NCBI GenBank assembly: GCA_021018995.1
Contig: CM037591.1
Coordinates: 66,615,901-66,679,900, forward strand
DNA: 64,000 bases
Origin: Chloranthus sessilifolius
Lineage: Eukaryota; Streptophyta; Magnoliopsida; Chloranthales; Chloranthaceae
Direction of reading: 5' to 3'
The translations under genes were made by a program, and so were the position numbers. This document shows positions 1-64,000 of this stretch, piece by piece. A model generated the notes under the pieces. That model was not told where the DNA came from, did not search any database, and saw only the letters and a program-made list of their open reading frames with translations. Each line of letters begins with the position of its first letter. The stretch's first letter is position 1.

Positions 1-127
1 GTTCGAAAAAAGTTAAATTCTGACAAATGTCAATCTTTGACCAAAAGTTAAACTTAGAACAATAAAAATTTGCAGAGGACTAAGTTACAAATTTAAACAG
101 TGATGGTACTATCTACTGTCAGGGTAT

Positions 128-449
128 ACCATAGTCACAAAAATTGCCGAATTTTTGAAAAATTCGTGAATAATTCGCGAATTTAAGGTCCTCCAAATTA
201 ATCCTGAATTATTCGAAATTTTTTCAAAAATTCGCCCGATTACAAAAATTCGCGAATTATTCCCAAATTTTTCATAAAACTTGTGACTTATTAATTTTTT
301 AATTTAAAATTTAAATCTTTTTATTTTTATTTTAAAATTTTTCTCACCAATTTTTCCGTCGAATATTTCCTTAAACTTCTTGGATTTGCCGGATTTTTCG
401 AATTTTATCCTTGTCGAACTATTGTCGAACCCTATTTGGTGACTATGGG
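128..449. mobile_element. MITE, family with CCATAGT-ACCAA ends (copy 1)
   Basis: The left end reads ACCATAGTCACAAAAATTG and the right end, reverse-complemented, reads CCCATAGTCACCAAATAGG. The interior is AT-rich with many TTCGAAT/ATTCGCGAAT blocks. Diverged copies appear near 21945-22262 and 29817-30060. The boundaries are approximate because no clean target duplication is visible in the host repeat. It is too short and non-coding to be autonomous. Confidence 0.6.
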
Positions 450-795
450 TTAAACTAGTCAAAGTTAGAATGAAAATCAAATTTTTAAGAAGTCAAACTT
501 TAACCAATCAAAAAATCTAGCATTATACTTCCCGGTTACAGATTTACGTAGTAATAGTCAGTAGTCGCTATCCATCGATGTTACATTAGTAGTAAAGTTT
601 GATTAAAATTTAATTTTTGATAAAAAGTCAAACTTTGACAAAAATCCAATATTTGACCAATAACAAAATTTTCAATGTATTGCCACCAAAAGTCAAATTG
701 AACCAATAGAAATCTGGAAATATTCTGCCATGTTACCACACAATGGTGGCCACTATTCATTGTCAGGTTATAATAGGAAAAATTTGACAAATTTT

Positions 796-1011
796 TTGTT
801 GGTCAAACCATGGGTCAAAAATTCGGAAAACCGGTGCGTATACCCGATACGTATTGGTTCCGGAGGATACATTGGTATGTATCATCCGGTATTTTGATAT
901 TCTGTATGGGAGGCACTGGTACGGTACCTTGAATGTACCGTATTGGTGACCCCCAGAACCGATACGTATCGGTTCTAGACGATATTTTGACCCATGGGTC
1001 AAACCAACAAG
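796..1011. mobile_element. Foldback/MITE-like element, about 30-bp inverted ends
   Basis: The left end, TTGTTGGTCAAACCATGGGT, pairs imperfectly with the right end, whose complement reads TTGTTGGTTTGACCCATGGG. The interior is rich in GATACGTATCGGTTC and GGTACGGTACC palindromes. It interrupts the ~130 bp tandem repeat. The family is not assigned. Confidence 0.55.
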
Positions 1012-1492
1012 AAATAACACTAGCAAGTTACAAATTTACGTAGTAGTAGCCTCTATCCACTACCAAGTTGCACTATTCAAAGTTGATTAAAAATCAAATT
1101 ATGACAGTCAAAACTTGACCAAAAGTCAAACCTGTGATGAATAATATTTAAGAATCTAGTGTCAAGTTATAAATTAACACAATAGTAGTCATTATCCACC
1201 ATTAAGTTATAGTAGTCACAATTAAATAAAATTCAAAATTTTGACTCAAAGTCAAACTTTGACTAAAAATATTTGATAATGTACCAGCAAGTTACATATT
1301 ACAAACAATAGTCATTATTTATTGTCAGGTAATAGTAGTCAAAGTTTTGAAAAAAAGTCAAACTTTAGAGCATATAAATCTTGTCAAAGTTTGATCAAGA
1401 TTCAAATTTTGACTGAAGTAAAAAAGAGCACTATATAGGTGATGTAGTGGTGGTTGTGTTGGTAATAGTGGTAGTGGCGGTATGGTAGTCAT

Positions 1493-1684
1493 CAAGGATC
1501 AAAATTTTGGCCGAAATGTTTTGGTTTCAGGCATGCCCGAAATGAAACCGAGATCCAATATTTCGGTCAGATTGGATTGGAGGGGGGGGGGGGAGAGAAT
1601 TTCTGCTGAAATTCATATTATTGGCCGAAATTTCGGTTTCGGTCATGCCTGAAACCGAAATTTAACCCAATATTTTGATCCTTG
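1493..1684. mobile_element. hAT-type MITE with 8-bp target duplication
   Basis: The inverted ends CAAGGATCAAAAT are identical for 13 bp. They are flanked by a perfect 8-bp duplication GTAGTCAT at 1485-1492 and 1685-1692. An 8-bp duplication together with a CA(A)GG terminus is characteristic of the hAT superfamily. The 192-bp body contains a second internal palindrome built from TTTCGGTTTC blocks and a poly-G run. It is non-autonomous. Confidence 0.85.
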
Positions 1685-2627
1685 GTAGTCATAGTGGTGT
1701 TGATTGTGGTATGATTGTCATAAAAATGGAAGTTACTTATAAAAAGTCAAAAGGTAATTTTTTTGCTTTTCGTATAAGTTGGTTTTTAACTTTTAGAAGT
1801 AACTTTTGAGTGGTTAGAAAAACTTACATATCTACTTTTTTACTTCAAAAAGTAAAAAAAGTTGCTTATTTATGTGTATCCAAATGTGACCAAAGTGCTT
1901 TCTTCAATTACACTATCTAAGTCCATGGGTTATGTTTTTAAAATAGGAATCGATGAAAGTATGAGTGGCAGAAAACTTATCACAACTGATTTGTTTTTCA
2001 AATGAAATTTTTAAAATTTTGACTCTTTAAAGTGTTGTTTTCAACACTAATTCCAATCACACACATATTAAACTAGGAGAATGATTTCTTTCAGATCCTA
2101 AAACCTGCTTTCTTTATTAATATGGAAAACTAGGTTTATATTAAGAGATCTCTATAGCATTCAGAACGAAACTATGTACTCAGAAAACTTTGGTTAGTTT
2201 TTTATCGAGTTCAGCACAATAACACAATCAATCTTTATAGATTTGTAGTTATTAAAATTTCGTTGAAGGTGACTCGCCCTATCATTCATTAAACATTGGG
2301 AAGACTTAAAAAGATACAAAACCAGATAGGGATGTATATTTTGCATGGCTTTGAAGTTTGAACGGTACTCTTCTGACTTCGGAACTATTATCTCTGTCTG
2401 AATGTTCCTGACATTTGTTCCAGCTGGTGGCTATGACTTACTCTTAACTTGATTCATTCTCAGATTTACAGCATCTAACTTTTACAAATAATCCAAAGGC
2501 AAGTTTATAGTTGTTCGAGCACAACTGGAAATTTCTGTTCAGATTTTCCATTCTACTCTTCCATCATCGGCTTTAGGACCCATTAACCTTCAAATATTGA
2601 AGAGCTAGCCTGCAGTGGAGACTCCTT

Positions 2628-2757
2628 GGAACCCTCTTGGACATTGGAATGAAACATTGTGGATGCGGTTTACATTTTTATCTTTAGTTTTCGGAACCCT
2701 CTTGGACATTGGAATGAAACATTGTGGATGCGGTTTACATTTTTATCTTTAGTTTTG
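2628..2757. repeat. 65-bp tandem duplication, two near-identical copies
   Basis: A block beginning GGAACCCTCTTGGACATTGG at 2628-2692 is repeated immediately at 2693-2757 with essentially no differences, so it is recent. It lies in the presumed intron. Confidence 0.85.
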
Positions 2758-3708
2758 TTGTGTTAGCTGGGATTGAACTTTCTATTTTATCTTTTTTTTT
2801 TTTAATGTAAGCTGGGATTCGGTTTCAACTTTCAAGTGGTTATAACACCGAACTCTGTTACTAGAATTTTCAGAAGTGGAAGCATGTTTAGTAATGAAAG
2901 CTGCAAGCTACTTTACCTACCTGAAGCATCTAGCAATAAAAGAATTGTGAAGCAAGTAGGGCACTCCCAAGTAGAAAATTTATGACATTATAAATTCAAG
3001 TCTGCTAAAGTATCAACTGTTGTGAAATTTCTGTTCATGCCTACATGCTTTCTGAATTTTATAGAAGAAGTTTAAACTGATTGTTTGAGTTCTTGCTCGT
3101 GAAACTCAGATTTCCCTAGTGTAATGGATGGGCGTATAACATATGTTACAAAAATATTGAAATTTCGAAGTCACCAAATGTTAGATGTCTGGAAGATTGT
3201 GGCTATTCATCATTGGAAACTTTTATCAATCTGTGTTTTGTTATTATCATTTTCCAGATTTAGATAACTATACAAATTCAAAAACTAAAGCGCATAACCA
3301 AGAAAAATAAATTTAGTATACATTTTGTTTTTGTATTATGCATGTTTCCTTCAATTCCATTTGAAGTACCTATCTCTTAGAATGAGTTTGAATGTTTGCC
3401 ACTTAGCATCTGTGCATGGGCTTATGTTTACTGAAAAACTATTGGTGTTTATTATGGTTGCATATGTTTTATGATATATCTTACTTACAAATCTCCTAAC
3501 CAGTTTATAATTTGACCACATGTAGATAATTACTACTTCAATTTGAAGCCATCTACTACGGTTCTTATAATAAACATAACATAGATAACTTGTGCAACCC
3601 TGAACTGGATTTATATAATGTCAAATCTTCAAATGCAAGCAAAATTTTCATGATACAATGTCTTCCATGCTATGTTTAAGAAAAACATTCCTTTTGTTTG
3701 TTTACCAG

Positions 3709-4197
3709 GCTGGTGTCCAAGTAGCCGATCCCATACTTGAGGTATTCAATGGACAGGAGGTGGAAGTGTGGCCTCGTATCACGTGGAATCCTAAGTGGGC
3801 ATTGACTTTTGCAGATGTGAAGAAAAAACTGAGTGGAAGCTGTTCTATCACTCAGAGATCAACCTTAGCTATCAGAGGAAGGAACATATTCCTCGAAGAT
3901 CTCTTCCTTGACGGAGCTCTTTTGATCAACTCAGTTGAAAATTCAGAGGTACATGAAACATGAATGATAACTCTTGCTGAATTTTGAAGATACCACCTGT
4001 TTTAAACACAAGCCGATTCTCTTTTACAGGTAAAAGTGGGAGGTTCTATTCAAAATGATGGATGGGCACTCGAACCTATCGATTATAAAAATAGCTCTTT
4101 GCCTGAGGAGATTAGGATCAGGGGTTTCAAAATCAGGAAGTTTGACCAACTGGAGATGAACTACACGGAACCTGGGAAGTTCTGCTTCAAGTCTTAA
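3709..4197 (+). CDS. USP: UDP-sugar pyrophosphorylase, last two exons (gene 5' part lies outside the window)
   Basis: Two exons, 3709-3948 and 4030-4197, both phase 0. They are bounded by a pyrimidine-rich acceptor ending CAG, a GT donor at 3949 and a second acceptor TTTACAG at 4023-4029. Together they encode 135 residues ending in a TAA stop. The segments [34 protein letters not shown] and [10 protein letters not shown] match the conserved C-terminal region of plant UDP-sugar pyrophosphorylases, which convert sugar-1-phosphates plus UTP to UDP-sugars in the cytosol. The usual family length is about 600 residues, so more than three quarters is missing. No preceding exon was recognised in 1-3708, so that stretch is probably one long intron; a truncated gene is the alternative. 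The frame is intact across the splice and the family end is present, which favours a functional gene. AATAAA-type polyadenylation signals lie around 4370 and 4446. Confidence 0.88.
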
Positions 4198-5015
4198 AAT
4201 CCAACATTTCAAGTGGACATTTTTATCCATCATAATTCCTGATTCTGAACATTGCGATACGATAAACAAAGAGGTTAGTCTTCCTACTTGGATTTTGTTT
4301 TTTCATTCTAGTCACTTGAAAAATACACACCCCTCAATTCATTCCAGGTGAACTATAACGATAATGTGAAATAAATAACAATGTGTAATAAATTGTCTCC
4401 CTAGAACCAGTTGTAGTTATGGACTCATTCAATCCATTTTTTTCATCAATAAATGAAAAGAGTAATGATATTTTGGTGCTCCGCACAACCGAACTTTATT
4501 GTGGCTCCCTTGTTTCCATGAAATCCAAAACTGGCTGAGAAAATGGCAGGCGCTATTGGATGTATGTCAGTGTTAGTCGGATCAATGCTAGGGACCATTG
4601 TTTTACGGTTTTCCAAGTGCCGTCAAGGGCATGTTTGGCAATGCAGATAATGGCCATTTTATGTGTAAAATGGGTAATTCCATTTTACGCGGAAAAAATT
4701 TGTTTAGCAACTACGTGGGGCTTGCTCATACATTTTAATTGATTTTACGAGTGGAAATATATGATTTCTTGGCAATAGGCCTGTTTCGAGTTGAGCCGAC
4801 ATGCAAAGAACTTATTTTACTAGTAAAGTCAGGTGACCCAAATAATTTAGGGCTTTTTACACAAGGGTGCGCTATGCCTTATTTTGTCACGAAATAAACC
4901 TGTGCGCCATTTTGTTTCCATATAATGCTCTAGCGCTGTTTGCCCTGGCATCCGGGCATAGTAGTCCACTAATTGTCTTATATGCAAATACCATATTACT
5001 CCTATAAAATCACGA
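4198..5015. other. 3' flank of the UDP-sugar pyrophosphorylase gene; no gene seen
   Basis: This holds the 3' untranslated region with AATAAA-type signals, then AT-rich DNA. A run near 4620-4760 (AGGGCATGTTTGGCAATGC and following) resembles the start of a hAT-like MITE. No matching 3' terminus was found, so no element is called. Confidence 0.4.
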
Positions 5016-5097
5016 AAAATCGGCGATGGGTTTTTTCGCCGACGGGTTTCTTCCGTCGATCTTGATCCATATCTATTTCGAGCAATGGGTTTCTCCC

Positions 5098-5555
5098 ACG
5101 ATGTGTTTTTTGGTGTTCGCCGGAGAAGAAGAACTAGGGTTTGTAGGGTTTGGTGTTTGTCAGAAAAGAACTAGAGTTTGTTGTTCACTGGAGAAGAACC
5201 ATGCAAAAACCAGATCCTTCATCGGTTTGATAGGGTTTGGTGTTCACCGGAAAAGAAGAATTAGGGTTTGGTGTTCGCCGGGGAAGAACTAGAGTTTGTA
5301 GGGTTTGGTGTTCGCCGGAGAAGAACTAGGGTTTGGTGTTCGCTGGAGAAGATGAACTAGGGTTTGTAGGGTTTAGTGTTCGCCGGAGGAGAACTACTAG
5401 GGTTTGTTGTTTGCCGGAGAAGAAGAAACATGCAAAACCCATATCCTTCATTGGTTTGATAGGGTTTGGTGTTCGGCACAGAAGAGGATTTAGGGTTTGG
5501 TGTTCGTCGGAGAAGAATTAGGGTTTGTAGGATTTGATTTCGCCGGAGAAGAAGC
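5098..5555 (+). repeat. Minisatellite built on GTTCGCCGGAGAAGAA and TAGGGTTTG blocks
   Basis: At least ten variants of a GGTGTTCGCCGGAGAAGAAC plus TAGGGTTTGTAGGGTTT unit follow one another. A longer period of about 230 bp is superimposed: the block CATGCAAAA-C-CAGATCCTTCAT followed by GGTTTGATAGGGTTTGGTG occurs near 5200 and again near 5430. The array stays open for 60-90 codons in several frames but shows no protein-like conservation, so it is treated as non-coding. Confidence 0.8.
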
Positions 5556-5779
5556 TTATTCCAGGGGTAAAAAGGTATATTTCGGATTTCAAAAAGGAAC
5601 TAAGCGCCTCAATGCTGCCCGAATTGAGGGTCCATGGGCGCCATCTAATGATAATAAAAAAATCTCACCAAAATGGTGATAAAAATATTTTTGGGGCGTT
5701 TGCATGTACTTTTCTCAATAATTTATGGCTACTTTTCGAAGCTTGTGAAATCAATTTAGACAAATTTGATCAATAAAAG

Positions 5780-6375
5780 TGATATAACGTGTACATTATT
5801 TTTATGTTTTTGAGCCTTTTAATTGATAAGCAAAAGACCGAAAAAGGGTAATTTGAGTGTCATTTGTATAAATACCATTAAGTCATCGTTTAATATTTAC
5901 GGTATTTACTAAAGGAGGCCAACTGTCTATTAAGATATTGTCATGAAAGGCACCATTTAGGTCACTTGTGACTTGACATACATCTTTGATCATTTAAAAT
6001 GTTTCATGCATGCCTATAGTCATCGTTTTTCTGAGTTTATTCCAAAAATTACTTCAAGTCTCCCATTATAGCATTGGGGCGCTTTAATGTCTATTGTTAA
6101 AAAACAAATGTGAACAACCGTCCATATTAAAATGAATAAATTGGAAGGATGACCCTAACTTTTGAGCCCATTCTAGCTCCCGATAGGAGCTATGATCGAC
6201 TTGGATTGCTCAAAAGAAGTGCTATGTGGCGTAAAATTGGTGCTTCTCATGTGGTCTCAATCTATAATTACAAAATATTATTCTTGGATTAAATTTTTGT
6301 CCTTTTCTTTAAAGTTAAATGGACTGAAAAACCTCTTTTTTGCCTTTTTTATATGAAAAAATAAGATTTGAATAA
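5780..6375. other. AT-rich DNA without recognisable genes
   Basis: No exon-like frame, repeat or element termini were seen in this interval. Confidence 0.4.
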
Positions 6376-6551
6376 GTTAATGTCCATTAGTTTGTCCCTA
6401 TAATATTTAGAGGCCCAATCATTGGGATCCTCCCTTTCTTCAAAAAGAATGAATAGAAGAAAGGTTGATGTCCATTAGTTTATCCCTATAATATTTAGAG
6501 GCCTAATCATTGGGATCCTCCCTTTCTTCAAAAAGAATGAATAGAAGAAAA
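6376..6551. repeat. 88-bp tandem duplication
   Basis: The block starting GTTAATGTCCATTAGTTTGT at 6376 is repeated from 6464 with only a few substitutions, ending near 6551. Confidence 0.85.
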
Positions 6552-6662
6552 ACTCAGGTTGATTCTGGAAATGCCTTTTTAAAATTTTCTTTAATGCCCC
6601 AGCTATTCACAGAAAGTTTAGAATCACATGAATAATCATTCGCTTCCGAGCCCATAATTGTT

Positions 6663-7065
6663 GAAGGCCTTTGTGAAGACTGAAAAAACCTAAAATATTA
6701 AAGTTATTGTTTGGATTAATCGAAAAGAAGAGGGGTATATTGGATAATAAATCACAATTTTGCATTTTTTTTTTTTTTAAGGATGTCATACAACATAGAC
6801 AGTCCAGATGTAGCTCTGTGCAAACTTGCACGCAGAGTGGATACAATTTTATTATTTTGATCTCTCATATTAAAAAAATACTGTAGAATTATTTAAGAGA
6901 AGTCCTTATGAAGACTGAAAAGTGGTGGGAAAGCCTAACATATCAAAATTATTGTTGGGATTAGTCTAGCAGAAACAGAGGGCTATATTGGATAATAATC
7001 ACAATTTTGCAATATTAATCTTTCAGGTTAAAAAATTATTATAGAAAATTTTAAGTGAAGAATAA
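6663..7065. repeat. Older tandem duplication, period about 239 bp
   Basis: The block GAAGGCCTTTGTGAAGACTG through GTATATTGGATAATAAATCA (from about 6663) is matched by a diverged copy starting near 6901 (GTCCTTATGAAGACTGAAAA ... GCTATATTGGATAATAATCA). A poly-T run at 6763-6778 was gained in copy one. Confidence 0.7.
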
Positions 7066-8040
7066 GTAGAAAGCTCTAACGAATTTTGTTCTGATTCAAT
7101 CCAAGTAGATCATATTGCTCTAAAAAATGTAGCGAAAACTACTGCAGTCACATTTCTCCACCATCATTCTTTACTATGCTCATGATGTGCTCTTCATAAG
7201 CTATTGAGGTTGTTAAGACCCAAAGTGATAAGGGCTTTGCTTTCCTCTTCATTAATGCTTAGGCATTTTTGTTGAGTTGGTTAGGTTAGGTCTTGTTATG
7301 ACTCGAGTTTAATTTGACTATAGTTAATGGTGATAGATCTGCGAGGTATCAAGTTCGATACTTGTACGCATACTCTATCATAGCTCATATATTTTAATTT
7401 AAGAAAATTCTATTTAAGATTTGTTCACACAAAAATACCAACCGAAAATCCTAAGAATTCTACTGCATTAATATATCAAGGCAAGTGATTTAATTCTAAT
7501 ATTCATGGGATTTATTTTGGGAAACAATTAGAATCCTAAAAGGACTCTTGCTCTTTTAGCAATGACAATTTGCCAATGTAGACTCTTCCCCTAATTGCCT
7601 CTCTTTATAAATAGAGAATCCAGAGAAAACAAAGCCATTACCTTTTCTCTCTCAACCGTCTCTCTGGTTCTCTCTTCTTTGCAAAGCACAATCATTTTGT
7701 GCACCTTCGGTAAGCGAGATCCACATTGATCAACACTGCGGGTGTCAATCCATTCTATTGGCAACCCGCGTATCTTGTTTTGGAGACTAACTTTTTCCCA
7801 TTGAAGCTCCTCATCGTTGTGACCGATCTATCGTAACAAAGGATTTCTCACGAAAGGACAAATTGTCGCTTAGAATTCGACAATCACCAACCCAAATTAT
7901 CGCGGAAATAGATTCATGCTTCAAGAAGTGGGTGCCTCTAAATCCATATTAAATTATTCTGTATTTTCAAAAATAAGAAACCCTAAATAATCCTAAAAGA
8001 AATCAGGAAGAAAGGATCTTGTACCTTGTAAAAAAAAACT

Positions 8041-8510
8041 CGACTTGGACTTGAAATTGCAAGCTCGATCGGTCAAAATTCAAAGTCGACTGGACGAGAT
8101 TATATTTTAGTAAAAGAACTCTAGCCTCTGGTTGAACTCGACTGGTCGAAATCTAAATTTGACCGGTCGAGATTTAATTTTCTCTTTAGCGCCCTTCAGA
8201 AACATCGATCGATCGAAAATTCAAGATCGATCGATTTGATATAATTGGGGTTGAACTTCATGGTTAATATCGATCGATCGAAAGTCCAAAATCGATCGAT
8301 CGATTTTGTATTTTGGTTGCTTCCTATTTGGATAACTCGATCTGTCGAAATTCCATTTTCAACCAGTCGATGTTGAATTCCTTTCAGCCTTAATCAATCA
8401 TCTTGACCGGTCAAAACCTATTTTCGACCAGTCGAGATTATATTCTAATAAGGACTGTTGTCCTCTGTTTCATCTCGATCGATCGAGATCCATTTTCGAC
8501 TAGTCGAGAT
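8041..8510. repeat. Palindrome cluster in LTR F (TCGACCGGTCGA / TCGATCGATCGA types)
   Basis: About fourteen short palindromes of the form TCGA-YCRG-TCGA occur in roughly 470 bp of otherwise AT-rich DNA: TCGACCGGTCGA, TCGACTGGTCGA, TCGATCGATCGA, TCGACTAGTCGA. Several come in pairs separated by 10-15 nt whose joining DNA is itself partly self-complementary. Confidence 0.85.
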
Positions 8511-9843
8511 GGACAATTCATAACTGTTTTCCTTTCAAATGAGCTTTTCGAGTTTTTTTTCGCGGGACCTCCAATTTAAGCGAAATAAGAGTCGGTCTTA
8601 TAGTTTTTTGACCTTCCGGACAGGAATGTCAGTTACCCCCTTTAAGGCTCCTACAATCCTTGTATGGGCATGTGTGTCTCTTTAGGGTCCGAAATATGTC
8701 CAATCACTTTACCGATCAAATCATCAAGCACTTTGAACACAACAACCACCAATGAAGAGTAATTAGATTCAATCATAGAATAAACATAGTTAAATATTTC
8801 TTGTTCACTATTTTTATTCAATGCTTCATATCTTATGCTTCATATTAATTTTCTTCAAAAATATGAAATGCTTGGCGTATATGCTATAGTTTTTTTTTGA
8901 TATATGGTCACCATCATCATATGACATTCGTTATGTAAAAAATTAAGACAATATACGCATGATAAGTTAAGAATAAGATATGACACATGATATAATCCTT
9001 CGTCACGGTGAGATTTCTTTCACGTAAAACTTAGAATGTAGGCATCTATATACGATGCAATACCTCTATGATAGTATGGGATGCCATACGAAGTACATCC
9101 AGGTTACTATGGAACCCGTCGCTTAGGAAATGTAATTTAGTAAAGCCTATCGCACCGTGACCTATTCAAATTAAGTTTTAAGTAAAGATGATAAATAAAT
9201 ATGTTAAGAAAGTGAGAGCTTAAGCCCACGCAAATATAAAATCGGGGCAGAGTCCTAAGCCTATAACCGAATAATAATATAATATGATATGATATGACAT
9301 GTTGTGAAAGCCAGCTGAATATGAATTAAGTTCTATACGTGTTATACCTTACGAGCTACTGTAAGGGCTCAACATCTGCAGCCGAGATGGGTCTTAAAGA
9401 CAATATGTTAACTTTATTTCGAACTAAGGGGACATTATTGTTACGATGCGCGTAACCTCATTTGGCTGAATGATAGTTTATGTTATGATATGGAGGTTAG
9501 GTAGTGATCTACACGTGGACCTCGAGCAATGACCCTGACATGAGTCGTTTAATTATGATAAATAAGATACAAAATATGTTGTGTAGGTCTATGAAAAAGT
9601 AAGAAATAAAAGCATCATGCACATTTCATTCTATGTTATGCCTTTCAGTTTTGATATGACATGCTATGAGGTTTTGGATATTTTTGACATCATATAGTAA
9701 TGCTTGGTCTATTTCAAAATACACTGCAACTTAAGTGATTTTACACACGATCACCTAAGTAAGTTATGATAGATTGATTGTGTAACCCACTAAGTTTACG
9801 CGATTGAGTAAACTCACTCCCCTCGCAAATCTAACAGTTTTAG

Positions 9844-9926
9844 GTGAGGACTCCGATTATCCTGCCTATGATGATACGAAGGCAGTTGTATCGGAGGCGG
9901 CTTATGTAGATGAGGACGTCGATTAA
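9844..9926 (+). other. Conserved acidic exon of LTR F
   Basis: After an acceptor TTTTAG, two bases precede a frame EDSDYPAYDDTK ... VDEDVD followed by TAA. The position, two-base phase, DSDY core and early stop correspond to the acidic exons of LTRs A-E, although the C-terminal part is the most diverged. Confidence 0.55.
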
Positions 9927-10251
9927 GTCTCGGATGAGAGTATAGATCCGACAGATTTTTACGAGTCTTGAGAGGCCCTTTAGCTCTAGTTTTCTTTTAT
10001 TTCTTTTGAGAGACATATTTTAGTCTTTTGATACATCTTGTGAATTTATGTTTGGGACCATTTTATCCTACCTAAAACTTATTTTACTTTATGTCTTAGA
10101 TGCATGGTTAGGTTTTCGCCTTATGAATTATCGGTTATGCTTTTCGCTATTATTTATGAGTTGTTTATCATTAAATGCAATATTAAAAGTCTCGGTCTTA
10201 TTGTCTATGTTGAGAAATGGATTGTATGTATGCTCGCTTATTGTCTTAACA

Positions 10252-10517
10252 ACCGTGCAGTGTCATAACACAAAGGGCACCATAGTGAAATCTGCTATAA
10301 AATGGGTTATTGTGGACAAGTCCTAGAAGGGGCGACCTGGGGAAGGAGCTCCTTGGGGTCCTATAAAACGGGTATCAAAGTGAAAGTCACCACATAGTTG
10401 GCCGTGATGGACGTCAATAGTGGAGGGTGGTAGTATGTTGTTATCTCAATGTAAAATGGGTTTTGCTTCCTTTTCATTAACGCCTACACATTTTTGGTAT
10501 ATTAGTTAGGTCCTTAA
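10252..10517 (+). mobile_element. Internal remnant and start of a second LTR of the F element
   Basis: A purine-rich GGAGGGTGG tract at about 10421-10430 is followed at 10436 by TGTTGTTATCTC. The next ~75 bp are homologous to the beginning of LTR F at 7211 (GGGTTTTGCTTCCTTTTCAT versus GGGCTTTGCTTTCCTCTTCA). This fits polypurine tract plus 3' LTR start, with almost the entire coding interior deleted. The Copia element then inserts at 10518. No continuation was recognised beyond 18850. Confidence 0.45.
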
Positions 10518-11012
10518 TATTGCGTGAAAGCTCTCAAATTAACCAATGATCTCATAATGAACGATCAAATAAGAGGAAATCAAACACAATCACATAAGAA
10601 ATTTTTTACGTAGTTCAGAAATTTGCCTACGGCCACGGGTAGCGATGCTTTATTATTTCGATGATTTGCAAGAATACAAGAACACTCAGTCTCACAAAGC
10701 TCTCTACAAAATCCTAATTAGGTTTACCAAAGCTTTCTCTCAAGTTTTCGAAACTCTAGAAATGCCCAGGAGTTTTCTTTTATAGAAAACCTAAAATTGG
10801 ATGTCTAAATCAAGTCAACATGGAATTCCCATGCGTTTGCTTCTCGCTCGGGCGGACGAAACAATCCAAACTAGTCCATTCTGGCCGCTCAGGCAAAATT
10901 GGCTTCTCCCGGGTGACTCGAGCACCTTTTTTCTCTTTTCCTTTAGCTAATCTCACTTGGGCGAGATTGCATCTCGCTTGGGTGAAATTTAAGTTAGAGC
11001 CCAACAATAACA
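10518..11012 (-). repeat. 3' LTR of the Copia element
   Basis: 495 bp, homologous to the outer parts of 17448-18845. It contains palindrome-like GCTCGGGCGG / CTCCCGGGTG motifs at 10843-10985. It preserves the empty site (TTAGGTTTACC) for the CACTA insertion seen in the other LTR. On the minus strand it starts TGTTATTGTTGGG, preceded by the purine tract CAGGTAGAGAA. Confidence 0.92.
10843..10985. repeat. Palindrome cluster in the Copia 3' LTR (GCTCGGGCGA type)
   Basis: Motifs CTCGCTCGGGCGG, CCGCTCAGGC, CTCCCGGGTGACTCGAG, CTTGGGCGAG and CTCGCTTGGGTGA are imperfect versions of a CGCTCGGGCGAG palindrome. The sister LTR carries better-preserved copies at 18678-18775. Confidence 0.7.
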
Positions 11013-11773
11013 TTCTCTACCTGGCTTTAAGCTTCACCATGTACTCTATCCATCAATCATCCTTAAACCGTATTACCATTACCATCAGCACCCAGAGGAC
11101 GCTCAAACCTGCTAAACATTGATCAAGTTCAAAAAATACTTATCTTGACCACCAAATAATGCTTAGACTTGACCATCGATACTACCTTTGTCATCATATT
11201 CGCATGATTGTCATTCGTACTCATATTCTTCAAAGATATCTCGCCATCTTTGATTACTTCTCGTATGAAGTGATATTGTATATCAATGCGTTTGATACGA
11301 GCATGATATATGTGATTTTTTGCTAAGTAAATAGAACTCTGGCTATCGCAGAATACATCAACACTTTCATGTACGATCTCCAAATCACTAACTATGCCCT
11401 AAAGCCACAATGCTTCTTTCACTGCCTCGCTTACTACCTTATACTCTGCCTCTATAGTAGACAAAGCCACAATATCATGTAGCATCGACCTCCAGCTGTG
11501 ACGACCCGACTTTTCCAATCCCTCAGGTATAGGAAAGGCCGGTTCACCAAGCTGGATAAACATAGCACATATCAGAGTAAAGCGCAATAATTATCCATAG
11601 CTAAAATAAATGCAGAAGTAATTAAAAGTAAAGAACCACCGATGATGGCCGACCATCATCGAAACATGGCTCATAATAGAAATCAACGTCAAGTATAAAA
11701 CTATAATATCCAACTAAAATGGGCCCACAAATTCAAGTCTAACTCTCACCACAAGTAAGAAAATCAGTAAGTT

Positions 11774-11874
11774 CTATACTGGAAAAAACTTCTCAGGAAG
11801 AACCTCAGGTTCTTCCTCAGGCACGTAGTCAGGATCAGTCTCACAGCCCTGAACAGCCACGTCGGTACCTGGAC
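11774..11874 (-). other. Conserved acidic exon of LTR A
   Basis: After an acceptor GTCACAG and a two-base phase, the frame includes CETDPDYVPEEEPEVLPEKF and ends FPV-stop. It corresponds in position, phase and composition to the exons in LTRs B, C, D and F. Confidence 0.7.
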
Positions 11875-12856
11875 CTGTGACATATAGTCGGAGTGAGCTA
11901 ACCAACAAAGCTCAGTAGAAGAAAGACATCTACGGCATTTTACTTTAATTAACATAGTTTCAAAACAAATACCGGAATATAGCTTGTCAAACATATAAGC
12001 AGATAATAAACTGAATTTAGGTGCGAAAATCATATGTAAGATTTATTTCTAAATGTGTGAAAACAGTTTCAAGAACAGATGCAGTGTTTCAGTGTCTTAG
12101 TTTTTCTAACTTCTATATGCAAAGTTCAGTAATTCATGACTTAACCCTCAACTTAAAATACCTCCCGAGTAAATTATATCTCGAGAGCAGGAATATAGCC
12201 GATGGGAACTCCTACCTACCATCATCGTTCATGAACCCTTTTTCAGGATGCAACAAGCCCCTACACTCAGAGGGTAACTTGCGCCAGGAAGTTGTTCAGG
12301 AATTTTGAGGGGTCGTTCAGACGAATCGTAAAATAGATGCAGATAAATATCATTTGGATGCAAGTTTCTTATACATAGTTTTGATTTTAGATTTTAGATT
12401 TCGGAGTTCAGGCAAATTCTGATTTTCAGAGTTTATATCAGGTTTTCGGTTTACAGATGTATTTTCAGATGATAGATGCAAGTTCAAAATCTAATACAAA
12501 TTATCCATGTGAAGTTATGCGAAGTCAAGCAAGGTCCTATTGATGGCCTCTCGCCCTCAATCTACATCACAAATATACGTTCATGCATTAAGATTAACTC
12601 TAATCACTAATAATATAGACCTATTTAAATGTTTCCTCAAAACAAGTCAAAACAGGCAAGTTTCGCCAATCCTAGAATTTGATGTAACCTTCTCATACAT
12701 TTTTGACCATCAAGACGATTGATTCACGAGTTGATCAAAACAGGAAAGTTGTAGATTTTTTTGTTAGCTTTTCAACGCAAAAAGAATCATCTCAATCGGA
12801 GTTTACAGTAAAAGGTTATGACTAAAATACCAAGATAGTGTCGGAGTTCGGCGATA

Positions 12857-13048
12857 CCTCGCTCGAGCGATTAAAATAGCTCACTCGAGAGGTTAAAATA
12901 GCTCGCTCGAGCGAGGTCCTTCAGAAATTTCTCGCTTGAGCGATGACTTAAGCTCGTTCGAGTGAGGACAGAGTATATATGACTTCTAAAGTCAACCTTT
13001 TGGTGCATCCTCGCTCAAGTGATTAAAATAGCTCGCTCGAGCGAGCAA
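12857..13048. repeat. Palindrome cluster in LTR A (CGCTCGAGCG type)
   Basis: Seven copies or near-copies of GCTCGCTCGAGCGAGC occur, several linked by ATTAAAATA at a spacing of about 25 nt. The cluster starts about 146 nt downstream (minus strand) of the predicted donor. Confidence 0.88.
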
Positions 13049-16000
13049 TAGCGACAACGAGAATTCTGAGTTTTAGAACTCGATTCAGATTGCGATTCTC
13101 GCCCAGTTTTCACTCGAATCGATACATATCCATCCCAAAACAAAACCCATGGCTAATCTAATGATTTTAATCAATAAATTTAATCAAAATGTACCTTTAG
13201 TGTAAGGATTCCTTGATTAGAAACAAGTCATGCGAACGGGGCTTCGGAGCGAAACCGGCGGGTTTCCTCAACGATTTGCGCCGCAATCGATCCCACGAGT
13301 TCACAGAGACAACTCCAACACGTCCCCAATGATCTCAACCTCTCGCAATAGCCAACTACGAATCCAAGATTGATTCAAGTTCTTTCTAAGGTTCAAGGGT
13401 TTTCAACAAAGAGGGTTCTAAAGGAGGAGGTTTTCTAAACCGATCTCCTACGATGATTGAAGAAGAGAGAAGACGGAGTTTCGCACGGTTGGGTAACTAT
13501 CAAACGGCTGCGGTTCTTCACGGCACTCACGTCTCTTCCTCTCTTAACAAAACCTAGTATAATACGGGAATGCAATTCCTTCTTATAATAGGATTGCTGA
13601 CAAAGTTAAGCACACACACACCTTTTGTGTGTTATACACTTCTAATTTTAAAACTCAAGTCCGGTGTTGAGCGGCCACATCGAGGTCGGTGCACAACTTT
13701 CGCACGAGGGTCCAAATGGGCTTTAAATCAGAATCTGTCTGCACAATCACATCTAGATAAAAATTCAAAACAAATGGCGACATCGGTCGCCGAGCCAAAT
13801 ACACACACGGGGTAAGTCTAACTCGGGTTCAAAATACCGGTCTTTACACCAACTAATCAGATCACATGATAGCATAAATACATATCCCGTTGTAGACCAA
13901 CGCTTATCCAAATCACTCACGCAATATGAATCTGCGTAATCGCATAACTGATGATCTGTACCACTGTGAAAAACCAACCTGACATCTATGGTACCGTATG
14001 TGTACCTCATAATTCATTTCACCGTTTGTCAATGGTCCTTACCTGGATTAGCCATATACCTGTTAACCACGCTAACGGTCTGGGAAATATTTGGTTGAGT
14101 GCACCATATAGCATACATCAAGCTACCAAATACACTCGCATAGGAAACACTAGTCATATACTCATGCTCCTCATCTGTAATAGGAGACATGCCAGTCGAA
14201 AGATGTAAGTAAGTTGCCAATGGAGTATTCACCGCCTTTGAGTTCTCCATCCCATATCGTGAGAGTACATTCTCCAGATAAGCTCTATTGTTAGACATAA
14301 CTGACATTTTTTTCTGTCTCTCTGAATCTTCATCCTAATAATCTTTCTCACTGCACTAAGATCCTTCATTTTAAACTCTATAGCAAGTTGGGATTTAATT
14401 TTCTTGATCTCCACCATGCTCTTTGCAGCTATGAGCATGTCACCAACATACAAAAAAAGATAAATATACGAGCTATTTGCTAACCTTTTGAAGTAAGCAC
14501 AGTTGTCATATTCACTTTGAATGTAATTTTAACTCATCCTGAATATGTCAAACCTCTTGTACCACTGTCTCGACGACTGCTTTAACCCATACAAGGACTT
14601 CTTCAGTTTGCATACTAACATCTCTTCTCCTAGAGATTTTCAGGTTGATTCATATAGATATCTTCCTCCAAATCATCGTGTAGAAATATTGTTTTCACAT
14701 CAAGTTGCTCAAACTCTAAGTCCAACTGTGCTACAATTGACAACAAAACTCGGATTGAAGTATGTTTCACAACTGGTGAGAACACCTCACTGTAATCAAC
14801 TCCTTCCTTTTGCATATAGCCGTTAGCTACCAACAGTGCCTTGTACCACTACTTTTTGGAGAACTCTCTTTCTTCTTATAAACTTGCACCCAATTGCTCT
14901 TTTACTCTTAAGTAACTCTGTTAGTTCCCAAGTTTGATTCTTGTAAAGAGAATTCATCTCTTCACTCATTGCAACCTTCTATTCTTGTGCGCATCTTCCA
15001 CTGATTGCACCCTTGAATGAAGACGACTCATTTCCATTCAACATCAATGCGTACGTAATCATATCTTTGTAACCATAGAGCATTGGTGCTCTAGCATTCC
15101 TTTTGGGTCTTCCACCCACTAAGGATTACTCTAGCTCTCTCTCAACTATTTCTACACTTAAAATTTCTACACCTTTTTTCTGATGTAGTAACTGTAGGAG
15201 TTTCTAACTCCACCTCAAACTGATCTTTCGCTACCTCTCTAATTTTCATGCTCTATTTGCTAGAAGTTCACATAACATATTCATCAAATGTCACATCTCT
15301 ACTGATCACAATCTTATTCTGCTCGGGATACCATAATCTGTATTATTTCACGCCATTTATATACCCTAAGAAAGTCGCCTTCTTAGCTCTTGGGTCAATT
15401 TTATTATCTCTAACATGATAGTAAGTTGTGCAACCAAAGACCCCCAATGGACTATAATCTGCCGGATTTCCTGACCACACCTTAATCAGATTCTTGCGCT
15501 CTATTGTCATAGACGGTGATCTGTTTACCAGATAGCACGATGTATTAACTGCCTCAGCCTAGAACTCTCTATCCAATCCGCATTGAATTACATACATCTT
15601 GCATTTTCAACTAAAATTTTATTCATGAGTTTTGCTACCTCATTTTGCTACGGTATATTCCTCACTATGAAGTGTCTAGCAACATCTTTCTTTTCATAAA
15701 ACTCTTGGAATTGTCTACTTGTGTACTCACTATTATTATCAGCTCTCAACTACTTGACCTTCCTTCCAATCTAGTTCTCAAATAGTATCTTCCACCTCTT
15801 GAAGATTCTTAACACCTCATCGTTACTCTTCATCATATAGATCCATGTATATCTAGAGTAATCATTGATGAAGAAAATAAAATATCTAACACCACCTTTC
15901 GAAGGAACCTTAGAATGCCCCATATATCTGAATGTATATAATCCAATGTCTTTCATAGTGTGAACCATTGTGTTGAACTTAACCTTGCACTATTTCTTGA

Positions 16001-17662
16001 AGACACAATACTTACAAAGGTCAACCTTGTCAGCCTTTATACCTTTCAATAAGACCTGTGCTCAACTATGTTATTCATCTTTTTGACATGTGCCCTAAGC
16101 GCATGTGTCATAGCTGTATAGAGGACAAACTGCTATCATCTGACGTAAATACTGCTGCTCCACCTGTCACTGTGCTCCCTGATAGAAAGTAAAGGTTCCT
16201 AATCTTTTTCACTTTTACCACAATGAGGGATCCCTTTGCTACCTGCAAAACTCCATCTTGAGTTACAAACTTGAGCCCATTGGAGTCTAATGAACAAAAT
16301 GATATGAGGTTCTTCTTTCTTTAGTTTTGAAATATGACGTACATCAGTCAATATTCTCACAATCCTATCGTGTATATTTATTCTAATACTCCTCTTTTCA
16401 AATGTTTTGCATGCCATATTATTACCCATCAAAATCATTCCACCATCCGCCTCTGTATAAGACGTGAACCAATTCTTGCTTAGACACATGTGGTAGGAGC
16501 ACCATGAATCAAGTATCTATGTATTATGTGAGTATTTATAAAAAAATCATTGACACTACATTTTCATCATCATCCAGAGCATGTTCGGCTATACCAGCCT
16601 CATCAACAACTCCTTTTCGCTTCTTATCCTGATCATCATTCCTCTTAGCTTGTAACTGAGGACAATGCCTTCTAGTGTGACCCTTCTCGTGATACTTGTA
16701 GCATTCTACCATTTTTCTATTTTTGGATTTGGATTTGGACTTTGATCTTTCCCTTCCAGATTTACGGTCCTCTGGCCTCCCCCTAATCAATAAGTCATCT
16801 ACTTGTGTATCACTATTCGAAATTTTCTTCAACGTGTTATCACAAGGCAGTGTCGATGTAACTGACTCCAATTCAATAGTCTCATTCCCATAGAATAACG
16901 TAGTAACTAGGTGCTCATAGGAATCGGAAAGAAAAAATAAAAATAATAGTATTTTGTTTTCATCTTTAACCTCTTCTCTAATATTTAATAATTTAGATAT
17001 TATTCTATTGAATTCATTATGATGTTCTTTGAGAGGAGTATCTTCCTTCACGTACAACTTGTATAGTTACTTCTTGAGATGTAGATGACTCGTCAGAGAT
17101 TTCGTCATGTAGAGACTCTCCAATTTGGCCCATAGCGTGGTCGTCGAGTTCTCCAGGATCACATTGTATGTACTCTCCTTCGCTAGACGTAGTCGAATCC
17201 TATTACACGTTTGAATTTTGAATTCTTCCTAATCACTATTGGATATATCCGCTGGCTTACCCGTAAGCCCTTTCAACGCCTTGTGCAACCTTTGTTGAAT
17301 CAAGATATTCCGGACTTGTACTTGTCACAAGCCAAAATTAATCTTCCCGTCGAATTTCTCAACCTCAAACCTCGCGCTCGAAACTTTTGAAGACTTTGAT
17401 GTCATCTTCGATAGTAGAACAAAAATCTAATAGCTCTGATACTAATTTGTTGCTTGAAAACTCTCAAATTAACTAACGACCTCACGATGAATGATCAAAT
17501 AAGAACGTAAAATAAGAAAAAATCAAACACAATCACACGAGATAATATTTACGTAGTTGGAGAATTTGCCTACTTCTACGGGCAATGATGATTTATTATT
17601 TCGATGATTTACAAGAATACAAGAGCACTCAAAGCCTCACAAAGCACTCCACAAATATTTAG

Positions 17663-18556
17663 CACTACAAAAAATAAGACTATTAGCGGCAGCTAAAATT
17701 GTCGCTATTAACAAAAAAATTAGGGTTTTTTGCAAATACCCCCTATGTTATGCTAAAATTGCATAAAACCCCCTGAGTTATGCCTATTTACACTGCATCC
17801 TCTACTTTTATGTTTCCTTTACAAATACCCTCTGTCGTTAAATGACAGTTAACTAGGCATCATTTCTTCAATTAAATGACACATTTGCCCTTAATATTAT
17901 ATACAAAATGGTCATTGTATTTTTTCAAACTTTGACCGCATTTTAAATGGTGGATAAGCATTGGATCCTGCCCAAGTTTTTTGGGTGTAACATGATTGAT
18001 CTCCTTTAAGTTGCTGTGTTACTCGATTTTTTATTTGGGTGTCCATGATGCTCAGTTAGTTCATAATGATGATAGGGTCGGGATGGTACCAATGGGGGTA
18101 ACATTTTAGCGGTACTCATGTGTCAATTAAGCGTCATGGACACTCAAATCGAAAATCGGGTAACACGATAACTTATAGGTGGTCAATTATGTTCCACCCA
18201 AAAAATTTAGGTAGGATCCGATATTTATCCACAGTTTAAAATGCGGTCAAAATTGAGAAAAATACAATGGTCATTTTGTATATAATGTTAAGGGCAAACA
18301 CGTCATTTTTTAAATGACGCTTAGTTAACTGTCATTTAATGGCAGGGGGGTATTTATAAAGGAAACATGAAAGCAGGGGGTGTAGTATAACTAGGCATAA
18401 CTCAGGGGTTTTTATGCAATTTCAGCATAACATAGGGGGGTATTTGCTAAAAACCCAAAAAACTACCACTACTAGTCCTGTTGCTATTGAAATAACAAAG
18501 TATTTTTTGAATAGCCATAATTTTAGTTGTTACTAATAGTCTTATTTTTTGTACTG
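17663..18556. mobile_element. CACTA (En/Spm) MITE in the Copia LTR
   Basis: The ends CACTACAAAAAATAAGACTA and, reverse-complemented, CAGTACAAAAAATAAGACTA are near-identical over 24 bp. They are flanked by a 3-bp duplication TAG (17660-17662, 18557-18559), as expected for CACTA elements. The sister Copia LTR has the unoccupied site. Its own length is only ~150 bp once the nested Mutator-like element is removed. Confidence 0.92.
17723..18456. mobile_element. Mutator-like (MULE) MITE nested in the CACTA element
   Basis: It has long inverted repeats of roughly 170 bp or more, starting GGGTTTTTTGCAAATACCCC on the left and, complemented, GGGTTTTTAGCAAATACCCC on the right. The flanking 9-bp duplication is AAAAAATTA / AAAAAACTA (8 of 9). 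Long inverted ends and a 9-bp duplication are the Mutator signature. The 734-bp body has no transposase frame. Confidence 0.88.
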
Positions 18557-18850
18557 TAGGTTTACCAAAGCTTTCTCTCAAAATTTCGGAACTCTAGAAA
18601 CGTATAGGAGTTTTCCTTTTATAGAAAACCCAAAAACGGACGTGTAAACCAAGTCAACATAAAATTCCAGTGCGAAACTCGCTCGGGCGAGTTTGGATCT
18701 AGCTCGAGTGGGTAAGACGACCCAAACTAGTCCATTTTGGCCACTCGGGCGAAATTAGCTTTGCCCGGGCGACCCAAGCACCTTTTTTCTCTTTGCCTTT
18801 AGCCAATCTTACTTGGAGAGATTAAGTTAGAGCCCAACAATAACACTTAA

Positions 18851-19590
18851 TAGAGGTGAATCTCTTTGCCTTTAGCCAATCTTCGAGGACCTTCACATAT
18901 GCATAAATGAGCTGTTGACCAAGATCAATAAGGTAAAAGGCTCCTTTATAAGCTATGTAGAATTCGATGGGCCTAACTCACCTGACAAAATCGATGGGCC
19001 TAACTGAAGATTTGCCCAAAATATAAAAAGTTGAAGAAAGGCCAACGCACAGCAGATGTAGAATAAATCCAACAACCTACACATCTGGACTCTCGTGATT
19101 GATAATTTATGATGATGGAGATGGTGATGTCCCATTAACCCAAAATTTATCGACAACTCTTTTGGAGTTGGTAATTAAATTGCAATGGATTTTCACATTC
19201 GAGATGAGCTAAAATTTGGCATGGAGTGTAGCTAAACCTTACCATATCAGCAAAAAATAATGCCATTGTGACCCATTTTGTCCTTTTCTTCGGTGGAATC
19301 CTCGTAAAGAGGAATTTACACACAAGGTCGTCAAAAACTCATTCAGCTAATCTGTGATGGAAAGGCTGATTTGAAAGTATAAAAAAGTCCTCAAAAAGTC
19401 ATATGATCAACGTATTAGAAACATTTAGACTTGAAATTTCAAAAATACCATATAAAATAAATGATATTGTGTGTTTAGTTAGAAAGAATGGTGATTCACT
19501 AATTTCAACTATAAGTGTTTGTTACACTTTACCAAGTCTTATTAAGAATATAAAAAATCGTGACAATCCCTGCTTTCTAAGACTCTTAGA
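18851..19590. other. Gene-free DNA between the Copia element and ndhM
   Basis: It opens with a second copy (18861-18883) of a ~23-nt block also found inside the adjacent LTR (18789-18811). A short duplicated ATCGATGGGCCTAACT lies at about 18965-19005. No exon was recognised. Confidence 0.4.
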
Positions 19591-19625
19591 AGTAGTATAT
19601 ATATATATATATATATTGCGCTAAT

Positions 19626-19720
19626 TTTTTTTACAAAGGGAGCGAATACTTGCACACGTGATTTGTTTACCCTTTGCACATATTTGGATGATTGCACATA
19701 GAAAAAGAACTTGCACACAT
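19626..19720. mobile_element. Fragment of a GGGAGC-ATTACTTGCACAC MITE next to the ndhM stop
   Basis: The sequence AAAGGGAGCGAATACTTGCA and a CCCTTTGCACAT block match the inverted ends of the complete MITE at 29499-29730. The fragment probably forms part of the ndhM 3' untranslated region. Confidence 0.5.
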
Positions 19721-19724
19721 TGAT

Positions 19725-19977
19725 TTACTGAGAATTTTGAAGTTGGTTGTTGTTAAAAAGGACTCTGGGCTTCCCCATGCTGAAGTTGAGGACCCTAGCA
19801 TTCATGTTGTATTTGATCTCCCCATCATATAACATCTTCCGGATGTAGTGCTCGATATCTGAACCTATCAAACGAAGTGTGTATTCTGTCAACGCCGCCC
19901 CCTGTCTTCAATCCATCAATATCCATCCATATATGACAATAATTGCAAACAAAAAACCATCACAACTATTATATATG

Positions 19978-20034
<57 letters not shown>

Positions 20035-20422
20035 CCTCGTAGTGGTCGACGAGCTCCTGGAAGTAGGCATAGACTTTGTTACAAGTTTCGGGTGTCCAAA
20101 CGAACTCATTGGAAGGGTCAAGGATGAGGGTGAGCTTGTCCATTTGGGTCTGATCGAAGGCATGAGTTACGGGATCGATGTAGGCTGCGTAGATCCGTAC
20201 ATGCCGCGTCACGCTACTGAGCCACTGCCCACCATATTCTCTGCTCATGTTCTTGCTCTTGGCAGGCATTCCTATAGCTTCTTGCTGCTGTTGCATCACA
20301 TTTGCTGCTTCTTCTTGTTTTTGACAAGTTATGGAGCATGAGTTTCTTCCTCTACTTCTACCTCCACACCATCCGATCGTGGAAAATTTTATTGAAGACA
20401 TGCAGGTGGAAGTTGCAGCCAT
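19725..20422 (-). CDS. ndhM: NAD(P)H-quinone oxidoreductase subunit M, chloroplastic precursor
   Basis: Two exons on the minus strand, 20422-20036 and 19901-19725, are joined in phase 0 across a 134-bp GT-AG intron and give 187 codons. The product is NdhM, a nuclear-encoded stromal subunit of the chloroplast NDH complex that supports cyclic electron flow around photosystem I. Residues 1 to about 55 form a Ser/Arg-rich transit peptide. The conserved core includes SREYGGQWLSSVTRHVRIY, DQTQMDKLTLILDP and, in exon 2, RLIGSDIEHYIRKMLYDGEI and NFSMGKPRV. The first exon reads on into the intron if unspliced; that tail of Ser-Leu and Ile-Tyr repeats is a microsatellite. A TATA-like TTATATTTG lies about 55-65 bp upstream of the ATG. 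The frame is intact, so the gene is probably functional. Confidence 0.95.
19978..20030. repeat. (AT)n-(AG)n compound microsatellite in the ndhM intron
   Basis: About 11 AT and 15 AG dinucleotides fill much of the 134-bp intron, close to the donor. Length variation here could affect splicing of ndhM. Confidence 0.9.
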
Positions 20423-21690
20423 GGCCCTGATCGATTTGTTTTGGTTTTTCTTTTGCTTTTCCTTTAAAAGAATTCAAATATAAGGCTATCTGTTTGGAAG
20501 GCCTCAAATCATTCACACCCTTTTATTTGTGGATAGGGGTGCAAGTGAGCCGGGTTGATGCCAGAGACTACCAAGCCCGGCCGGTCCATCAATAGCTGGG
20601 TATGGGCTAGAGTGTCCTTATGATGAAACGGGCCACCCGTTTAGTAAAAAAAGGACCAGGACCTTCGCTTGACGGGTCAACTCCTCCTTATCAAATAGTC
20701 AAGCTAGCTTTGGGAAGTGCTACTTCTTTGATCATGCAAATCATCAGTGATTTTTTTTTTTTTTTTGATACGGCCATTCGGAAGAGCTACATGGAGGACG
20801 AGTATTGAATTCGCGACCTAAGATGAGGCGTGCCCAAATTATATATAGCCCAAGACCTCCAAGCCCACAAGCAATGTGGGACTATTCTAACACTAATATA
20901 TATGTGCATTCACAAGGTTTTCCCAGGGAGATTTACTCCAATACCGAGGGTGATGCTTCCCAACTCAAAGATAAAAGACTCTTTTCGATCATCTCTTGGC
21001 AGTTGAACATTATAGTAATCAAGTTTAGATTTGAGGAGTTTGGTGAAGGTCAGGTGCAGCTTAATTCTGATATATTACAGAAAAAATTCGAGAACCATGA
21101 AAAATATAATTTTAAGCAATAAAATATGGTGCATTACATGATCCACATATATAGCTTTGCAATCATAAAAATAAATAAATAGATAAAAATCATAATTAAA
21201 GTAAAGCATGCATCACATAAATAAAAATTTAGAAAATTTGAAAAGAAAACCCAGCAGATTTCCTAATCTGCTGATTAATCAGCATAAAGTTTAAGAGAGA
21301 CTACTTACTCAGAATTTTTTTCTGAAAATTTGATTAATTTGAACAATTTTGTAACAGAGGTTAGCATATATATGTTGGATCAATCAGGATCACCCCTACC
21401 AAGTTAAAGATTGATCGAATGGTTAGGATCTTCAATTGTTGTGATGTTGCCTATCCAAGAAGTGCTTGAAAGATTTGATAGTCAAGATCAACATATGTAA
21501 ACGGAGTTGAGCAAATGAGACTTACAAGTGATTATCTTAATGCTACCATAGATGAATAAGTGAAGAATCGGGCATCACAGGTTATCAAGCACAGAGTTAC
21601 CAAAAGGAAGTCATTACTTGCACTCCGAAACTTGGCCCTTGCACCGAATCTAAAACAAAGACTTGCAAGTTTGGTGATCTCTACTAGTTG
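20423..21690. other. ndhM upstream DNA and unassigned repeats
   Basis: The probable ndhM promoter is in the first ~150 bp. Around 20747-20830 a T16 tract followed by GATACGGCC and, on the minus strand, a GGTCGCGAATTC block resembles the 3' part of a reversed tRNA-derived SINE. No host exon was recognised up to 21690. Confidence 0.35.
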
Positions 21691-21696
21691 AAAACA

Positions 21697-21914
21697 CCAT
21701 CTAAATCGTTTGATTTAACGGCCATGATTTAAAATTATTAAGTGCAAAAGATCACGAAACATAATCTTTGTCATGTGATTAACTATAGTCAAAGGCTATT
21801 ATCTAATTTAACAGTTGACTATAATAAATCATATGATAAAGATCATGTTTTGATCCAATCTTATGTGCTTAATATCTCTAGATCATGAACTTCAAATCAG
21901 ACGGCTTAGATTGC
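21697..21914. mobile_element. Foldback MITE, family 2 (copy 1)
   Basis: The left arm, CCATCTAAATCGTTTGATTT and onward to GATTAACTATAGTCA, pairs over about 95 nt with the right arm, whose complement starts GCAATCTAAGCCGTCTGATT. The whole 218 bp is one imperfect hairpin. A related copy is at 25447-25764. Confidence 0.7.
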
Positions 21915-21944
21915 ATTTTCATCATCACATGTCCCAAAAAATAC

Positions 21945-22262
21945 CAAGTCTTTCTTTAACTTCGGTGCAACGGCACCGAAATCAATCTTTGTTAACTTTT
22001 TTTGGGAAAATAACTTGTTTTAACAGCTTTTTCATAAAAAAAATTGATGACACGTTTTAAACCCACTTTTTTTCCTAAAATAAGTTTTTTTGAAAAAAAA
22101 ATTTCCATTTTTTTACATTTTAAATGCATTTTTTATGATTTTTTCCCCGGATATTTTCTTATATTTAAAAAAAATAATTACATTTTAATTTATTTTTTTT
22201 TGAAATTTTCCTGAATTTTTTGCATTGTCCATTTTTCCCCGAAACTTGGTAACTATGATCAC
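21945..22262. mobile_element. Diverged MITE with CCATAGT-ACCAA ends (copy 2)
   Basis: The right end, complemented, reads ATCATAGTTACCAAGTTTCG. The interior is runs of A and T with GGGGAAAAA blocks, as in the copy at 29817-30060. The left border is uncertain. Confidence 0.4.
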
Positions 22263-22627
22263 ACATGTACAAATTTGTCCCTATTGGATCTTGTCTAAAG
22301 TTGATTATCACATATGTCTAAGCCACCCCAAATAATTGGGGCAGTCAGCTTTTGGCAACATTTGGAAACATATCAAATCCTACATCCATAGCATCCAATC
22401 GTTATATCATATTAGAAATTATATCAAATTTTATTGTTACTATATAAAAGCAAAAATAGATTCTTTCAAATTTTGATTCACACTTTAAAAATAAAATAGC
22501 CTTCTTAACCAACTCTGCCCCTATATACACTCCTAAACAGTGACAATAAAATTAAAATGAGTACCATTATTTACCATCTATAAAATTGTAACCTTATCCC
22601 ACCTCCTTAAATTGGAATGTATTGATC

Positions 22628-22920
22628 GCTTTGAATCATACAATGGAGATTATTTTTCGTCTCAAACTTTTATATAGTTGATCTTGACATCCTGGTTGTA
22701 TTATCATACGGTAAAATTTTTAATTTACTTGGAACACAACCCAAAAAGTGACTCTAAAATTATATGGTCTATATCACTCTCAAACATGATTTTAATATCA
22801 TTTTTTAGACGTGCGCCATGTAAAATAAAAAATTGACGGTCTAATGATACTCTCATGATCCCAAGATCATTTGGGTAAAAGATGGGGATAAATAATAATC
22901 TCCATCTTCTGATTCAAAGC
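22628..22920. mobile_element. Foldback MITE, family 1 (copy 1)
   Basis: The element begins GCTTTGAATCATACAATGGA and ends with the complement of GCTTTGAATCAGAAGATGGA, so the first 11 bases are perfect inverted ends and pairing continues inward. The conserved interior includes CTCAAACATGATTTTAATAT and CATGATCCCAAGATCATT. Relatives lie at 23110-23345 (partial), 24754-25015, 25047-25330 and 30198-30488. Confidence 0.75.
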
Positions 22921-23109
22921 AGTCATTTCATACATACTAGAGGATATAGGTGAGGTCACAATTTTAAAGGGTGTAAATAATGATACCCCCCCCCCCCCCA
23001 TAAAATCCCTTTTCCAGTGAGAATACATAAATAATGGTATCCAAATAAATTATCTTTCCTTCCTTATTTTTAGCACCTTCAAAGAAACCCACAAAGTTAA
23101 GAGAATTGA

Positions 23110-23345
23110 CAATTTTGCCATAAAATATTTGACTTGCTTTGAATTATGTGGCATAGATCACATAAAAATAGCCCAAAATTAAATTTGAGCATGATATATG
23201 CCATGTAATTTTAAGGCCATATTTTGAGATCTCCGTCACATGAAATAAAAAAAATGATTGTTTAATGGTAAGCCCATGAAATCAAGATCCCTTATGTAGA
23301 AGATTGAGCCAAAAAATGATCTCTATCAACTAATAAAAAGAGTCT
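23110..23345. mobile_element. Foldback MITE, family 1 (degraded copy)
   Basis: It shares TTGAGCATGATATATGCCAT, an AAATCAAGATCCCTTATGTA block and an AATGATCTCTATCA right end with the other family members. The left arm is poorly preserved. Confidence 0.5.
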
Positions 23346-23884
23346 ATGATTTTTGGTATAGGTGTCCTCTAAGATTCCGTGTGGGTTAATAAAGCTATCA
23401 AAATAATAATTTACTGAAAAGTTGAAACCCTCTAAGCCACGATTAATGTCCTCCTGATCAAATTTTCTCATCCTACCTAATCGATTTTTTGCTTTTCCCA
23501 CCTAAAATCGAAATCATACCGAACTAGAATTGGTTCGGTCTGAATTGATTTTTCAGTCAATTGTGGCTGCTTCAATTCGTTAGGTTTTTGGGTTGGGTTC
23601 GGATTTTGGTCCAAAACTTGCACCCATACGTATGTTGGTCGTAAGACTTAAGCGGACACTTAAATTTATTTGACTTAGACAAACATATGATACTTCTACG
23701 TAGGGCTCTCAACAGATCGGGTAGACTTGATACTTGACCTGCTTGAGACAATTTTTTTATTGGGCTAGACACTGAACTTGACCTGTTGGGCTAAGTTAGG
23801 CATGAAGTATCAGACACAATCTATGGGTATCGTTGGGTCGGGTTAAGAAAAAATTTGGTCGACTAAGCTCTAGTTACAAGATTT

Positions 23885-23885
<1 letters not shown>

Positions 23886-23951
<66 letters not shown>
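23886..23951. repeat. (AAT)n microsatellite
   Basis: About 21 AAT/ATA trinucleotides. The apparent poly-asparagine frame across it is a consequence of the repeat. Confidence 0.95.
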
Positions 23952-23953
<2 letters not shown>

Positions 23954-24753
23954 TAGAGTATTTTCAACCAGATCGGGTCAGGCGTCAAGTCAGGTATCAG
24001 GTTGGGTTGGGCATATACCCTCGACCCTTCAGGTTAAGGTCGGGATAGGTGTAAGGTCGGGTTGGGCATATACCCTTGACCCTTCGGGCATTAGGTCGAG
24101 TCGGGGTGCACCAACGGGCCAGGTCAGCTCAGCATATGTCACTTACCAATCGGACAGTCAAACTTTTAACACGACCTATTGACAATCCTATTTTTAGGTT
24201 CTAAATTATATGTTCATTTTTAGTTTTTAATATTATTTTAATATAAATATTATTTATATGATGATCATGTGAATCATGTGACTTTAAAATGATGACATGT
24301 ATATAAAATTAAGGTTAAAGATTTTATATATGGGATACCATTTTGACACCATATACTGATACATGGTGCAAATGATTATTATACATCTTCTACCACATTT
24401 TTCAGTTGAATTTTTTTTTTGGCACCATGTGTAATGTACATGCATTTTTATGAGACTTATAGTTAATGATTATAAGTTTTTAACTATATAATTAATAAAC
24501 CGATTGAATGTCAAATAACATGAGGTGGTTTGCAATTGCATGAACCAAAATCTGGTAGATGTTCCAAATATTGGTAAGCTACATGGCACTTTGCCCTTTT
24601 AATGGTATGCCCATAATCATGTTTAAGCATGTCGTGTGCCACATGATTTCTAATTATTTTTTTGGATGAAAGATTAAAACGAAAATCGAATCGTTCTATT
24701 TATAGTGATCGAATTTTTAATGGTACTATAACTGAAAACCATTGAGTACTATT

Positions 24754-25015
24754 GTGAATCAGAAGATGGAGATTGTTTGTCGCTCAGTCTTCCCCATAAT
24801 GTTTGAGATCATGGGTGTACCGACAATCAACTTTTTATTTCAGGTGTTGGACATTTCAAAACGTGATAAAAAATCATGTTTGAGCATGATGTCTGCCACA
24901 AGATTTTCAATTACTGTTTTGGGATGTGTGTCACGCAAATTAAAAATTGTAAGTATAATGGTACACTATTTTCCTCAGGATCATCAAGTGGATGATTGAA
25001 TTGGAAATCAATTTT
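24754..25015. mobile_element. Foldback MITE, family 1 (copy 3)
   Basis: It starts TGAATCAGAAGATGGAGATT and contains the family-specific ATCATGTTTGAGCATGATGT and TTTTGGGATGTGTGTCACGC blocks. The right arm (ATCAAGTGGATGATTGAATT) pairs with the left. Confidence 0.65.
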
Positions 25016-25046
25016 GAAGGACATCATAGCCGAATAACATTGACTG

Positions 25047-25330
25047 TTTTGAATCAGACAATAAGGATCGTTTTTGTCCAAATCATAGATCTTGAGATCA
25101 TGAGTGTACTGACAGCTAATTTTTTAATGCACATGGTACAAATAAAACATCCCAATAGTTGATCGAAAATCATGTTTGAGTATGATTTTGCCCCATAGTT
25201 TTAGATTACTTTTTTGGGATGTATGCCATAGGAACCATAAATTAACCGTATGATGGTACACCACTGATCTCAAGCTTCATTATGTGAAAGATTGAAAATA
25301 AAATTGATCTCTATCATTTGGTTCACATCA
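25047..25330. mobile_element. Foldback MITE, family 1 (copy 4)
   Basis: It starts TTTTGAATCAGACAATAAGG and ends TTGATCTCTATCATTTGGTT. The interior matches copies 1 and 3. It lies head-to-tail with copy 3, only about 30 bp away. Confidence 0.65.
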
Positions 25331-25446
25331 GTTAATGATTTTTCGAATGTAGTGCACTTAGAGATCTGGTTGGCATAATTAGAGCTATCCTTTAAAGGAA
25401 CAACTTGGTATTTAGAGGACTTAGGCCAAGTGGAAACTTCATTTTA

Positions 25447-25764
25447 ACCATCGGATTTGAAGGTCATGATCTAAAAATGTTTAATGCAATAGATTGGTAT
25501 AAAATAAAATCTCTATTGTATAATTCAAAGCAGTCAAATACAAATGAGATGATGGTCATTTATTGTGTTAAGTCATATGATAGAGATCGAAGATCTTTAG
25601 AATACGTTTAATGCAAAAGATTAGTATAAAATAAAATCTCTATTATATAATTCAATGCAGTGAAATGCGGATAAGATGATCGATGACCATTTATTATGTT
25701 AAGTCATATGATAGAGATAAAAGATCTTTAGAATATGACAATTAAATCAGACGAATTCGATGGT
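25447..25764. mobile_element. Foldback MITE, family 2 (copy 2), with internal tandem duplication
   Basis: The left end, ACCATCGGATTTGAAGGTCA, pairs with the right end, whose complement reads ACCATCGAATTCGTCTGATT. Inside, a ~127-bp segment beginning GTTTAATGCAATAGATTGG (25479) is repeated from 25606. Confidence 0.65.
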
Positions 25765-26122
25765 GTCTCCACATTTATTTTAACATATGCAACGCACGTA
25801 CACTTTTACTAGTAATCTATAAAAGACTCCATAAGTCTAAGTGGCATAATTTATTTTGAAGAATGAATTCATTTTTTATTTGTATGGGTCAGATATTTGA
25901 ATTTGAGTAGAAAATTATCTTTATTCATCCATTCATACATATCAATTTTCATGTAGTATATAAAATATGTATTCCATCATTGCTAGATCGATTCATAGGG
26001 TTTGATTTGATGAAGAGTGAGCTAATAATGAGATTTTTGTATTAAATAACGAGCTTAATATGCTTAAGGATGGAAATGAGGGAATGTCTACAATACATGG
26101 ATTAATCATATACAATTTGTGG

Positions 26123-26310
26123 GATTTTGTAGGGTCATTGATCGGGGCTTAACTGAAGATATACATCAAGAAATTGTTATTGATTGGAATTTGATTATTC
26201 AAGATTGGGTCTCGATTTTCAAATTTTTAGGATTTTGTCGGTTCATTGTTCGGGACTTGATGGAAGAACTTCATAAGTTTCCAGAAATTAAGTTTCAGAT
26301 CAAGAAACTG
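26123..26310 (+). repeat. Short-period duplication in an open frame of unknown origin
   Basis: GGATTTTGTAGGGTCATTGA at 26123 and GGATTTTGTCGGTTCATTGT at 26231 begin two diverged copies, period about 108 bp. The 64-codon frame (26119-26313) repeats GFCR(V/F)I in both halves. No family is recognised. It could be a fragment of a duplicated coding segment or a simple TE fragment. Confidence 0.4.
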
Positions 26311-26329
26311 TAATATATTTGACAGTTAA

Positions 26330-27121
26330 CACTACCTACTTTTAATCCTTAAACCAAATTAATTAATGCAAATCTTTTCCCATTTATTACCATATATTAA
26401 CTAGAATCCCCAACATATATTTTGATCAATCCTAACCACCCGATCCACTGAAAACTTTTTTTTTTTGATAACTTAGGGTAATCCCAAGGTTACGCTTGGA
26501 CTAATCACTAAGGGATGCCCTTGCCCCCACCATATAACAAATATTTTACGATTTACACACCCTATGAGGCATCTTCTTATCGCAGAAGGAAGACGTACGC
26601 CAACACCCGATCAACTGATTAAGCTCAAAATCACATTGAATGAGACTCTTCCATCTATCCGATCAAAGATCTCCTTCACTACTTTTGTCATTTGTACAAG
26701 GTATTAATTTATGTAGATTGATACCCACGATTCTCACACATGAGATCTCTCTCAGAATCACAGCTAGCTTCCCCTTTTCAACATATTTTCCCTGATTATA
26801 ACTTGGACACTGAAATATGGTGGACTGCCAACAACAGATCATTCAACGGACTGCCTAGGTGGTGCGATACAAGCACAATGGATCTCAGCTATGCAGGTCG
26901 GACCAGCCACTTGCATCGCACCACGTAAGTAGTACTTTGTTGGTCTGCTGTTTGAGGTCTGCTCATTATGATTGTCCTTATAACTTTGTTTTGTGAACCG
27001 TAGTGTTTGATTGGTCGCATGATTTTTTGTGATTCCCATAAACCGCTGACTTTCTTTACATCCTTGAGTCCAAATAAAACTGCGGGAGAAGATTTAATAT
27101 GTAGAACATAAGCATCATCTT
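26330..27121. other. Gene-free DNA; possible SINE remnant at the left
   Basis: At 26457-26530 a T-tract followed by GATAACTTAGGGTAATCCC resembles the reversed 3' end of Au-type SINEs, a weak call. Further right, GTGGTGCGATACAAG and CTTGCATCGCACCACG form a hairpin at about 26860-26925. No exon was recognised. Confidence 0.3.
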
Positions 27122-27930
27122 TGTAACATCCTGAAAATTTTGAACCTGAATGCACCCGACCATGTGTGCGTGTCCGACATGACGACCAATGCCACCTTAA
27201 ACTTTTAGAATAAATAATTAATAAAAGTATAACATGTGTGAAAAGTGAGGTTGAAACTCATTTTTGGCCTTTAGTGAAGGAACCGTGCACTGACGCACGG
27301 CATGTGGGCGTAACACCAAATAAACCACATGTGTTAAAGTGGATAAGACCAACTGAAATAAATATATAGGATATTTGTCTTGTTTAGTTGTAAGAAAAGA
27401 AAAGAGAGAGAGAGCTCTCAATACCTTCACCACACCTCTTCTCAAACCCTCTCGTGAGATCCAACGCAGCAACCGCTCCGCAAGCTTCGTCTTCTTCGCA
27501 AATAAGGTTTTGCCTTTATCGCAAGAACTCTGCCTTCTTGTTGATTCCAACAGCAAGAAATCTTCTAAGTGTGATATCATTTGGATTGAGGAGAGAATGG
27601 AAGAGTGTCGTCGAGCTAGCTCGAATCGGCCATCGTAAGCGAGGGTGCGTGATTCAAAGGCGAAGATCAGTTAGTACTAGTGTGGAGCTTCATTTGATCT
27701 TGATCGCCGTAGAACGCCGCTGGCTTGACTTCAAAACCCTCTTTTCGATAGCGATCATGGCAAGCCGTGTGAACAACCGAGAAAGGTGAGCATCTTAGCG
27801 TTATCACTTGATATTGTTGTCTCTAAGCTTAGATCGATGAATGTATGATATTTGATTTGAATCATGAGAATTTGGGGCAAAATAGACCAAGGAAGAAGAA
27901 GCCTGAATGGGCTGCTAAGTCTGTCAAAAC

Positions 27931-28045
27931 TGCTCGAGTGAAATGAAACCGCTCGAGCGGATTTGACAGAACGTAGAAGTGTAAAAATTCTGGAGAAACC
28001 GCTCAAGCGGTTTGATATGCCTTGGAAAATCGCTCGAGCGATTTT
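27931..28045. repeat. Palindrome cluster in LTR B (CCGCTCGAGCGG type)
   Basis: Four copies: TGCTCGAGTG, ACCGCTCGAGCGG, ACCGCTCAAGCGGT and AATCGCTCGAGCGATT. The first lies 145 nt downstream of the predicted donor at 27786, almost exactly the distance seen in LTR A. Confidence 0.85.
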
Positions 28046-28560
28046 CCCTGTTGATGAGTCATGTTGTTTTGTCCTTAGGAAAGGTTTGGGAATGTTTGAA
28101 TCATTCGATGTCTTTGTTATTGACATGTAGTATGTGATCTTAATATGACTTAGGTCTAGAACGGGAGACCATTGAAAAAGGAACTATCGTATTATTTTGA
28201 ACGGTACCAAACCTAAGGTAGGGAAAACTCAATACCCAACTCTCGTTTCTTGATTATGATTCATACACCCCATGACATCATCAATGTGAATTCGAACATG
28301 AAATTGCATATGAAATTCTAGTAGTAACTCACGGGTGCTTCGAACTATCGATTTCCGAAAATGATTATTGCATGATAAATTGAATGTTAGAACTTTGAAC
28401 TATGACCCATTGAAATTGACTATTGATTTTGAATCTTTGAAATTATGAATGTGGAATCATCGAACTCTGAATTTAGTTACATGTTACAACTCTGAATCAA
28501 GCATTGTATGTTAGTATTGTATGATAATTTAAGGTTATGTGAACGAATCCCCCACACTAT

Positions 28561-28682
28561 GGACCGGTATGGCGGTTTGTATCATACAATAAAGACCGAT
28601 ATGACAATTTGTACCATACAATAAGGACCAGTATGACGGTTTATACCATCCACCCTGGACCGGTACGACGGTTCATACTATA
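28561..28682 (+). repeat. Four-copy 31-33 bp tandem repeat in LTR B
   Basis: Units start GGACCGGTATGGCGG, AGACCGATATGACAA, GGACCAGTATGACGG and GGACCGGTACGACGG at about 28561, 28592, 28625 and 28657. LTR C has an unrelated 130-bp duplication at the equivalent place. Confidence 0.8.
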
Positions 28683-29080
28683 TACTTGGTAAGTATTCAT
28701 TAAAAGATGATGGTTCGGAGGATTCCCATCGAAGTTAGGCTCAACAACGCTATAATTACGTTGGAGTTATTTAAGTTATGATTTAATTCACTTATGAACT
28801 AAGCATAGGATATCATGTAAGATGTGAGAAGTGAATAGAGGTCAAAATCATATGAAATCTCCGAATTCTGTCTGAATATTGATTAAAAATGAAAGCTCTT
28901 TTAAATCTTGTTTGCACATGAAATGACGTTTGAAAATTTATCGTTTGTTTCAGTTTTGATATGATAATGCCATTGATTATAGTCATTGAACATATGCTTC
29001 GAATCGATAAAACGTGAATGGATATTGATCTTTTTCCTATTGAACTTAGAATGTTAGCTCATCCCGACATTTTGTCACAG

Positions 29081-29175
29081 GTTTAGACTTGGATCAGGAA
29101 CCTGAGCAAGAAGAGGATCCTGATTACAATCTCAAGGCCGAAGAGGAGCTTCCGCCAGAGGATTATTTTTCATAG
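29081..29175 (+). other. Conserved acidic exon of LTR B
   Basis: An acceptor TTTTGTCACAG and two bases precede the frame LDLDQEPEQEEDPDYNLKAE, which ends EDYFS-stop. It is homologous in place, phase and pattern to the exons in A, C, D and F. Confidence 0.7.
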
Positions 29176-29498
29176 TAGGTTTTAGTTGTTGAACTTGATA
29201 CGGTATAGGAAATTCTTTTTGTGTATATAGACATCTGTTTGGAAGTACCACTGTTTAGGTGACGGTCGGCCGTCACCGGTGATTCGTTTTGTTGTTTTGG
29301 CTTACGTTGTGTGGAATTGGAACCGTAATAGTGGTATATGTGGTTTGCTTTGATCTTTTTGCATAGGTGCATAAGTCTCAAATCGCATCGGGCGATCCGG
29401 TTTTCCTAGTATCACTTGTAGGAGAAAATCGGATTGTCACCTGACGCCCCGGCCTTTCCCAGAAACCCGTGTGGGAAAAGTCGGGTTGTCACAATCTT

Positions 29499-29730
29499 TG
29501 AATTTTCTAAAGGGAGCCATTACTTGCACACACTAAGTTGGCCCTGCACACTATTCAAAATACAGGAATGCTAACCTCACCATCTTTATCTATCAAAGTG
29601 ACATCCGATGAGGGTATTTTGGTCCCGGGATGATGCTAACCTCTCCAACGAGGCTGTCAAAGAATCTTTTAAATTGTGTGCAAAGGGCCAACCCTACGTG
29701 TGCAGGTAATGGCTCAATTTTCTAAAACTT
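29499..29730. mobile_element. MITE with AGGGAGCCATTACTTGCACAC ends
   Basis: The left arm (GAATTTTCTAAAGGGAGCCA ... TTGGCCCTGCACAC) pairs over about 50 nt with the right arm (GTGTGCAAAGGGCCAACCC ... AATGGCTCAATTTTCTAAAA). LTR B is inserted immediately to its left. A fragment of the same family abuts ndhM at 19626-19720. Confidence 0.75.
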
Positions 29731-29816
29731 AAGAAAAAAGGAAAAAAAATTATATATATTTTTTCGCATAGGTCAGGTGTGATTAAATCTGCAACCTAAA
29801 GGTTGCAATACAATCA

Positions 29817-30060
29817 AACCATAGTGACCAAGTTTAGGTATGGGAAAAAAATAGCTCTGAAAATATATAAAAAATGTAAATTTTAGGAAAAAAATGAGAA
29901 ATTTTCATAAATTTGAAAAAATATATGTTTTGACCCAACACGGGTTTTAAACGGGAAAAAATGTTTTTAACATGCATTTTTTGGGGGAAAACGAGAATTT
30001 TTGGGAAAGACGTTCTCTTCGCATTTAAAAAAAAAACATGTTTTTCGTCACCATGTTGTC
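29817..30060. mobile_element. MITE with CCATAGT-ACCAA ends (copy 3)
   Basis: It starts AACCATAGTGACCAAGTTTA and ends with the complement of AACATGGTGACGAAAAACAT. The interior is runs of GGGAAAAA and TTTTAACATG. It is the same family as 128-449. Confidence 0.55.
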
Positions 30061-30197
30061 AACCTTCCATTGGGCTATAGGCCCAATCCCTTAAAAACTA
30101 GGCGCCTAGGTTGGAAACCCACTGGAAGCGAGTGACTGTTTGGCCTACAAGTTTACTAAAAGCGCCTACGTCGGAAACCCTCCGAAAGACATTGACT

Positions 30198-30488
30198 GCT
30201 TGGAATTAGATGATAGAGATTGTTTTCACTCCAATCTTTCACACAATGGATCTTGAGACCGTGACATTGCTATTAGCCAATCATTTTTTATTAAATGCGA
30301 CACAAATCTCCAAAAATTGGTCCTAAAATCATGCTTGAACGTGATGTGTCATTTGATTTTAGGGGCCACCTTTTTGGGATATGTTCCACGTGGAATAACA
30401 AATTGAGGGTCTGATGATACACTCATGGTCTCAAGATCCACTATGTGGAAGATTGGGGTGAAAAATCCTTATCCTTAAGTTCTAAGGA
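30198..30488. mobile_element. Foldback MITE, family 1 (copy 5)
   Basis: The left arm, GATTGTTTTCACTCCAATCT with GGATCTTGAGACCGTGA, pairs with the right arm, whose complement contains TTTTTCACCCCAATCTTCCA and GGATCTTGAGACCATGA. This is the best-paired member outside copy 1. Confidence 0.75.
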
Positions 30489-30651
30489 GATAGGCACACA
30501 AGTGTGGACGATGATACAAGATTGTCCGATTAGAGCATAATTAATGGTCTAGATCGGATGATTCAGATCTTGGCCGTAGAGGATCATTCTTAGTTGGCTT
30601 TGTCCGGCTGGGGTGATTGGATGGTTGTCTGACAGACTTCCAAAAACAAAA

Positions 30652-32136
30652 TGTTATATATATTACTGTAGTAATATATATTTTATTATTTCAAAATTAA
30701 ATTTATAATTATCATTATGTATATTGATAATAATTCAATGGCAAACTTGTAAAAAGTATTTTCAGATTTTGATTTATCTCTTTACCGTTAGTTGAAAAAA
30801 CAAGTCTAACATCTCTTCACCGTAAATATGAAAAGATATAAGTCTAAAATCTCTTGACCGTAAATCTAAAAAGACACAAGTGAATCCATTCATCGCTTTG
30901 CCATTATCTAAAAATACACAATTAAATCTCTTCACCGTCATCTAAAAAATACAATGTTCAGATTTTTCTCTATAAATAGAGATAAGATCTCCATTAGAAA
31001 GATATAAAAAATAATAAGATCTCTTTCTCCTTCTCTCTTACGCTCTTATTTTCTTTATTTAAGAATATTTTTATGTATCAAAAAATCTGTGTGGCAGGTT
31101 CTTTTTCTAGAAAGTACAATCTAGAAAAGAACATAGGTTCATTGCAAAACCTAGCTCTGTTGTATCCTGAAGGCAGTTTCGTAGGGAACTCAATTTCATC
31201 TTCATTGATCCGACGGAGTGGGGAGTCTATTGTCTTTGAGACAGCGTAGTGAACTACGTGTCTCAGAGCTATTTTCAACACCATTTAAATCAATAATTTA
31301 AAGACAATAACTCGCTCTGATGGCTCAGAGCATAAAGTTCATGAATCAAGATCTGATCAAACTTGATCGATTTGATGGGTCAAATATCAAAAGATGGCAG
31401 CAAAAGATATAATTTATCTTGCAACAATTCAAGATTTCTTACGTCCTCACTCACCCTGTCTACCAATTTATGTAGTGAAAACAGCAGGAAGCACGACTAG
31501 TTGAGGATGGATGCTCGACTCAAATGGCTGGAAGATGATTAAGATTGTCGGGACCACATCCTCATTGCTGTGAATGATAGGTTGTTCAACACATTCTCGA
31601 ATGAATTTTTACTTTGCAGGAGGAACAATATCGTAGGAGAATATAATAGAAACAAACATGTCTTTCAGATTCAAGTATAGAATCATAGTATATAACATTG
31701 TCTACAAGAGCAAAAGAGGCAGAGTGGCTTCGAAGCTTTATAAGACAAATTTCTTTGATTCAACATATATATGTAATTAATATTTATTATGATAATAAAC
31801 ATGTGTTACAGATTTCAAGCAATAAGAAATATAAAGGGAAATCAAGGCATATAGGCCTTAAATATAACATCATTCGGCAGATGTTGAGTGATGGGGTGAT
31901 CGTGTTGGATTATATATCAACTTCTGAGATGCCTGAGAATTCGCTTACAAAAGCACTACCCAAAGATACAGTATTGAGAACATAGAAGAGGATAGGCCTA
32001 AGGCCGATATCTTTAAAAATAAAGTAGTTGAACCTCAATTTAGTAGAGTTGGAGATCCCAAATCTAAAGTTCAATGAGATAAGAAACTACTCTATGACCC
32101 TTGAAAGTGCACAAAGGTATGTTACCTATTGGTCAT
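30652..32136 (+). mobile_element. Deletion derivative of a second Copia element
   Basis: A probable LTR starts TGTTATATATATTACTG at 30652. It has four ~38-45 bp repeats built on ATCTCTTCACCGTAAAT (about 30800-30950) and a TATA motif CTCTATAAATAGAGATAAG at 30971. A broken gag start follows at about 31318-31500 (KLDRFDGSNIKRWQ), then directly the end of RNase H at 31698-31985 (EAEWLR, YYDNKHVLQISSNK, GKSRHIGLKYN, LTKALPKD). Everything between gag and RNase H is deleted. The right end is cut by Athila-like element #3. Confidence 0.75.
31698..31985 (+). pseudogene. C-terminal Copia RNase H fragment
   Basis: This 95-residue frame carries the Copia RNase H tail: EAEW, YYDNK, a KSRHIGLKYNIIRQ block and the LTKALPKD ending. 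It is an orphan of a deleted element and has no upstream pol, so it is non-functional. Confidence 0.85.
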
Positions 32137-32173
32137 TGATCGTTTATAAATAGAAACCTTGCAAGTGCACAAG

Positions 32174-33638
32174 TAATTGCTACTTATATGTGTATCTAAT
32201 AAGTCTTAACCTATTGCAGGCACACAATAAAAATTATAGAGCTAGTATAGGATCGTTCCCATGAAAAAGTTATTATCTTATTTATATTTATATTTCAAAG
32301 TTTATATTTATCTTTTAAGGTTCTAAACTACTGGAGAAATATGAATAAAGAATGAGTTTTTAATTTAAAATGTATAAAATAAATCCTAATCCTCCTTCTT
32401 CAGATTGATGTCGTCAATCCTAATCTTCAGCCATCGGATATTTATAAAAATAAATAGTACCGTTACACCGTATTGCAGTCTTTTAGAATTTGGACATCAA
32501 TCAAAACCTAAAATTTCTTAACACAGATTTAATCTAATAAACAATCTCTTAAAATCTGGGCGTCAATCAAATTCTAGAAAATTGAAGATAGAAAAGTAAA
32601 AATCGTTACACTAATCTGTAAACTTCAACTTGAGTCATCAATTCAAATTAAAATTCGAAGATGTTTACAAAGCATATAAATAAAGCAAATAAAATCTAAA
32701 CTAGAAAGCAAAGTAAATATATCTTTCACCCCTCAGCTACAGTCGTCAATTGCTTTTGAGAAACTACGATATCTACACTAATCTTCAGCATCCAATAATA
32801 GTCATCAATTGCTCTTGAGAAACCTTTGATATCTAATTTACAAAGTAATAAAAATATATTCTAATTTTTTATCAAAAGAAAACCCAACCTCAGTCGTCAA
32901 TGATGCTGAGAATTTCTTTAATGGTTTATTCCTACACCGGGGCCTGTTATTTATAGATCATAAGGGGTCGGTTTACAAGACTTCTAATTCTAATAAAAGA
33001 AACTACTAAAGTAAAAGTATCCAACTATAATTATAATTCTTAATTTTATCCTTCCTTGCTTTCAAACTGTAGATGTGTTTCGGCTTTATTTCCTTGATAA
33101 TAGTAGCAAAGATCTTTGAAGTTTATCTTCATCAATCTTCTCAGATCCGTAATTCACCAAACTTCTAATTCTATGCATATCGGTGGTAGTTTTCACATGA
33201 TTAGCAGTAACAGTTCAGTAGTAGAGAAGCTTTTCTTTTGCACAATCGTAAACTACGATTGTCTGTTTTCTTTTCTTTTGCGGAAAATCATAAATCATGA
33301 TTTTCTAGCTTCTCCTATTATGACGATAATTACGATTTTTCTTACGATTGCTTGCTTTTTCTTCTTGTTTTATTTTCAATTTTAGAGAATTGTAAATTAC
33401 GATTTTTTATTTCTCTACTTCATCAATGCTCAATCGTCTTTTACGATTTTCTAGCTTTCAACGTATAGTGAATCGTCTTCTTACGCTAAATCTCTTTTTA
33501 TTATTCTTTGAGTTCATTTTGATGAATATTAGCACTTTGTCTCTCTTTTACTATTTTTCCTTAATATCTCCACAACGTTAACTTGTTAGTAGTAAACTAA
33601 GTTAAGGGTTATAAAATGGTAAATTATGTGATTGATCA
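32174..33638 (-). repeat. 3' LTR of Athila-like element #1
   Basis: 1465 bp, clearly homologous to 38415-39886 throughout, with scattered substitutions and small indels. The palindrome cluster is at 33241-33480. Confidence 0.92.
33241..33480. repeat. Palindrome cluster in Athila #1 3' LTR (AATCGTA-TACGATT type)
   Basis: Copies include AATCGTAAACTACGATT, AAATCATAAATCATGATTT, TTGTAAATTACGATT and CAATCGTCTTTTACGATTTT. They are arms of ATCGTA/TACGAT around a 3-6 nt spacer. The homologous cluster in the other LTR is 39481-39720. Confidence 0.8.
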
Positions 33639-33650
33639 CATTCCCAAACT

Positions 33651-33834
33651 TACATTTTGCTAGTCCTTAGCAAAAAAAGAAAGATAAAATATCTAAAACT
33701 ATGAATTTAAATGCTACTTTCGTAGGGAGTACGATTACATTTACCAGATGAAACAAGCCTTTAAACCCCTAGGTGATCCCTAGTGGAAGAGTTATAGTCT
33801 CCTGAAGGTTTTCAGTGAAGTTACCTACAAACTT

Positions 33835-33873
<39 letters not shown>

Positions 33874-36350
33874 TTTCAAAATATTTTTTAACAAAAAATA
33901 AAATCTATACTACTAGTTAAATTAATCATCATATGTTTGGTATAATTTTTAAAAATTCCAAATCCTTCACCTTTACTTTTCATCACAGTAATTATCCTTG
34001 ATCAGAACTCAACAATTTCAATTCTATATAGAGTGGAGTGTGTGCGTATCAGTGAAAATTTTATTCATCATAAATTTTTCTAAACTATAGATTTAGAAAA
34101 TACTTTTATCCAAACTCTTACTATTGGCATACTCTAAAAAAGATATCGAAATTTTTTATTCTCTCACTATGATATATGTACACGATAAATTCAAAGGACA
34201 ATCAACTAAGAAGGTAAATCTCATGGAATAGATAATCGATTATGATCATATGACTTTTCGTTCATTCATAATATTTATTTCATGCATCTTTATTAGACTC
34301 ATACTTTTGTAAATCGTAAATTACAAAGGACTTTCCTTCAGCTTGTAATGGGGCTTTGGGCTAAAAGGGTTCAAAGAAAGGTAGATAGGGGTTCAAAAGT
34401 TTATGAGAATTTAATTCTTCCTTCTCTATCTTCTTTCCTTCTTCAGTAAGTATCCAAAAATTTGGATGACTTCCCATTTTTCTTTTCTGATTTTTTTGTG
34501 TGTAAATCCTATTTTCATAGAATCGTATTTTACAATTTCTTCTAAAACACTTCTAAATCATTTTTTTATGATTTTTCTTTTTTTTTTTCCCATATATATT
34601 TTTTTCTTGTATTTCTTCTCAGTTGTACCCTGTTCAGCAGATCCCTTATCTGTTAAGCGTATACTCCTTTCACTCCCTCTTCTTCCCTTCTTTTACATTC
34701 TAAACTCTCAGAAATTATAAGGGTTAAAGGTAGAAAGCTTAGGGTAGTACATATGGTTAAGAAAAATATAAAATTTTTTATATAAAGAAATTCGATTTTA
34801 GGCTTCTAATATGGGTTCAAAGGATAAAATCTTTTATGAGATTTTGGCTTTTTGGCTCTAGTTTAACAAAAGATGGCCTTTGATCATTTTCACGATTTAC
34901 TAGTATGGATGTCTTCTTGTTTTGATGTATTTAACAGATAGTTCTAAAGAAACAAATCATCATAATCACAGAATATCTTGATTCTAAGTTCAACAATATG
35001 AGATTTCTCAGTAAAAGTTTAAGAAAATTTTTAAGCTTGAAAACAAAAGCAGTCTCTCTCAGAATATAAAGAGGATATATTAGCTTAAGATCTCACTGAT
35101 TTTATAATTTTAAAACTATAATATAAATTTTGCAGTTTAAATCAATCGTATAGTTTCAAACATTCATCAGATACAGTGTTCAAAGGTGTTATTCATAAAT
35201 TGCAACTATTTTATTTTGATTGTTGAACTTTTGCTATGATGGATTGTTAGGTTTAATAGATTCACAATTTTTTCTGTCATACTTTGCATATATTGGTTAA
35301 CTCTAGACTAAAATTGCTATTTTTCTAACTAAAAGCAGAGAAATTAAAAATTTTCTAATTTTCTTCAAAATTTCAAAAAAAAAAAAATGAAAATAAAAGC
35401 GAATAAAAATTGTTACCTACTAATATATATAGATTTGTATATCCCCCCCCCCCCAAACTTAAGTAGGACAATGTCCTCATTGTGCAAAACAGAAGACATA
35501 GCAAAAAAAAAATTGTTTTTTAGAGTTTTCTTATTTTCTTATTTACCGTAATGGTGTTATTCAGTTAATGGGTAAATGATTTGCATTAGGATTCAACAAT
35601 GATCCCCCAAACTTGAGAGAAACTGCTTTCGGTATAAATAAAAATTTTGCACTATAAAAAAATAGTTAGAAACAATAAAAAAATAGTTAAAAGAAATTAA
35701 CATATATGTTAAATGAAATATGTACATGAGATAAAGAGAAGATTATATAAAGGATTAAACCTAGGAAAAATCTAAACACACACTAAGACACCGGTACTGG
35801 CAGCAATGTCTAAGAAGAAATCTTCAATAAAGATCTGTCCTCGACTTCTAACCACCTTCAATCAGAGTCTCTCATTCCTTCCTACCAAAGGAGTATCCAC
35901 TCCTTAGTAGGGTCGTCATGTCAAAACACTTCCCTCTGTACCATTCTTTATCTTGCATCCCCCAAACTTAGCACATCATAGGTCTTCTTTAGAAGAAATG
36001 CAATGCCACAGCGGGAGTGCTTCAAAGGGTAAGGAAGTGAGCACATCTCTAGATCTCATCGCCAGATCACTCTTTACCTATACTGCTCCCTTGCGAAGAC
36101 TATGTGAAGAGAATGTACACAGTTGGCAGAAAAAGTATAAGCAATGGAGAGGGGTGGTGAGGAGATCAAGGATGGGATGGGACATGACATTGGAAAATAC
36201 AACCCATCATTATTAGAGAGGAACACACATTCAGGGTGGGTTATAATGGTATAAAGGTTAGGAAGTGGGGGAAAATGGATTCGTGGTATATGGTTTCGAA
36301 TTTGGGTTAGGTTTAGGGTCAAAGGTAGTCTTGGTGAATGATTCAGCATC
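33651..36350. other. Untranslated interior of Athila-like #1
   Basis: No coding domain is recognisable on either strand. The ~150 bp next to the purine tract (TTTCGTAGGGAGTACGATTA, CCTTTAAACCCCTAGGTGAT) are shared with element #3. Poly-C at about 35442-35455 is a simple run. Confidence 0.6.
33836..33866. repeat. (AT)n microsatellite
   Basis: About 15 AT dinucleotides followed by a T-run, within the untranslated interior of Athila-like #1. Confidence 0.9.
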
Positions 36351-36989
36351 TCGACTAGGTCACTGACACTTCAGATTTTCTACTCTTTATTCTGTAGCCA
36401 GGAGCTCAACTCTATGTATTTCGAGAATTCTATCGAGTTGTTTACTGAAACTAGTCTGATTATGCTCTTCCGTCATGGGGTTTAGGTATGAAAGATGAAA
36501 GATGAAAGATATGAGTTTTTAGGAGGGTAAGGGTATGGTTTTATTGGGAAGGGAAGGCTTCACATGTCAAGGTATAGGCTTATAGGCTTGAGTAGTTGGG
36601 AAGTGGTAGTCTTGAATGTGAAGTTTGTTTCTCTTATAAATTTAATGGGTCCGAATTCCAACATAACTGATAATACAGACCACTGGAACTGCCTGTTCCC
36701 TAAAATTATCGTTTATAATTCTAGCTAACAATGAACCGTTTGAAGAGGCTCTTCACCTGTTAAATCGTACTCGCTATGATTCAGCATTCTTAATCGTAGT
36801 TGCTCGTAAGTCCATACGTTCAACCACGATTACAAACAAAAAGAGAGATGTTCATACGATTGGATGTATTTTACACATTGTAAGTCGTATGAAATTCTTG
36901 AAAAGAATACTAATAATAATGATATACATATGTTACAAGATTTTTCTACGGGTGAGTCGGTAGCTCGACGGGTTCTAGAGGGAATTAAT

Positions 36990-38114
36990 TAAAAACAGAG
37001 GGAGTTGATGTGCCTCCCATAGATATACATCCTCTAGACGTACCAACTGTATGTGAAAGTAGTACGTTACTCTCTCTTCCCAAAAGGGTTAGCTGCTCAA
37101 TTTGAGTTTTCAACCTTTCGACAGATTATTGTAGATGATTAAGTAATTATGTCTGGATGTGGCTATGTTGCACCCAGCTGTTTGTTATTTGCAACAAGGC
37201 ATCCTCATTAGCAGTATGGTATTGGGCTCTTGTGGGGTAAGGTGGTACAATTAGACGTTGGGAGACTGATTGAGTTGGGTCATGGTTTGGACCACAGGCT
37301 TCTCCTTGTTGAGATATTGGGTACGATTTTATACCCACTAGAGATTGGACTTTTGTTTTCTAAAATCTCTGTCCTAAAAAACCTTTCATCATTGACTTTA
37401 ATTTATATAATCTTCCTTGTCTAAGAAGTACGCTTGTTAAAATCTTTGAATCAATCTCACCTGATGCGTGATTTTGCACTGGTTCCTTGCTAAGGATCTC
37501 AAAGAGTTCCTAAGCTTCTTCTGTTGTTAAATTTTGAAACATACCACCACTGGCTACATCAATCCTATACCGGTTTGCATTATTAAGGCTTTCATAAAAA
37601 ATGAGCACTAGGTGCTAGCACATAATCCCATGGTGAGGATACTTGTTCAGAAGATCCTTGAGACGGTTCCAATATTCCTGAAGAGATTCATCCGAAAATT
37701 ATAGAAACGTTATAATCAGATGTCAGATTTTATTCGTTCTACTGATTGGAAAGAATTTCGTAAGGAGCATGCATTCCAATCCTTCCCAATTAGGGGTCGA
37801 ATTATGAGGTAAAGAGTTTATCCACTGCTTTGCTTCATCTCTAAGGGAATATGCGAATAGCCTCAATCGAGTGGATTCGTTTGTCAAGTTTTCAATTTGA
37901 ATGACAGTGCATATTCTTATGAATTTTTTAAAATGCAGATAGGGGCATCCATTAGCCCATAAAAGGTCGAAAGTGTTTGAAGTATATTAGGCGTAATTTT
38001 AAAAGTCCTATTACCGGCTTGGGGGTGTATTTGGATACATGGGGGAGGTATAAGAGGTGCCAATGAATGGTATTCCCCCATGGTTTTAGCCATATATTGG
38101 TTTCTTCCTGCCAT
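36990..38114 (-). pseudogene. Degraded Athila-type gag
   Basis: Reading leftward from 38114, the segments PPCIQIHPQAGNRTFKIT, LRDEAKQWINSLP and PHHGI follow the order of the Ty3/gypsy Athila gag (retrotransposon gag domain). At least one frameshift near 37925 and several stops break the frame. Confidence 0.82.
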
Positions 38115-38414
38115 ACTGAGATCATAACAGGTTCGCTAAAAACAGTTATTATAAATATCTATTTGAATTTGAATTTTATCTAATTTTTATTCTAGAAAGT
38201 AGGGAGAGAAAACAAATCTAAGCCTTGAGCTTCTCTGACCAGGGGAGCTTGAGACTTTGGGTCATCGCTTCGAATAAACCTGTGAAAGATTAAAAAGTGA
38301 TAAAAGAAAGTTAAAAATTTAAAGAAATATAAAAAGTGAAAGATAAATATTTATTTGAAAATAAAAATATAAATAAAAAGATAAATCACTTCCCTGATAG
38401 CGGCGCCAAAAACT

Positions 38415-39886
38415 TGATCGCTACTTATATGTGTATCTAATTAAGTCTTAACCTATTGCAAGCGCACAATGGAAATTGTAGAGCTAGTATAGGATTGTTC
38501 CCATGAAGAAGTTATTATCTTATCTATATTTCTATTTTAAAGTTTATATTTATCTTTTAAGGTTCTAAACTACTGGAGAAATATGAATAAAGAATGAGTT
38601 TTTAATCTAAAATGCATAAAATAAATCCTAATCCTCCTTCAGATTGAGGTTATCAATCTCAATCTTCAGCCATCGGATATTTATAAAAATAAACAATACT
38701 GTTATATCATATTGCAGTCTTCTAAAATTTGGGTGTCAATCAAAAACTATAATTTCTTAACACAGATTTAATTTAATCAACAATTTTCTAAATTCTGAGG
38801 GTCAATCAAATTCTATAAAATTGAAGATGGAAAAGTAAAAACCGTTACACTAATCTGTAAACTTCAACCTGAGTCATCAATTCAAATCAAAATTCGAAGA
38901 TGTTTACAAAGCATATAAATAAAGCAAATAAAATCTAAACTAGAAAACAAAGTAAATATATCTTTTACCCCTCAGCTACAGTCGTTAATTACTTTTGAGA
39001 AACTAGGATATCTACACTAATCTTCAGCATCCAATAGCAGTCGTCAATTACTCTTGAGAAACCTCTGATATCTAATCTACAAAACAATAAAAATCTACTC
39101 TAATTTTTTATCATAAGAAAATCCAACCTCAGTCGTCAATTGATGCTAAGAATTTTTTTGATGGTTTATTCCTACACTGGGCCCACTTATTTATAGATCA
39201 TAAGGGGTTGGTTTACAAGACTTCTAATTCTAATAAAAGAAATTACTAAAGTAAAAGTATCCTAATATAATTCTAATTCCTAATTTTATTCTTCCTTACT
39301 TTCAAACTGTAGATGTGCTTCGACTTTATTTCCTTGGTAATAACAGCAAAGATCTTCGGAGTTTATCTTCATCAATCTTCTCAGATCCGTAATTCACCAA
39401 ACTTCTAATTCTATGCATGTCGGTGGTAGTTTTCACATGATTAGCAGTAACATTTCAGTAGTAGAGAAGCTTTTCTTTTGCACAATCGTAAACTATGATT
39501 ATCTGTTTTCTTCTCTTTTTGGGAAAATCGTAAACCACGATTTTCTAGCTTCTCCTATTATGACGATAATTACGATTTTTCTTACGATTGCTTGCTTTTT
39601 CTTCTTGTTTTGCTTCCGCTTATAGAGAATCGTAAATTATAATTTTTTATTTCTTTACTTCATCAACGCTCAATCGTCTTTTACGATTTTCTAGCTTTCA
39701 ATGTATAGCGAATTGCCTTCTTACGTTAAATAATCTTTTTACTGCTCATTTTGATGAATATTAGCACTTTGTCTCTCTTTTACTATTTTTCCTTAATATC
39801 TGCGCATCGTTAACTTGTTAGTAGCAAACTAAGTTCTAGCATCACTAAGTTTAGAGTGATAAAATAATAAATTATGTGACTGATCA
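38415..39886 (-). repeat. 5' LTR of Athila-like element #1
   Basis: 1472 bp. On the minus strand it begins TGATCAGTCACAT and ends TAGCGATCA, immediately followed by the tRNA-Asp-type primer binding site. The palindrome cluster is at 39481-39720. Confidence 0.92.
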
Positions 39887-40792
39887 ACAAGTTCGGATGT
39901 ACTAGGACAAGTACAAGGGCGTCGAACCATAGGAACTTGTCATTTATCTTCATTCAATTTCTATTTTTTTTAATAAAAGTATAAAAAGTTAAATTTCTTA
40001 AATAAACTAAAATAAAAAGAAACCTAAAATAGTTTTGAAATAAGAGAAGAGAAGGCAGTCTAAAATCTCTCTTGGATCCTAGACTCGTATATAATAAATC
40101 ATATTTCTTTTCTATAATGTATCCCAGGTACCCCTGCTCCAGGCCATAAGATTTGTCACATCTTATATGAATTAGACGAGCCTAAACATCAAAGAATCAT
40201 TGCACGTAACAAATTAAAACTACCCTACAAGGCCTAGGCCGTCGACAAATATTCTATCCAATCTAACCCCAATCCCTACAATCCCACTGAGATTAAACTA
40301 ATTAGAATTAAACCTTTACAATCGCTCTTTCTCGATGACTCTCGAAACCTCCAACATGCAATCGTACCATTAAAATAGAATTCAAAATAAAAATAAAAAT
40401 AAACTTTATTATATACTTACCTGAAATTTATAAGAGATCCCAGCCTAAGCATGATTCAGCCTTGAATCGCTCGAAAGACCTTCATCATTGCTAAATCGGT
40501 CTTCTCCCAATGATTACGGTCAATCTCCCTCTATTTTAGAACTAAACCTAACCTAAACTATGAAAACTCACGCCAGAAGCTCTCTAGAAAAGTTTGGCAT
40601 GTGAATTCCATAAAACCTACCCCTAGGGTCCTTATTTATAGAGTATAAGGCCCTAGAACAATAGTACATGACAAGTATATCTAAAGAATCCCAAGAAATC
40701 TGGTGGAGGACGAAGAATCCGGAAGGGATCTGCGTTGCCAAAGAAAATCCAGTTGGAAGAGTTAATTTCTCATGCTAAAACACTATCTTGTG

Positions 40793-41067
40793 TGGTCGAA
40801 CGTGAATCTCGATCAGTTAGAATGCAGATTAATCCTTCAGGTAGCGCTGGCTTTGTGGGCTTCAGATTTGCTTGAATTTCTGACCGGTTGAGCTGGTTTT
40901 GACTGATTGACTTTTGTGTTTTTGAAGCTCGGATGTATGTGATCGGTCGAGCTGGTCTTCTGACCGGTCCACTTGGATCCATTTCTTCTTCTCTGTTTTC
41001 TTCCTGAGGCACCTCTCTGTTGCGCGAACCTAATCGATCAAGAATGGAGTCCTAACCGGTCAGAATG
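40793..41067. repeat. Palindrome cluster in Athila #3 LTR (GACCGGTCGA type)
   Basis: Degenerate copies include GACCGGTTGAGC, GATCGGTCGAGC, GACCGGTCC, AATCGATCA and TAACCGGTCA. They resemble the motif of LTR F although this LTR belongs to another gypsy lineage. Confidence 0.65.
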
Positions 41068-41182
41068 ACCTTTCTGAGCATTTCTTCATTGGTCCTTCTT
41101 GAATTCTTGCCAAAGCTTCGGTCAAAATGACCTTTCTGAGCATTTCTTCATTGGTCCTTCTTGAATTCTTGCCAAAGATTCG
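41059..41182. repeat. 62-bp tandem duplication in Athila #3 LTR
   Basis: The block GTCAGAATGACCTTTCTGAG at 41059 is repeated from 41121 with only two or three differences, so it is recent. The duplicated unit begins at the last palindrome of the cluster. Confidence 0.88.
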
Positions 41183-42162
41183 GGTTTCTTCTTAACTTTT
41201 CTCTTCTAAGTCATTTTTCATTTATCTAGCCTTTGAACCTGTTGAAGCACAACATGAACTAAAAATATCCATTAGTAGTTAAATGAGAGCTAACAAGGTC
41301 GAGATTTGGGTCAAAAGTATACCATTTTAGAGGTTGATCACACCCCCAAAATCTCAACTTTGCTAGAGCAAAGGCAACATTGAAAAACATAACCCGAAAG
41401 CAAACTAGCCTATTCTAATAATGTACAGTCTAATACAAATTTGAAAAGCCACTTTCGTAGGGAGCATGATTGCATTTAGCATATGCAACAGGCCTTTAAA
41501 CCCCTAGGTGATCCCTAGTGTAGGAGTTGTGTCTCCTGAGAGTTTTAGTGAAGGCGCCCACAAACTTCCAAAACAGTTTTCAAAACCATAGATAAAAGAG
41601 TTTTCAAAATTCGATTTTCATAATACATATAATTTTAAAATAAAAAACCTGTAATCGTTTCAACATGCAAATCTCTATTCTCAAATATCGATGTCATGTT
41701 AATTCCACTATTGCCTATTCCAACTAACTCAATGCTCTGATCCTGTGACAGCCCAATTTTTCCTTACCACAAAACCCGCACTGTCAGATCACACACACGA
41801 TTTGAATCACAGTGATGCTATGGTATCGATGCGCAAGCATCACTCCTTGACATCTCGATCTTTCCTCACAATTAAATAATAGGAAGGATCAGACCATCTC
41901 ATAATGATAAGCTCACAAAAGCGGAAGCAAAATGCGCAAAACGGAAACACAACAGAGCTATATCAATAACAACATGGCAACATAAAACCCACCAAGTTAG
42001 CTACCATATGCACATGCCCAAAAACAAAATAAACGTCCACTGATGAAGGTCGACCTCAATCTAAACAGTGGATCAAAAAAATACTATTGTATTTAATTAC
42101 AATTTCTCCATATATAGTTTAACAAATATCCCAACAAAACTACCCAAGCTCCACTCAAGCAA

Positions 42163-42254
42163 CTATGGGAAATGCTCCTCAGGCAAGTCTTCCTCTTCCG
42201 CAGGATTGTAGTCCAAATCTTCCTCCTGCTCCGGATCACGCTCAAAATCAGCTC
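42163..42254 (-). other. Conserved acidic exon of LTR C
   Basis: An acceptor TAACTGCAG and two bases precede ADFERDPEQEEDLDYNPAEE, ending LPEEHFP-stop. It has the same phase and core as in A, B and D. Confidence 0.7.
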
Positions 42255-42640
42255 CTGCAGTTATGACGTATAGTCAAGGGGTGAGCTTCATCCAAACTCA
42301 ATAGAGAAAATACCATGCTAAATCACACCTTATCGTTCTAATTCATGTTTTTGATGCATAAATAAAAGCAATTGGAATTTGTATTGTATCAAAATATATC
42401 AATTTCAAAATAAAGCATTTACTAAAGCCTCAACAAGTCAAATCATGATGGTGGATAAATATACTTACGCAATGCATATCGGGACAAGAAATCGAAACAT
42501 GAATCGAAGCATGTTAACGGAACGAGTATGAAAACATGTAACCAGGATTCGAGATAATTTAGAATGCATAGCATGGAATCATAACATAGCATATCGCATA
42601 GCATGGTTCGAGACATATCATATCAAATGGCATTAGGGTA

Positions 42641-42867
42641 AGTATCCTGTAGTAGGGAACATAGCAGTCTGTAGTAGGACACAAGGTCGTAACCCCGGGG
42701 ACTCCACCCCTCTCTTGGAGACTCCACTCCCCTTACGACTAATGCAACTAAGAAACAAGTCACATGGCAAAGCATCCCGTATTAGGGAATTGAGCAGTCC
42801 GTAGTAGGACACAGGGTTGTAACCCCGGGGAATCCACCCCTCTCATGAAGGCTCCACTCCTCATTGC
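42641..42867. repeat. 130-bp period tandem duplication in LTR C
   Basis: AGTATCCTGTAGTAGGGAAC at 42641 and AGCATCCCGTATTAGGGAAT at 42771 head two ~97-bp copies, both containing GTAACCCCGGGGA and CCACCCCTCTC. Confidence 0.8.
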
Positions 42868-43045
42868 ACATGTTCATAGAATCACATCACATAGGCACAT
42901 ATCGGGTACACACAGATAGAGCAAGCTTTAAGAACGAAAACACAACAAATCGATTACAATGCGAGATCAAGATGCGTGTACAAAAATCATGCAAGGCGTG
43001 TGCGTAAAAGAAAAATCAAATCTTCACATTCACGAGTTTCAAGAT

Positions 43046-43066
43046 ACACAGACACACAGACACACA

Positions 43067-43135
<69 letters not shown>
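43046..43135. repeat. (AC)n(AT)n compound microsatellite in LTR C
   Basis: ACAG/ACAC repeats pass into about 20 AC and then 12 AT dinucleotides. It produces His-Thr and Ile-Tyr-rich false frames. Confidence 0.93.
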
Positions 43136-43404
43136 CATTTCGGAGATATAGTTCATTTGATAGTCGCATCACAAACATGATTTTGAGAAAATATATAATT
43201 GGGCAAGGTATTTTCCCTACCTCAAGTGTCAAAAATTTTACAAGCCAAACAGAGCGATTCAAGATCGAAGCTCTAGCAAATGATCCCATTCATATACCCT
43301 AATTCACGCCCGACATACACACAATGGTTAATGAACCATACATGGCTGGATCAAGGTCTTTCAAGGCGTAAAGCACACCAAAAACCCAAAGTACACAGAG
43401 TACA

Positions 43405-43635
43405 CCTCGTCGCGGCGAGTCTACATGTTGCCGTGGAGAGCTCTTCAGGGTGCCATATGACAAGGGCATCTCACCGCGGCGAAGCGACAAGCCATAAGCC
43501 AATCTCGCCGCGGCGAGATTTTCCATTGCCGAAATGGCCTGGGTTTCAAGGCAGCACTCGCCGTGGCGAGCGCTTCAGGTGAGCCATAACTGATTCTAGG
43601 GCAGCAGTCACCGCGGCGAGCCATAACTGCTCGCC
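43405..43635. repeat. Palindrome cluster in LTR C (CTCGCCGCGGCGAG type)
   Basis: Copies include CTCGTCGCGGCGAG, TTGCCGTGGAGAG, CTCACCGCGGCGA, TCTCGCCGCGGCGAGA, CTCGCCGTGGCGAG and TCACCGCGGCGAG. The differences from the perfect palindrome are mostly C-to-T or G-to-A at CpG. Confidence 0.85.
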
Positions 43636-44752
43636 AGAATTTTGTTTGTCCTCTGAGCCTCGAATTCCCAAAATTCATGTATAGTCTTCATTTAAAAGAC
43701 GAAATAGAGTCACCTAACGCGAGGTTTTGCTGAAACTAGACTTCTATCACAATTAATCTGCATGAGACGCGATCGGAAATCCTGAAAATCGAAGGATTTG
43801 ATTCCCAAGTTAGTCATGAATCCAATTTATGGGGTTTTGAGGCATGCATTGTTAGAATGCGACCCAGTCGGGTCAGCTTTATGCAAATTAAGCCTCCAGA
43901 CACTAGTGTGATTATGCATGCACACAGATTGAGGCATTGAACTCCACGAAGTTGGCTACAAAGCCTCTTGTATGTCCAATTTCTAAAATCCACTGCATGA
44001 TCCTCTAACTCTTGCGTGAGCTGGTTCTAATTCTAGAAAATAAACTTATAGAGCAAGGATTTGAGGGTTTACCATAACGGATTTCTCGCATGTGAAGTCT
44101 CCGCGCTCTGCGTAACTCCCTCCTATTAGAACATATTGGTCTTTGCTCGAGTGAGCCCGCAGTTCAAGAACAATGGGACGGTCTCTCTATAGCGAGGGTC
44201 GATTCGAGTGGACTGAATCGACGAGATCGGACGGTGAAAAGAGTTCCTTCAAGATGGAGACGATATGAGAGGAAGAAGCAACTCTGCTTCATTTTCCCTT
44301 GTTCGACACTCAATTCCCATGCACAACTTATGCGTGCATGGGAGCTAAATAAACTGGGGTTGGTTCAAATGTGGAACCAAATACACCCACTTAAGTGTAT
44401 AAACTTGACTCAAAGGCCATAGATTGGGGGTTTATAACTTGTGGGCCAGATGTTCTAATGGTTTCAACCCATGGGTCAGGTTGGATTAATGGGTCCCGAC
44501 CCTCAAGCGTTGACAACAGGTCTGATTCTAGGGCCCATTACTGTTGGGTCATACCATTAGGGCTGCTGACCCATTGGGCCTAAAATATGGGTTTAACTTG
44601 TTGTTTCTCACACAAGGAGTCCAACTGATTGTTGGGTCCTGTTCCAAAGAGACCCACTCCATATACTAACTGTTAAGTCGTGGTTATCAGGTGCCTTATA
44701 AGTCGGAGCTATAGTGCGATTATAAATCGAAATGGGCGGGTGTTACAGATCC

Positions 44753-45325
44753 TTAGACAAATCTTTCATACATGCCTAGAATGTCGTGTGTGCATGTGCC
44801 AATGTTTAAATCATTCTATCATTAGATTAATCCAAATAGGGAATTGTTAGATCCCAAGTCTCGACTCACTCCTCACCTTAGGTATACACTTATAACAAAT
44901 TCGCTTCGATGAATAGTTTACTTTTTCACACACATATGAGATGGAATTACCATGCAAATAAAAAAGATCTCACATGCTTTAAGAAATACGGTGTATCAAA
45001 GAATTTTAAAAGAAATCTAATAAAGAATGATGTTTGTATCCTAAGCATGTTATACCATGTACCATAAGCATTGCATCATCACTCTCCACAAGGCATTTAC
45101 CAACAAAGATTGGATCATGAAGGTCTTTTTTAGGGTTGTAATAGGGCTCGGGTGAAGGTTATGAAAAAAAAGGAGGTTGGATTCAAATTTTCTCTAAGAA
45201 ACCGGAAAAAGAAGACACATTTGATTTTCTAATTTTCTCGACTTTCTTTTCTTTTATTTTCTTCTTTTTCTTTTCTTTTTGACATCACCCCATATTTTTC
45301 ATTTTTCTACCTCTTTCACGCACAC

Positions 45326-45383
<58 letters not shown>

Positions 45384-46505
45384 TTTTTTTTTTTTCTCTC
45401 CCCTTTTTCCAAATATAGTTTTGCCATATGCTCCTTGCAAGTATTACTACCATGCCTCTCTCTTACTCTCTTATTCTCATCCCTCTTTCCCAATTTCTCA
45501 AAGATTGAAGGATAAGGTCTTTCAATTTTTCAAACTGATGTGGAGTATGGTTAATATGGCTTAACAAGAAACATTTTAAGGCAAAATTTTCATTAAGGCT
45601 CAAAGGAGTGCTAAGGTAAATCAGTATGAGGTGAGGCATTTTAGGTTCAAACGAGCCAAAGACAACCTTCAATCACTTCCTCACAAGGTGGTAATGATGC
45701 CTATTTGTCTTGAGTTCAAACACAATGTGTTCTAGTGCAATGATATAGAATATGGAAAATAAACAAACCGAGATAGAATGTATGAGATTTAAACAATTAA
45801 GCACGAATTTCAAAGATACTCCAGATTTATTTTAACACTCATCAAGAACGAGAAAAAAAAGTTCTAAAGCTTAGCAGGTGTAGCCTACACTAGGATCCTA
45901 AAATTTCATATTCAAACTAATCCTTTGATTTCCGGATCTTAGCATGGTGAAAGTGTAAATTTTTTTCTAAACATGAAATTCAGACTAATCTTAAATGTTC
46001 ACATTGGAATTATTTATCCTAAACAATAGTAGTCTTAACATGGCATGAATATTTAAAAACTAAAATTCACATGCATCATCGATTACAATTTGAAAACTAC
46101 GACAAAAATAACACATGATGGTTTCAAAAATTATGTATGCGAAAACACCCCCGAACCTTATTGGTGCAATGCTCTGATTGCACAAAACCATAAACATGAA
46201 TAACAACAATAGGGCAATAGAGAAGATATAACATCAAATCAACACAAGCACCAAGAAATGCCACCTAATGTCCTTTACGCTTTCGAGAGGATGAAGGAAG
46301 AGGAGGTAGAGGTACAACGAGACCCTTCCCACGAGAGGAAGGAGGTGTGCCACCTAGGTCACAATCATTGGCGTCGAGAACAATGGGGGACAATTGGTTA
46401 CGTAAGTTATTCATTTCTCTCTCCCATTGTCTATGTACCTCGGTGTGTTTTAATGCAGCTTCCGCAAAAGATCGAGCATCTTCCTCGCGATAATACCTCT
46501 CATAG
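44753..46505. other. Untranslated interior of Athila-like #3
   Basis: No coding segment was recognised. It contains a compound (AC)n(AT)n microsatellite at 45318-45383 and T-rich tracts. Confidence 0.6.
45318..45383. repeat. (AC)n(AT)n compound microsatellite
   Basis: About 21 AC followed by 11 AT dinucleotides and a T-run, in the same order as the tract inside nearby LTR C. Confidence 0.93.
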
Positions 46506-46510
46506 TTCCA

Positions 46511-48264
46511 TCAGACCTTCATAGCCTCATAGTCCTCTTTCAGCGTAAACCAATTATGCCTAAGAGAAACTGTCATTGATTGTTCGGCCACCAAGGCGAC
46601 GTTATATCGATGAAGTTCCTCCTCAAGGGCATCGGTATACACACCCAAAGCGTGGACAAAAGCAACATCAATAATGACCCCAGACCGAGTAGGTTCTCCC
46701 TGAAAAGGCATGATGGCCCAAGTAGAAGGGTCGAACGCGACGATGTCATGTGGACCCTCGTTGCACACAACTATAGCAAATGAGGTCCCATCAGCGGGCA
46801 TCACGTGTATATTCCCCTCAATGACTAGGGAAGAGGAGCTGGGCTCCTCACAATCTACAAGCCCAGGAGCAATGCTGGCTCCAAGCTCTCCCGATGAAGA
46901 TGGGGGAGTCGAGTTAGTGGGCTTCGAAGTAGGGGCCTTAGGTGGGGCCATGGCCCAACCCTCCCCCATGAAGGGCTCATCAGCTGGTGGTGTAGAGGGA
47001 GGACTAGGTGGAGGTGAATGTCTGTCATCATGGGAAGACCCACTCGGACCTATCCTTGGTAATAATATAGCAACCCCCCCCAACACCTCATGTAGTAGCC
47101 CCCTCACAGAAGCGAGCTCAACACGAATCTCAATCTTCCCCACCTCTAATGCATGGAGGCACTGCTCCACCATGGACTGAGATGTGCTCAAGAAAAAGGA
47201 GTCCATCGATGGGGCAGCATTCCCATGAATGGCCTCATCCAAGAGGCCACTATATCGTCCGACACCAATGTCAAAGGTGTCGGGAAAGAATGTGGTGAGG
47301 GGAATAGAAGATGTGGTAGAAGTGGATGGGGTGGGGACACACTCCGGTGTAATGATAGGATCTGTGAAAAGCGTGGTGACTGGACGTGCAGCTGAAGGTG
47401 TGTGAATGGATGAAGTCTCGACCCATGGGAAAGGAGATGGAGGTCGAGGAGAAGGAGGGGAGTATGAGGTATCCCCCATCTCGAGTGGTGGTGATGGTGA
47501 GGGCATAAAGGGTATAGGTTGGGCATAGGAAGGTATGGTGGCGCTGGTTGCCCCAGCAGCAGATCCAACAAGGTCAAGGAAGGAGACAATTGGTGTCTCT
47601 GTCGGAGGCACAACCGGAGAAGCCACGACAGCCTACTCTGCAGTAGTGGGTTGGGCTTTTCTCCATTGGCTTACCACATAAAGCTTAGGCAATGTTGTTA
47701 ATGGCGGCTCTTGCAGGTCGATTTTGTACCCCCGATGGAGTAACTAACGTGTGATTGCTCGCCCATAAGGGAGTCGAAGCGACGCCTTGCGGGAGAGCGG
47801 TGCGGCCAGTTTCCTAAGGGTATCGAGTAACCCATAGAAGACTAATTTCACCGGTTCCAACCACCAGCCCTTGAGGATAGCGTAAAGGGCCTGTAGAAGC
47901 CTCCACGATGTTGGATCTTAAGTGAAATCAGACATAGTATTTTATATAACACTACGCCTATAAAGAAGAGGTCAGGTAAGAGGGCAGTGTGGGTCGTATG
48001 AGTGAGGCCAATTGGTGATTTACCGAAACCGGCATGCTCCAATTCAGCAGGGTCAAGGTAATCTTGACCTCTCAATAGGTCACAATCCACGGGGCATGTA
48101 GTCGGGATGCCACAGACTGTAGCCAATAGTGCCCTATCAAACAAAAGTTTGAAATTGTCGACCTTTGTTGAGAATTGGCCTGGTTTGGCAGTACTATATA
48201 TGAGATTCTGATAAACGAGCCAAACCAGGCATGGGTACACTAGTGTCAGTGATGGTGCAAACAA
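46511..48264 (-). pseudogene. Env-position (third) open frame of Athila-like #3, broken
   Basis: On the minus strand two frames follow each other, 48264-47848 and 47626-46511 (371 codons). A short readable stretch between them includes LPYGRAIT and LYVVSQWRKA. They sit between the expected pol and the 3' LTR, where Athila elements carry an env-like frame. The longer frame is Pro/Ser-rich with two helical stretches and no recognised domain. It opens at a GTG just after an in-frame TAG, so this is not a true start. No signal peptide or membrane anchor is evident. The identity is inferred from position and weak motif resemblance. Confidence 0.55.
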
Positions 48265-48450
48265 ACCCCTGAGGTTGGCTTGCCTAAAGTAGGTGGCCAG
48301 TCACATAATTTACCATTTTATCACCCTTAACTTAGTGATGTTAGACTACAGTTTGCTGCTAATGAGATGCTAATGTGCAAATATTTAGAATAGATGGCAG
48401 AATAGAGTCAGAGTGTTAATCTTTGCCCAAAATGAACTCAAAAAGCAGTA

Positions 48451-48685
48451 AGAATCACGATCATATGAAGATATATTCCCAATCGCGATTGACACTAGTG
48501 CAAGTCAAAAGACAGAGTTATGATACAATCGTAACCACGAGCGAACGTAACCAAAAGAAGAAAAAGAAGGAATCATAAGTCATGATCCTATACAAAAGAC
48601 TCTCAAGCACGAAAGGAACACACAATTGAACGTAAAGAATGAAGAATCATACTGAAGAAAAGAAGTAATCGTATTCACGATTGTA
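48451..48685. repeat. Palindrome cluster in Athila #2 LTR (AATCGTA-CACGATT type)
   Basis: Copies include AATCACGATCATATG, AATCGCGATT, CAATCGTAACCACGA, AATCATAAGTCATGATC and AATCGTATTCACGATTG. It is the same motif class as in Athila #1. Confidence 0.75.
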
Positions 48686-49921
48686 TGAGATTGAAGCTTC
48701 TGCTGTTGCTAATCACGTGAAAGCCATGCAAAAATAGAAAGATCTCTTAAATTAGAAGTTTGCTATTTCACATATCTGAGAAGATTGACGAAAGAATCTT
48801 GAAGATCTCTACTACTGAAAATAAGGAGAAAAGTTTTGTACGCATCTATCAATCAAAAGCAAGGAAGATTAGATTAGAAGTTTTAGTTTTATTAGGAATC
48901 TTTTATTTTAGTAGGTTACTTTTATTAGAATTCGAATAATGCAAACCGAACCCTTATGAGCTATATATAAGAGGGCTCGGCATAGAGGAAAAACTTATCG
49001 AAGAAATTCTCAACATCAATTGATGACTGAGGTTGGGTTTCCTGAAGATCAATCCTAGAGTAGTTTAGTTTAGTTTAGTTTAGTTTAGATATCCAAGGTT
49101 TCTCAAAAGCAATTGACGACTCTGATCGGGAGCGGAGAGATTAGAGTAGAGTATCTGTAGTTTCTCAGGAGCGATTGACGCCTATGACTGAGAGATCAAA
49201 GATCTTTTTTTTATTTGCTTTCTAGTTTAGATTTACTGCTTTCATTTACTGCTTTGTAAAACTCTAAAAGTTCTGGATTTTAATTGACACCTAAGATTGA
49301 GAATTTTCAGATTAGTGTAGTGATATTTTATTTTCTATCTTCGATTCTCTAGAGTTTGATTGACACTCAAATTTCTTGAAGTTTGATTGACGTCCATATT
49401 CTGGAAGCCTTAAATATAGTGTAATAGTATTTTAATTTTGTAAAAATTCGAGAACTGAAGGATTGCGATTGACGACCATAATTGGAAGTAGGAGGATTTA
49501 AATTTATTTTTCTGTATCTTAGTTTAGTAAAAACAATCATTCTTTATTCTTTAAAGGCAAATAAAAGCATTCAAAATTTTGACCTTCCTCGTGGGATCGA
49601 CCTTATACTAGCCCTACAATTTCCGTTGTGCACTTGCAATGGGTTAAGACTGAGTACAATTAATAGTGCGTATCAACTTTTTGATGCTACTGACGGGGAT
49701 GCGGATAAAATTTGAAAGCCGATATTTGTCTTTCAAACCTCTTTTCTTTTCTATTTTTATTTTCTTTAATCATTTCTTTACCTTTTGCAGGTTTTATTTC
49801 GCAGAAGCTGATCAAAGGTTTCGACACTTCTTCTGAAAATAAAAGCTAGAGGTTCAGATTTGTTCTCTCCCTACTTTCTAAAATTAAAATCAAATAAAAT
49901 TTAAAAACACAAAAATAAATA

Positions 49922-51738
49922 CATGGCTATGCAAGTCCCTAATGAAATACCCAACTGCCCCTTGTATCGAGACATAATAGAAATAGAGCAAGCTTTTGTA
50001 TCTCAGTGGGGTAGTTATGGGAATTCTTATAATCCTTAGTGGGGAAACTATTCTGGCTTTCTAAGGCTAACGCAACAAGAATTATCTTATACATACCCAC
50101 AATATCCTCAGAATGACCAATAGATATATGCCTCGTATCAATCTTTTGAACAATAGCTTAGTCCTCAAACTTGAAACGATGATGCTACTATCGTCTAGAT
50201 CCTCCAAGATCTACAACAACAGGCGCACCAGCGTTTTAGGGAATTATCACAACTTACCAAATCTCTCGAGATTTACATTCTTGCACTCAATCCATTACGA
50301 ATCTAGAAACCCAAATTGGGCAACTAGCTACGCAATGGATGGAAGGAGAAAGTAGCCAAGCGTGTTCACAATCTGTGAACAACTTGGGAGGACAAGTTCA
50401 TGAGGGAAATACACCAATTTCCACAATACACATCCAAGCTGTTCAAACCTTAAGAAGTGTCAGAACTATTAATAATAGGGTAGAGATGCCTACTCTAGTA
50501 ATCACCCCTGAGATCAAGAAAAAAGAGCATGAAGCCATAGAAGAAGTTCCATCGCTAGAAAAATTTTAAAAATTAGAAAATGAAAAACAAAAAAATAATA
50601 ATGACAGTGCACCTAACTCTGTAACAGAAGTACCATATGTACCTAAGTTATCCTTTCCAAACACTTTCGGTGCACCGTCTTCCTTTGATCAAAATCCCAA
50701 AAAATTAGAAGAAATTACTGAAATTTCAAGGAAGTGAAGATTAATTTCCCCCTCCTGGAGGCAATCAAACAAGTTCCAGCTTACGCATATTTTTTGAAAG
50801 AAATGTGCATGCAGAAGTGAAATGGCGGAATAATATCTCACAAAAAGTCTTCTTAACAGAGTAAGTGAGCTCGGTTCTGCAAGCCAAAACTCCACCTAAG
50901 CTCAAAGATCCCGCAGTACCGACAATTCCGTGTATTATTGGTGACCACTCCATTAGTAAGGCACTCTTAGATCTGCGAGCTAGTGTGAATCTACTGCCAC
51001 ACTCAGTATATGAGAAACTGAGACTAGCTAATATGAGGCCTATGTCAGTAACTCTTCAGTTAGCCGATAGATCGGAAAGAAGGCCGGTAGGAATCATCGA
51101 AGATTTCATGGTTGGGGTCGACAAGTTTGTCTTCCCTGTCGATTTCCTAGTATTAGACATGGAGCAAAGTTTGAAATCTCCAACATAAATTCCCGTCATA
51201 CTCGGCAGACCATTCTTGGCCACAGCCATTACCTGTATAAATTGTAAAATTGGTGTGATGGAAGTCGCTTTTGGGGATATGCGGATTCAGTTAAATGTCT
51301 TCTCAACAACCAATTAGATGACTTCGATTGATAATGAAGAATTCTTCAGCATAGATGAGATTGAAGAAATGGTAGAAGAAGCATTGCCTCTAGCTTTATC
51401 CAAGGATGCGCTTCAAACTACATTATGGTATTAGGACTTGGGAGAATTTGAGCAGCAATATGAGGAGGTGACCTATGTACTGGACACTTCTTCCCATGAG
51501 TCCCAGTTAAGAACTTGGAAGCCATGGATAGAACTCTAACCACCACTTCCAATGAAACACTGCTACCATCTATTGAAAAAGCACCCACCTTGGATCTGAA
51601 ACCACTTCCCGACACCCTTAAGTACGCTTTTCTTGGGCCCAACAAAACTTTTCCAGTAATCATTTCTTCTGCCATCATTGTAAATTAGGAGAGTAAGCTA
51701 TTGGCCATTCTTATGAAGCATAAGTGTGTGATAGGATG
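49922..51738 (+). pseudogene. Athila gag C-terminus, aspartic protease and RT start, with stops
   Basis: The gag tail is at about 49922-50560 with several stops. The protease open frame 50865-51188 contains PPKLKDPAVPTIPCIIGDHS, the active-site block DLRASVNLLP (the usual DLGAS has lost its glycine) and VDKFVFPVDF. It continues after a stop with ILGRPFLATA at about 51200. At 51590-51738, frames resembling the LKPLPDTLKYAFLG and PVIIS blocks mark the RT N-terminus, which is interrupted. The glycine loss and the stops make it inactive. Confidence 0.88.
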
Positions 51739-51739
51739 G

Positions 51740-53299
51740 TGTGCAACCATGGGCTCTCGTGAGTCCGTCACGATGATGCGCTTTTTACTATAAATTTAGA
51801 GTCGCCACCCGGAGCTTTTGGTGTCCCGGGATACCCAAATCAATATGATGAGTACCAAAGTGCTAAAAATATGACTCAGATCTGGTTTACGCCAAAGGCT
51901 CTTTGGTAGGGGCTTCGGTTATCGATCGGGAAGGTGTTAGGCACCTGGCCAACCTACTCGTAAGCGGTTTCTACTTATAGCCAAAAGAAAAAAATAATAA
52001 AAATAAAGATAAAACAACACTTCCTCTTGCCCGAAGGCACTCCGATCCTAATTACGCCCATCGCAATCACTGAAATTTCGGTGGCGTAACGGTGCAAATT
52101 CAAGCATAGAGGAAAGGCAAAGAAGGTAGAGGAATAGAGGGGAGAGCCAGAGCTCTCGGGCCCTTATAGCACAACTGTGGTCCTTCGCGTGAGGGCACTT
52201 CGGGAGCTTTCGATAGCTAGAGAGGTTGGAAGATGGGTTCTAACCTCTAAGGCTTAGTAGCTAAGGGGTAGAGGAAGGAGGCTAGGGGGTAGATCTCACC
52301 TAGGCTAAAGGATTTATAGTGGAAGATGGGATCTAAAGGATGGTTTTGAATTCTAGAATTTGTATAGATTTGGTGCACCAAAGGGGAGAAGGGGATCTCT
52401 TAATCTTTTTTGTTTTCTTGGAAAATTTTCAAACCTTTGTAAAGGGAGGGGTGTCTTTCTATTTATAGAAAATGAGAGGGTTAGGAGGGTACTTAAGAGC
52501 TAATAGGATTAGCAATTAGGTAATCCTAAATCTAAGGTTTTTGAGTTTTTTAAGGTCATGGATAGGTGTGAGAATAAGTTCAATGGTAGTTGATAGGATG
52601 GGGTTTCAAATGACTAGGGGATTGTAAATAGGGTAAATTGGGGTGCAACAGTCCTAAAGAAACCCATCCTAAATATAGGGATGGTCAACAAGTTAAACCC
52701 CAAAAGTGAAATTCAGACAAAATCTCACAGTTATTGTAGCTAAGCCTAACATGTATATTATACATGCTAGGCATATGTACAGTGCCTGTGAGAAGTTCAG
52801 AGCCCGCTGTGGAGCCCATTTGGCTTAGCGTGCATGTATATTATACACGCTAGGCCAAATTCTTCCAAAAAATGGCCTAGCGTGTATATTATACACGCTA
52901 AGCAAAATTCCTTCAGAAGTGACCTAGCGTGTATATTATACACGCTAGGCAAAATGCCCCACCTCAGGCCGAGACTTCGGATAGTTATAACTTTTGGTGT
53001 ATGACTCATAATCGGATGATTCTTGGCTCGTTGGAAAGCTTGGGACCTCTATATTCCAATGGTGCCTAATTTAGTTCCAGTAGAGGTCCCAGTGATTCTC
53101 AGTACACCTCTCTCTAACCATTACCTGGGAGGGTTCAAATAGGTCTGGGGAGGGGCTCTATAGGTTAGGGTTGATTCCTGAGGGTTTTTACGGGTTTGGG
53201 TTGGGTTCTAAGGGTTCGGGAAGTGCTATTGAAAGCTCGAGGGTGCACCTTTCTTGAAGTATGTTTTGATTTGGCCTTGGGCCAAATTGGGTGTCTACA
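51740..53299 (-). mobile_element. LTR H of a Tat-like gypsy element
   Basis: On the minus strand it starts TGTAGACACCCAATTTGG at 53299, directly after a purine tract CCAAAGAGGGGCATC (53314-53300), and ends GGTTGCACA at 51740. The segment TTTAGAGTCGCCACCCGG and CGGGAAGGTGTTAGGCACC (about 51795-51940) is a widely conserved block of this LTR class. It holds a cluster of stem-loops at 52744-52950. The left flank GATGG could be one half of the target duplication; the right half was not found because the element is truncated. Confidence 0.75.
52744..52950. repeat. Stem-loop cluster in LTR H (13-bp arms)
   Basis: Four copies of an inverted repeat with arms GCCTAGCGTGTAT and ATACACGCTAGGC around ATT occur at 52744-52772, 52823-52855 (arm shifted), 52875-52903 and 52923-52950. 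The last two are 48 bp apart. Three more copies are at 54019-54135. Confidence 0.92.
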
Positions 53300-54137
53300 G
53301 ATGCCCCTCTTTGGTATCCAATCACTAATGATTGAATCCCAAAGAAAAAAAGACATCCGAAGAGGCTCAAGGAACGCTAACGGGGGTCCGCTATATTCAA
53401 AGCAAAACTCAAACATCAAATGGTAACGTGGTGAGTATACGGAAGCCCTGTATGTCGGGAAAAAATATTTGTTCCTTAAGGCTATCGGTCCCCAAGCATT
53501 TACCGACATTACTAGGCATGACCGAGATGGTGCGAGTTGCGAAAGCCCAATGTGTTGGGAAAAATATCCGCTCCTCGATATGATTTGATGAGGTGTAATG
53601 TTTGATTTTTATTATGAATAAAACAACCCATGAGTGGGGGGGGGGGGGTAGACCCATACCTAAAAACTGGCATGATACCAAAACGCGAAGATCCACAGTC
53701 TGTGTCCAATCGCATGAGGCATTGATTGCCCCATTTGATTGGTCACAAGTGCCCCTACTCGAGGTAAGGTTTGAGGTCTCTGAGTGACCTCATTGATCCC
53801 GACAATAATTTAGCACTACTACCCGAATGAAGTGAATTAATGTCGCAACATTTTTTGGGAGTGTGTGCTGCTGGTTCTTCTATTTTTTTCTTTTCTTTTT
53901 TTGCTTTCTCCTCCTCTTTTTTTTTAATATATATTATTATTATTTTTTTTTTTTAGGGGTTACACCTACGTATGCACCTAAAGAAGAAGGAACACACATG
54001 TGTGTAAGGGAGGATTAAGCCTAGCGTGTATATTATACACGCTAGGCCAAATCTGGCGGATTTATGCCTAGCCTGTATATTATACACGCTAGGCCAAATC
54101 TGGCAATATTTAGCCTAGTGTGTATATTATACATGTT
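53300..54137 (-). mobile_element. 3' interior of the Tat-like element H
   Basis: It is untranslated DNA upstream of the purine tract, with a poly-G run at 53637-53648 and a G/C-rich GTGCCCCTACTCGAGGTAAG block. Three more stem-loops at 54019-54047, 54066-54094 and 54113-54135 (47-bp spacing) close it. It ends abruptly against the gag start of element D. No coding domain was seen. Confidence 0.5.
54019..54135. repeat. Second stem-loop cluster of element H
   Basis: Three copies of the 13-bp-arm stem-loop of LTR H; the third has lost part of one arm at the breakpoint. The spacing of 47 bp equals that in the LTR. Confidence 0.88.
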
Positions 54138-54480
54138 GTCGCCATGGTTTTCATGGTATGCATCATCCTCTGACGCTTCTCTCTCTCTTCATTCCTCTCC
54201 CTTATTCTTTCTTGTTCTCTTTGGTCTCTTTCCTGTCGATCTCATTCTCGGCCCTCTTCTTGATCTTGGCTCTCTTGGCCACTATTACCTGAAGCCCCTC
54301 TGCTTCCCATAGGTACTCTGTTCGTAGGCGAGATAAAATCATCTCTACTATGTAAATTATCTCTACTACGTAAATTTCTCTCATGACCGCCTCTGGGTCG
54401 GCCTCTTCCCTTAAAAGATATAATGGTTTGCATGTGAAACCAAAGTTTCGTTAGCAGAAGTCTCTATGCTCTAACAAAAA

Positions 54481-54552
54481 TAAGGATTGTCAGAATTTCT
54501 AAAAAAAATTCTGACAATCCTTATTATATAATAAATAATAAGGATTGTCAAA
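54481..54552. repeat. 18-bp perfect hairpin plus an extra half copy beside the primer site
   Basis: TAAGGATTGTCAGAATTT at 54481-54498 is followed by its exact complement ending at 54523. A third copy, TAAGGATTGTCA, is at about 54539. It lies in the leader of element D next to the tRNA primer site. Confidence 0.85.
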
Positions 54553-54598
54553 AAAATGGCTCTGATACCAACTGTGACAGCCCGAATTTTAGTACCTC

Positions 54599-55322
54599 GA
54601 AACTCGTGCCATCAGCACGACCCTTGAAGCCGTGCCCCATAAACCTGCACAGAACATTAATATATCCAAGCACAATAAAGAATAAGAAATGAATTTAACA
54701 AGATCTCCCATGCATTAATGATATATTATTATATAATAAAAGCTCAAAAGGCAGTTTTCATTCCATGCCAACGCATGGACAAAAGAACTGGCCCAAATCA
54801 TTGGTGATAAAACCAGGTCACCCCAGATGGTTCGCCAAAAGAAATATCAGAGTATAATTGCATTTTTCTCAAAAAGGGCTTGACATACCAAGCCGTACAG
54901 AATGCTCTCAAAAATCTCTCTAAAAGTACGCAGCGGTCCTCTAGAAGAAGTCCTCAGGAGGAAACTCGTGCCATCAACACGACCCTTGAGGCCGTGCCCC
55001 ATAAACCTGCACGGAATATTAATATATCCAAGCACAATAAAGAATAAGAAATGAATTCAACAAGACCTCCCATGCATTAATGATATATTATTATATAATA
55101 AAAGCTCAAAAGGCAGTTCTCATTCCATGCCAACGCATGGACAAAAGAACCAGCCCAAATCATTGGTGATAAAACCAGGTCACCTCAGATGGTTCACCAA
55201 AAGAAATATCAGAGTATAATTGTATTTTTCTCAAAAAGGGCTTGACATACCAAGCCGTATAGAATGCTCTCAAAAATCTCTCTAAAAGTACGCAGCGGTC
55301 CTCTAGAAGAAGTCCTCAGGAG
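54599..55322. repeat. 362-bp tandem duplication at the 3' end of LTR D
   Basis: Copy one, 54599-54960, and copy two, 54961-55322, are about 97% alike. They both start GAAACTCGTGCCATCA and end within the acidic exon (GAAGTCCTCAGGAGG). The duplication therefore repeats the exon's terminus and the R/U5-like tail of the LTR. Confidence 0.93.
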
Positions 55323-55406
55323 GAGGCTCCAACTCTTCCCCGGGCACGTAATCCGAATCCTTCGGATCTACATCTCCTGAACCCTCAGTAGCCATAAGCA
55401 CGGGAC
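55303..55406 (-). other. Conserved acidic exon of LTR D
   Basis: An acceptor ACGTTGCAG and two bases precede a frame with GSGDVDPKDSDYVPGEELEP, ending EDFF-stop. It has the same phase as A, B, C and F. Confidence 0.7.
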
Positions 55407-57110
55407 CTGCAACGTATAGTCTAAAGGGTGAGCTACATCCTAGCTCAATAGAGAAATAACACAATGAACATATAAGTCAAGTTCTCACATATATTCTATG
55501 ACATTAAACAGCATGAGGTATTAATGAATTTACTGGAAAAATATCAGTTTAAATGACTGAAAAATGAATGTACTAAGTATTACTGTTATTTCACATGTTC
55601 TCATTTGTTCTCAACCTTTCACTGATTCGACCTAAAGACTTAAATTTGTAACTTAAATATTTTCTAACTTACTATAGAGTCGGGCGCCCGATGGAATACC
55701 CTCCATCGTCGTCTAAATAGACAGTTTTCATATCACTATTCTCATTCATCAATTATACCCAGGTCCCTCTCTCATAGGCGACGGGGTCTAATTCTCATAT
55801 CAACGTCCCTGGGATGTGCAACTGGTGTACGGATTGGCCGCCGTACCGGTCACGAATATCCTGCCACATCAGTCGTGGGTATCCCGTCACGTCGGTGGAG
55901 TATTCTCCAGAACCTTAAATAATAAAAGTATCAAGTGCACTATATATAGTTATTTACCGTGTGATTGTGCTAAATATAATAGATTAGGCCTTATCAGTTT
56001 TCATTCATTCTTGCTTTACAATTTCATATACATCCCTGCGATGCCTAAATCAATGCATCACATAGATGCCTTTATTACATTCTCATCTCCTGGGGATGCC
56101 ACATATTCACTTGCTTACTTGTGTCACACACACACATTTACTGATTCACATTTACTATGCATTTATTTTTATTTCTATGCCACTACATACATGCTCTTGA
56201 AATTTAAAATACATGTTCAAGGTGTTCCCTACCTCAAAGCAAAGCTATCATTTAACGCATTGCCATTCCCTAGGAAATCAAACGCATCTAACACACGCTA
56301 AACCTACATTGTATGTGCCAAAGATACCCTCAGAAAAGTCCCTAAGAATCTTCGGATGTAATATCCCTGATATTTTTGGCATATTTTCGTTTACCTCGGT
56401 AAGCGTGCCCGAAAAATACTGTAGAATATTTTTGGACTTTTGGTAAGCTAAGGCTATGATAAGACTAATGGCCAAAGGATTTAGTCTCGAGAGATGTGCA
56501 AGTCATAAAATCAATGACTTACACTATTGGGTTAGTGTTGGTGGTTAACACTAGATATGTTCTCAACTTAAAGGGATAAGTTGTAAAATTTAAATATCTA
56601 GATTTTGTATGCTTTGTTTATATATTATAAAGAGAGTTTAGAGAAAATACACTTCTCTCTTTCGGTTGGAAAACAAATAGGAAACATTTTGGGCTGCATG
56701 TGATCTTTAGATCTTGGAAGTTTTAGAGTTCCTCTCTCCATCTCAACCATTGATTAGAGTAGTGCCTAAATTCTGATCAGTTTGAATTAATGGAAAGAGA
56801 AGAGTGATGTGGAGAGGGTGAAAAATCTGTGTGATTTTGTTGAGTGAAGTGGCTGTAACCACCCTTCTTTTTGGACTGATTTGAAGATCTAAAACCATTG
56901 AGCTTGGAGATCTTTTCCGGACGTGAATCGGTTCAAAGAAAGCAACGAATTAAGCTACAAGAGGTATGCCTTAAAACCTCCTTATGCAAATTTGTTTGAT
57001 TTTTGTTAAGAATGTAAGTTTTGAATCCAATAGAAATGATGGTATGGCTGTGTAGAAAATAAGAAAAAGAATCCGAGCATGTTAAAAATTTACAGCCACA
57101 GTACCTGAGA

Positions 57111-57288
57111 AAATCGACCATCGATTTCCAAAATCGACTGTCGAAATTGGAAATCGACTGTCGAATTGGAAATCGACAAATAAAAATGATTTTAGTTTAA
57201 CAGATTCAAATTCGATGGACGAATTTCAAATCGACCATCAAATTTCAAATTCGACCATCGAATTTGAAATCGATGGTCGAATTCATCG
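57111..57288. repeat. Palindrome cluster in LTR E (TCGACCATCGA type)
   Basis: Eight or nine copies of TCGA-3 nt-TCGA flanked by AAAT/ATTT: AAATCGACCATCGATTT, AATCGACTGTCGAAATT, AATTCGACCATCGAATTT, AATCGATGGTCGAATT. The cluster begins 149 nt after the predicted donor. Confidence 0.88.
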
Positions 57289-58179
57289 CTTTTAATTTTT
57301 GATTGGATTTTTTGTTTTATGAGCCTTTGGATTAATTTTTGGGTTGTATATTAACACTTAGGGTGTTAATATATGTAGGTTTTGGTCAATTGGGAGTCCT
57401 TGGAGAGGATTGCTTATGCATGCCTTTGAATTGTCTTGGTTAAGGTAGGGGAATCCAAACTATTATTTGCATAAATTATAAGCATAAACAGTCATAAATC
57501 AGGTTATTTTTAGAAGCATGAAATATAGAAAATTCATTACACACGGTGAAATTAAAACTTTGAACATATGATATAATCCGAAAATTGCAAACCTTGTCAT
57601 AAAGAAGAATCATTGGAAATCGAACTTGATTAAATTTGAATCGAGAACCTCGCTTAACTTTTGAATCGTAACCTCGTTAACCCGAATCGAACTTTGAAAA
57701 TCGATATGATATGAATAATAAGCTTGGATATGTGTTAGCATTTGCATTTGATTTTGGGTTCATAAGTACGATGCCCTAGATTCCAACGTGTTGTGAGTAA
57801 AACTTTGGCAAAGTTTCCCTCATAGCGTAGGGGCTTGTTGCATTTTCAAAATGGGTTCATGAACGACGATGGTCAGTAGGGTCTTCCCATCGGTCACGTA
57901 GTCTGCTCTCATGCTATAGGAAATTTGGGAGATAAAATTAAGTTATAAATTTAAGACAAGAAGCATGCTAAATCAGAACATTTTGAACACTTTAGATTTT
58001 ATGATCAGTTTTTGACTCAGGATTAGAACTGGAGATTTAATTTGAAAAGCATCATTGAAAAACCATATTTGATTCGATTCCGTCTTTTGAAAAACTTTTA
58101 CTTATAAGAAATGCAAATAGACCTGTCTTCCCTTATTGAGCTTGGTCATAGCTCACCTCGACTATACGTCTGTCTTGAG

Positions 58180-58266
58180 ACCGATTTGGGATCTGAGGAT
58201 TTGGAGGATTCTGATTATATTCCTGAGGAGGAATTAGACTTGCCTGCTGAGGAGTTCTTCCCTTGA
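58180..58266 (+). other. Acidic frame of LTR E
   Basis: After a degenerate acceptor (TCTTGAG) comes a frame GSEDLEDSDYIPEEELDLPA, ending EEFFP-stop. Unlike the other copies, the apparent exon start is in phase 0, probably because of an indel or a mutated acceptor. Confidence 0.6.
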
Positions 58267-58662
58267 CCTTTAGATCCTGTATTTTGGTATTTTGTCTGAA
58301 TATTGTTTTGAATATTGGGCCCTAGGCCTTATTTTGTTCTTTTTGATATCACTCGAGGAACCATTATTGTGAACCTCTATTTTAGGTGATCGGATTGGCC
58401 ATCACCGGTGGTTCTTTTTGGTTCCTCACAGTGATATATCTAATTTTGTTATATGAAACATTTGTTTTTGGATTAACAATGTTGCCTCTGTCTTTAGACC
58501 TTTGTTTATGTTGCCGGCTTCTGTTTGTTACGGCTTATTGAGAAATCAATAAGTTGATGAACCGGCCTTTCCTATACCTTAGGGATTGGAAAAGTCGGGT
58601 CGTCACATCGGAACTATAGCTTCCAAGAATAATAAAAAATAAAGTAAAATTCTATGTAATAT

Positions 58663-58926
58663 CTTGCGCAAGCGAGCACTATTAATCGCTCGAGCGATTA
58701 CTCAACCTCGCTCGAGCGATCATAAACGAGGCTCCTACTATCGCGCGAGCGATTATAAACGAGGCCTTTTAACTTCACACGATGCTCGCTCGAGCGATCT
58801 TCCTCTTCACAAAGTTTCTCTCTCATGCGAGGCCAGAACTTTTTCTCTTATATATTTTGTCCTTCCTTGCTCGAGCGAGCTATTTTAACCGCTCGAGCGA
58901 GGAGCGATGACAGTAATTGCTCGATC
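58663..58926. repeat. Palindrome cluster in LTR D (CGCTCGAGCG type)
   Basis: About eight copies: CTTGCGCAAGCGAG, ATCGCTCGAGCGATT, CCTCGCTCGAGCGAT, ATCGCGCGAGCGATT, GCTCGCTCGAGCGAT, GCTCGAGCGAGC, CCGCTCGAGCGAGG. The motif equals that of LTR A and is close to that of LTR B. Confidence 0.88.
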
Positions 58927-59430
58927 ATTTCGAGAACTACCTCCTACCTCATTTAATACCCTATTTAACATTAAAATAATTCAACTAACCATTAATACCT
59001 TATTTAAAATATATATAAACATTAAACATACTTTAGATCAATCTCTTCTAGATTTGATCCAAGATCAACCATACAAAAGAGGGTTTCAAAACCCTTCCTC
59101 CAAACCCCTTCTTGATCCTTCCCAAGCTCTCTAGACTAAGGAATCTTCTTCACTCTCTCATCACCATCACCTTCATCCCATATATTAGAAATCCCTAAGG
59201 TGAATCTCACCTTCTTCTCAAGGATCTTCCTATTTCTAGTTTTCTTTTAATAAAACTATTTTTCTTTTTCTTCTTTCTCCCTATCTCTCTCTCTTTCTAA
59301 GCTCAACTAGACAAGTATGGGAGACTCCTCTCTTTTCTCTCACATACTTTAACTAGTGTGCTAACCACACATATACCTCCTACGTGTTTTGCACCCACTT
59401 GGCCTACTTGCCAAACATATACACCCAAGA

Positions 59431-59431
<1 letters not shown>

Positions 59432-59508
<77 letters not shown>
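59432..59508. repeat. (AT)n microsatellite
   Basis: About 38 AT dinucleotides near the outer end of LTR D. It gives spurious Ile-Tyr frames on both strands. Confidence 0.95.
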
Positions 59509-59511
<3 letters not shown>

Positions 59512-59732
59512 TTTTAGCTTTCTTGTGCACCACAAATGCCATAGCACTATTCATGGCACACGTGACTTGTACGGTACACGAAAGTCATGAACGATTTTAT
59601 GTTGCCTATGACAAGATTATACAGTGGCGAAGCTTTAGTACTACTAATAGATGATGATCCAAGGATGCATTCTTCACATGAACGAAAATTTTTGTACCAA
59701 GGTAATTCAAAATTTTAATTATTTTATAGGGC

Positions 59733-59987
59733 ACTTTAGAAAAACAACCTTAAAAAATAAACGTTTTAGCAAAAAATTCAGAACTTAAACGTTTTTAAAA
59801 AAAATGCTTTCACGATTTTTTAAAGTTCTGAAATCCGTGAAAACATTAATTTTTAAATGAGAATTTGAGATCTCACAGATCTCAGAACTTCAAAAAATCA
59901 TGAAAGCATTGTTTTTTAAAAAAAGTTTAAGTTCTAGATTTTTTGCTAGAATGTTTGTTTTTAAGCTTGTTTTTCTAATTTTCCCTA
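59733..59987. mobile_element. Foldback element, about 110-bp arms
   Basis: AAAAACAACCTTAAAAAATA ... ATGCTTTCACGATTTTTTAA ... GTTCTGAAATC pairs with the right half, whose complement is AAAAACAAGCTTAAAAACAA ... ATGCTTTCATGATTTTTTGA. The whole 255 bp folds on itself. No target duplication is evident and the family is unknown. Confidence 0.65.
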
Positions 59988-59989
59988 TT

Positions 59990-60786
59990 TTTTATATTTT
60001 AGTAATAAACTAAATCACTCACAAGTACCACCTTAAACTCAAGTTTGGGTGTCATGTCGGCATATATGAGGTTAAACCAAGATGGTCAAAAAAAAATATT
60101 GACCACCATTAGATGAATGGCCAATGAGTTTAAAAATGAAAGGTAAAATGCTTTATTATTTCACCAAAAACAAAGTCTGAAAAAAATATTATTTTCTTTT
60201 TAAAGCCTTTTAGATTCTATTCAATAATCTAAGTGAAAGTTGGAAATTTAAGGTGGATTTGATTTAATAATTCGAAATATCTTGTTTGATTGCCTTTTAA
60301 AGATGTAGAACTGAAGTCATATGAAGCTTACTTGTGGAATTTACTTCTACCCACCATGAAACCTTTGAACTGACATATCCATTAGGTTACTTTATCATTT
60401 TATATCTCAATGTGTGGAATTGAAATTAGGTGGGATCCACTTGTAATTTTCTTAAGTATTCAATTTGGTTAGAAATATTCTTTTCTAGATTGTAATTTCA
60501 TAAAAGTCATTTCTCAAATATTCTAGAAGTCAATTTTCATAAAGTTTAACATGAAGTTATAAATTTACTTCCCACAATTGAATTCTGAGTTAAAGGAGAG
60601 GAAAAACTTAGGGTAAAAGGTGTGAGGAGGCACTTAAAGTGTCATGTAGCATCTAAAGTAGGGGTTGGACTACTGAAGTGTCTCTTGGGAAAAGACCATA
60701 GACCTTTTTCATTTATTATCATGGAGTCTTGTCTTTCCCAATTGGTGAAAGTAAGTTGAAATTTGAACCATTATATTCAAGTGAAG

Positions 60787-60865
<79 letters not shown>

Positions 60866-61780
60866 GATAAACTAAATAAAGGTAGGAAATATAAGCAAGG
60901 GGAGTTTGATGTGTTGGAAAGATGTTGGCATAATGAAAGCCTAAAAGGGGGTTGGCTTGCAAAGTCACGTGGCTGATGGCCTTTTTAGGATTACGTAATC
61001 CTCCCTAATGATTTCGGGCACAGGTGTCATGTGCATGCGCGGCTTCCAAACATGCGTATTGGATGGCAATTATAGCTTTTACTACTTGGAAAAGAGTTGG
61101 CAATGTGTGATCGGGCCATGCAACCCAACCATAACAAGGGTGGGTGTGCTTGTAGCGTAAATTGATTTCTACTTTTTCTTGTGTCGTACCGCTATAGTAA
61201 GAAAATGATGTTTTGGCTCACAATTGGTGTTTTTTCACTATTACACTAAAATCTATATTTTTCCTCTGATTTATCTCTCTTATGGACTGATTTTCTAGAA
61301 GTATTTGCCTATTTCTGGAGCTTTGGAGTAAAGAAAAGCTTAAAAGTTTATATAAACCTCATATCAAAATTGGGTGAATCCAATGAGGAAGCTATAATTT
61401 TCAGTGTAGCAGAAGAATACACAAGATATTGTGTGTGTAGGATTGCTTGCCTTTTCTTTTAAAAAAAAGGAATAACTGATTTTGGAATTTAGTTTGTTTC
61501 TGCTGTATTATATTTAATCCATTTTATAATATCTATAGAACAGTATCTATATAATCTTAACCTTTTGGCATCCACACAGAATGTGTTGAATGTCTTTTCC
61601 CTCAATTTTTGAGGAACTTATTTGTTGTTTCGGCAATAATTATATATGAATTGAATATAACTCCCCTTCATTGCAGTCCTGACTTTAACATTCTGTTGAG
61701 TCCATTTTCAATATCTAATTTGAGCAACTTCTCTGGCTGGTCTCGATGGGAGCTGAACATTGAATATATTTACTATTTCC
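59990..61780. other. AT-rich DNA without genes; (AT)n tract at 60788-60861
   Basis: Apart from a ~36-unit AT microsatellite, no element termini or exon-like frames were recognised. Confidence 0.5.
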
Positions 61781-61787
61781 TTTTAAG

Positions 61788-62294
61788 GTTGTTGAGAATG
61801 TCAATGGAATCATGGGGCCAGCGTTGATTGGAATGATATTTTTTCTAACATTTTTCATTTTTTCATACTCATTTTTGGTTTGCGCTTTGGTTTTCAATGA
61901 AATGCCTCTGGTTATACTACAGCTTAATTCACTACCATCCACTAACCATGAACTAAAAATCCTATAATCTGTTTAATTTCTTGATTTGGCAAGTGAAGTC
62001 ACTCTAATTTTAGCAGGCTTGGAGGTATTTTACTTTATAATCCCTTTTAAGTTTAGAGGCATACTTTATAAGGGTATTAACATTCCTTTGGAAAAATTGA
62101 TGGGATGAAAAGAAACCATCAATTTCTCAAATAGGCTATTATAGAGTATGAGTTCTTTAAAGCGGTAGTCTGTGCATTGGGCTCACATGATTGAATATTG
62201 ATGCCTATATTTTCATATTGTTTCTCAATAGGATCCTACGGAGCAAATTAAAATTGATAACTTCATGGTGCAACAGCTTGATGGAGTGGATTAG
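61788..62294 (+). pseudogene. Enolase fragment, two broken exons
   Basis: 61788-61835 reads VVENVNGIMGPALIGM after an acceptor-like CTTTTAAG. 62232-62294 reads DPTEQIKIDNFMVQQLDGVD then TAG after an acceptor TCTCAATAG. Both match adjacent exons of plant enolase (2-phosphoglycerate to phosphoenolpyruvate, glycolysis), in the correct order and spacing. The first exon has no GT donor: ATG is followed by ATATTT. The second hits a stop where the family continues NEWGWCKQK. No other enolase exons were found in the window, so this is a pseudogene fragment. Confidence 0.75.
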
Positions 62295-62299
62295 GGATA

Positions 62300-63080
62300 T
62301 TTGGTTGACATTGCTTGTAGGTGTGTGTAATTGGAGGAGATGATTGTATTTCCTTATTGGTTTTTGTATTCGAATATGATTTGTGATAAACGTGAGATAT
62401 TGATAGATATCTTTTGTGAAATTATAGGTTTCTTTGTATTTAATTAGTTGAGAATGATTGCGGAGTTTTTGTATGTAATGAGATAGTTCTATTTCCTTAT
62501 TGCATTTCTTTTTTATGCATGTTTCTTAGTTTGGATTGATCATTCGTATTTTTATGTAATTTCAGGAGATACTTGCATGTCCTTTGTGGGTGTACATATG
62601 CGTGTGGGTGCATGTGTGCGGGGTTGTTGGTGCATGTGCTCTTTCATGCTTTCGCCTTACTGGTTTCTAAAACTAAGATGTATCAAATGATGTGTCTTTG
62701 TATCAAATGAGATTTAATCCATGGATCAGAGATTGTTTGCATTTGTTGGTTACTCAAGTGGTGGGGAGTGAGTGGTTGGGTTCAACCTGATATCTATTTC
62801 CTTTTTTGCAATTGTTAGCTACTGACAGATCAAAGATTGCATGTGTATTCAAGCTGAATTTTTCGAATCTGCCTATAAAACAGTCACTGGTGCAAATCTG
62901 CAGGTTATTTAGAGCATTATTCAATGATAAATGACTTTATTCTTATAACTTGAACAATCTTTATATATTTAATAAGATCTCTAAGATCATTGGAACTTCT
63001 AATTTGATTTTTGTTGATATTTATTATTTCTTTATTTTATTTACTTTTTTTTTATCTATTAAAGACCTGAGTATATCGAA
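62300..63080. other. Gene-free DNA
   Basis: T-rich, intron-like sequence. No downstream enolase exon or element border was recognised. Confidence 0.4.
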
Positions 63081-63094
63081 TTTTTATAATTGTT

Positions 63095-63530
63095 GAGTTT
63101 GGGTCTATATGCATTTCAGGATGCGTGTCTATATCCATTCAAATGGTTGAGATTCATGTACATGTATTTTAATGGCTATTGTTTTCGGTTCAAATGCATT
63201 CATCAAGTTTGGATCTCATACATTTGAATGACTTAGATTTCATTCTACCTGCTATTTAATAGTTGCTATTATGGGTCTATATGCATTTTAAGATCAAGTT
63301 TGGGTCTATGTTAATTTTAATGGCTGACATTTGGGTCTCAATCTATTTTGATTGTTAAAATCTAGGTCTTCGTGCATTTTAAAGGTTTTTGTTTTGGGTC
63401 TAAAGGCATTATAGTTTTAAGTTTAATTCTATGTGCATTTTACTGGCTGAGATTCGGGTTTATATGCATTTTAATGTTGAGATTTTGGGTCTTGGATGTA
63501 TTCTAATGGGGTTTGGGTTTATATCCAACA
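63095..63530 (+). repeat. Degenerate minisatellite, unit about 30-36 bp
   Basis: About a dozen variants of GAGATTTGGGTCTATATGCA plus TTTTAATGGCT follow one another: GGGTCTATATGCATTTC, GGGTCTATATGCATTTTAA, GGTCTTCGTGCATTTTAAA, GGGTTTATATGCATTTTAAT. The units are strongly diverged. Confidence 0.7.
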
Positions 63531-63638
63531 GTGGATGTTCATAGGCATAATTTCAGGCTTGTAGCTTTACAATGCAAAGCGAAGAGGTGATGGATTTGAA
63601 CTTTGTTTCTTTTTATAGGCCAACTGAGGTTTTTATCA

Positions 63639-63670
63639 TCAACTCTCTCTCTCTCTCTCTCTCTCTCTTT
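63639..63670. repeat. (CT)n microsatellite
   Basis: About 14 CT dinucleotides. The final 330 bp beyond it show nothing recognisable. Confidence 0.9.
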
Positions 63671-64000
63671 ATTCTTTTAATTCATAAGTTTTTTATCATT
63701 AACAACACAATTTTCCTGTAAGCCTATAGAAAGATGCTTTCCTAGATGCATTCTTGTTTGTATTGGTAAGAATGATATGAATTATAAGCAGTTAATTTTT
63801 ATCCTTTTTATTGTGTAACATGACAGGGATTAGAGAAGTCAAGTGCTTCCTGAGGAGCTACAACTTCTAATGAGCTTTTAACATGCTTTTGACGTTTACA
63901 ATTATACATATACTTTTTTTTTTGCTTTTATGATCAAGTAATGGAAGGGTCTGCCACTAGACTAGATGTTGCCATGTTTAATGTATTTCTTCATGAATCT

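What the first reader, a model, noticed from the sequence alone, without database searches (positions are those of the whole stretch)
8041..58926. Unrelated LTR retrotransposons all carry clusters of short palindromes, each family with its own motif
Clusters of 4 to about 14 short palindromes occur in LTRs of Tekay-like gypsy (A-F), Athila-like gypsy (#1, #2, #3), a Tat-like gypsy (H) and Copia. The motifs are: A, B, D CGCTCGAGCG; C CGCCGCGGCG; F and #3 TCGACCGGTCGA; E TCGA-N3-TCGA; #1 and #2 AATCGTA...TACGATT; Copia GCTCGGGCGA; H arms of 13 bp around ATT. The arrangement (repeated at 20-50 nt, in AT-rich DNA, within the LTR) is shared, but the sequence is not. Shared descent cannot explain this across lineages. 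Inference: selection or a copying process repeatedly installs palindrome clusters, perhaps as dimer-binding sites, RNA hairpins, methylation targets, or recombination/dimerisation signals. I know of no standard LTR annotation for it.
Basis: partly seen in the sequence, partly recalled or inferred. Interest (0 to 1): 0.92.

Follow-up and report, generated by a model that had tools for sequence, protein, structure and literature searches.

The report
Palindrome arrays in plant retrotransposon LTRs
Several families of plant jumping genes in this stretch carry, inside the repeats that control them, clusters of short mirror-image DNA motifs; this was described before for one lineage (Sireviruses), and seeing it in gypsy-type families too hints at a common way in which these elements build their control regions.

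Summary
Clusters of repeated short dyads sit in LTRs of Tekay-like gypsy (A–F), Athila-type gypsy (two LTRs, a third weakly) and one Copia element. Corrections: TCGACCGGTCGA does not occur exactly; the third Athila LTR carries the Athila motif; and the motifs are not wholly unlike, since TCG…CGA half-sites 5–7 nt apart occur in every array but H. In LTRs A–E the array lies at one place, 1.33–1.77 kb before the LTR end, so shared descent explains position there, while motif and linkers change. A and D share an exact 22-nt module in opposite orientation. Of 57 spacings, 40 are 19–23 or 39–48 nt. The same kind of feature is published for Sirevirus LTRs (PMC2829016). Best reading: arrays of dyad-symmetric binding sites acting as LTR control modules. 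Presence in Ty3/gypsy LTRs, and a place downstream of the TATA-like box in Tekay-like LTRs, are the new parts. No other plant genome could be searched. Function is inferred.

The parts
8065..8507 (+). Array F: 14 dyads TCGA-N4-TCGA (some imperfect) in 7 diverged ~67-nt pair-units, in a Tekay-like LTR (TATA-like 7605; PBS-like sequence 10371, name recalled)
10844..10985 (-). Copia array in the 3' LTR 10518-11012, upstream of TATA-like 10785
18679..18772 (-). Copia array in the 5' LTR 17448-18845, upstream of TATA-like 18624 (LTR interrupted by inverted-repeat insertion)
12859..13046 (-). Array A: 7 units around TCGCTCGAGCGA (3 exact), Tekay-like LTR ending at 11497
27930..28043 (+). Array B: 4 units around CGCTCGAGCG (2 exact) in solo LTR 27122-29493, TSD ATCTT
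33244..33448 (-). Athila LTR 1 array, 4 dyads AATCGT..ACGATT, upstream of TATA-like 32956
39484..39688 (-). Athila LTR 2 array, 4 dyads, upstream of TATA-like 39196
43407..43619 (-). Array C: 6 units around CTCGCCGCGGCGAG (1 exact core), Tekay-like LTR ending near 41846
48528..48683 (+). Third Athila LTR: 3 weak dyads of the Athila motif, upstream of TATA-like 48961
52744..54135 (.). H: two arrays (52744-52950 and 54013-54135) of large palindromes around TATATTATA, period 47; lineage and orientation not resolved
57114..57280 (+). Array E: 7 units TCGA-N3-TCGA (5 exact) in solo LTR 56357-58607, TSD TCGGA, inserted in the LTR that holds D
58664..58928 (-). Array D: 8 units around TCGCTCGAGCGA, LTR ending ~54573 and split by solo LTR E

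Best explanation
These are arrays of dyad-symmetric, CpG-bearing DNA sites that act as regulatory modules of the LTR (binding sites for dimeric host DNA-binding proteins). They grow by short tandem duplication and are rebuilt by exchange between their own palindromic units, so a lineage keeps an array at its own place while motif, linkers and copy number drift. Shown here: the arrays, their place in the LTRs, the spacings, tandem structure, the loss of alignable sequence in the array between A and E, and the inverted A/D module. Inferred: protein binding, effect on transcription, selection for symmetry.
For: Position is kept within a lineage: 1327-1773 nt before the LTR end in A-E (ends of C and D approximate); upstream of a TATA-like box in both Copia and all three Athila LTRs. 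In F's seven repeat units palindrome arms are 0.90/0.89 identical, centres 0.60/0.50, intra-pair linkers 0.64, inter-pair linkers 0.40, although the arms hold CpG, which decays fast in methylated DNA (established knowledge). Between Athila LTRs 2 and 3 dyads are 36/63 identical (57%), array linkers 86/185 (46%). Of 57 adjacent centre spacings 24 are 19-23 nt and 16 are 39-48 nt; best period about 22 (flat from 21 to 23), reached by none of 2000 uniform-spacing nulls. Palindromy runs through the centre in the best units of A-D and F, which a hairpin loop would not need; in F the outer centre pair covaries (Fisher p=0.021, counts made by eye). Imperfect pairs in sense orientation are 26 G-T and 40 A-C (p=0.11): no sense-RNA bias. 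CpG o/e is 0.82-2.84 in 12 clusters against 0.69 in the window. Published analogue: PMC2829016.
Against: No binding, expression, methylation or small-RNA data. In Tekay-like E and F the array lies downstream of the TATA-like box, so the promoter-upstream model does not carry over directly. The Athila array is less alike between LTRs 2 and 3 than the rest of the aligned stretch (287/406, 71%), and two of four LTR 2 dyads have no dyad in LTR 3, as plain decay would also give. The spacing test treats tandem-duplicated units as independent and used a hand-edited unit list; ordinary tandem repeats here also often have periods of 18-25. The arm-versus-linker contrast in F is partly built in, because units were cut at their palindromes. 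About three independent lineages sharing TCG...CGA could be coincidence among CpG-bearing palindromes. No factor is named; PMC2829016 found no single one for Sireviruses either.
Confidence: 0.46

Rival explanations
1. Mutational origin: palindromes promote template switching and slippage in reverse transcription or replication, so short palindromic repeats multiply and are perfected without benefit to the element.
For: F, E, H and part of A are tandem. An exact 22-nt module is shared by A and D in opposite orientation; with linkers shuffled the longest shared string is 18 in 400 trials. Pairs outside the core are complementary more often than in column shuffles: 283 of 608 vs 263+-8.6, p=0.013, carried by A/B/D (p=0.003) and E (p=0.026). 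The array drops out of the A/E alignment although the LTR downstream is 61% identical.
Against: Arms stay more alike than linkers in F. Position is kept across diverged Tekay-like LTRs. Outer-arm covariation is not seen in F, Copia, Athila and H (p 0.34 to 1.0) and is marginal in C (0.085).
Confidence: 0.25
2. RNA hairpins: the arrays fold in LTR transcripts and act in genomic RNA (dimerisation, packaging) or are processed to small RNAs that target silencing.
For: Sense-strand folding z is -4.0 to -8.5 for A-F, -5.4 for the 5' Copia array, -2.9 for Athila LTR 1, and -9 to -11 for H on either strand. Maize Sirevirus palindromes are small-RNA hotspots (passages in PMC5311732 and PMC10760457).
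Against: Sense folding is weak in Athila LTR 2 (z -1.75) and unremarkable in the 3' Copia array and Athila LTR 3 (27 of 100 shuffles as low, each); in all three Athila LTRs the antisense strand folds better (-6.0, -4.2, -1.1). No G-U excess in sense. Any DNA palindrome folds on both strands, so folding does not separate DNA from RNA roles. [quoted passage not shown]
Confidence: 0.21
3. Chance: AT-rich decaying DNA with scattered CpG palindromes, picked out by eye.
For: Some listed units are poor (Copia: 29 of 54 pairs Watson-Crick); three unlisted clusters appear in the unbiased scan; 8 of 25 high-scoring windows lie outside the arrays.
Against: 10 clusters vs mean 1.8, maximum 4 in 40 shuffles; TCG-N6-CGA 32 vs 5.3; motif counts per cluster.
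Confidence: 0.03

Closest known systems
Sirevirus LTR repeated motif (RM), Bousios et al. 2010, PMC2829016
   Same: Several copies of a short palindrome per LTR (3-14 in their 3' LTRs, 3-14 here), mostly a consensus of its own per element, CpG-rich, diverged flanks, upstream of TATA; one listed motif (Tnd-1, ACAATCGATTGT) has a TCG/CGA arm
   Different: Reported there as Sirevirus-specific among the Copia elements studied, with a CGG-CCG core in all but Tnd-1. Here also in Ty3/gypsy LTRs, with TCG-CGA arms, and in Tekay-like E and F downstream of the TATA-like box
[quoted passage not shown] 2016, not held; seen only through passages of PMC5311732 and PMC10760457)
   Same: Palindrome-rich, variable LTR region
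   Different: Small-RNA link reported there, untested here; the maize survey saw no obvious peak in Ty3 elements
Repeated regulatory boxes of Tnt1/Tto1 LTRs (recalled; PMC2829016 mentions Tnt1 box I)
   Same: Short repeated elements in the LTR acting in transcription control
   Different: Fewer copies, Copia only (recalled); no sequence comparison made here, and the one search for them found no paper

Membership tests
Sirevirus RM arrays | Short palindrome repeated in one LTR, 3-14 copies (3' LTR column of Table 3, PMC2829016) | tested here: met
   Units per LTR: F 14, D 8, A 7, E 7, C 6, Copia 5 and 4, B 4, Athila 4, 4 and 3, imperfect units counted
Sirevirus RM arrays | At least 8 copies in the whole element | not testable with these tools
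   B and E are solo LTRs and no complete Tekay-like element was delimited
Sirevirus RM arrays | CGG-CCG core (12 of 13 elements there) | tested here: not met
   The enriched dyads are TCG-CGA and CGC-GCG
Sirevirus RM arrays | Lies in the LTR upstream of TATA | tested here: inconclusive
   Met in two Copia and three Athila LTRs; not in Tekay-like E and F, where TATA-like boxes at 56625 and 7605 precede the array
Sirevirus RM arrays | Host element is a Sirevirus (Copia) | tested here: not met
   The Athila-type element has Retrotrans_gag and the third LTR is followed by an aspartyl-protease ORF with many plant relatives (Pfam match below its cut-off). Tekay-like rests on recalled termini. The Copia element was not placed in a lineage
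CpG-rich LTR array | CpG enrichment over surroundings | tested here: met
   o/e 0.82-2.84 in 12 clusters vs 0.69 for the window; partly implied by the motifs themselves
Small-RNA generating palindromes | Small RNAs map to the palindromes | not testable with these tools
   No small-RNA data available

The most novel reading that the evidence does not exclude
A common LTR control grammar: dyads with TCG/CGA half-sites 5-7 nt apart, set about two or four helical turns apart, read by one family of host proteins and reached independently by Tekay, Athila and Copia LTRs, with array modules that flip or pass between LTRs in either orientation.
Probability: 0.15. Interest if true: 0.8.

Novelty: new variant of a known kind. 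Interest (0 to 1): 0.48.

Why it matters
Palindromic motif arrays were reported as a mark of one Copia genus. If Ty3/gypsy LTRs of other plants build the same kind of array, LTR control regions share a way of evolving (duplicate, flip, replace) that conventional alignment misses, and the arrays become natural test pieces for how host factors and silencing recognise retrotransposons.

Tried and rejected

Other species: viral contigs gave nothing for two DNA patterns, and no confirmed relative for the Copia fragment (6 stretches matched a pattern) or the protease alignment (79 stretches). Genome contigs gave 10 matches, all with bacterial titles, not examined further. The Copia gag fragment found no relatives (62 candidates).

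Ideas that failed or were weakened: sense-RNA selection by G·U excess; dyad conservation across Athila LTRs (57% vs 46% in linkers, below 71% elsewhere); outer-arm covariation in F, Copia, Athila and H. In checking I gave up two claims: that Athila dyads sit mostly at new positions (two of three in LTR 3 align with dyads of LTR 2), and that the motif contradicts the LTR tree (one ancestral motif kept in A, B and D and replaced in C and E fits as well). I lowered the best explanation from 0.50 to 0.46 and the novel case from 0.17 to 0.15 for that.

Literature: motif strings as search words returned 148 papers; the 30 listed all hold one 12-mer and are off the subject (probably hairpin-vector loops, my reading). 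That I saw no report for Ty3/gypsy LTRs rests in an open-licence library only; Bousios 2016 is not held.
Full report
What the window is. Plant nuclear DNA: a U3 snoRNA match at 30437–30638 and an NdhM-like ORF at 19919–20473 whose listed named matches are flowering plants; the best match is an unnamed transcript, 81% identical over 72% of the ORF. The species was not determined. Much of the window is nested retrotransposons.

The elements. The Copia element runs 10518–18845 on the minus strand, flanked by CTTAA on both sides, with RVT_2 in 14232–14528 and Pol_BBD and gag domains in 16202–17066. Its 5' LTR is interrupted by an inverted-repeat insertion, and the Tekay-like LTR A lies inside the element. 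B (27122–29493, duplication ATCTT) and E (56357–58607, TCGGA) are solo LTRs with perfect target duplications. E sits inside the LTR that holds D. Downstream of the array, 9 of the 10 pairs among A–E give local alignments of 56–62% identity; B–D gives none above 40 bits, and F gives none with any. F is Tekay-like only by layout and by a primer-site-like sequence (10371). The Athila-type element has LTRs 32176–33603 and 38417–39835 (90.9% identical) with a Ty3-type gag piece between them (PF03732); a third related LTR from about 48290 (66% identical) is followed by an ORF (50865–51185) with 425 database relatives, some annotated PF13650, its own Pfam match being below the cut-off. The names Tekay and Athila rest on recalled terminal and primer-site features plus these domains.

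Are the clusters real? Yes, with corrections. Global counts, clusters of like dyads and per-array motif counts exceed dinucleotide shuffles; arms for the last test were chosen from the arrays. A motif-blind sliding scan (637 windows) puts 17 of its 25 windows with z>4 in D, F, A, H, B or E, and 8 elsewhere; Athila and Copia arrays are not among the 45 listed, and C reaches 3.2. They stand out by a repeated motif, not by palindrome density. The third Athila LTR is weak (11 of 500 shuffles reach its count).

What the clusters share. Of 640 dyad types, TCG-N6-CGA, TCG-N2-CGA and CGC-N4-GCG stand out once TAT/ATA repeats are set aside. Exact TCG-N6-CGA: F 9, A 4, D 4, C 3, B 1, one in each Copia array, and two in Athila LTR 3 (48529, 48669); E has six with N5, Athila LTRs 1 and 2 two each with N7. 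Nine lie outside the 12 clusters scored, the two of Athila LTR 3 among them. H differs. As the Tekay-like LTRs are related, this is about three independent lineages, and coincidence is possible. Adjacent spacings gather at 19–23 (24 of 57) and 39–48 (16 of 57); tandem duplication makes them non-independent and other tandem repeats here have similar periods, so helical phasing is a lead, not a result.

How the arrays evolve. In A–E the array lies 1327–1773 nt before the LTR end, so position is inherited. A and E are the closest pair (61% over 1056 columns), and a tree sets them apart from B, C, D and F (97% support; other nodes 40 and 67; F is hardly alignable), yet A has the motif of B and D, and E another one. 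The simplest reading is one ancestral motif, replaced as a whole in E and in C. A and D share an exact 22-nt module, palindrome half plus linker, in opposite orientation relative to their LTRs; with linkers shuffled, 0 of 400 trials reach 22 (longest 18). Palindromes are direct and inverted repeats at once, so flipping of linkers between units is a natural explanation (inference). F consists of seven diverged ~67-nt units with two dyads each; arms are 0.9 identical, inter-pair linkers 0.4. In Athila the array is less alike between LTRs 2 and 3 than the rest of the aligned stretch; two of the three LTR 3 dyads align with LTR 2 dyads, one off by about a base, and two of the four LTR 2 dyads have no dyad in LTR 3. 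That is inheritance with decay, with at most one gain.

DNA or RNA? A–F, H and the 5' Copia array fold strongly as RNA on both strands; the Athila arrays fold better in antisense, and the 3' Copia array and Athila LTR 3 are near chance in sense. Sense transcripts show no preference for G·U over A·C imperfections (26 vs 40, p=0.11). Palindromy continues through the centre in the best units of A–D and F. These points lean to a DNA-level role without excluding RNA. In Copia and Athila LTRs the array is upstream of a TATA-like box. In E it starts about 490 nt and in F about 460 nt downstream of one, so there it would work from within the transcribed LTR. TATA boxes for A, B, C and D were judged by eye and are uncertain.

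Prior art. Bousios et al. 2010 (PMC2829016; passages and sections 9 and 19 seen) describe in 13 Sireviruses a palindromic repeated motif, mostly different in each, in the LTR upstream of TATA, forming CpG islands, and call it Sirevirus-specific. Passages of PMC5311732 and PMC10760457 report that maize Sirevirus palindromes attract small RNAs, that the region is variable, and that maize Ty3 elements generally lacked an obvious structure peak. I saw no report for Ty3/gypsy LTRs in the searches named under Tried and rejected. The finding extends a known kind of feature.

Verdict. The feature is real and worth a genome-wide check. 'Unrelated sequences' and 'shared descent cannot explain' need softening. 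Function remains inferred.

Noticed in passing
701-1200: Dense palindromes (ACCGATACGTATCGGT-like) inside a foldback whose ends read about GGTCAAACCATGGGTCAAAA and its complement (by eye); possibly a small inverted-repeat transposon.
   Followed up: partly
1108-1402: Repeated TCAA-N3/4-TTGA dyads, a cluster found by the unbiased scan and not in the finding.
   Followed up: no
17448-18845: The Copia LTR carries a ~740-nt inverted-repeat insertion that seems to lie within another insertion beginning CACTACAAAAAAT (by eye).
   Followed up: partly
54599-55324: A 362-nt tandem duplication, 96% identical, within the LTR that holds array D.
   Followed up: no
30437-30638: Plant U3 snoRNA match just above the gathering score (80.8 vs 80).
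   Followed up: no
27786 and 56964 (+); 13194 (-): Splice-donor-like GT sites precede the arrays in Tekay-like LTRs B, E and A (by eye; letters checked); a possible intron holding the array.
   Followed up: no
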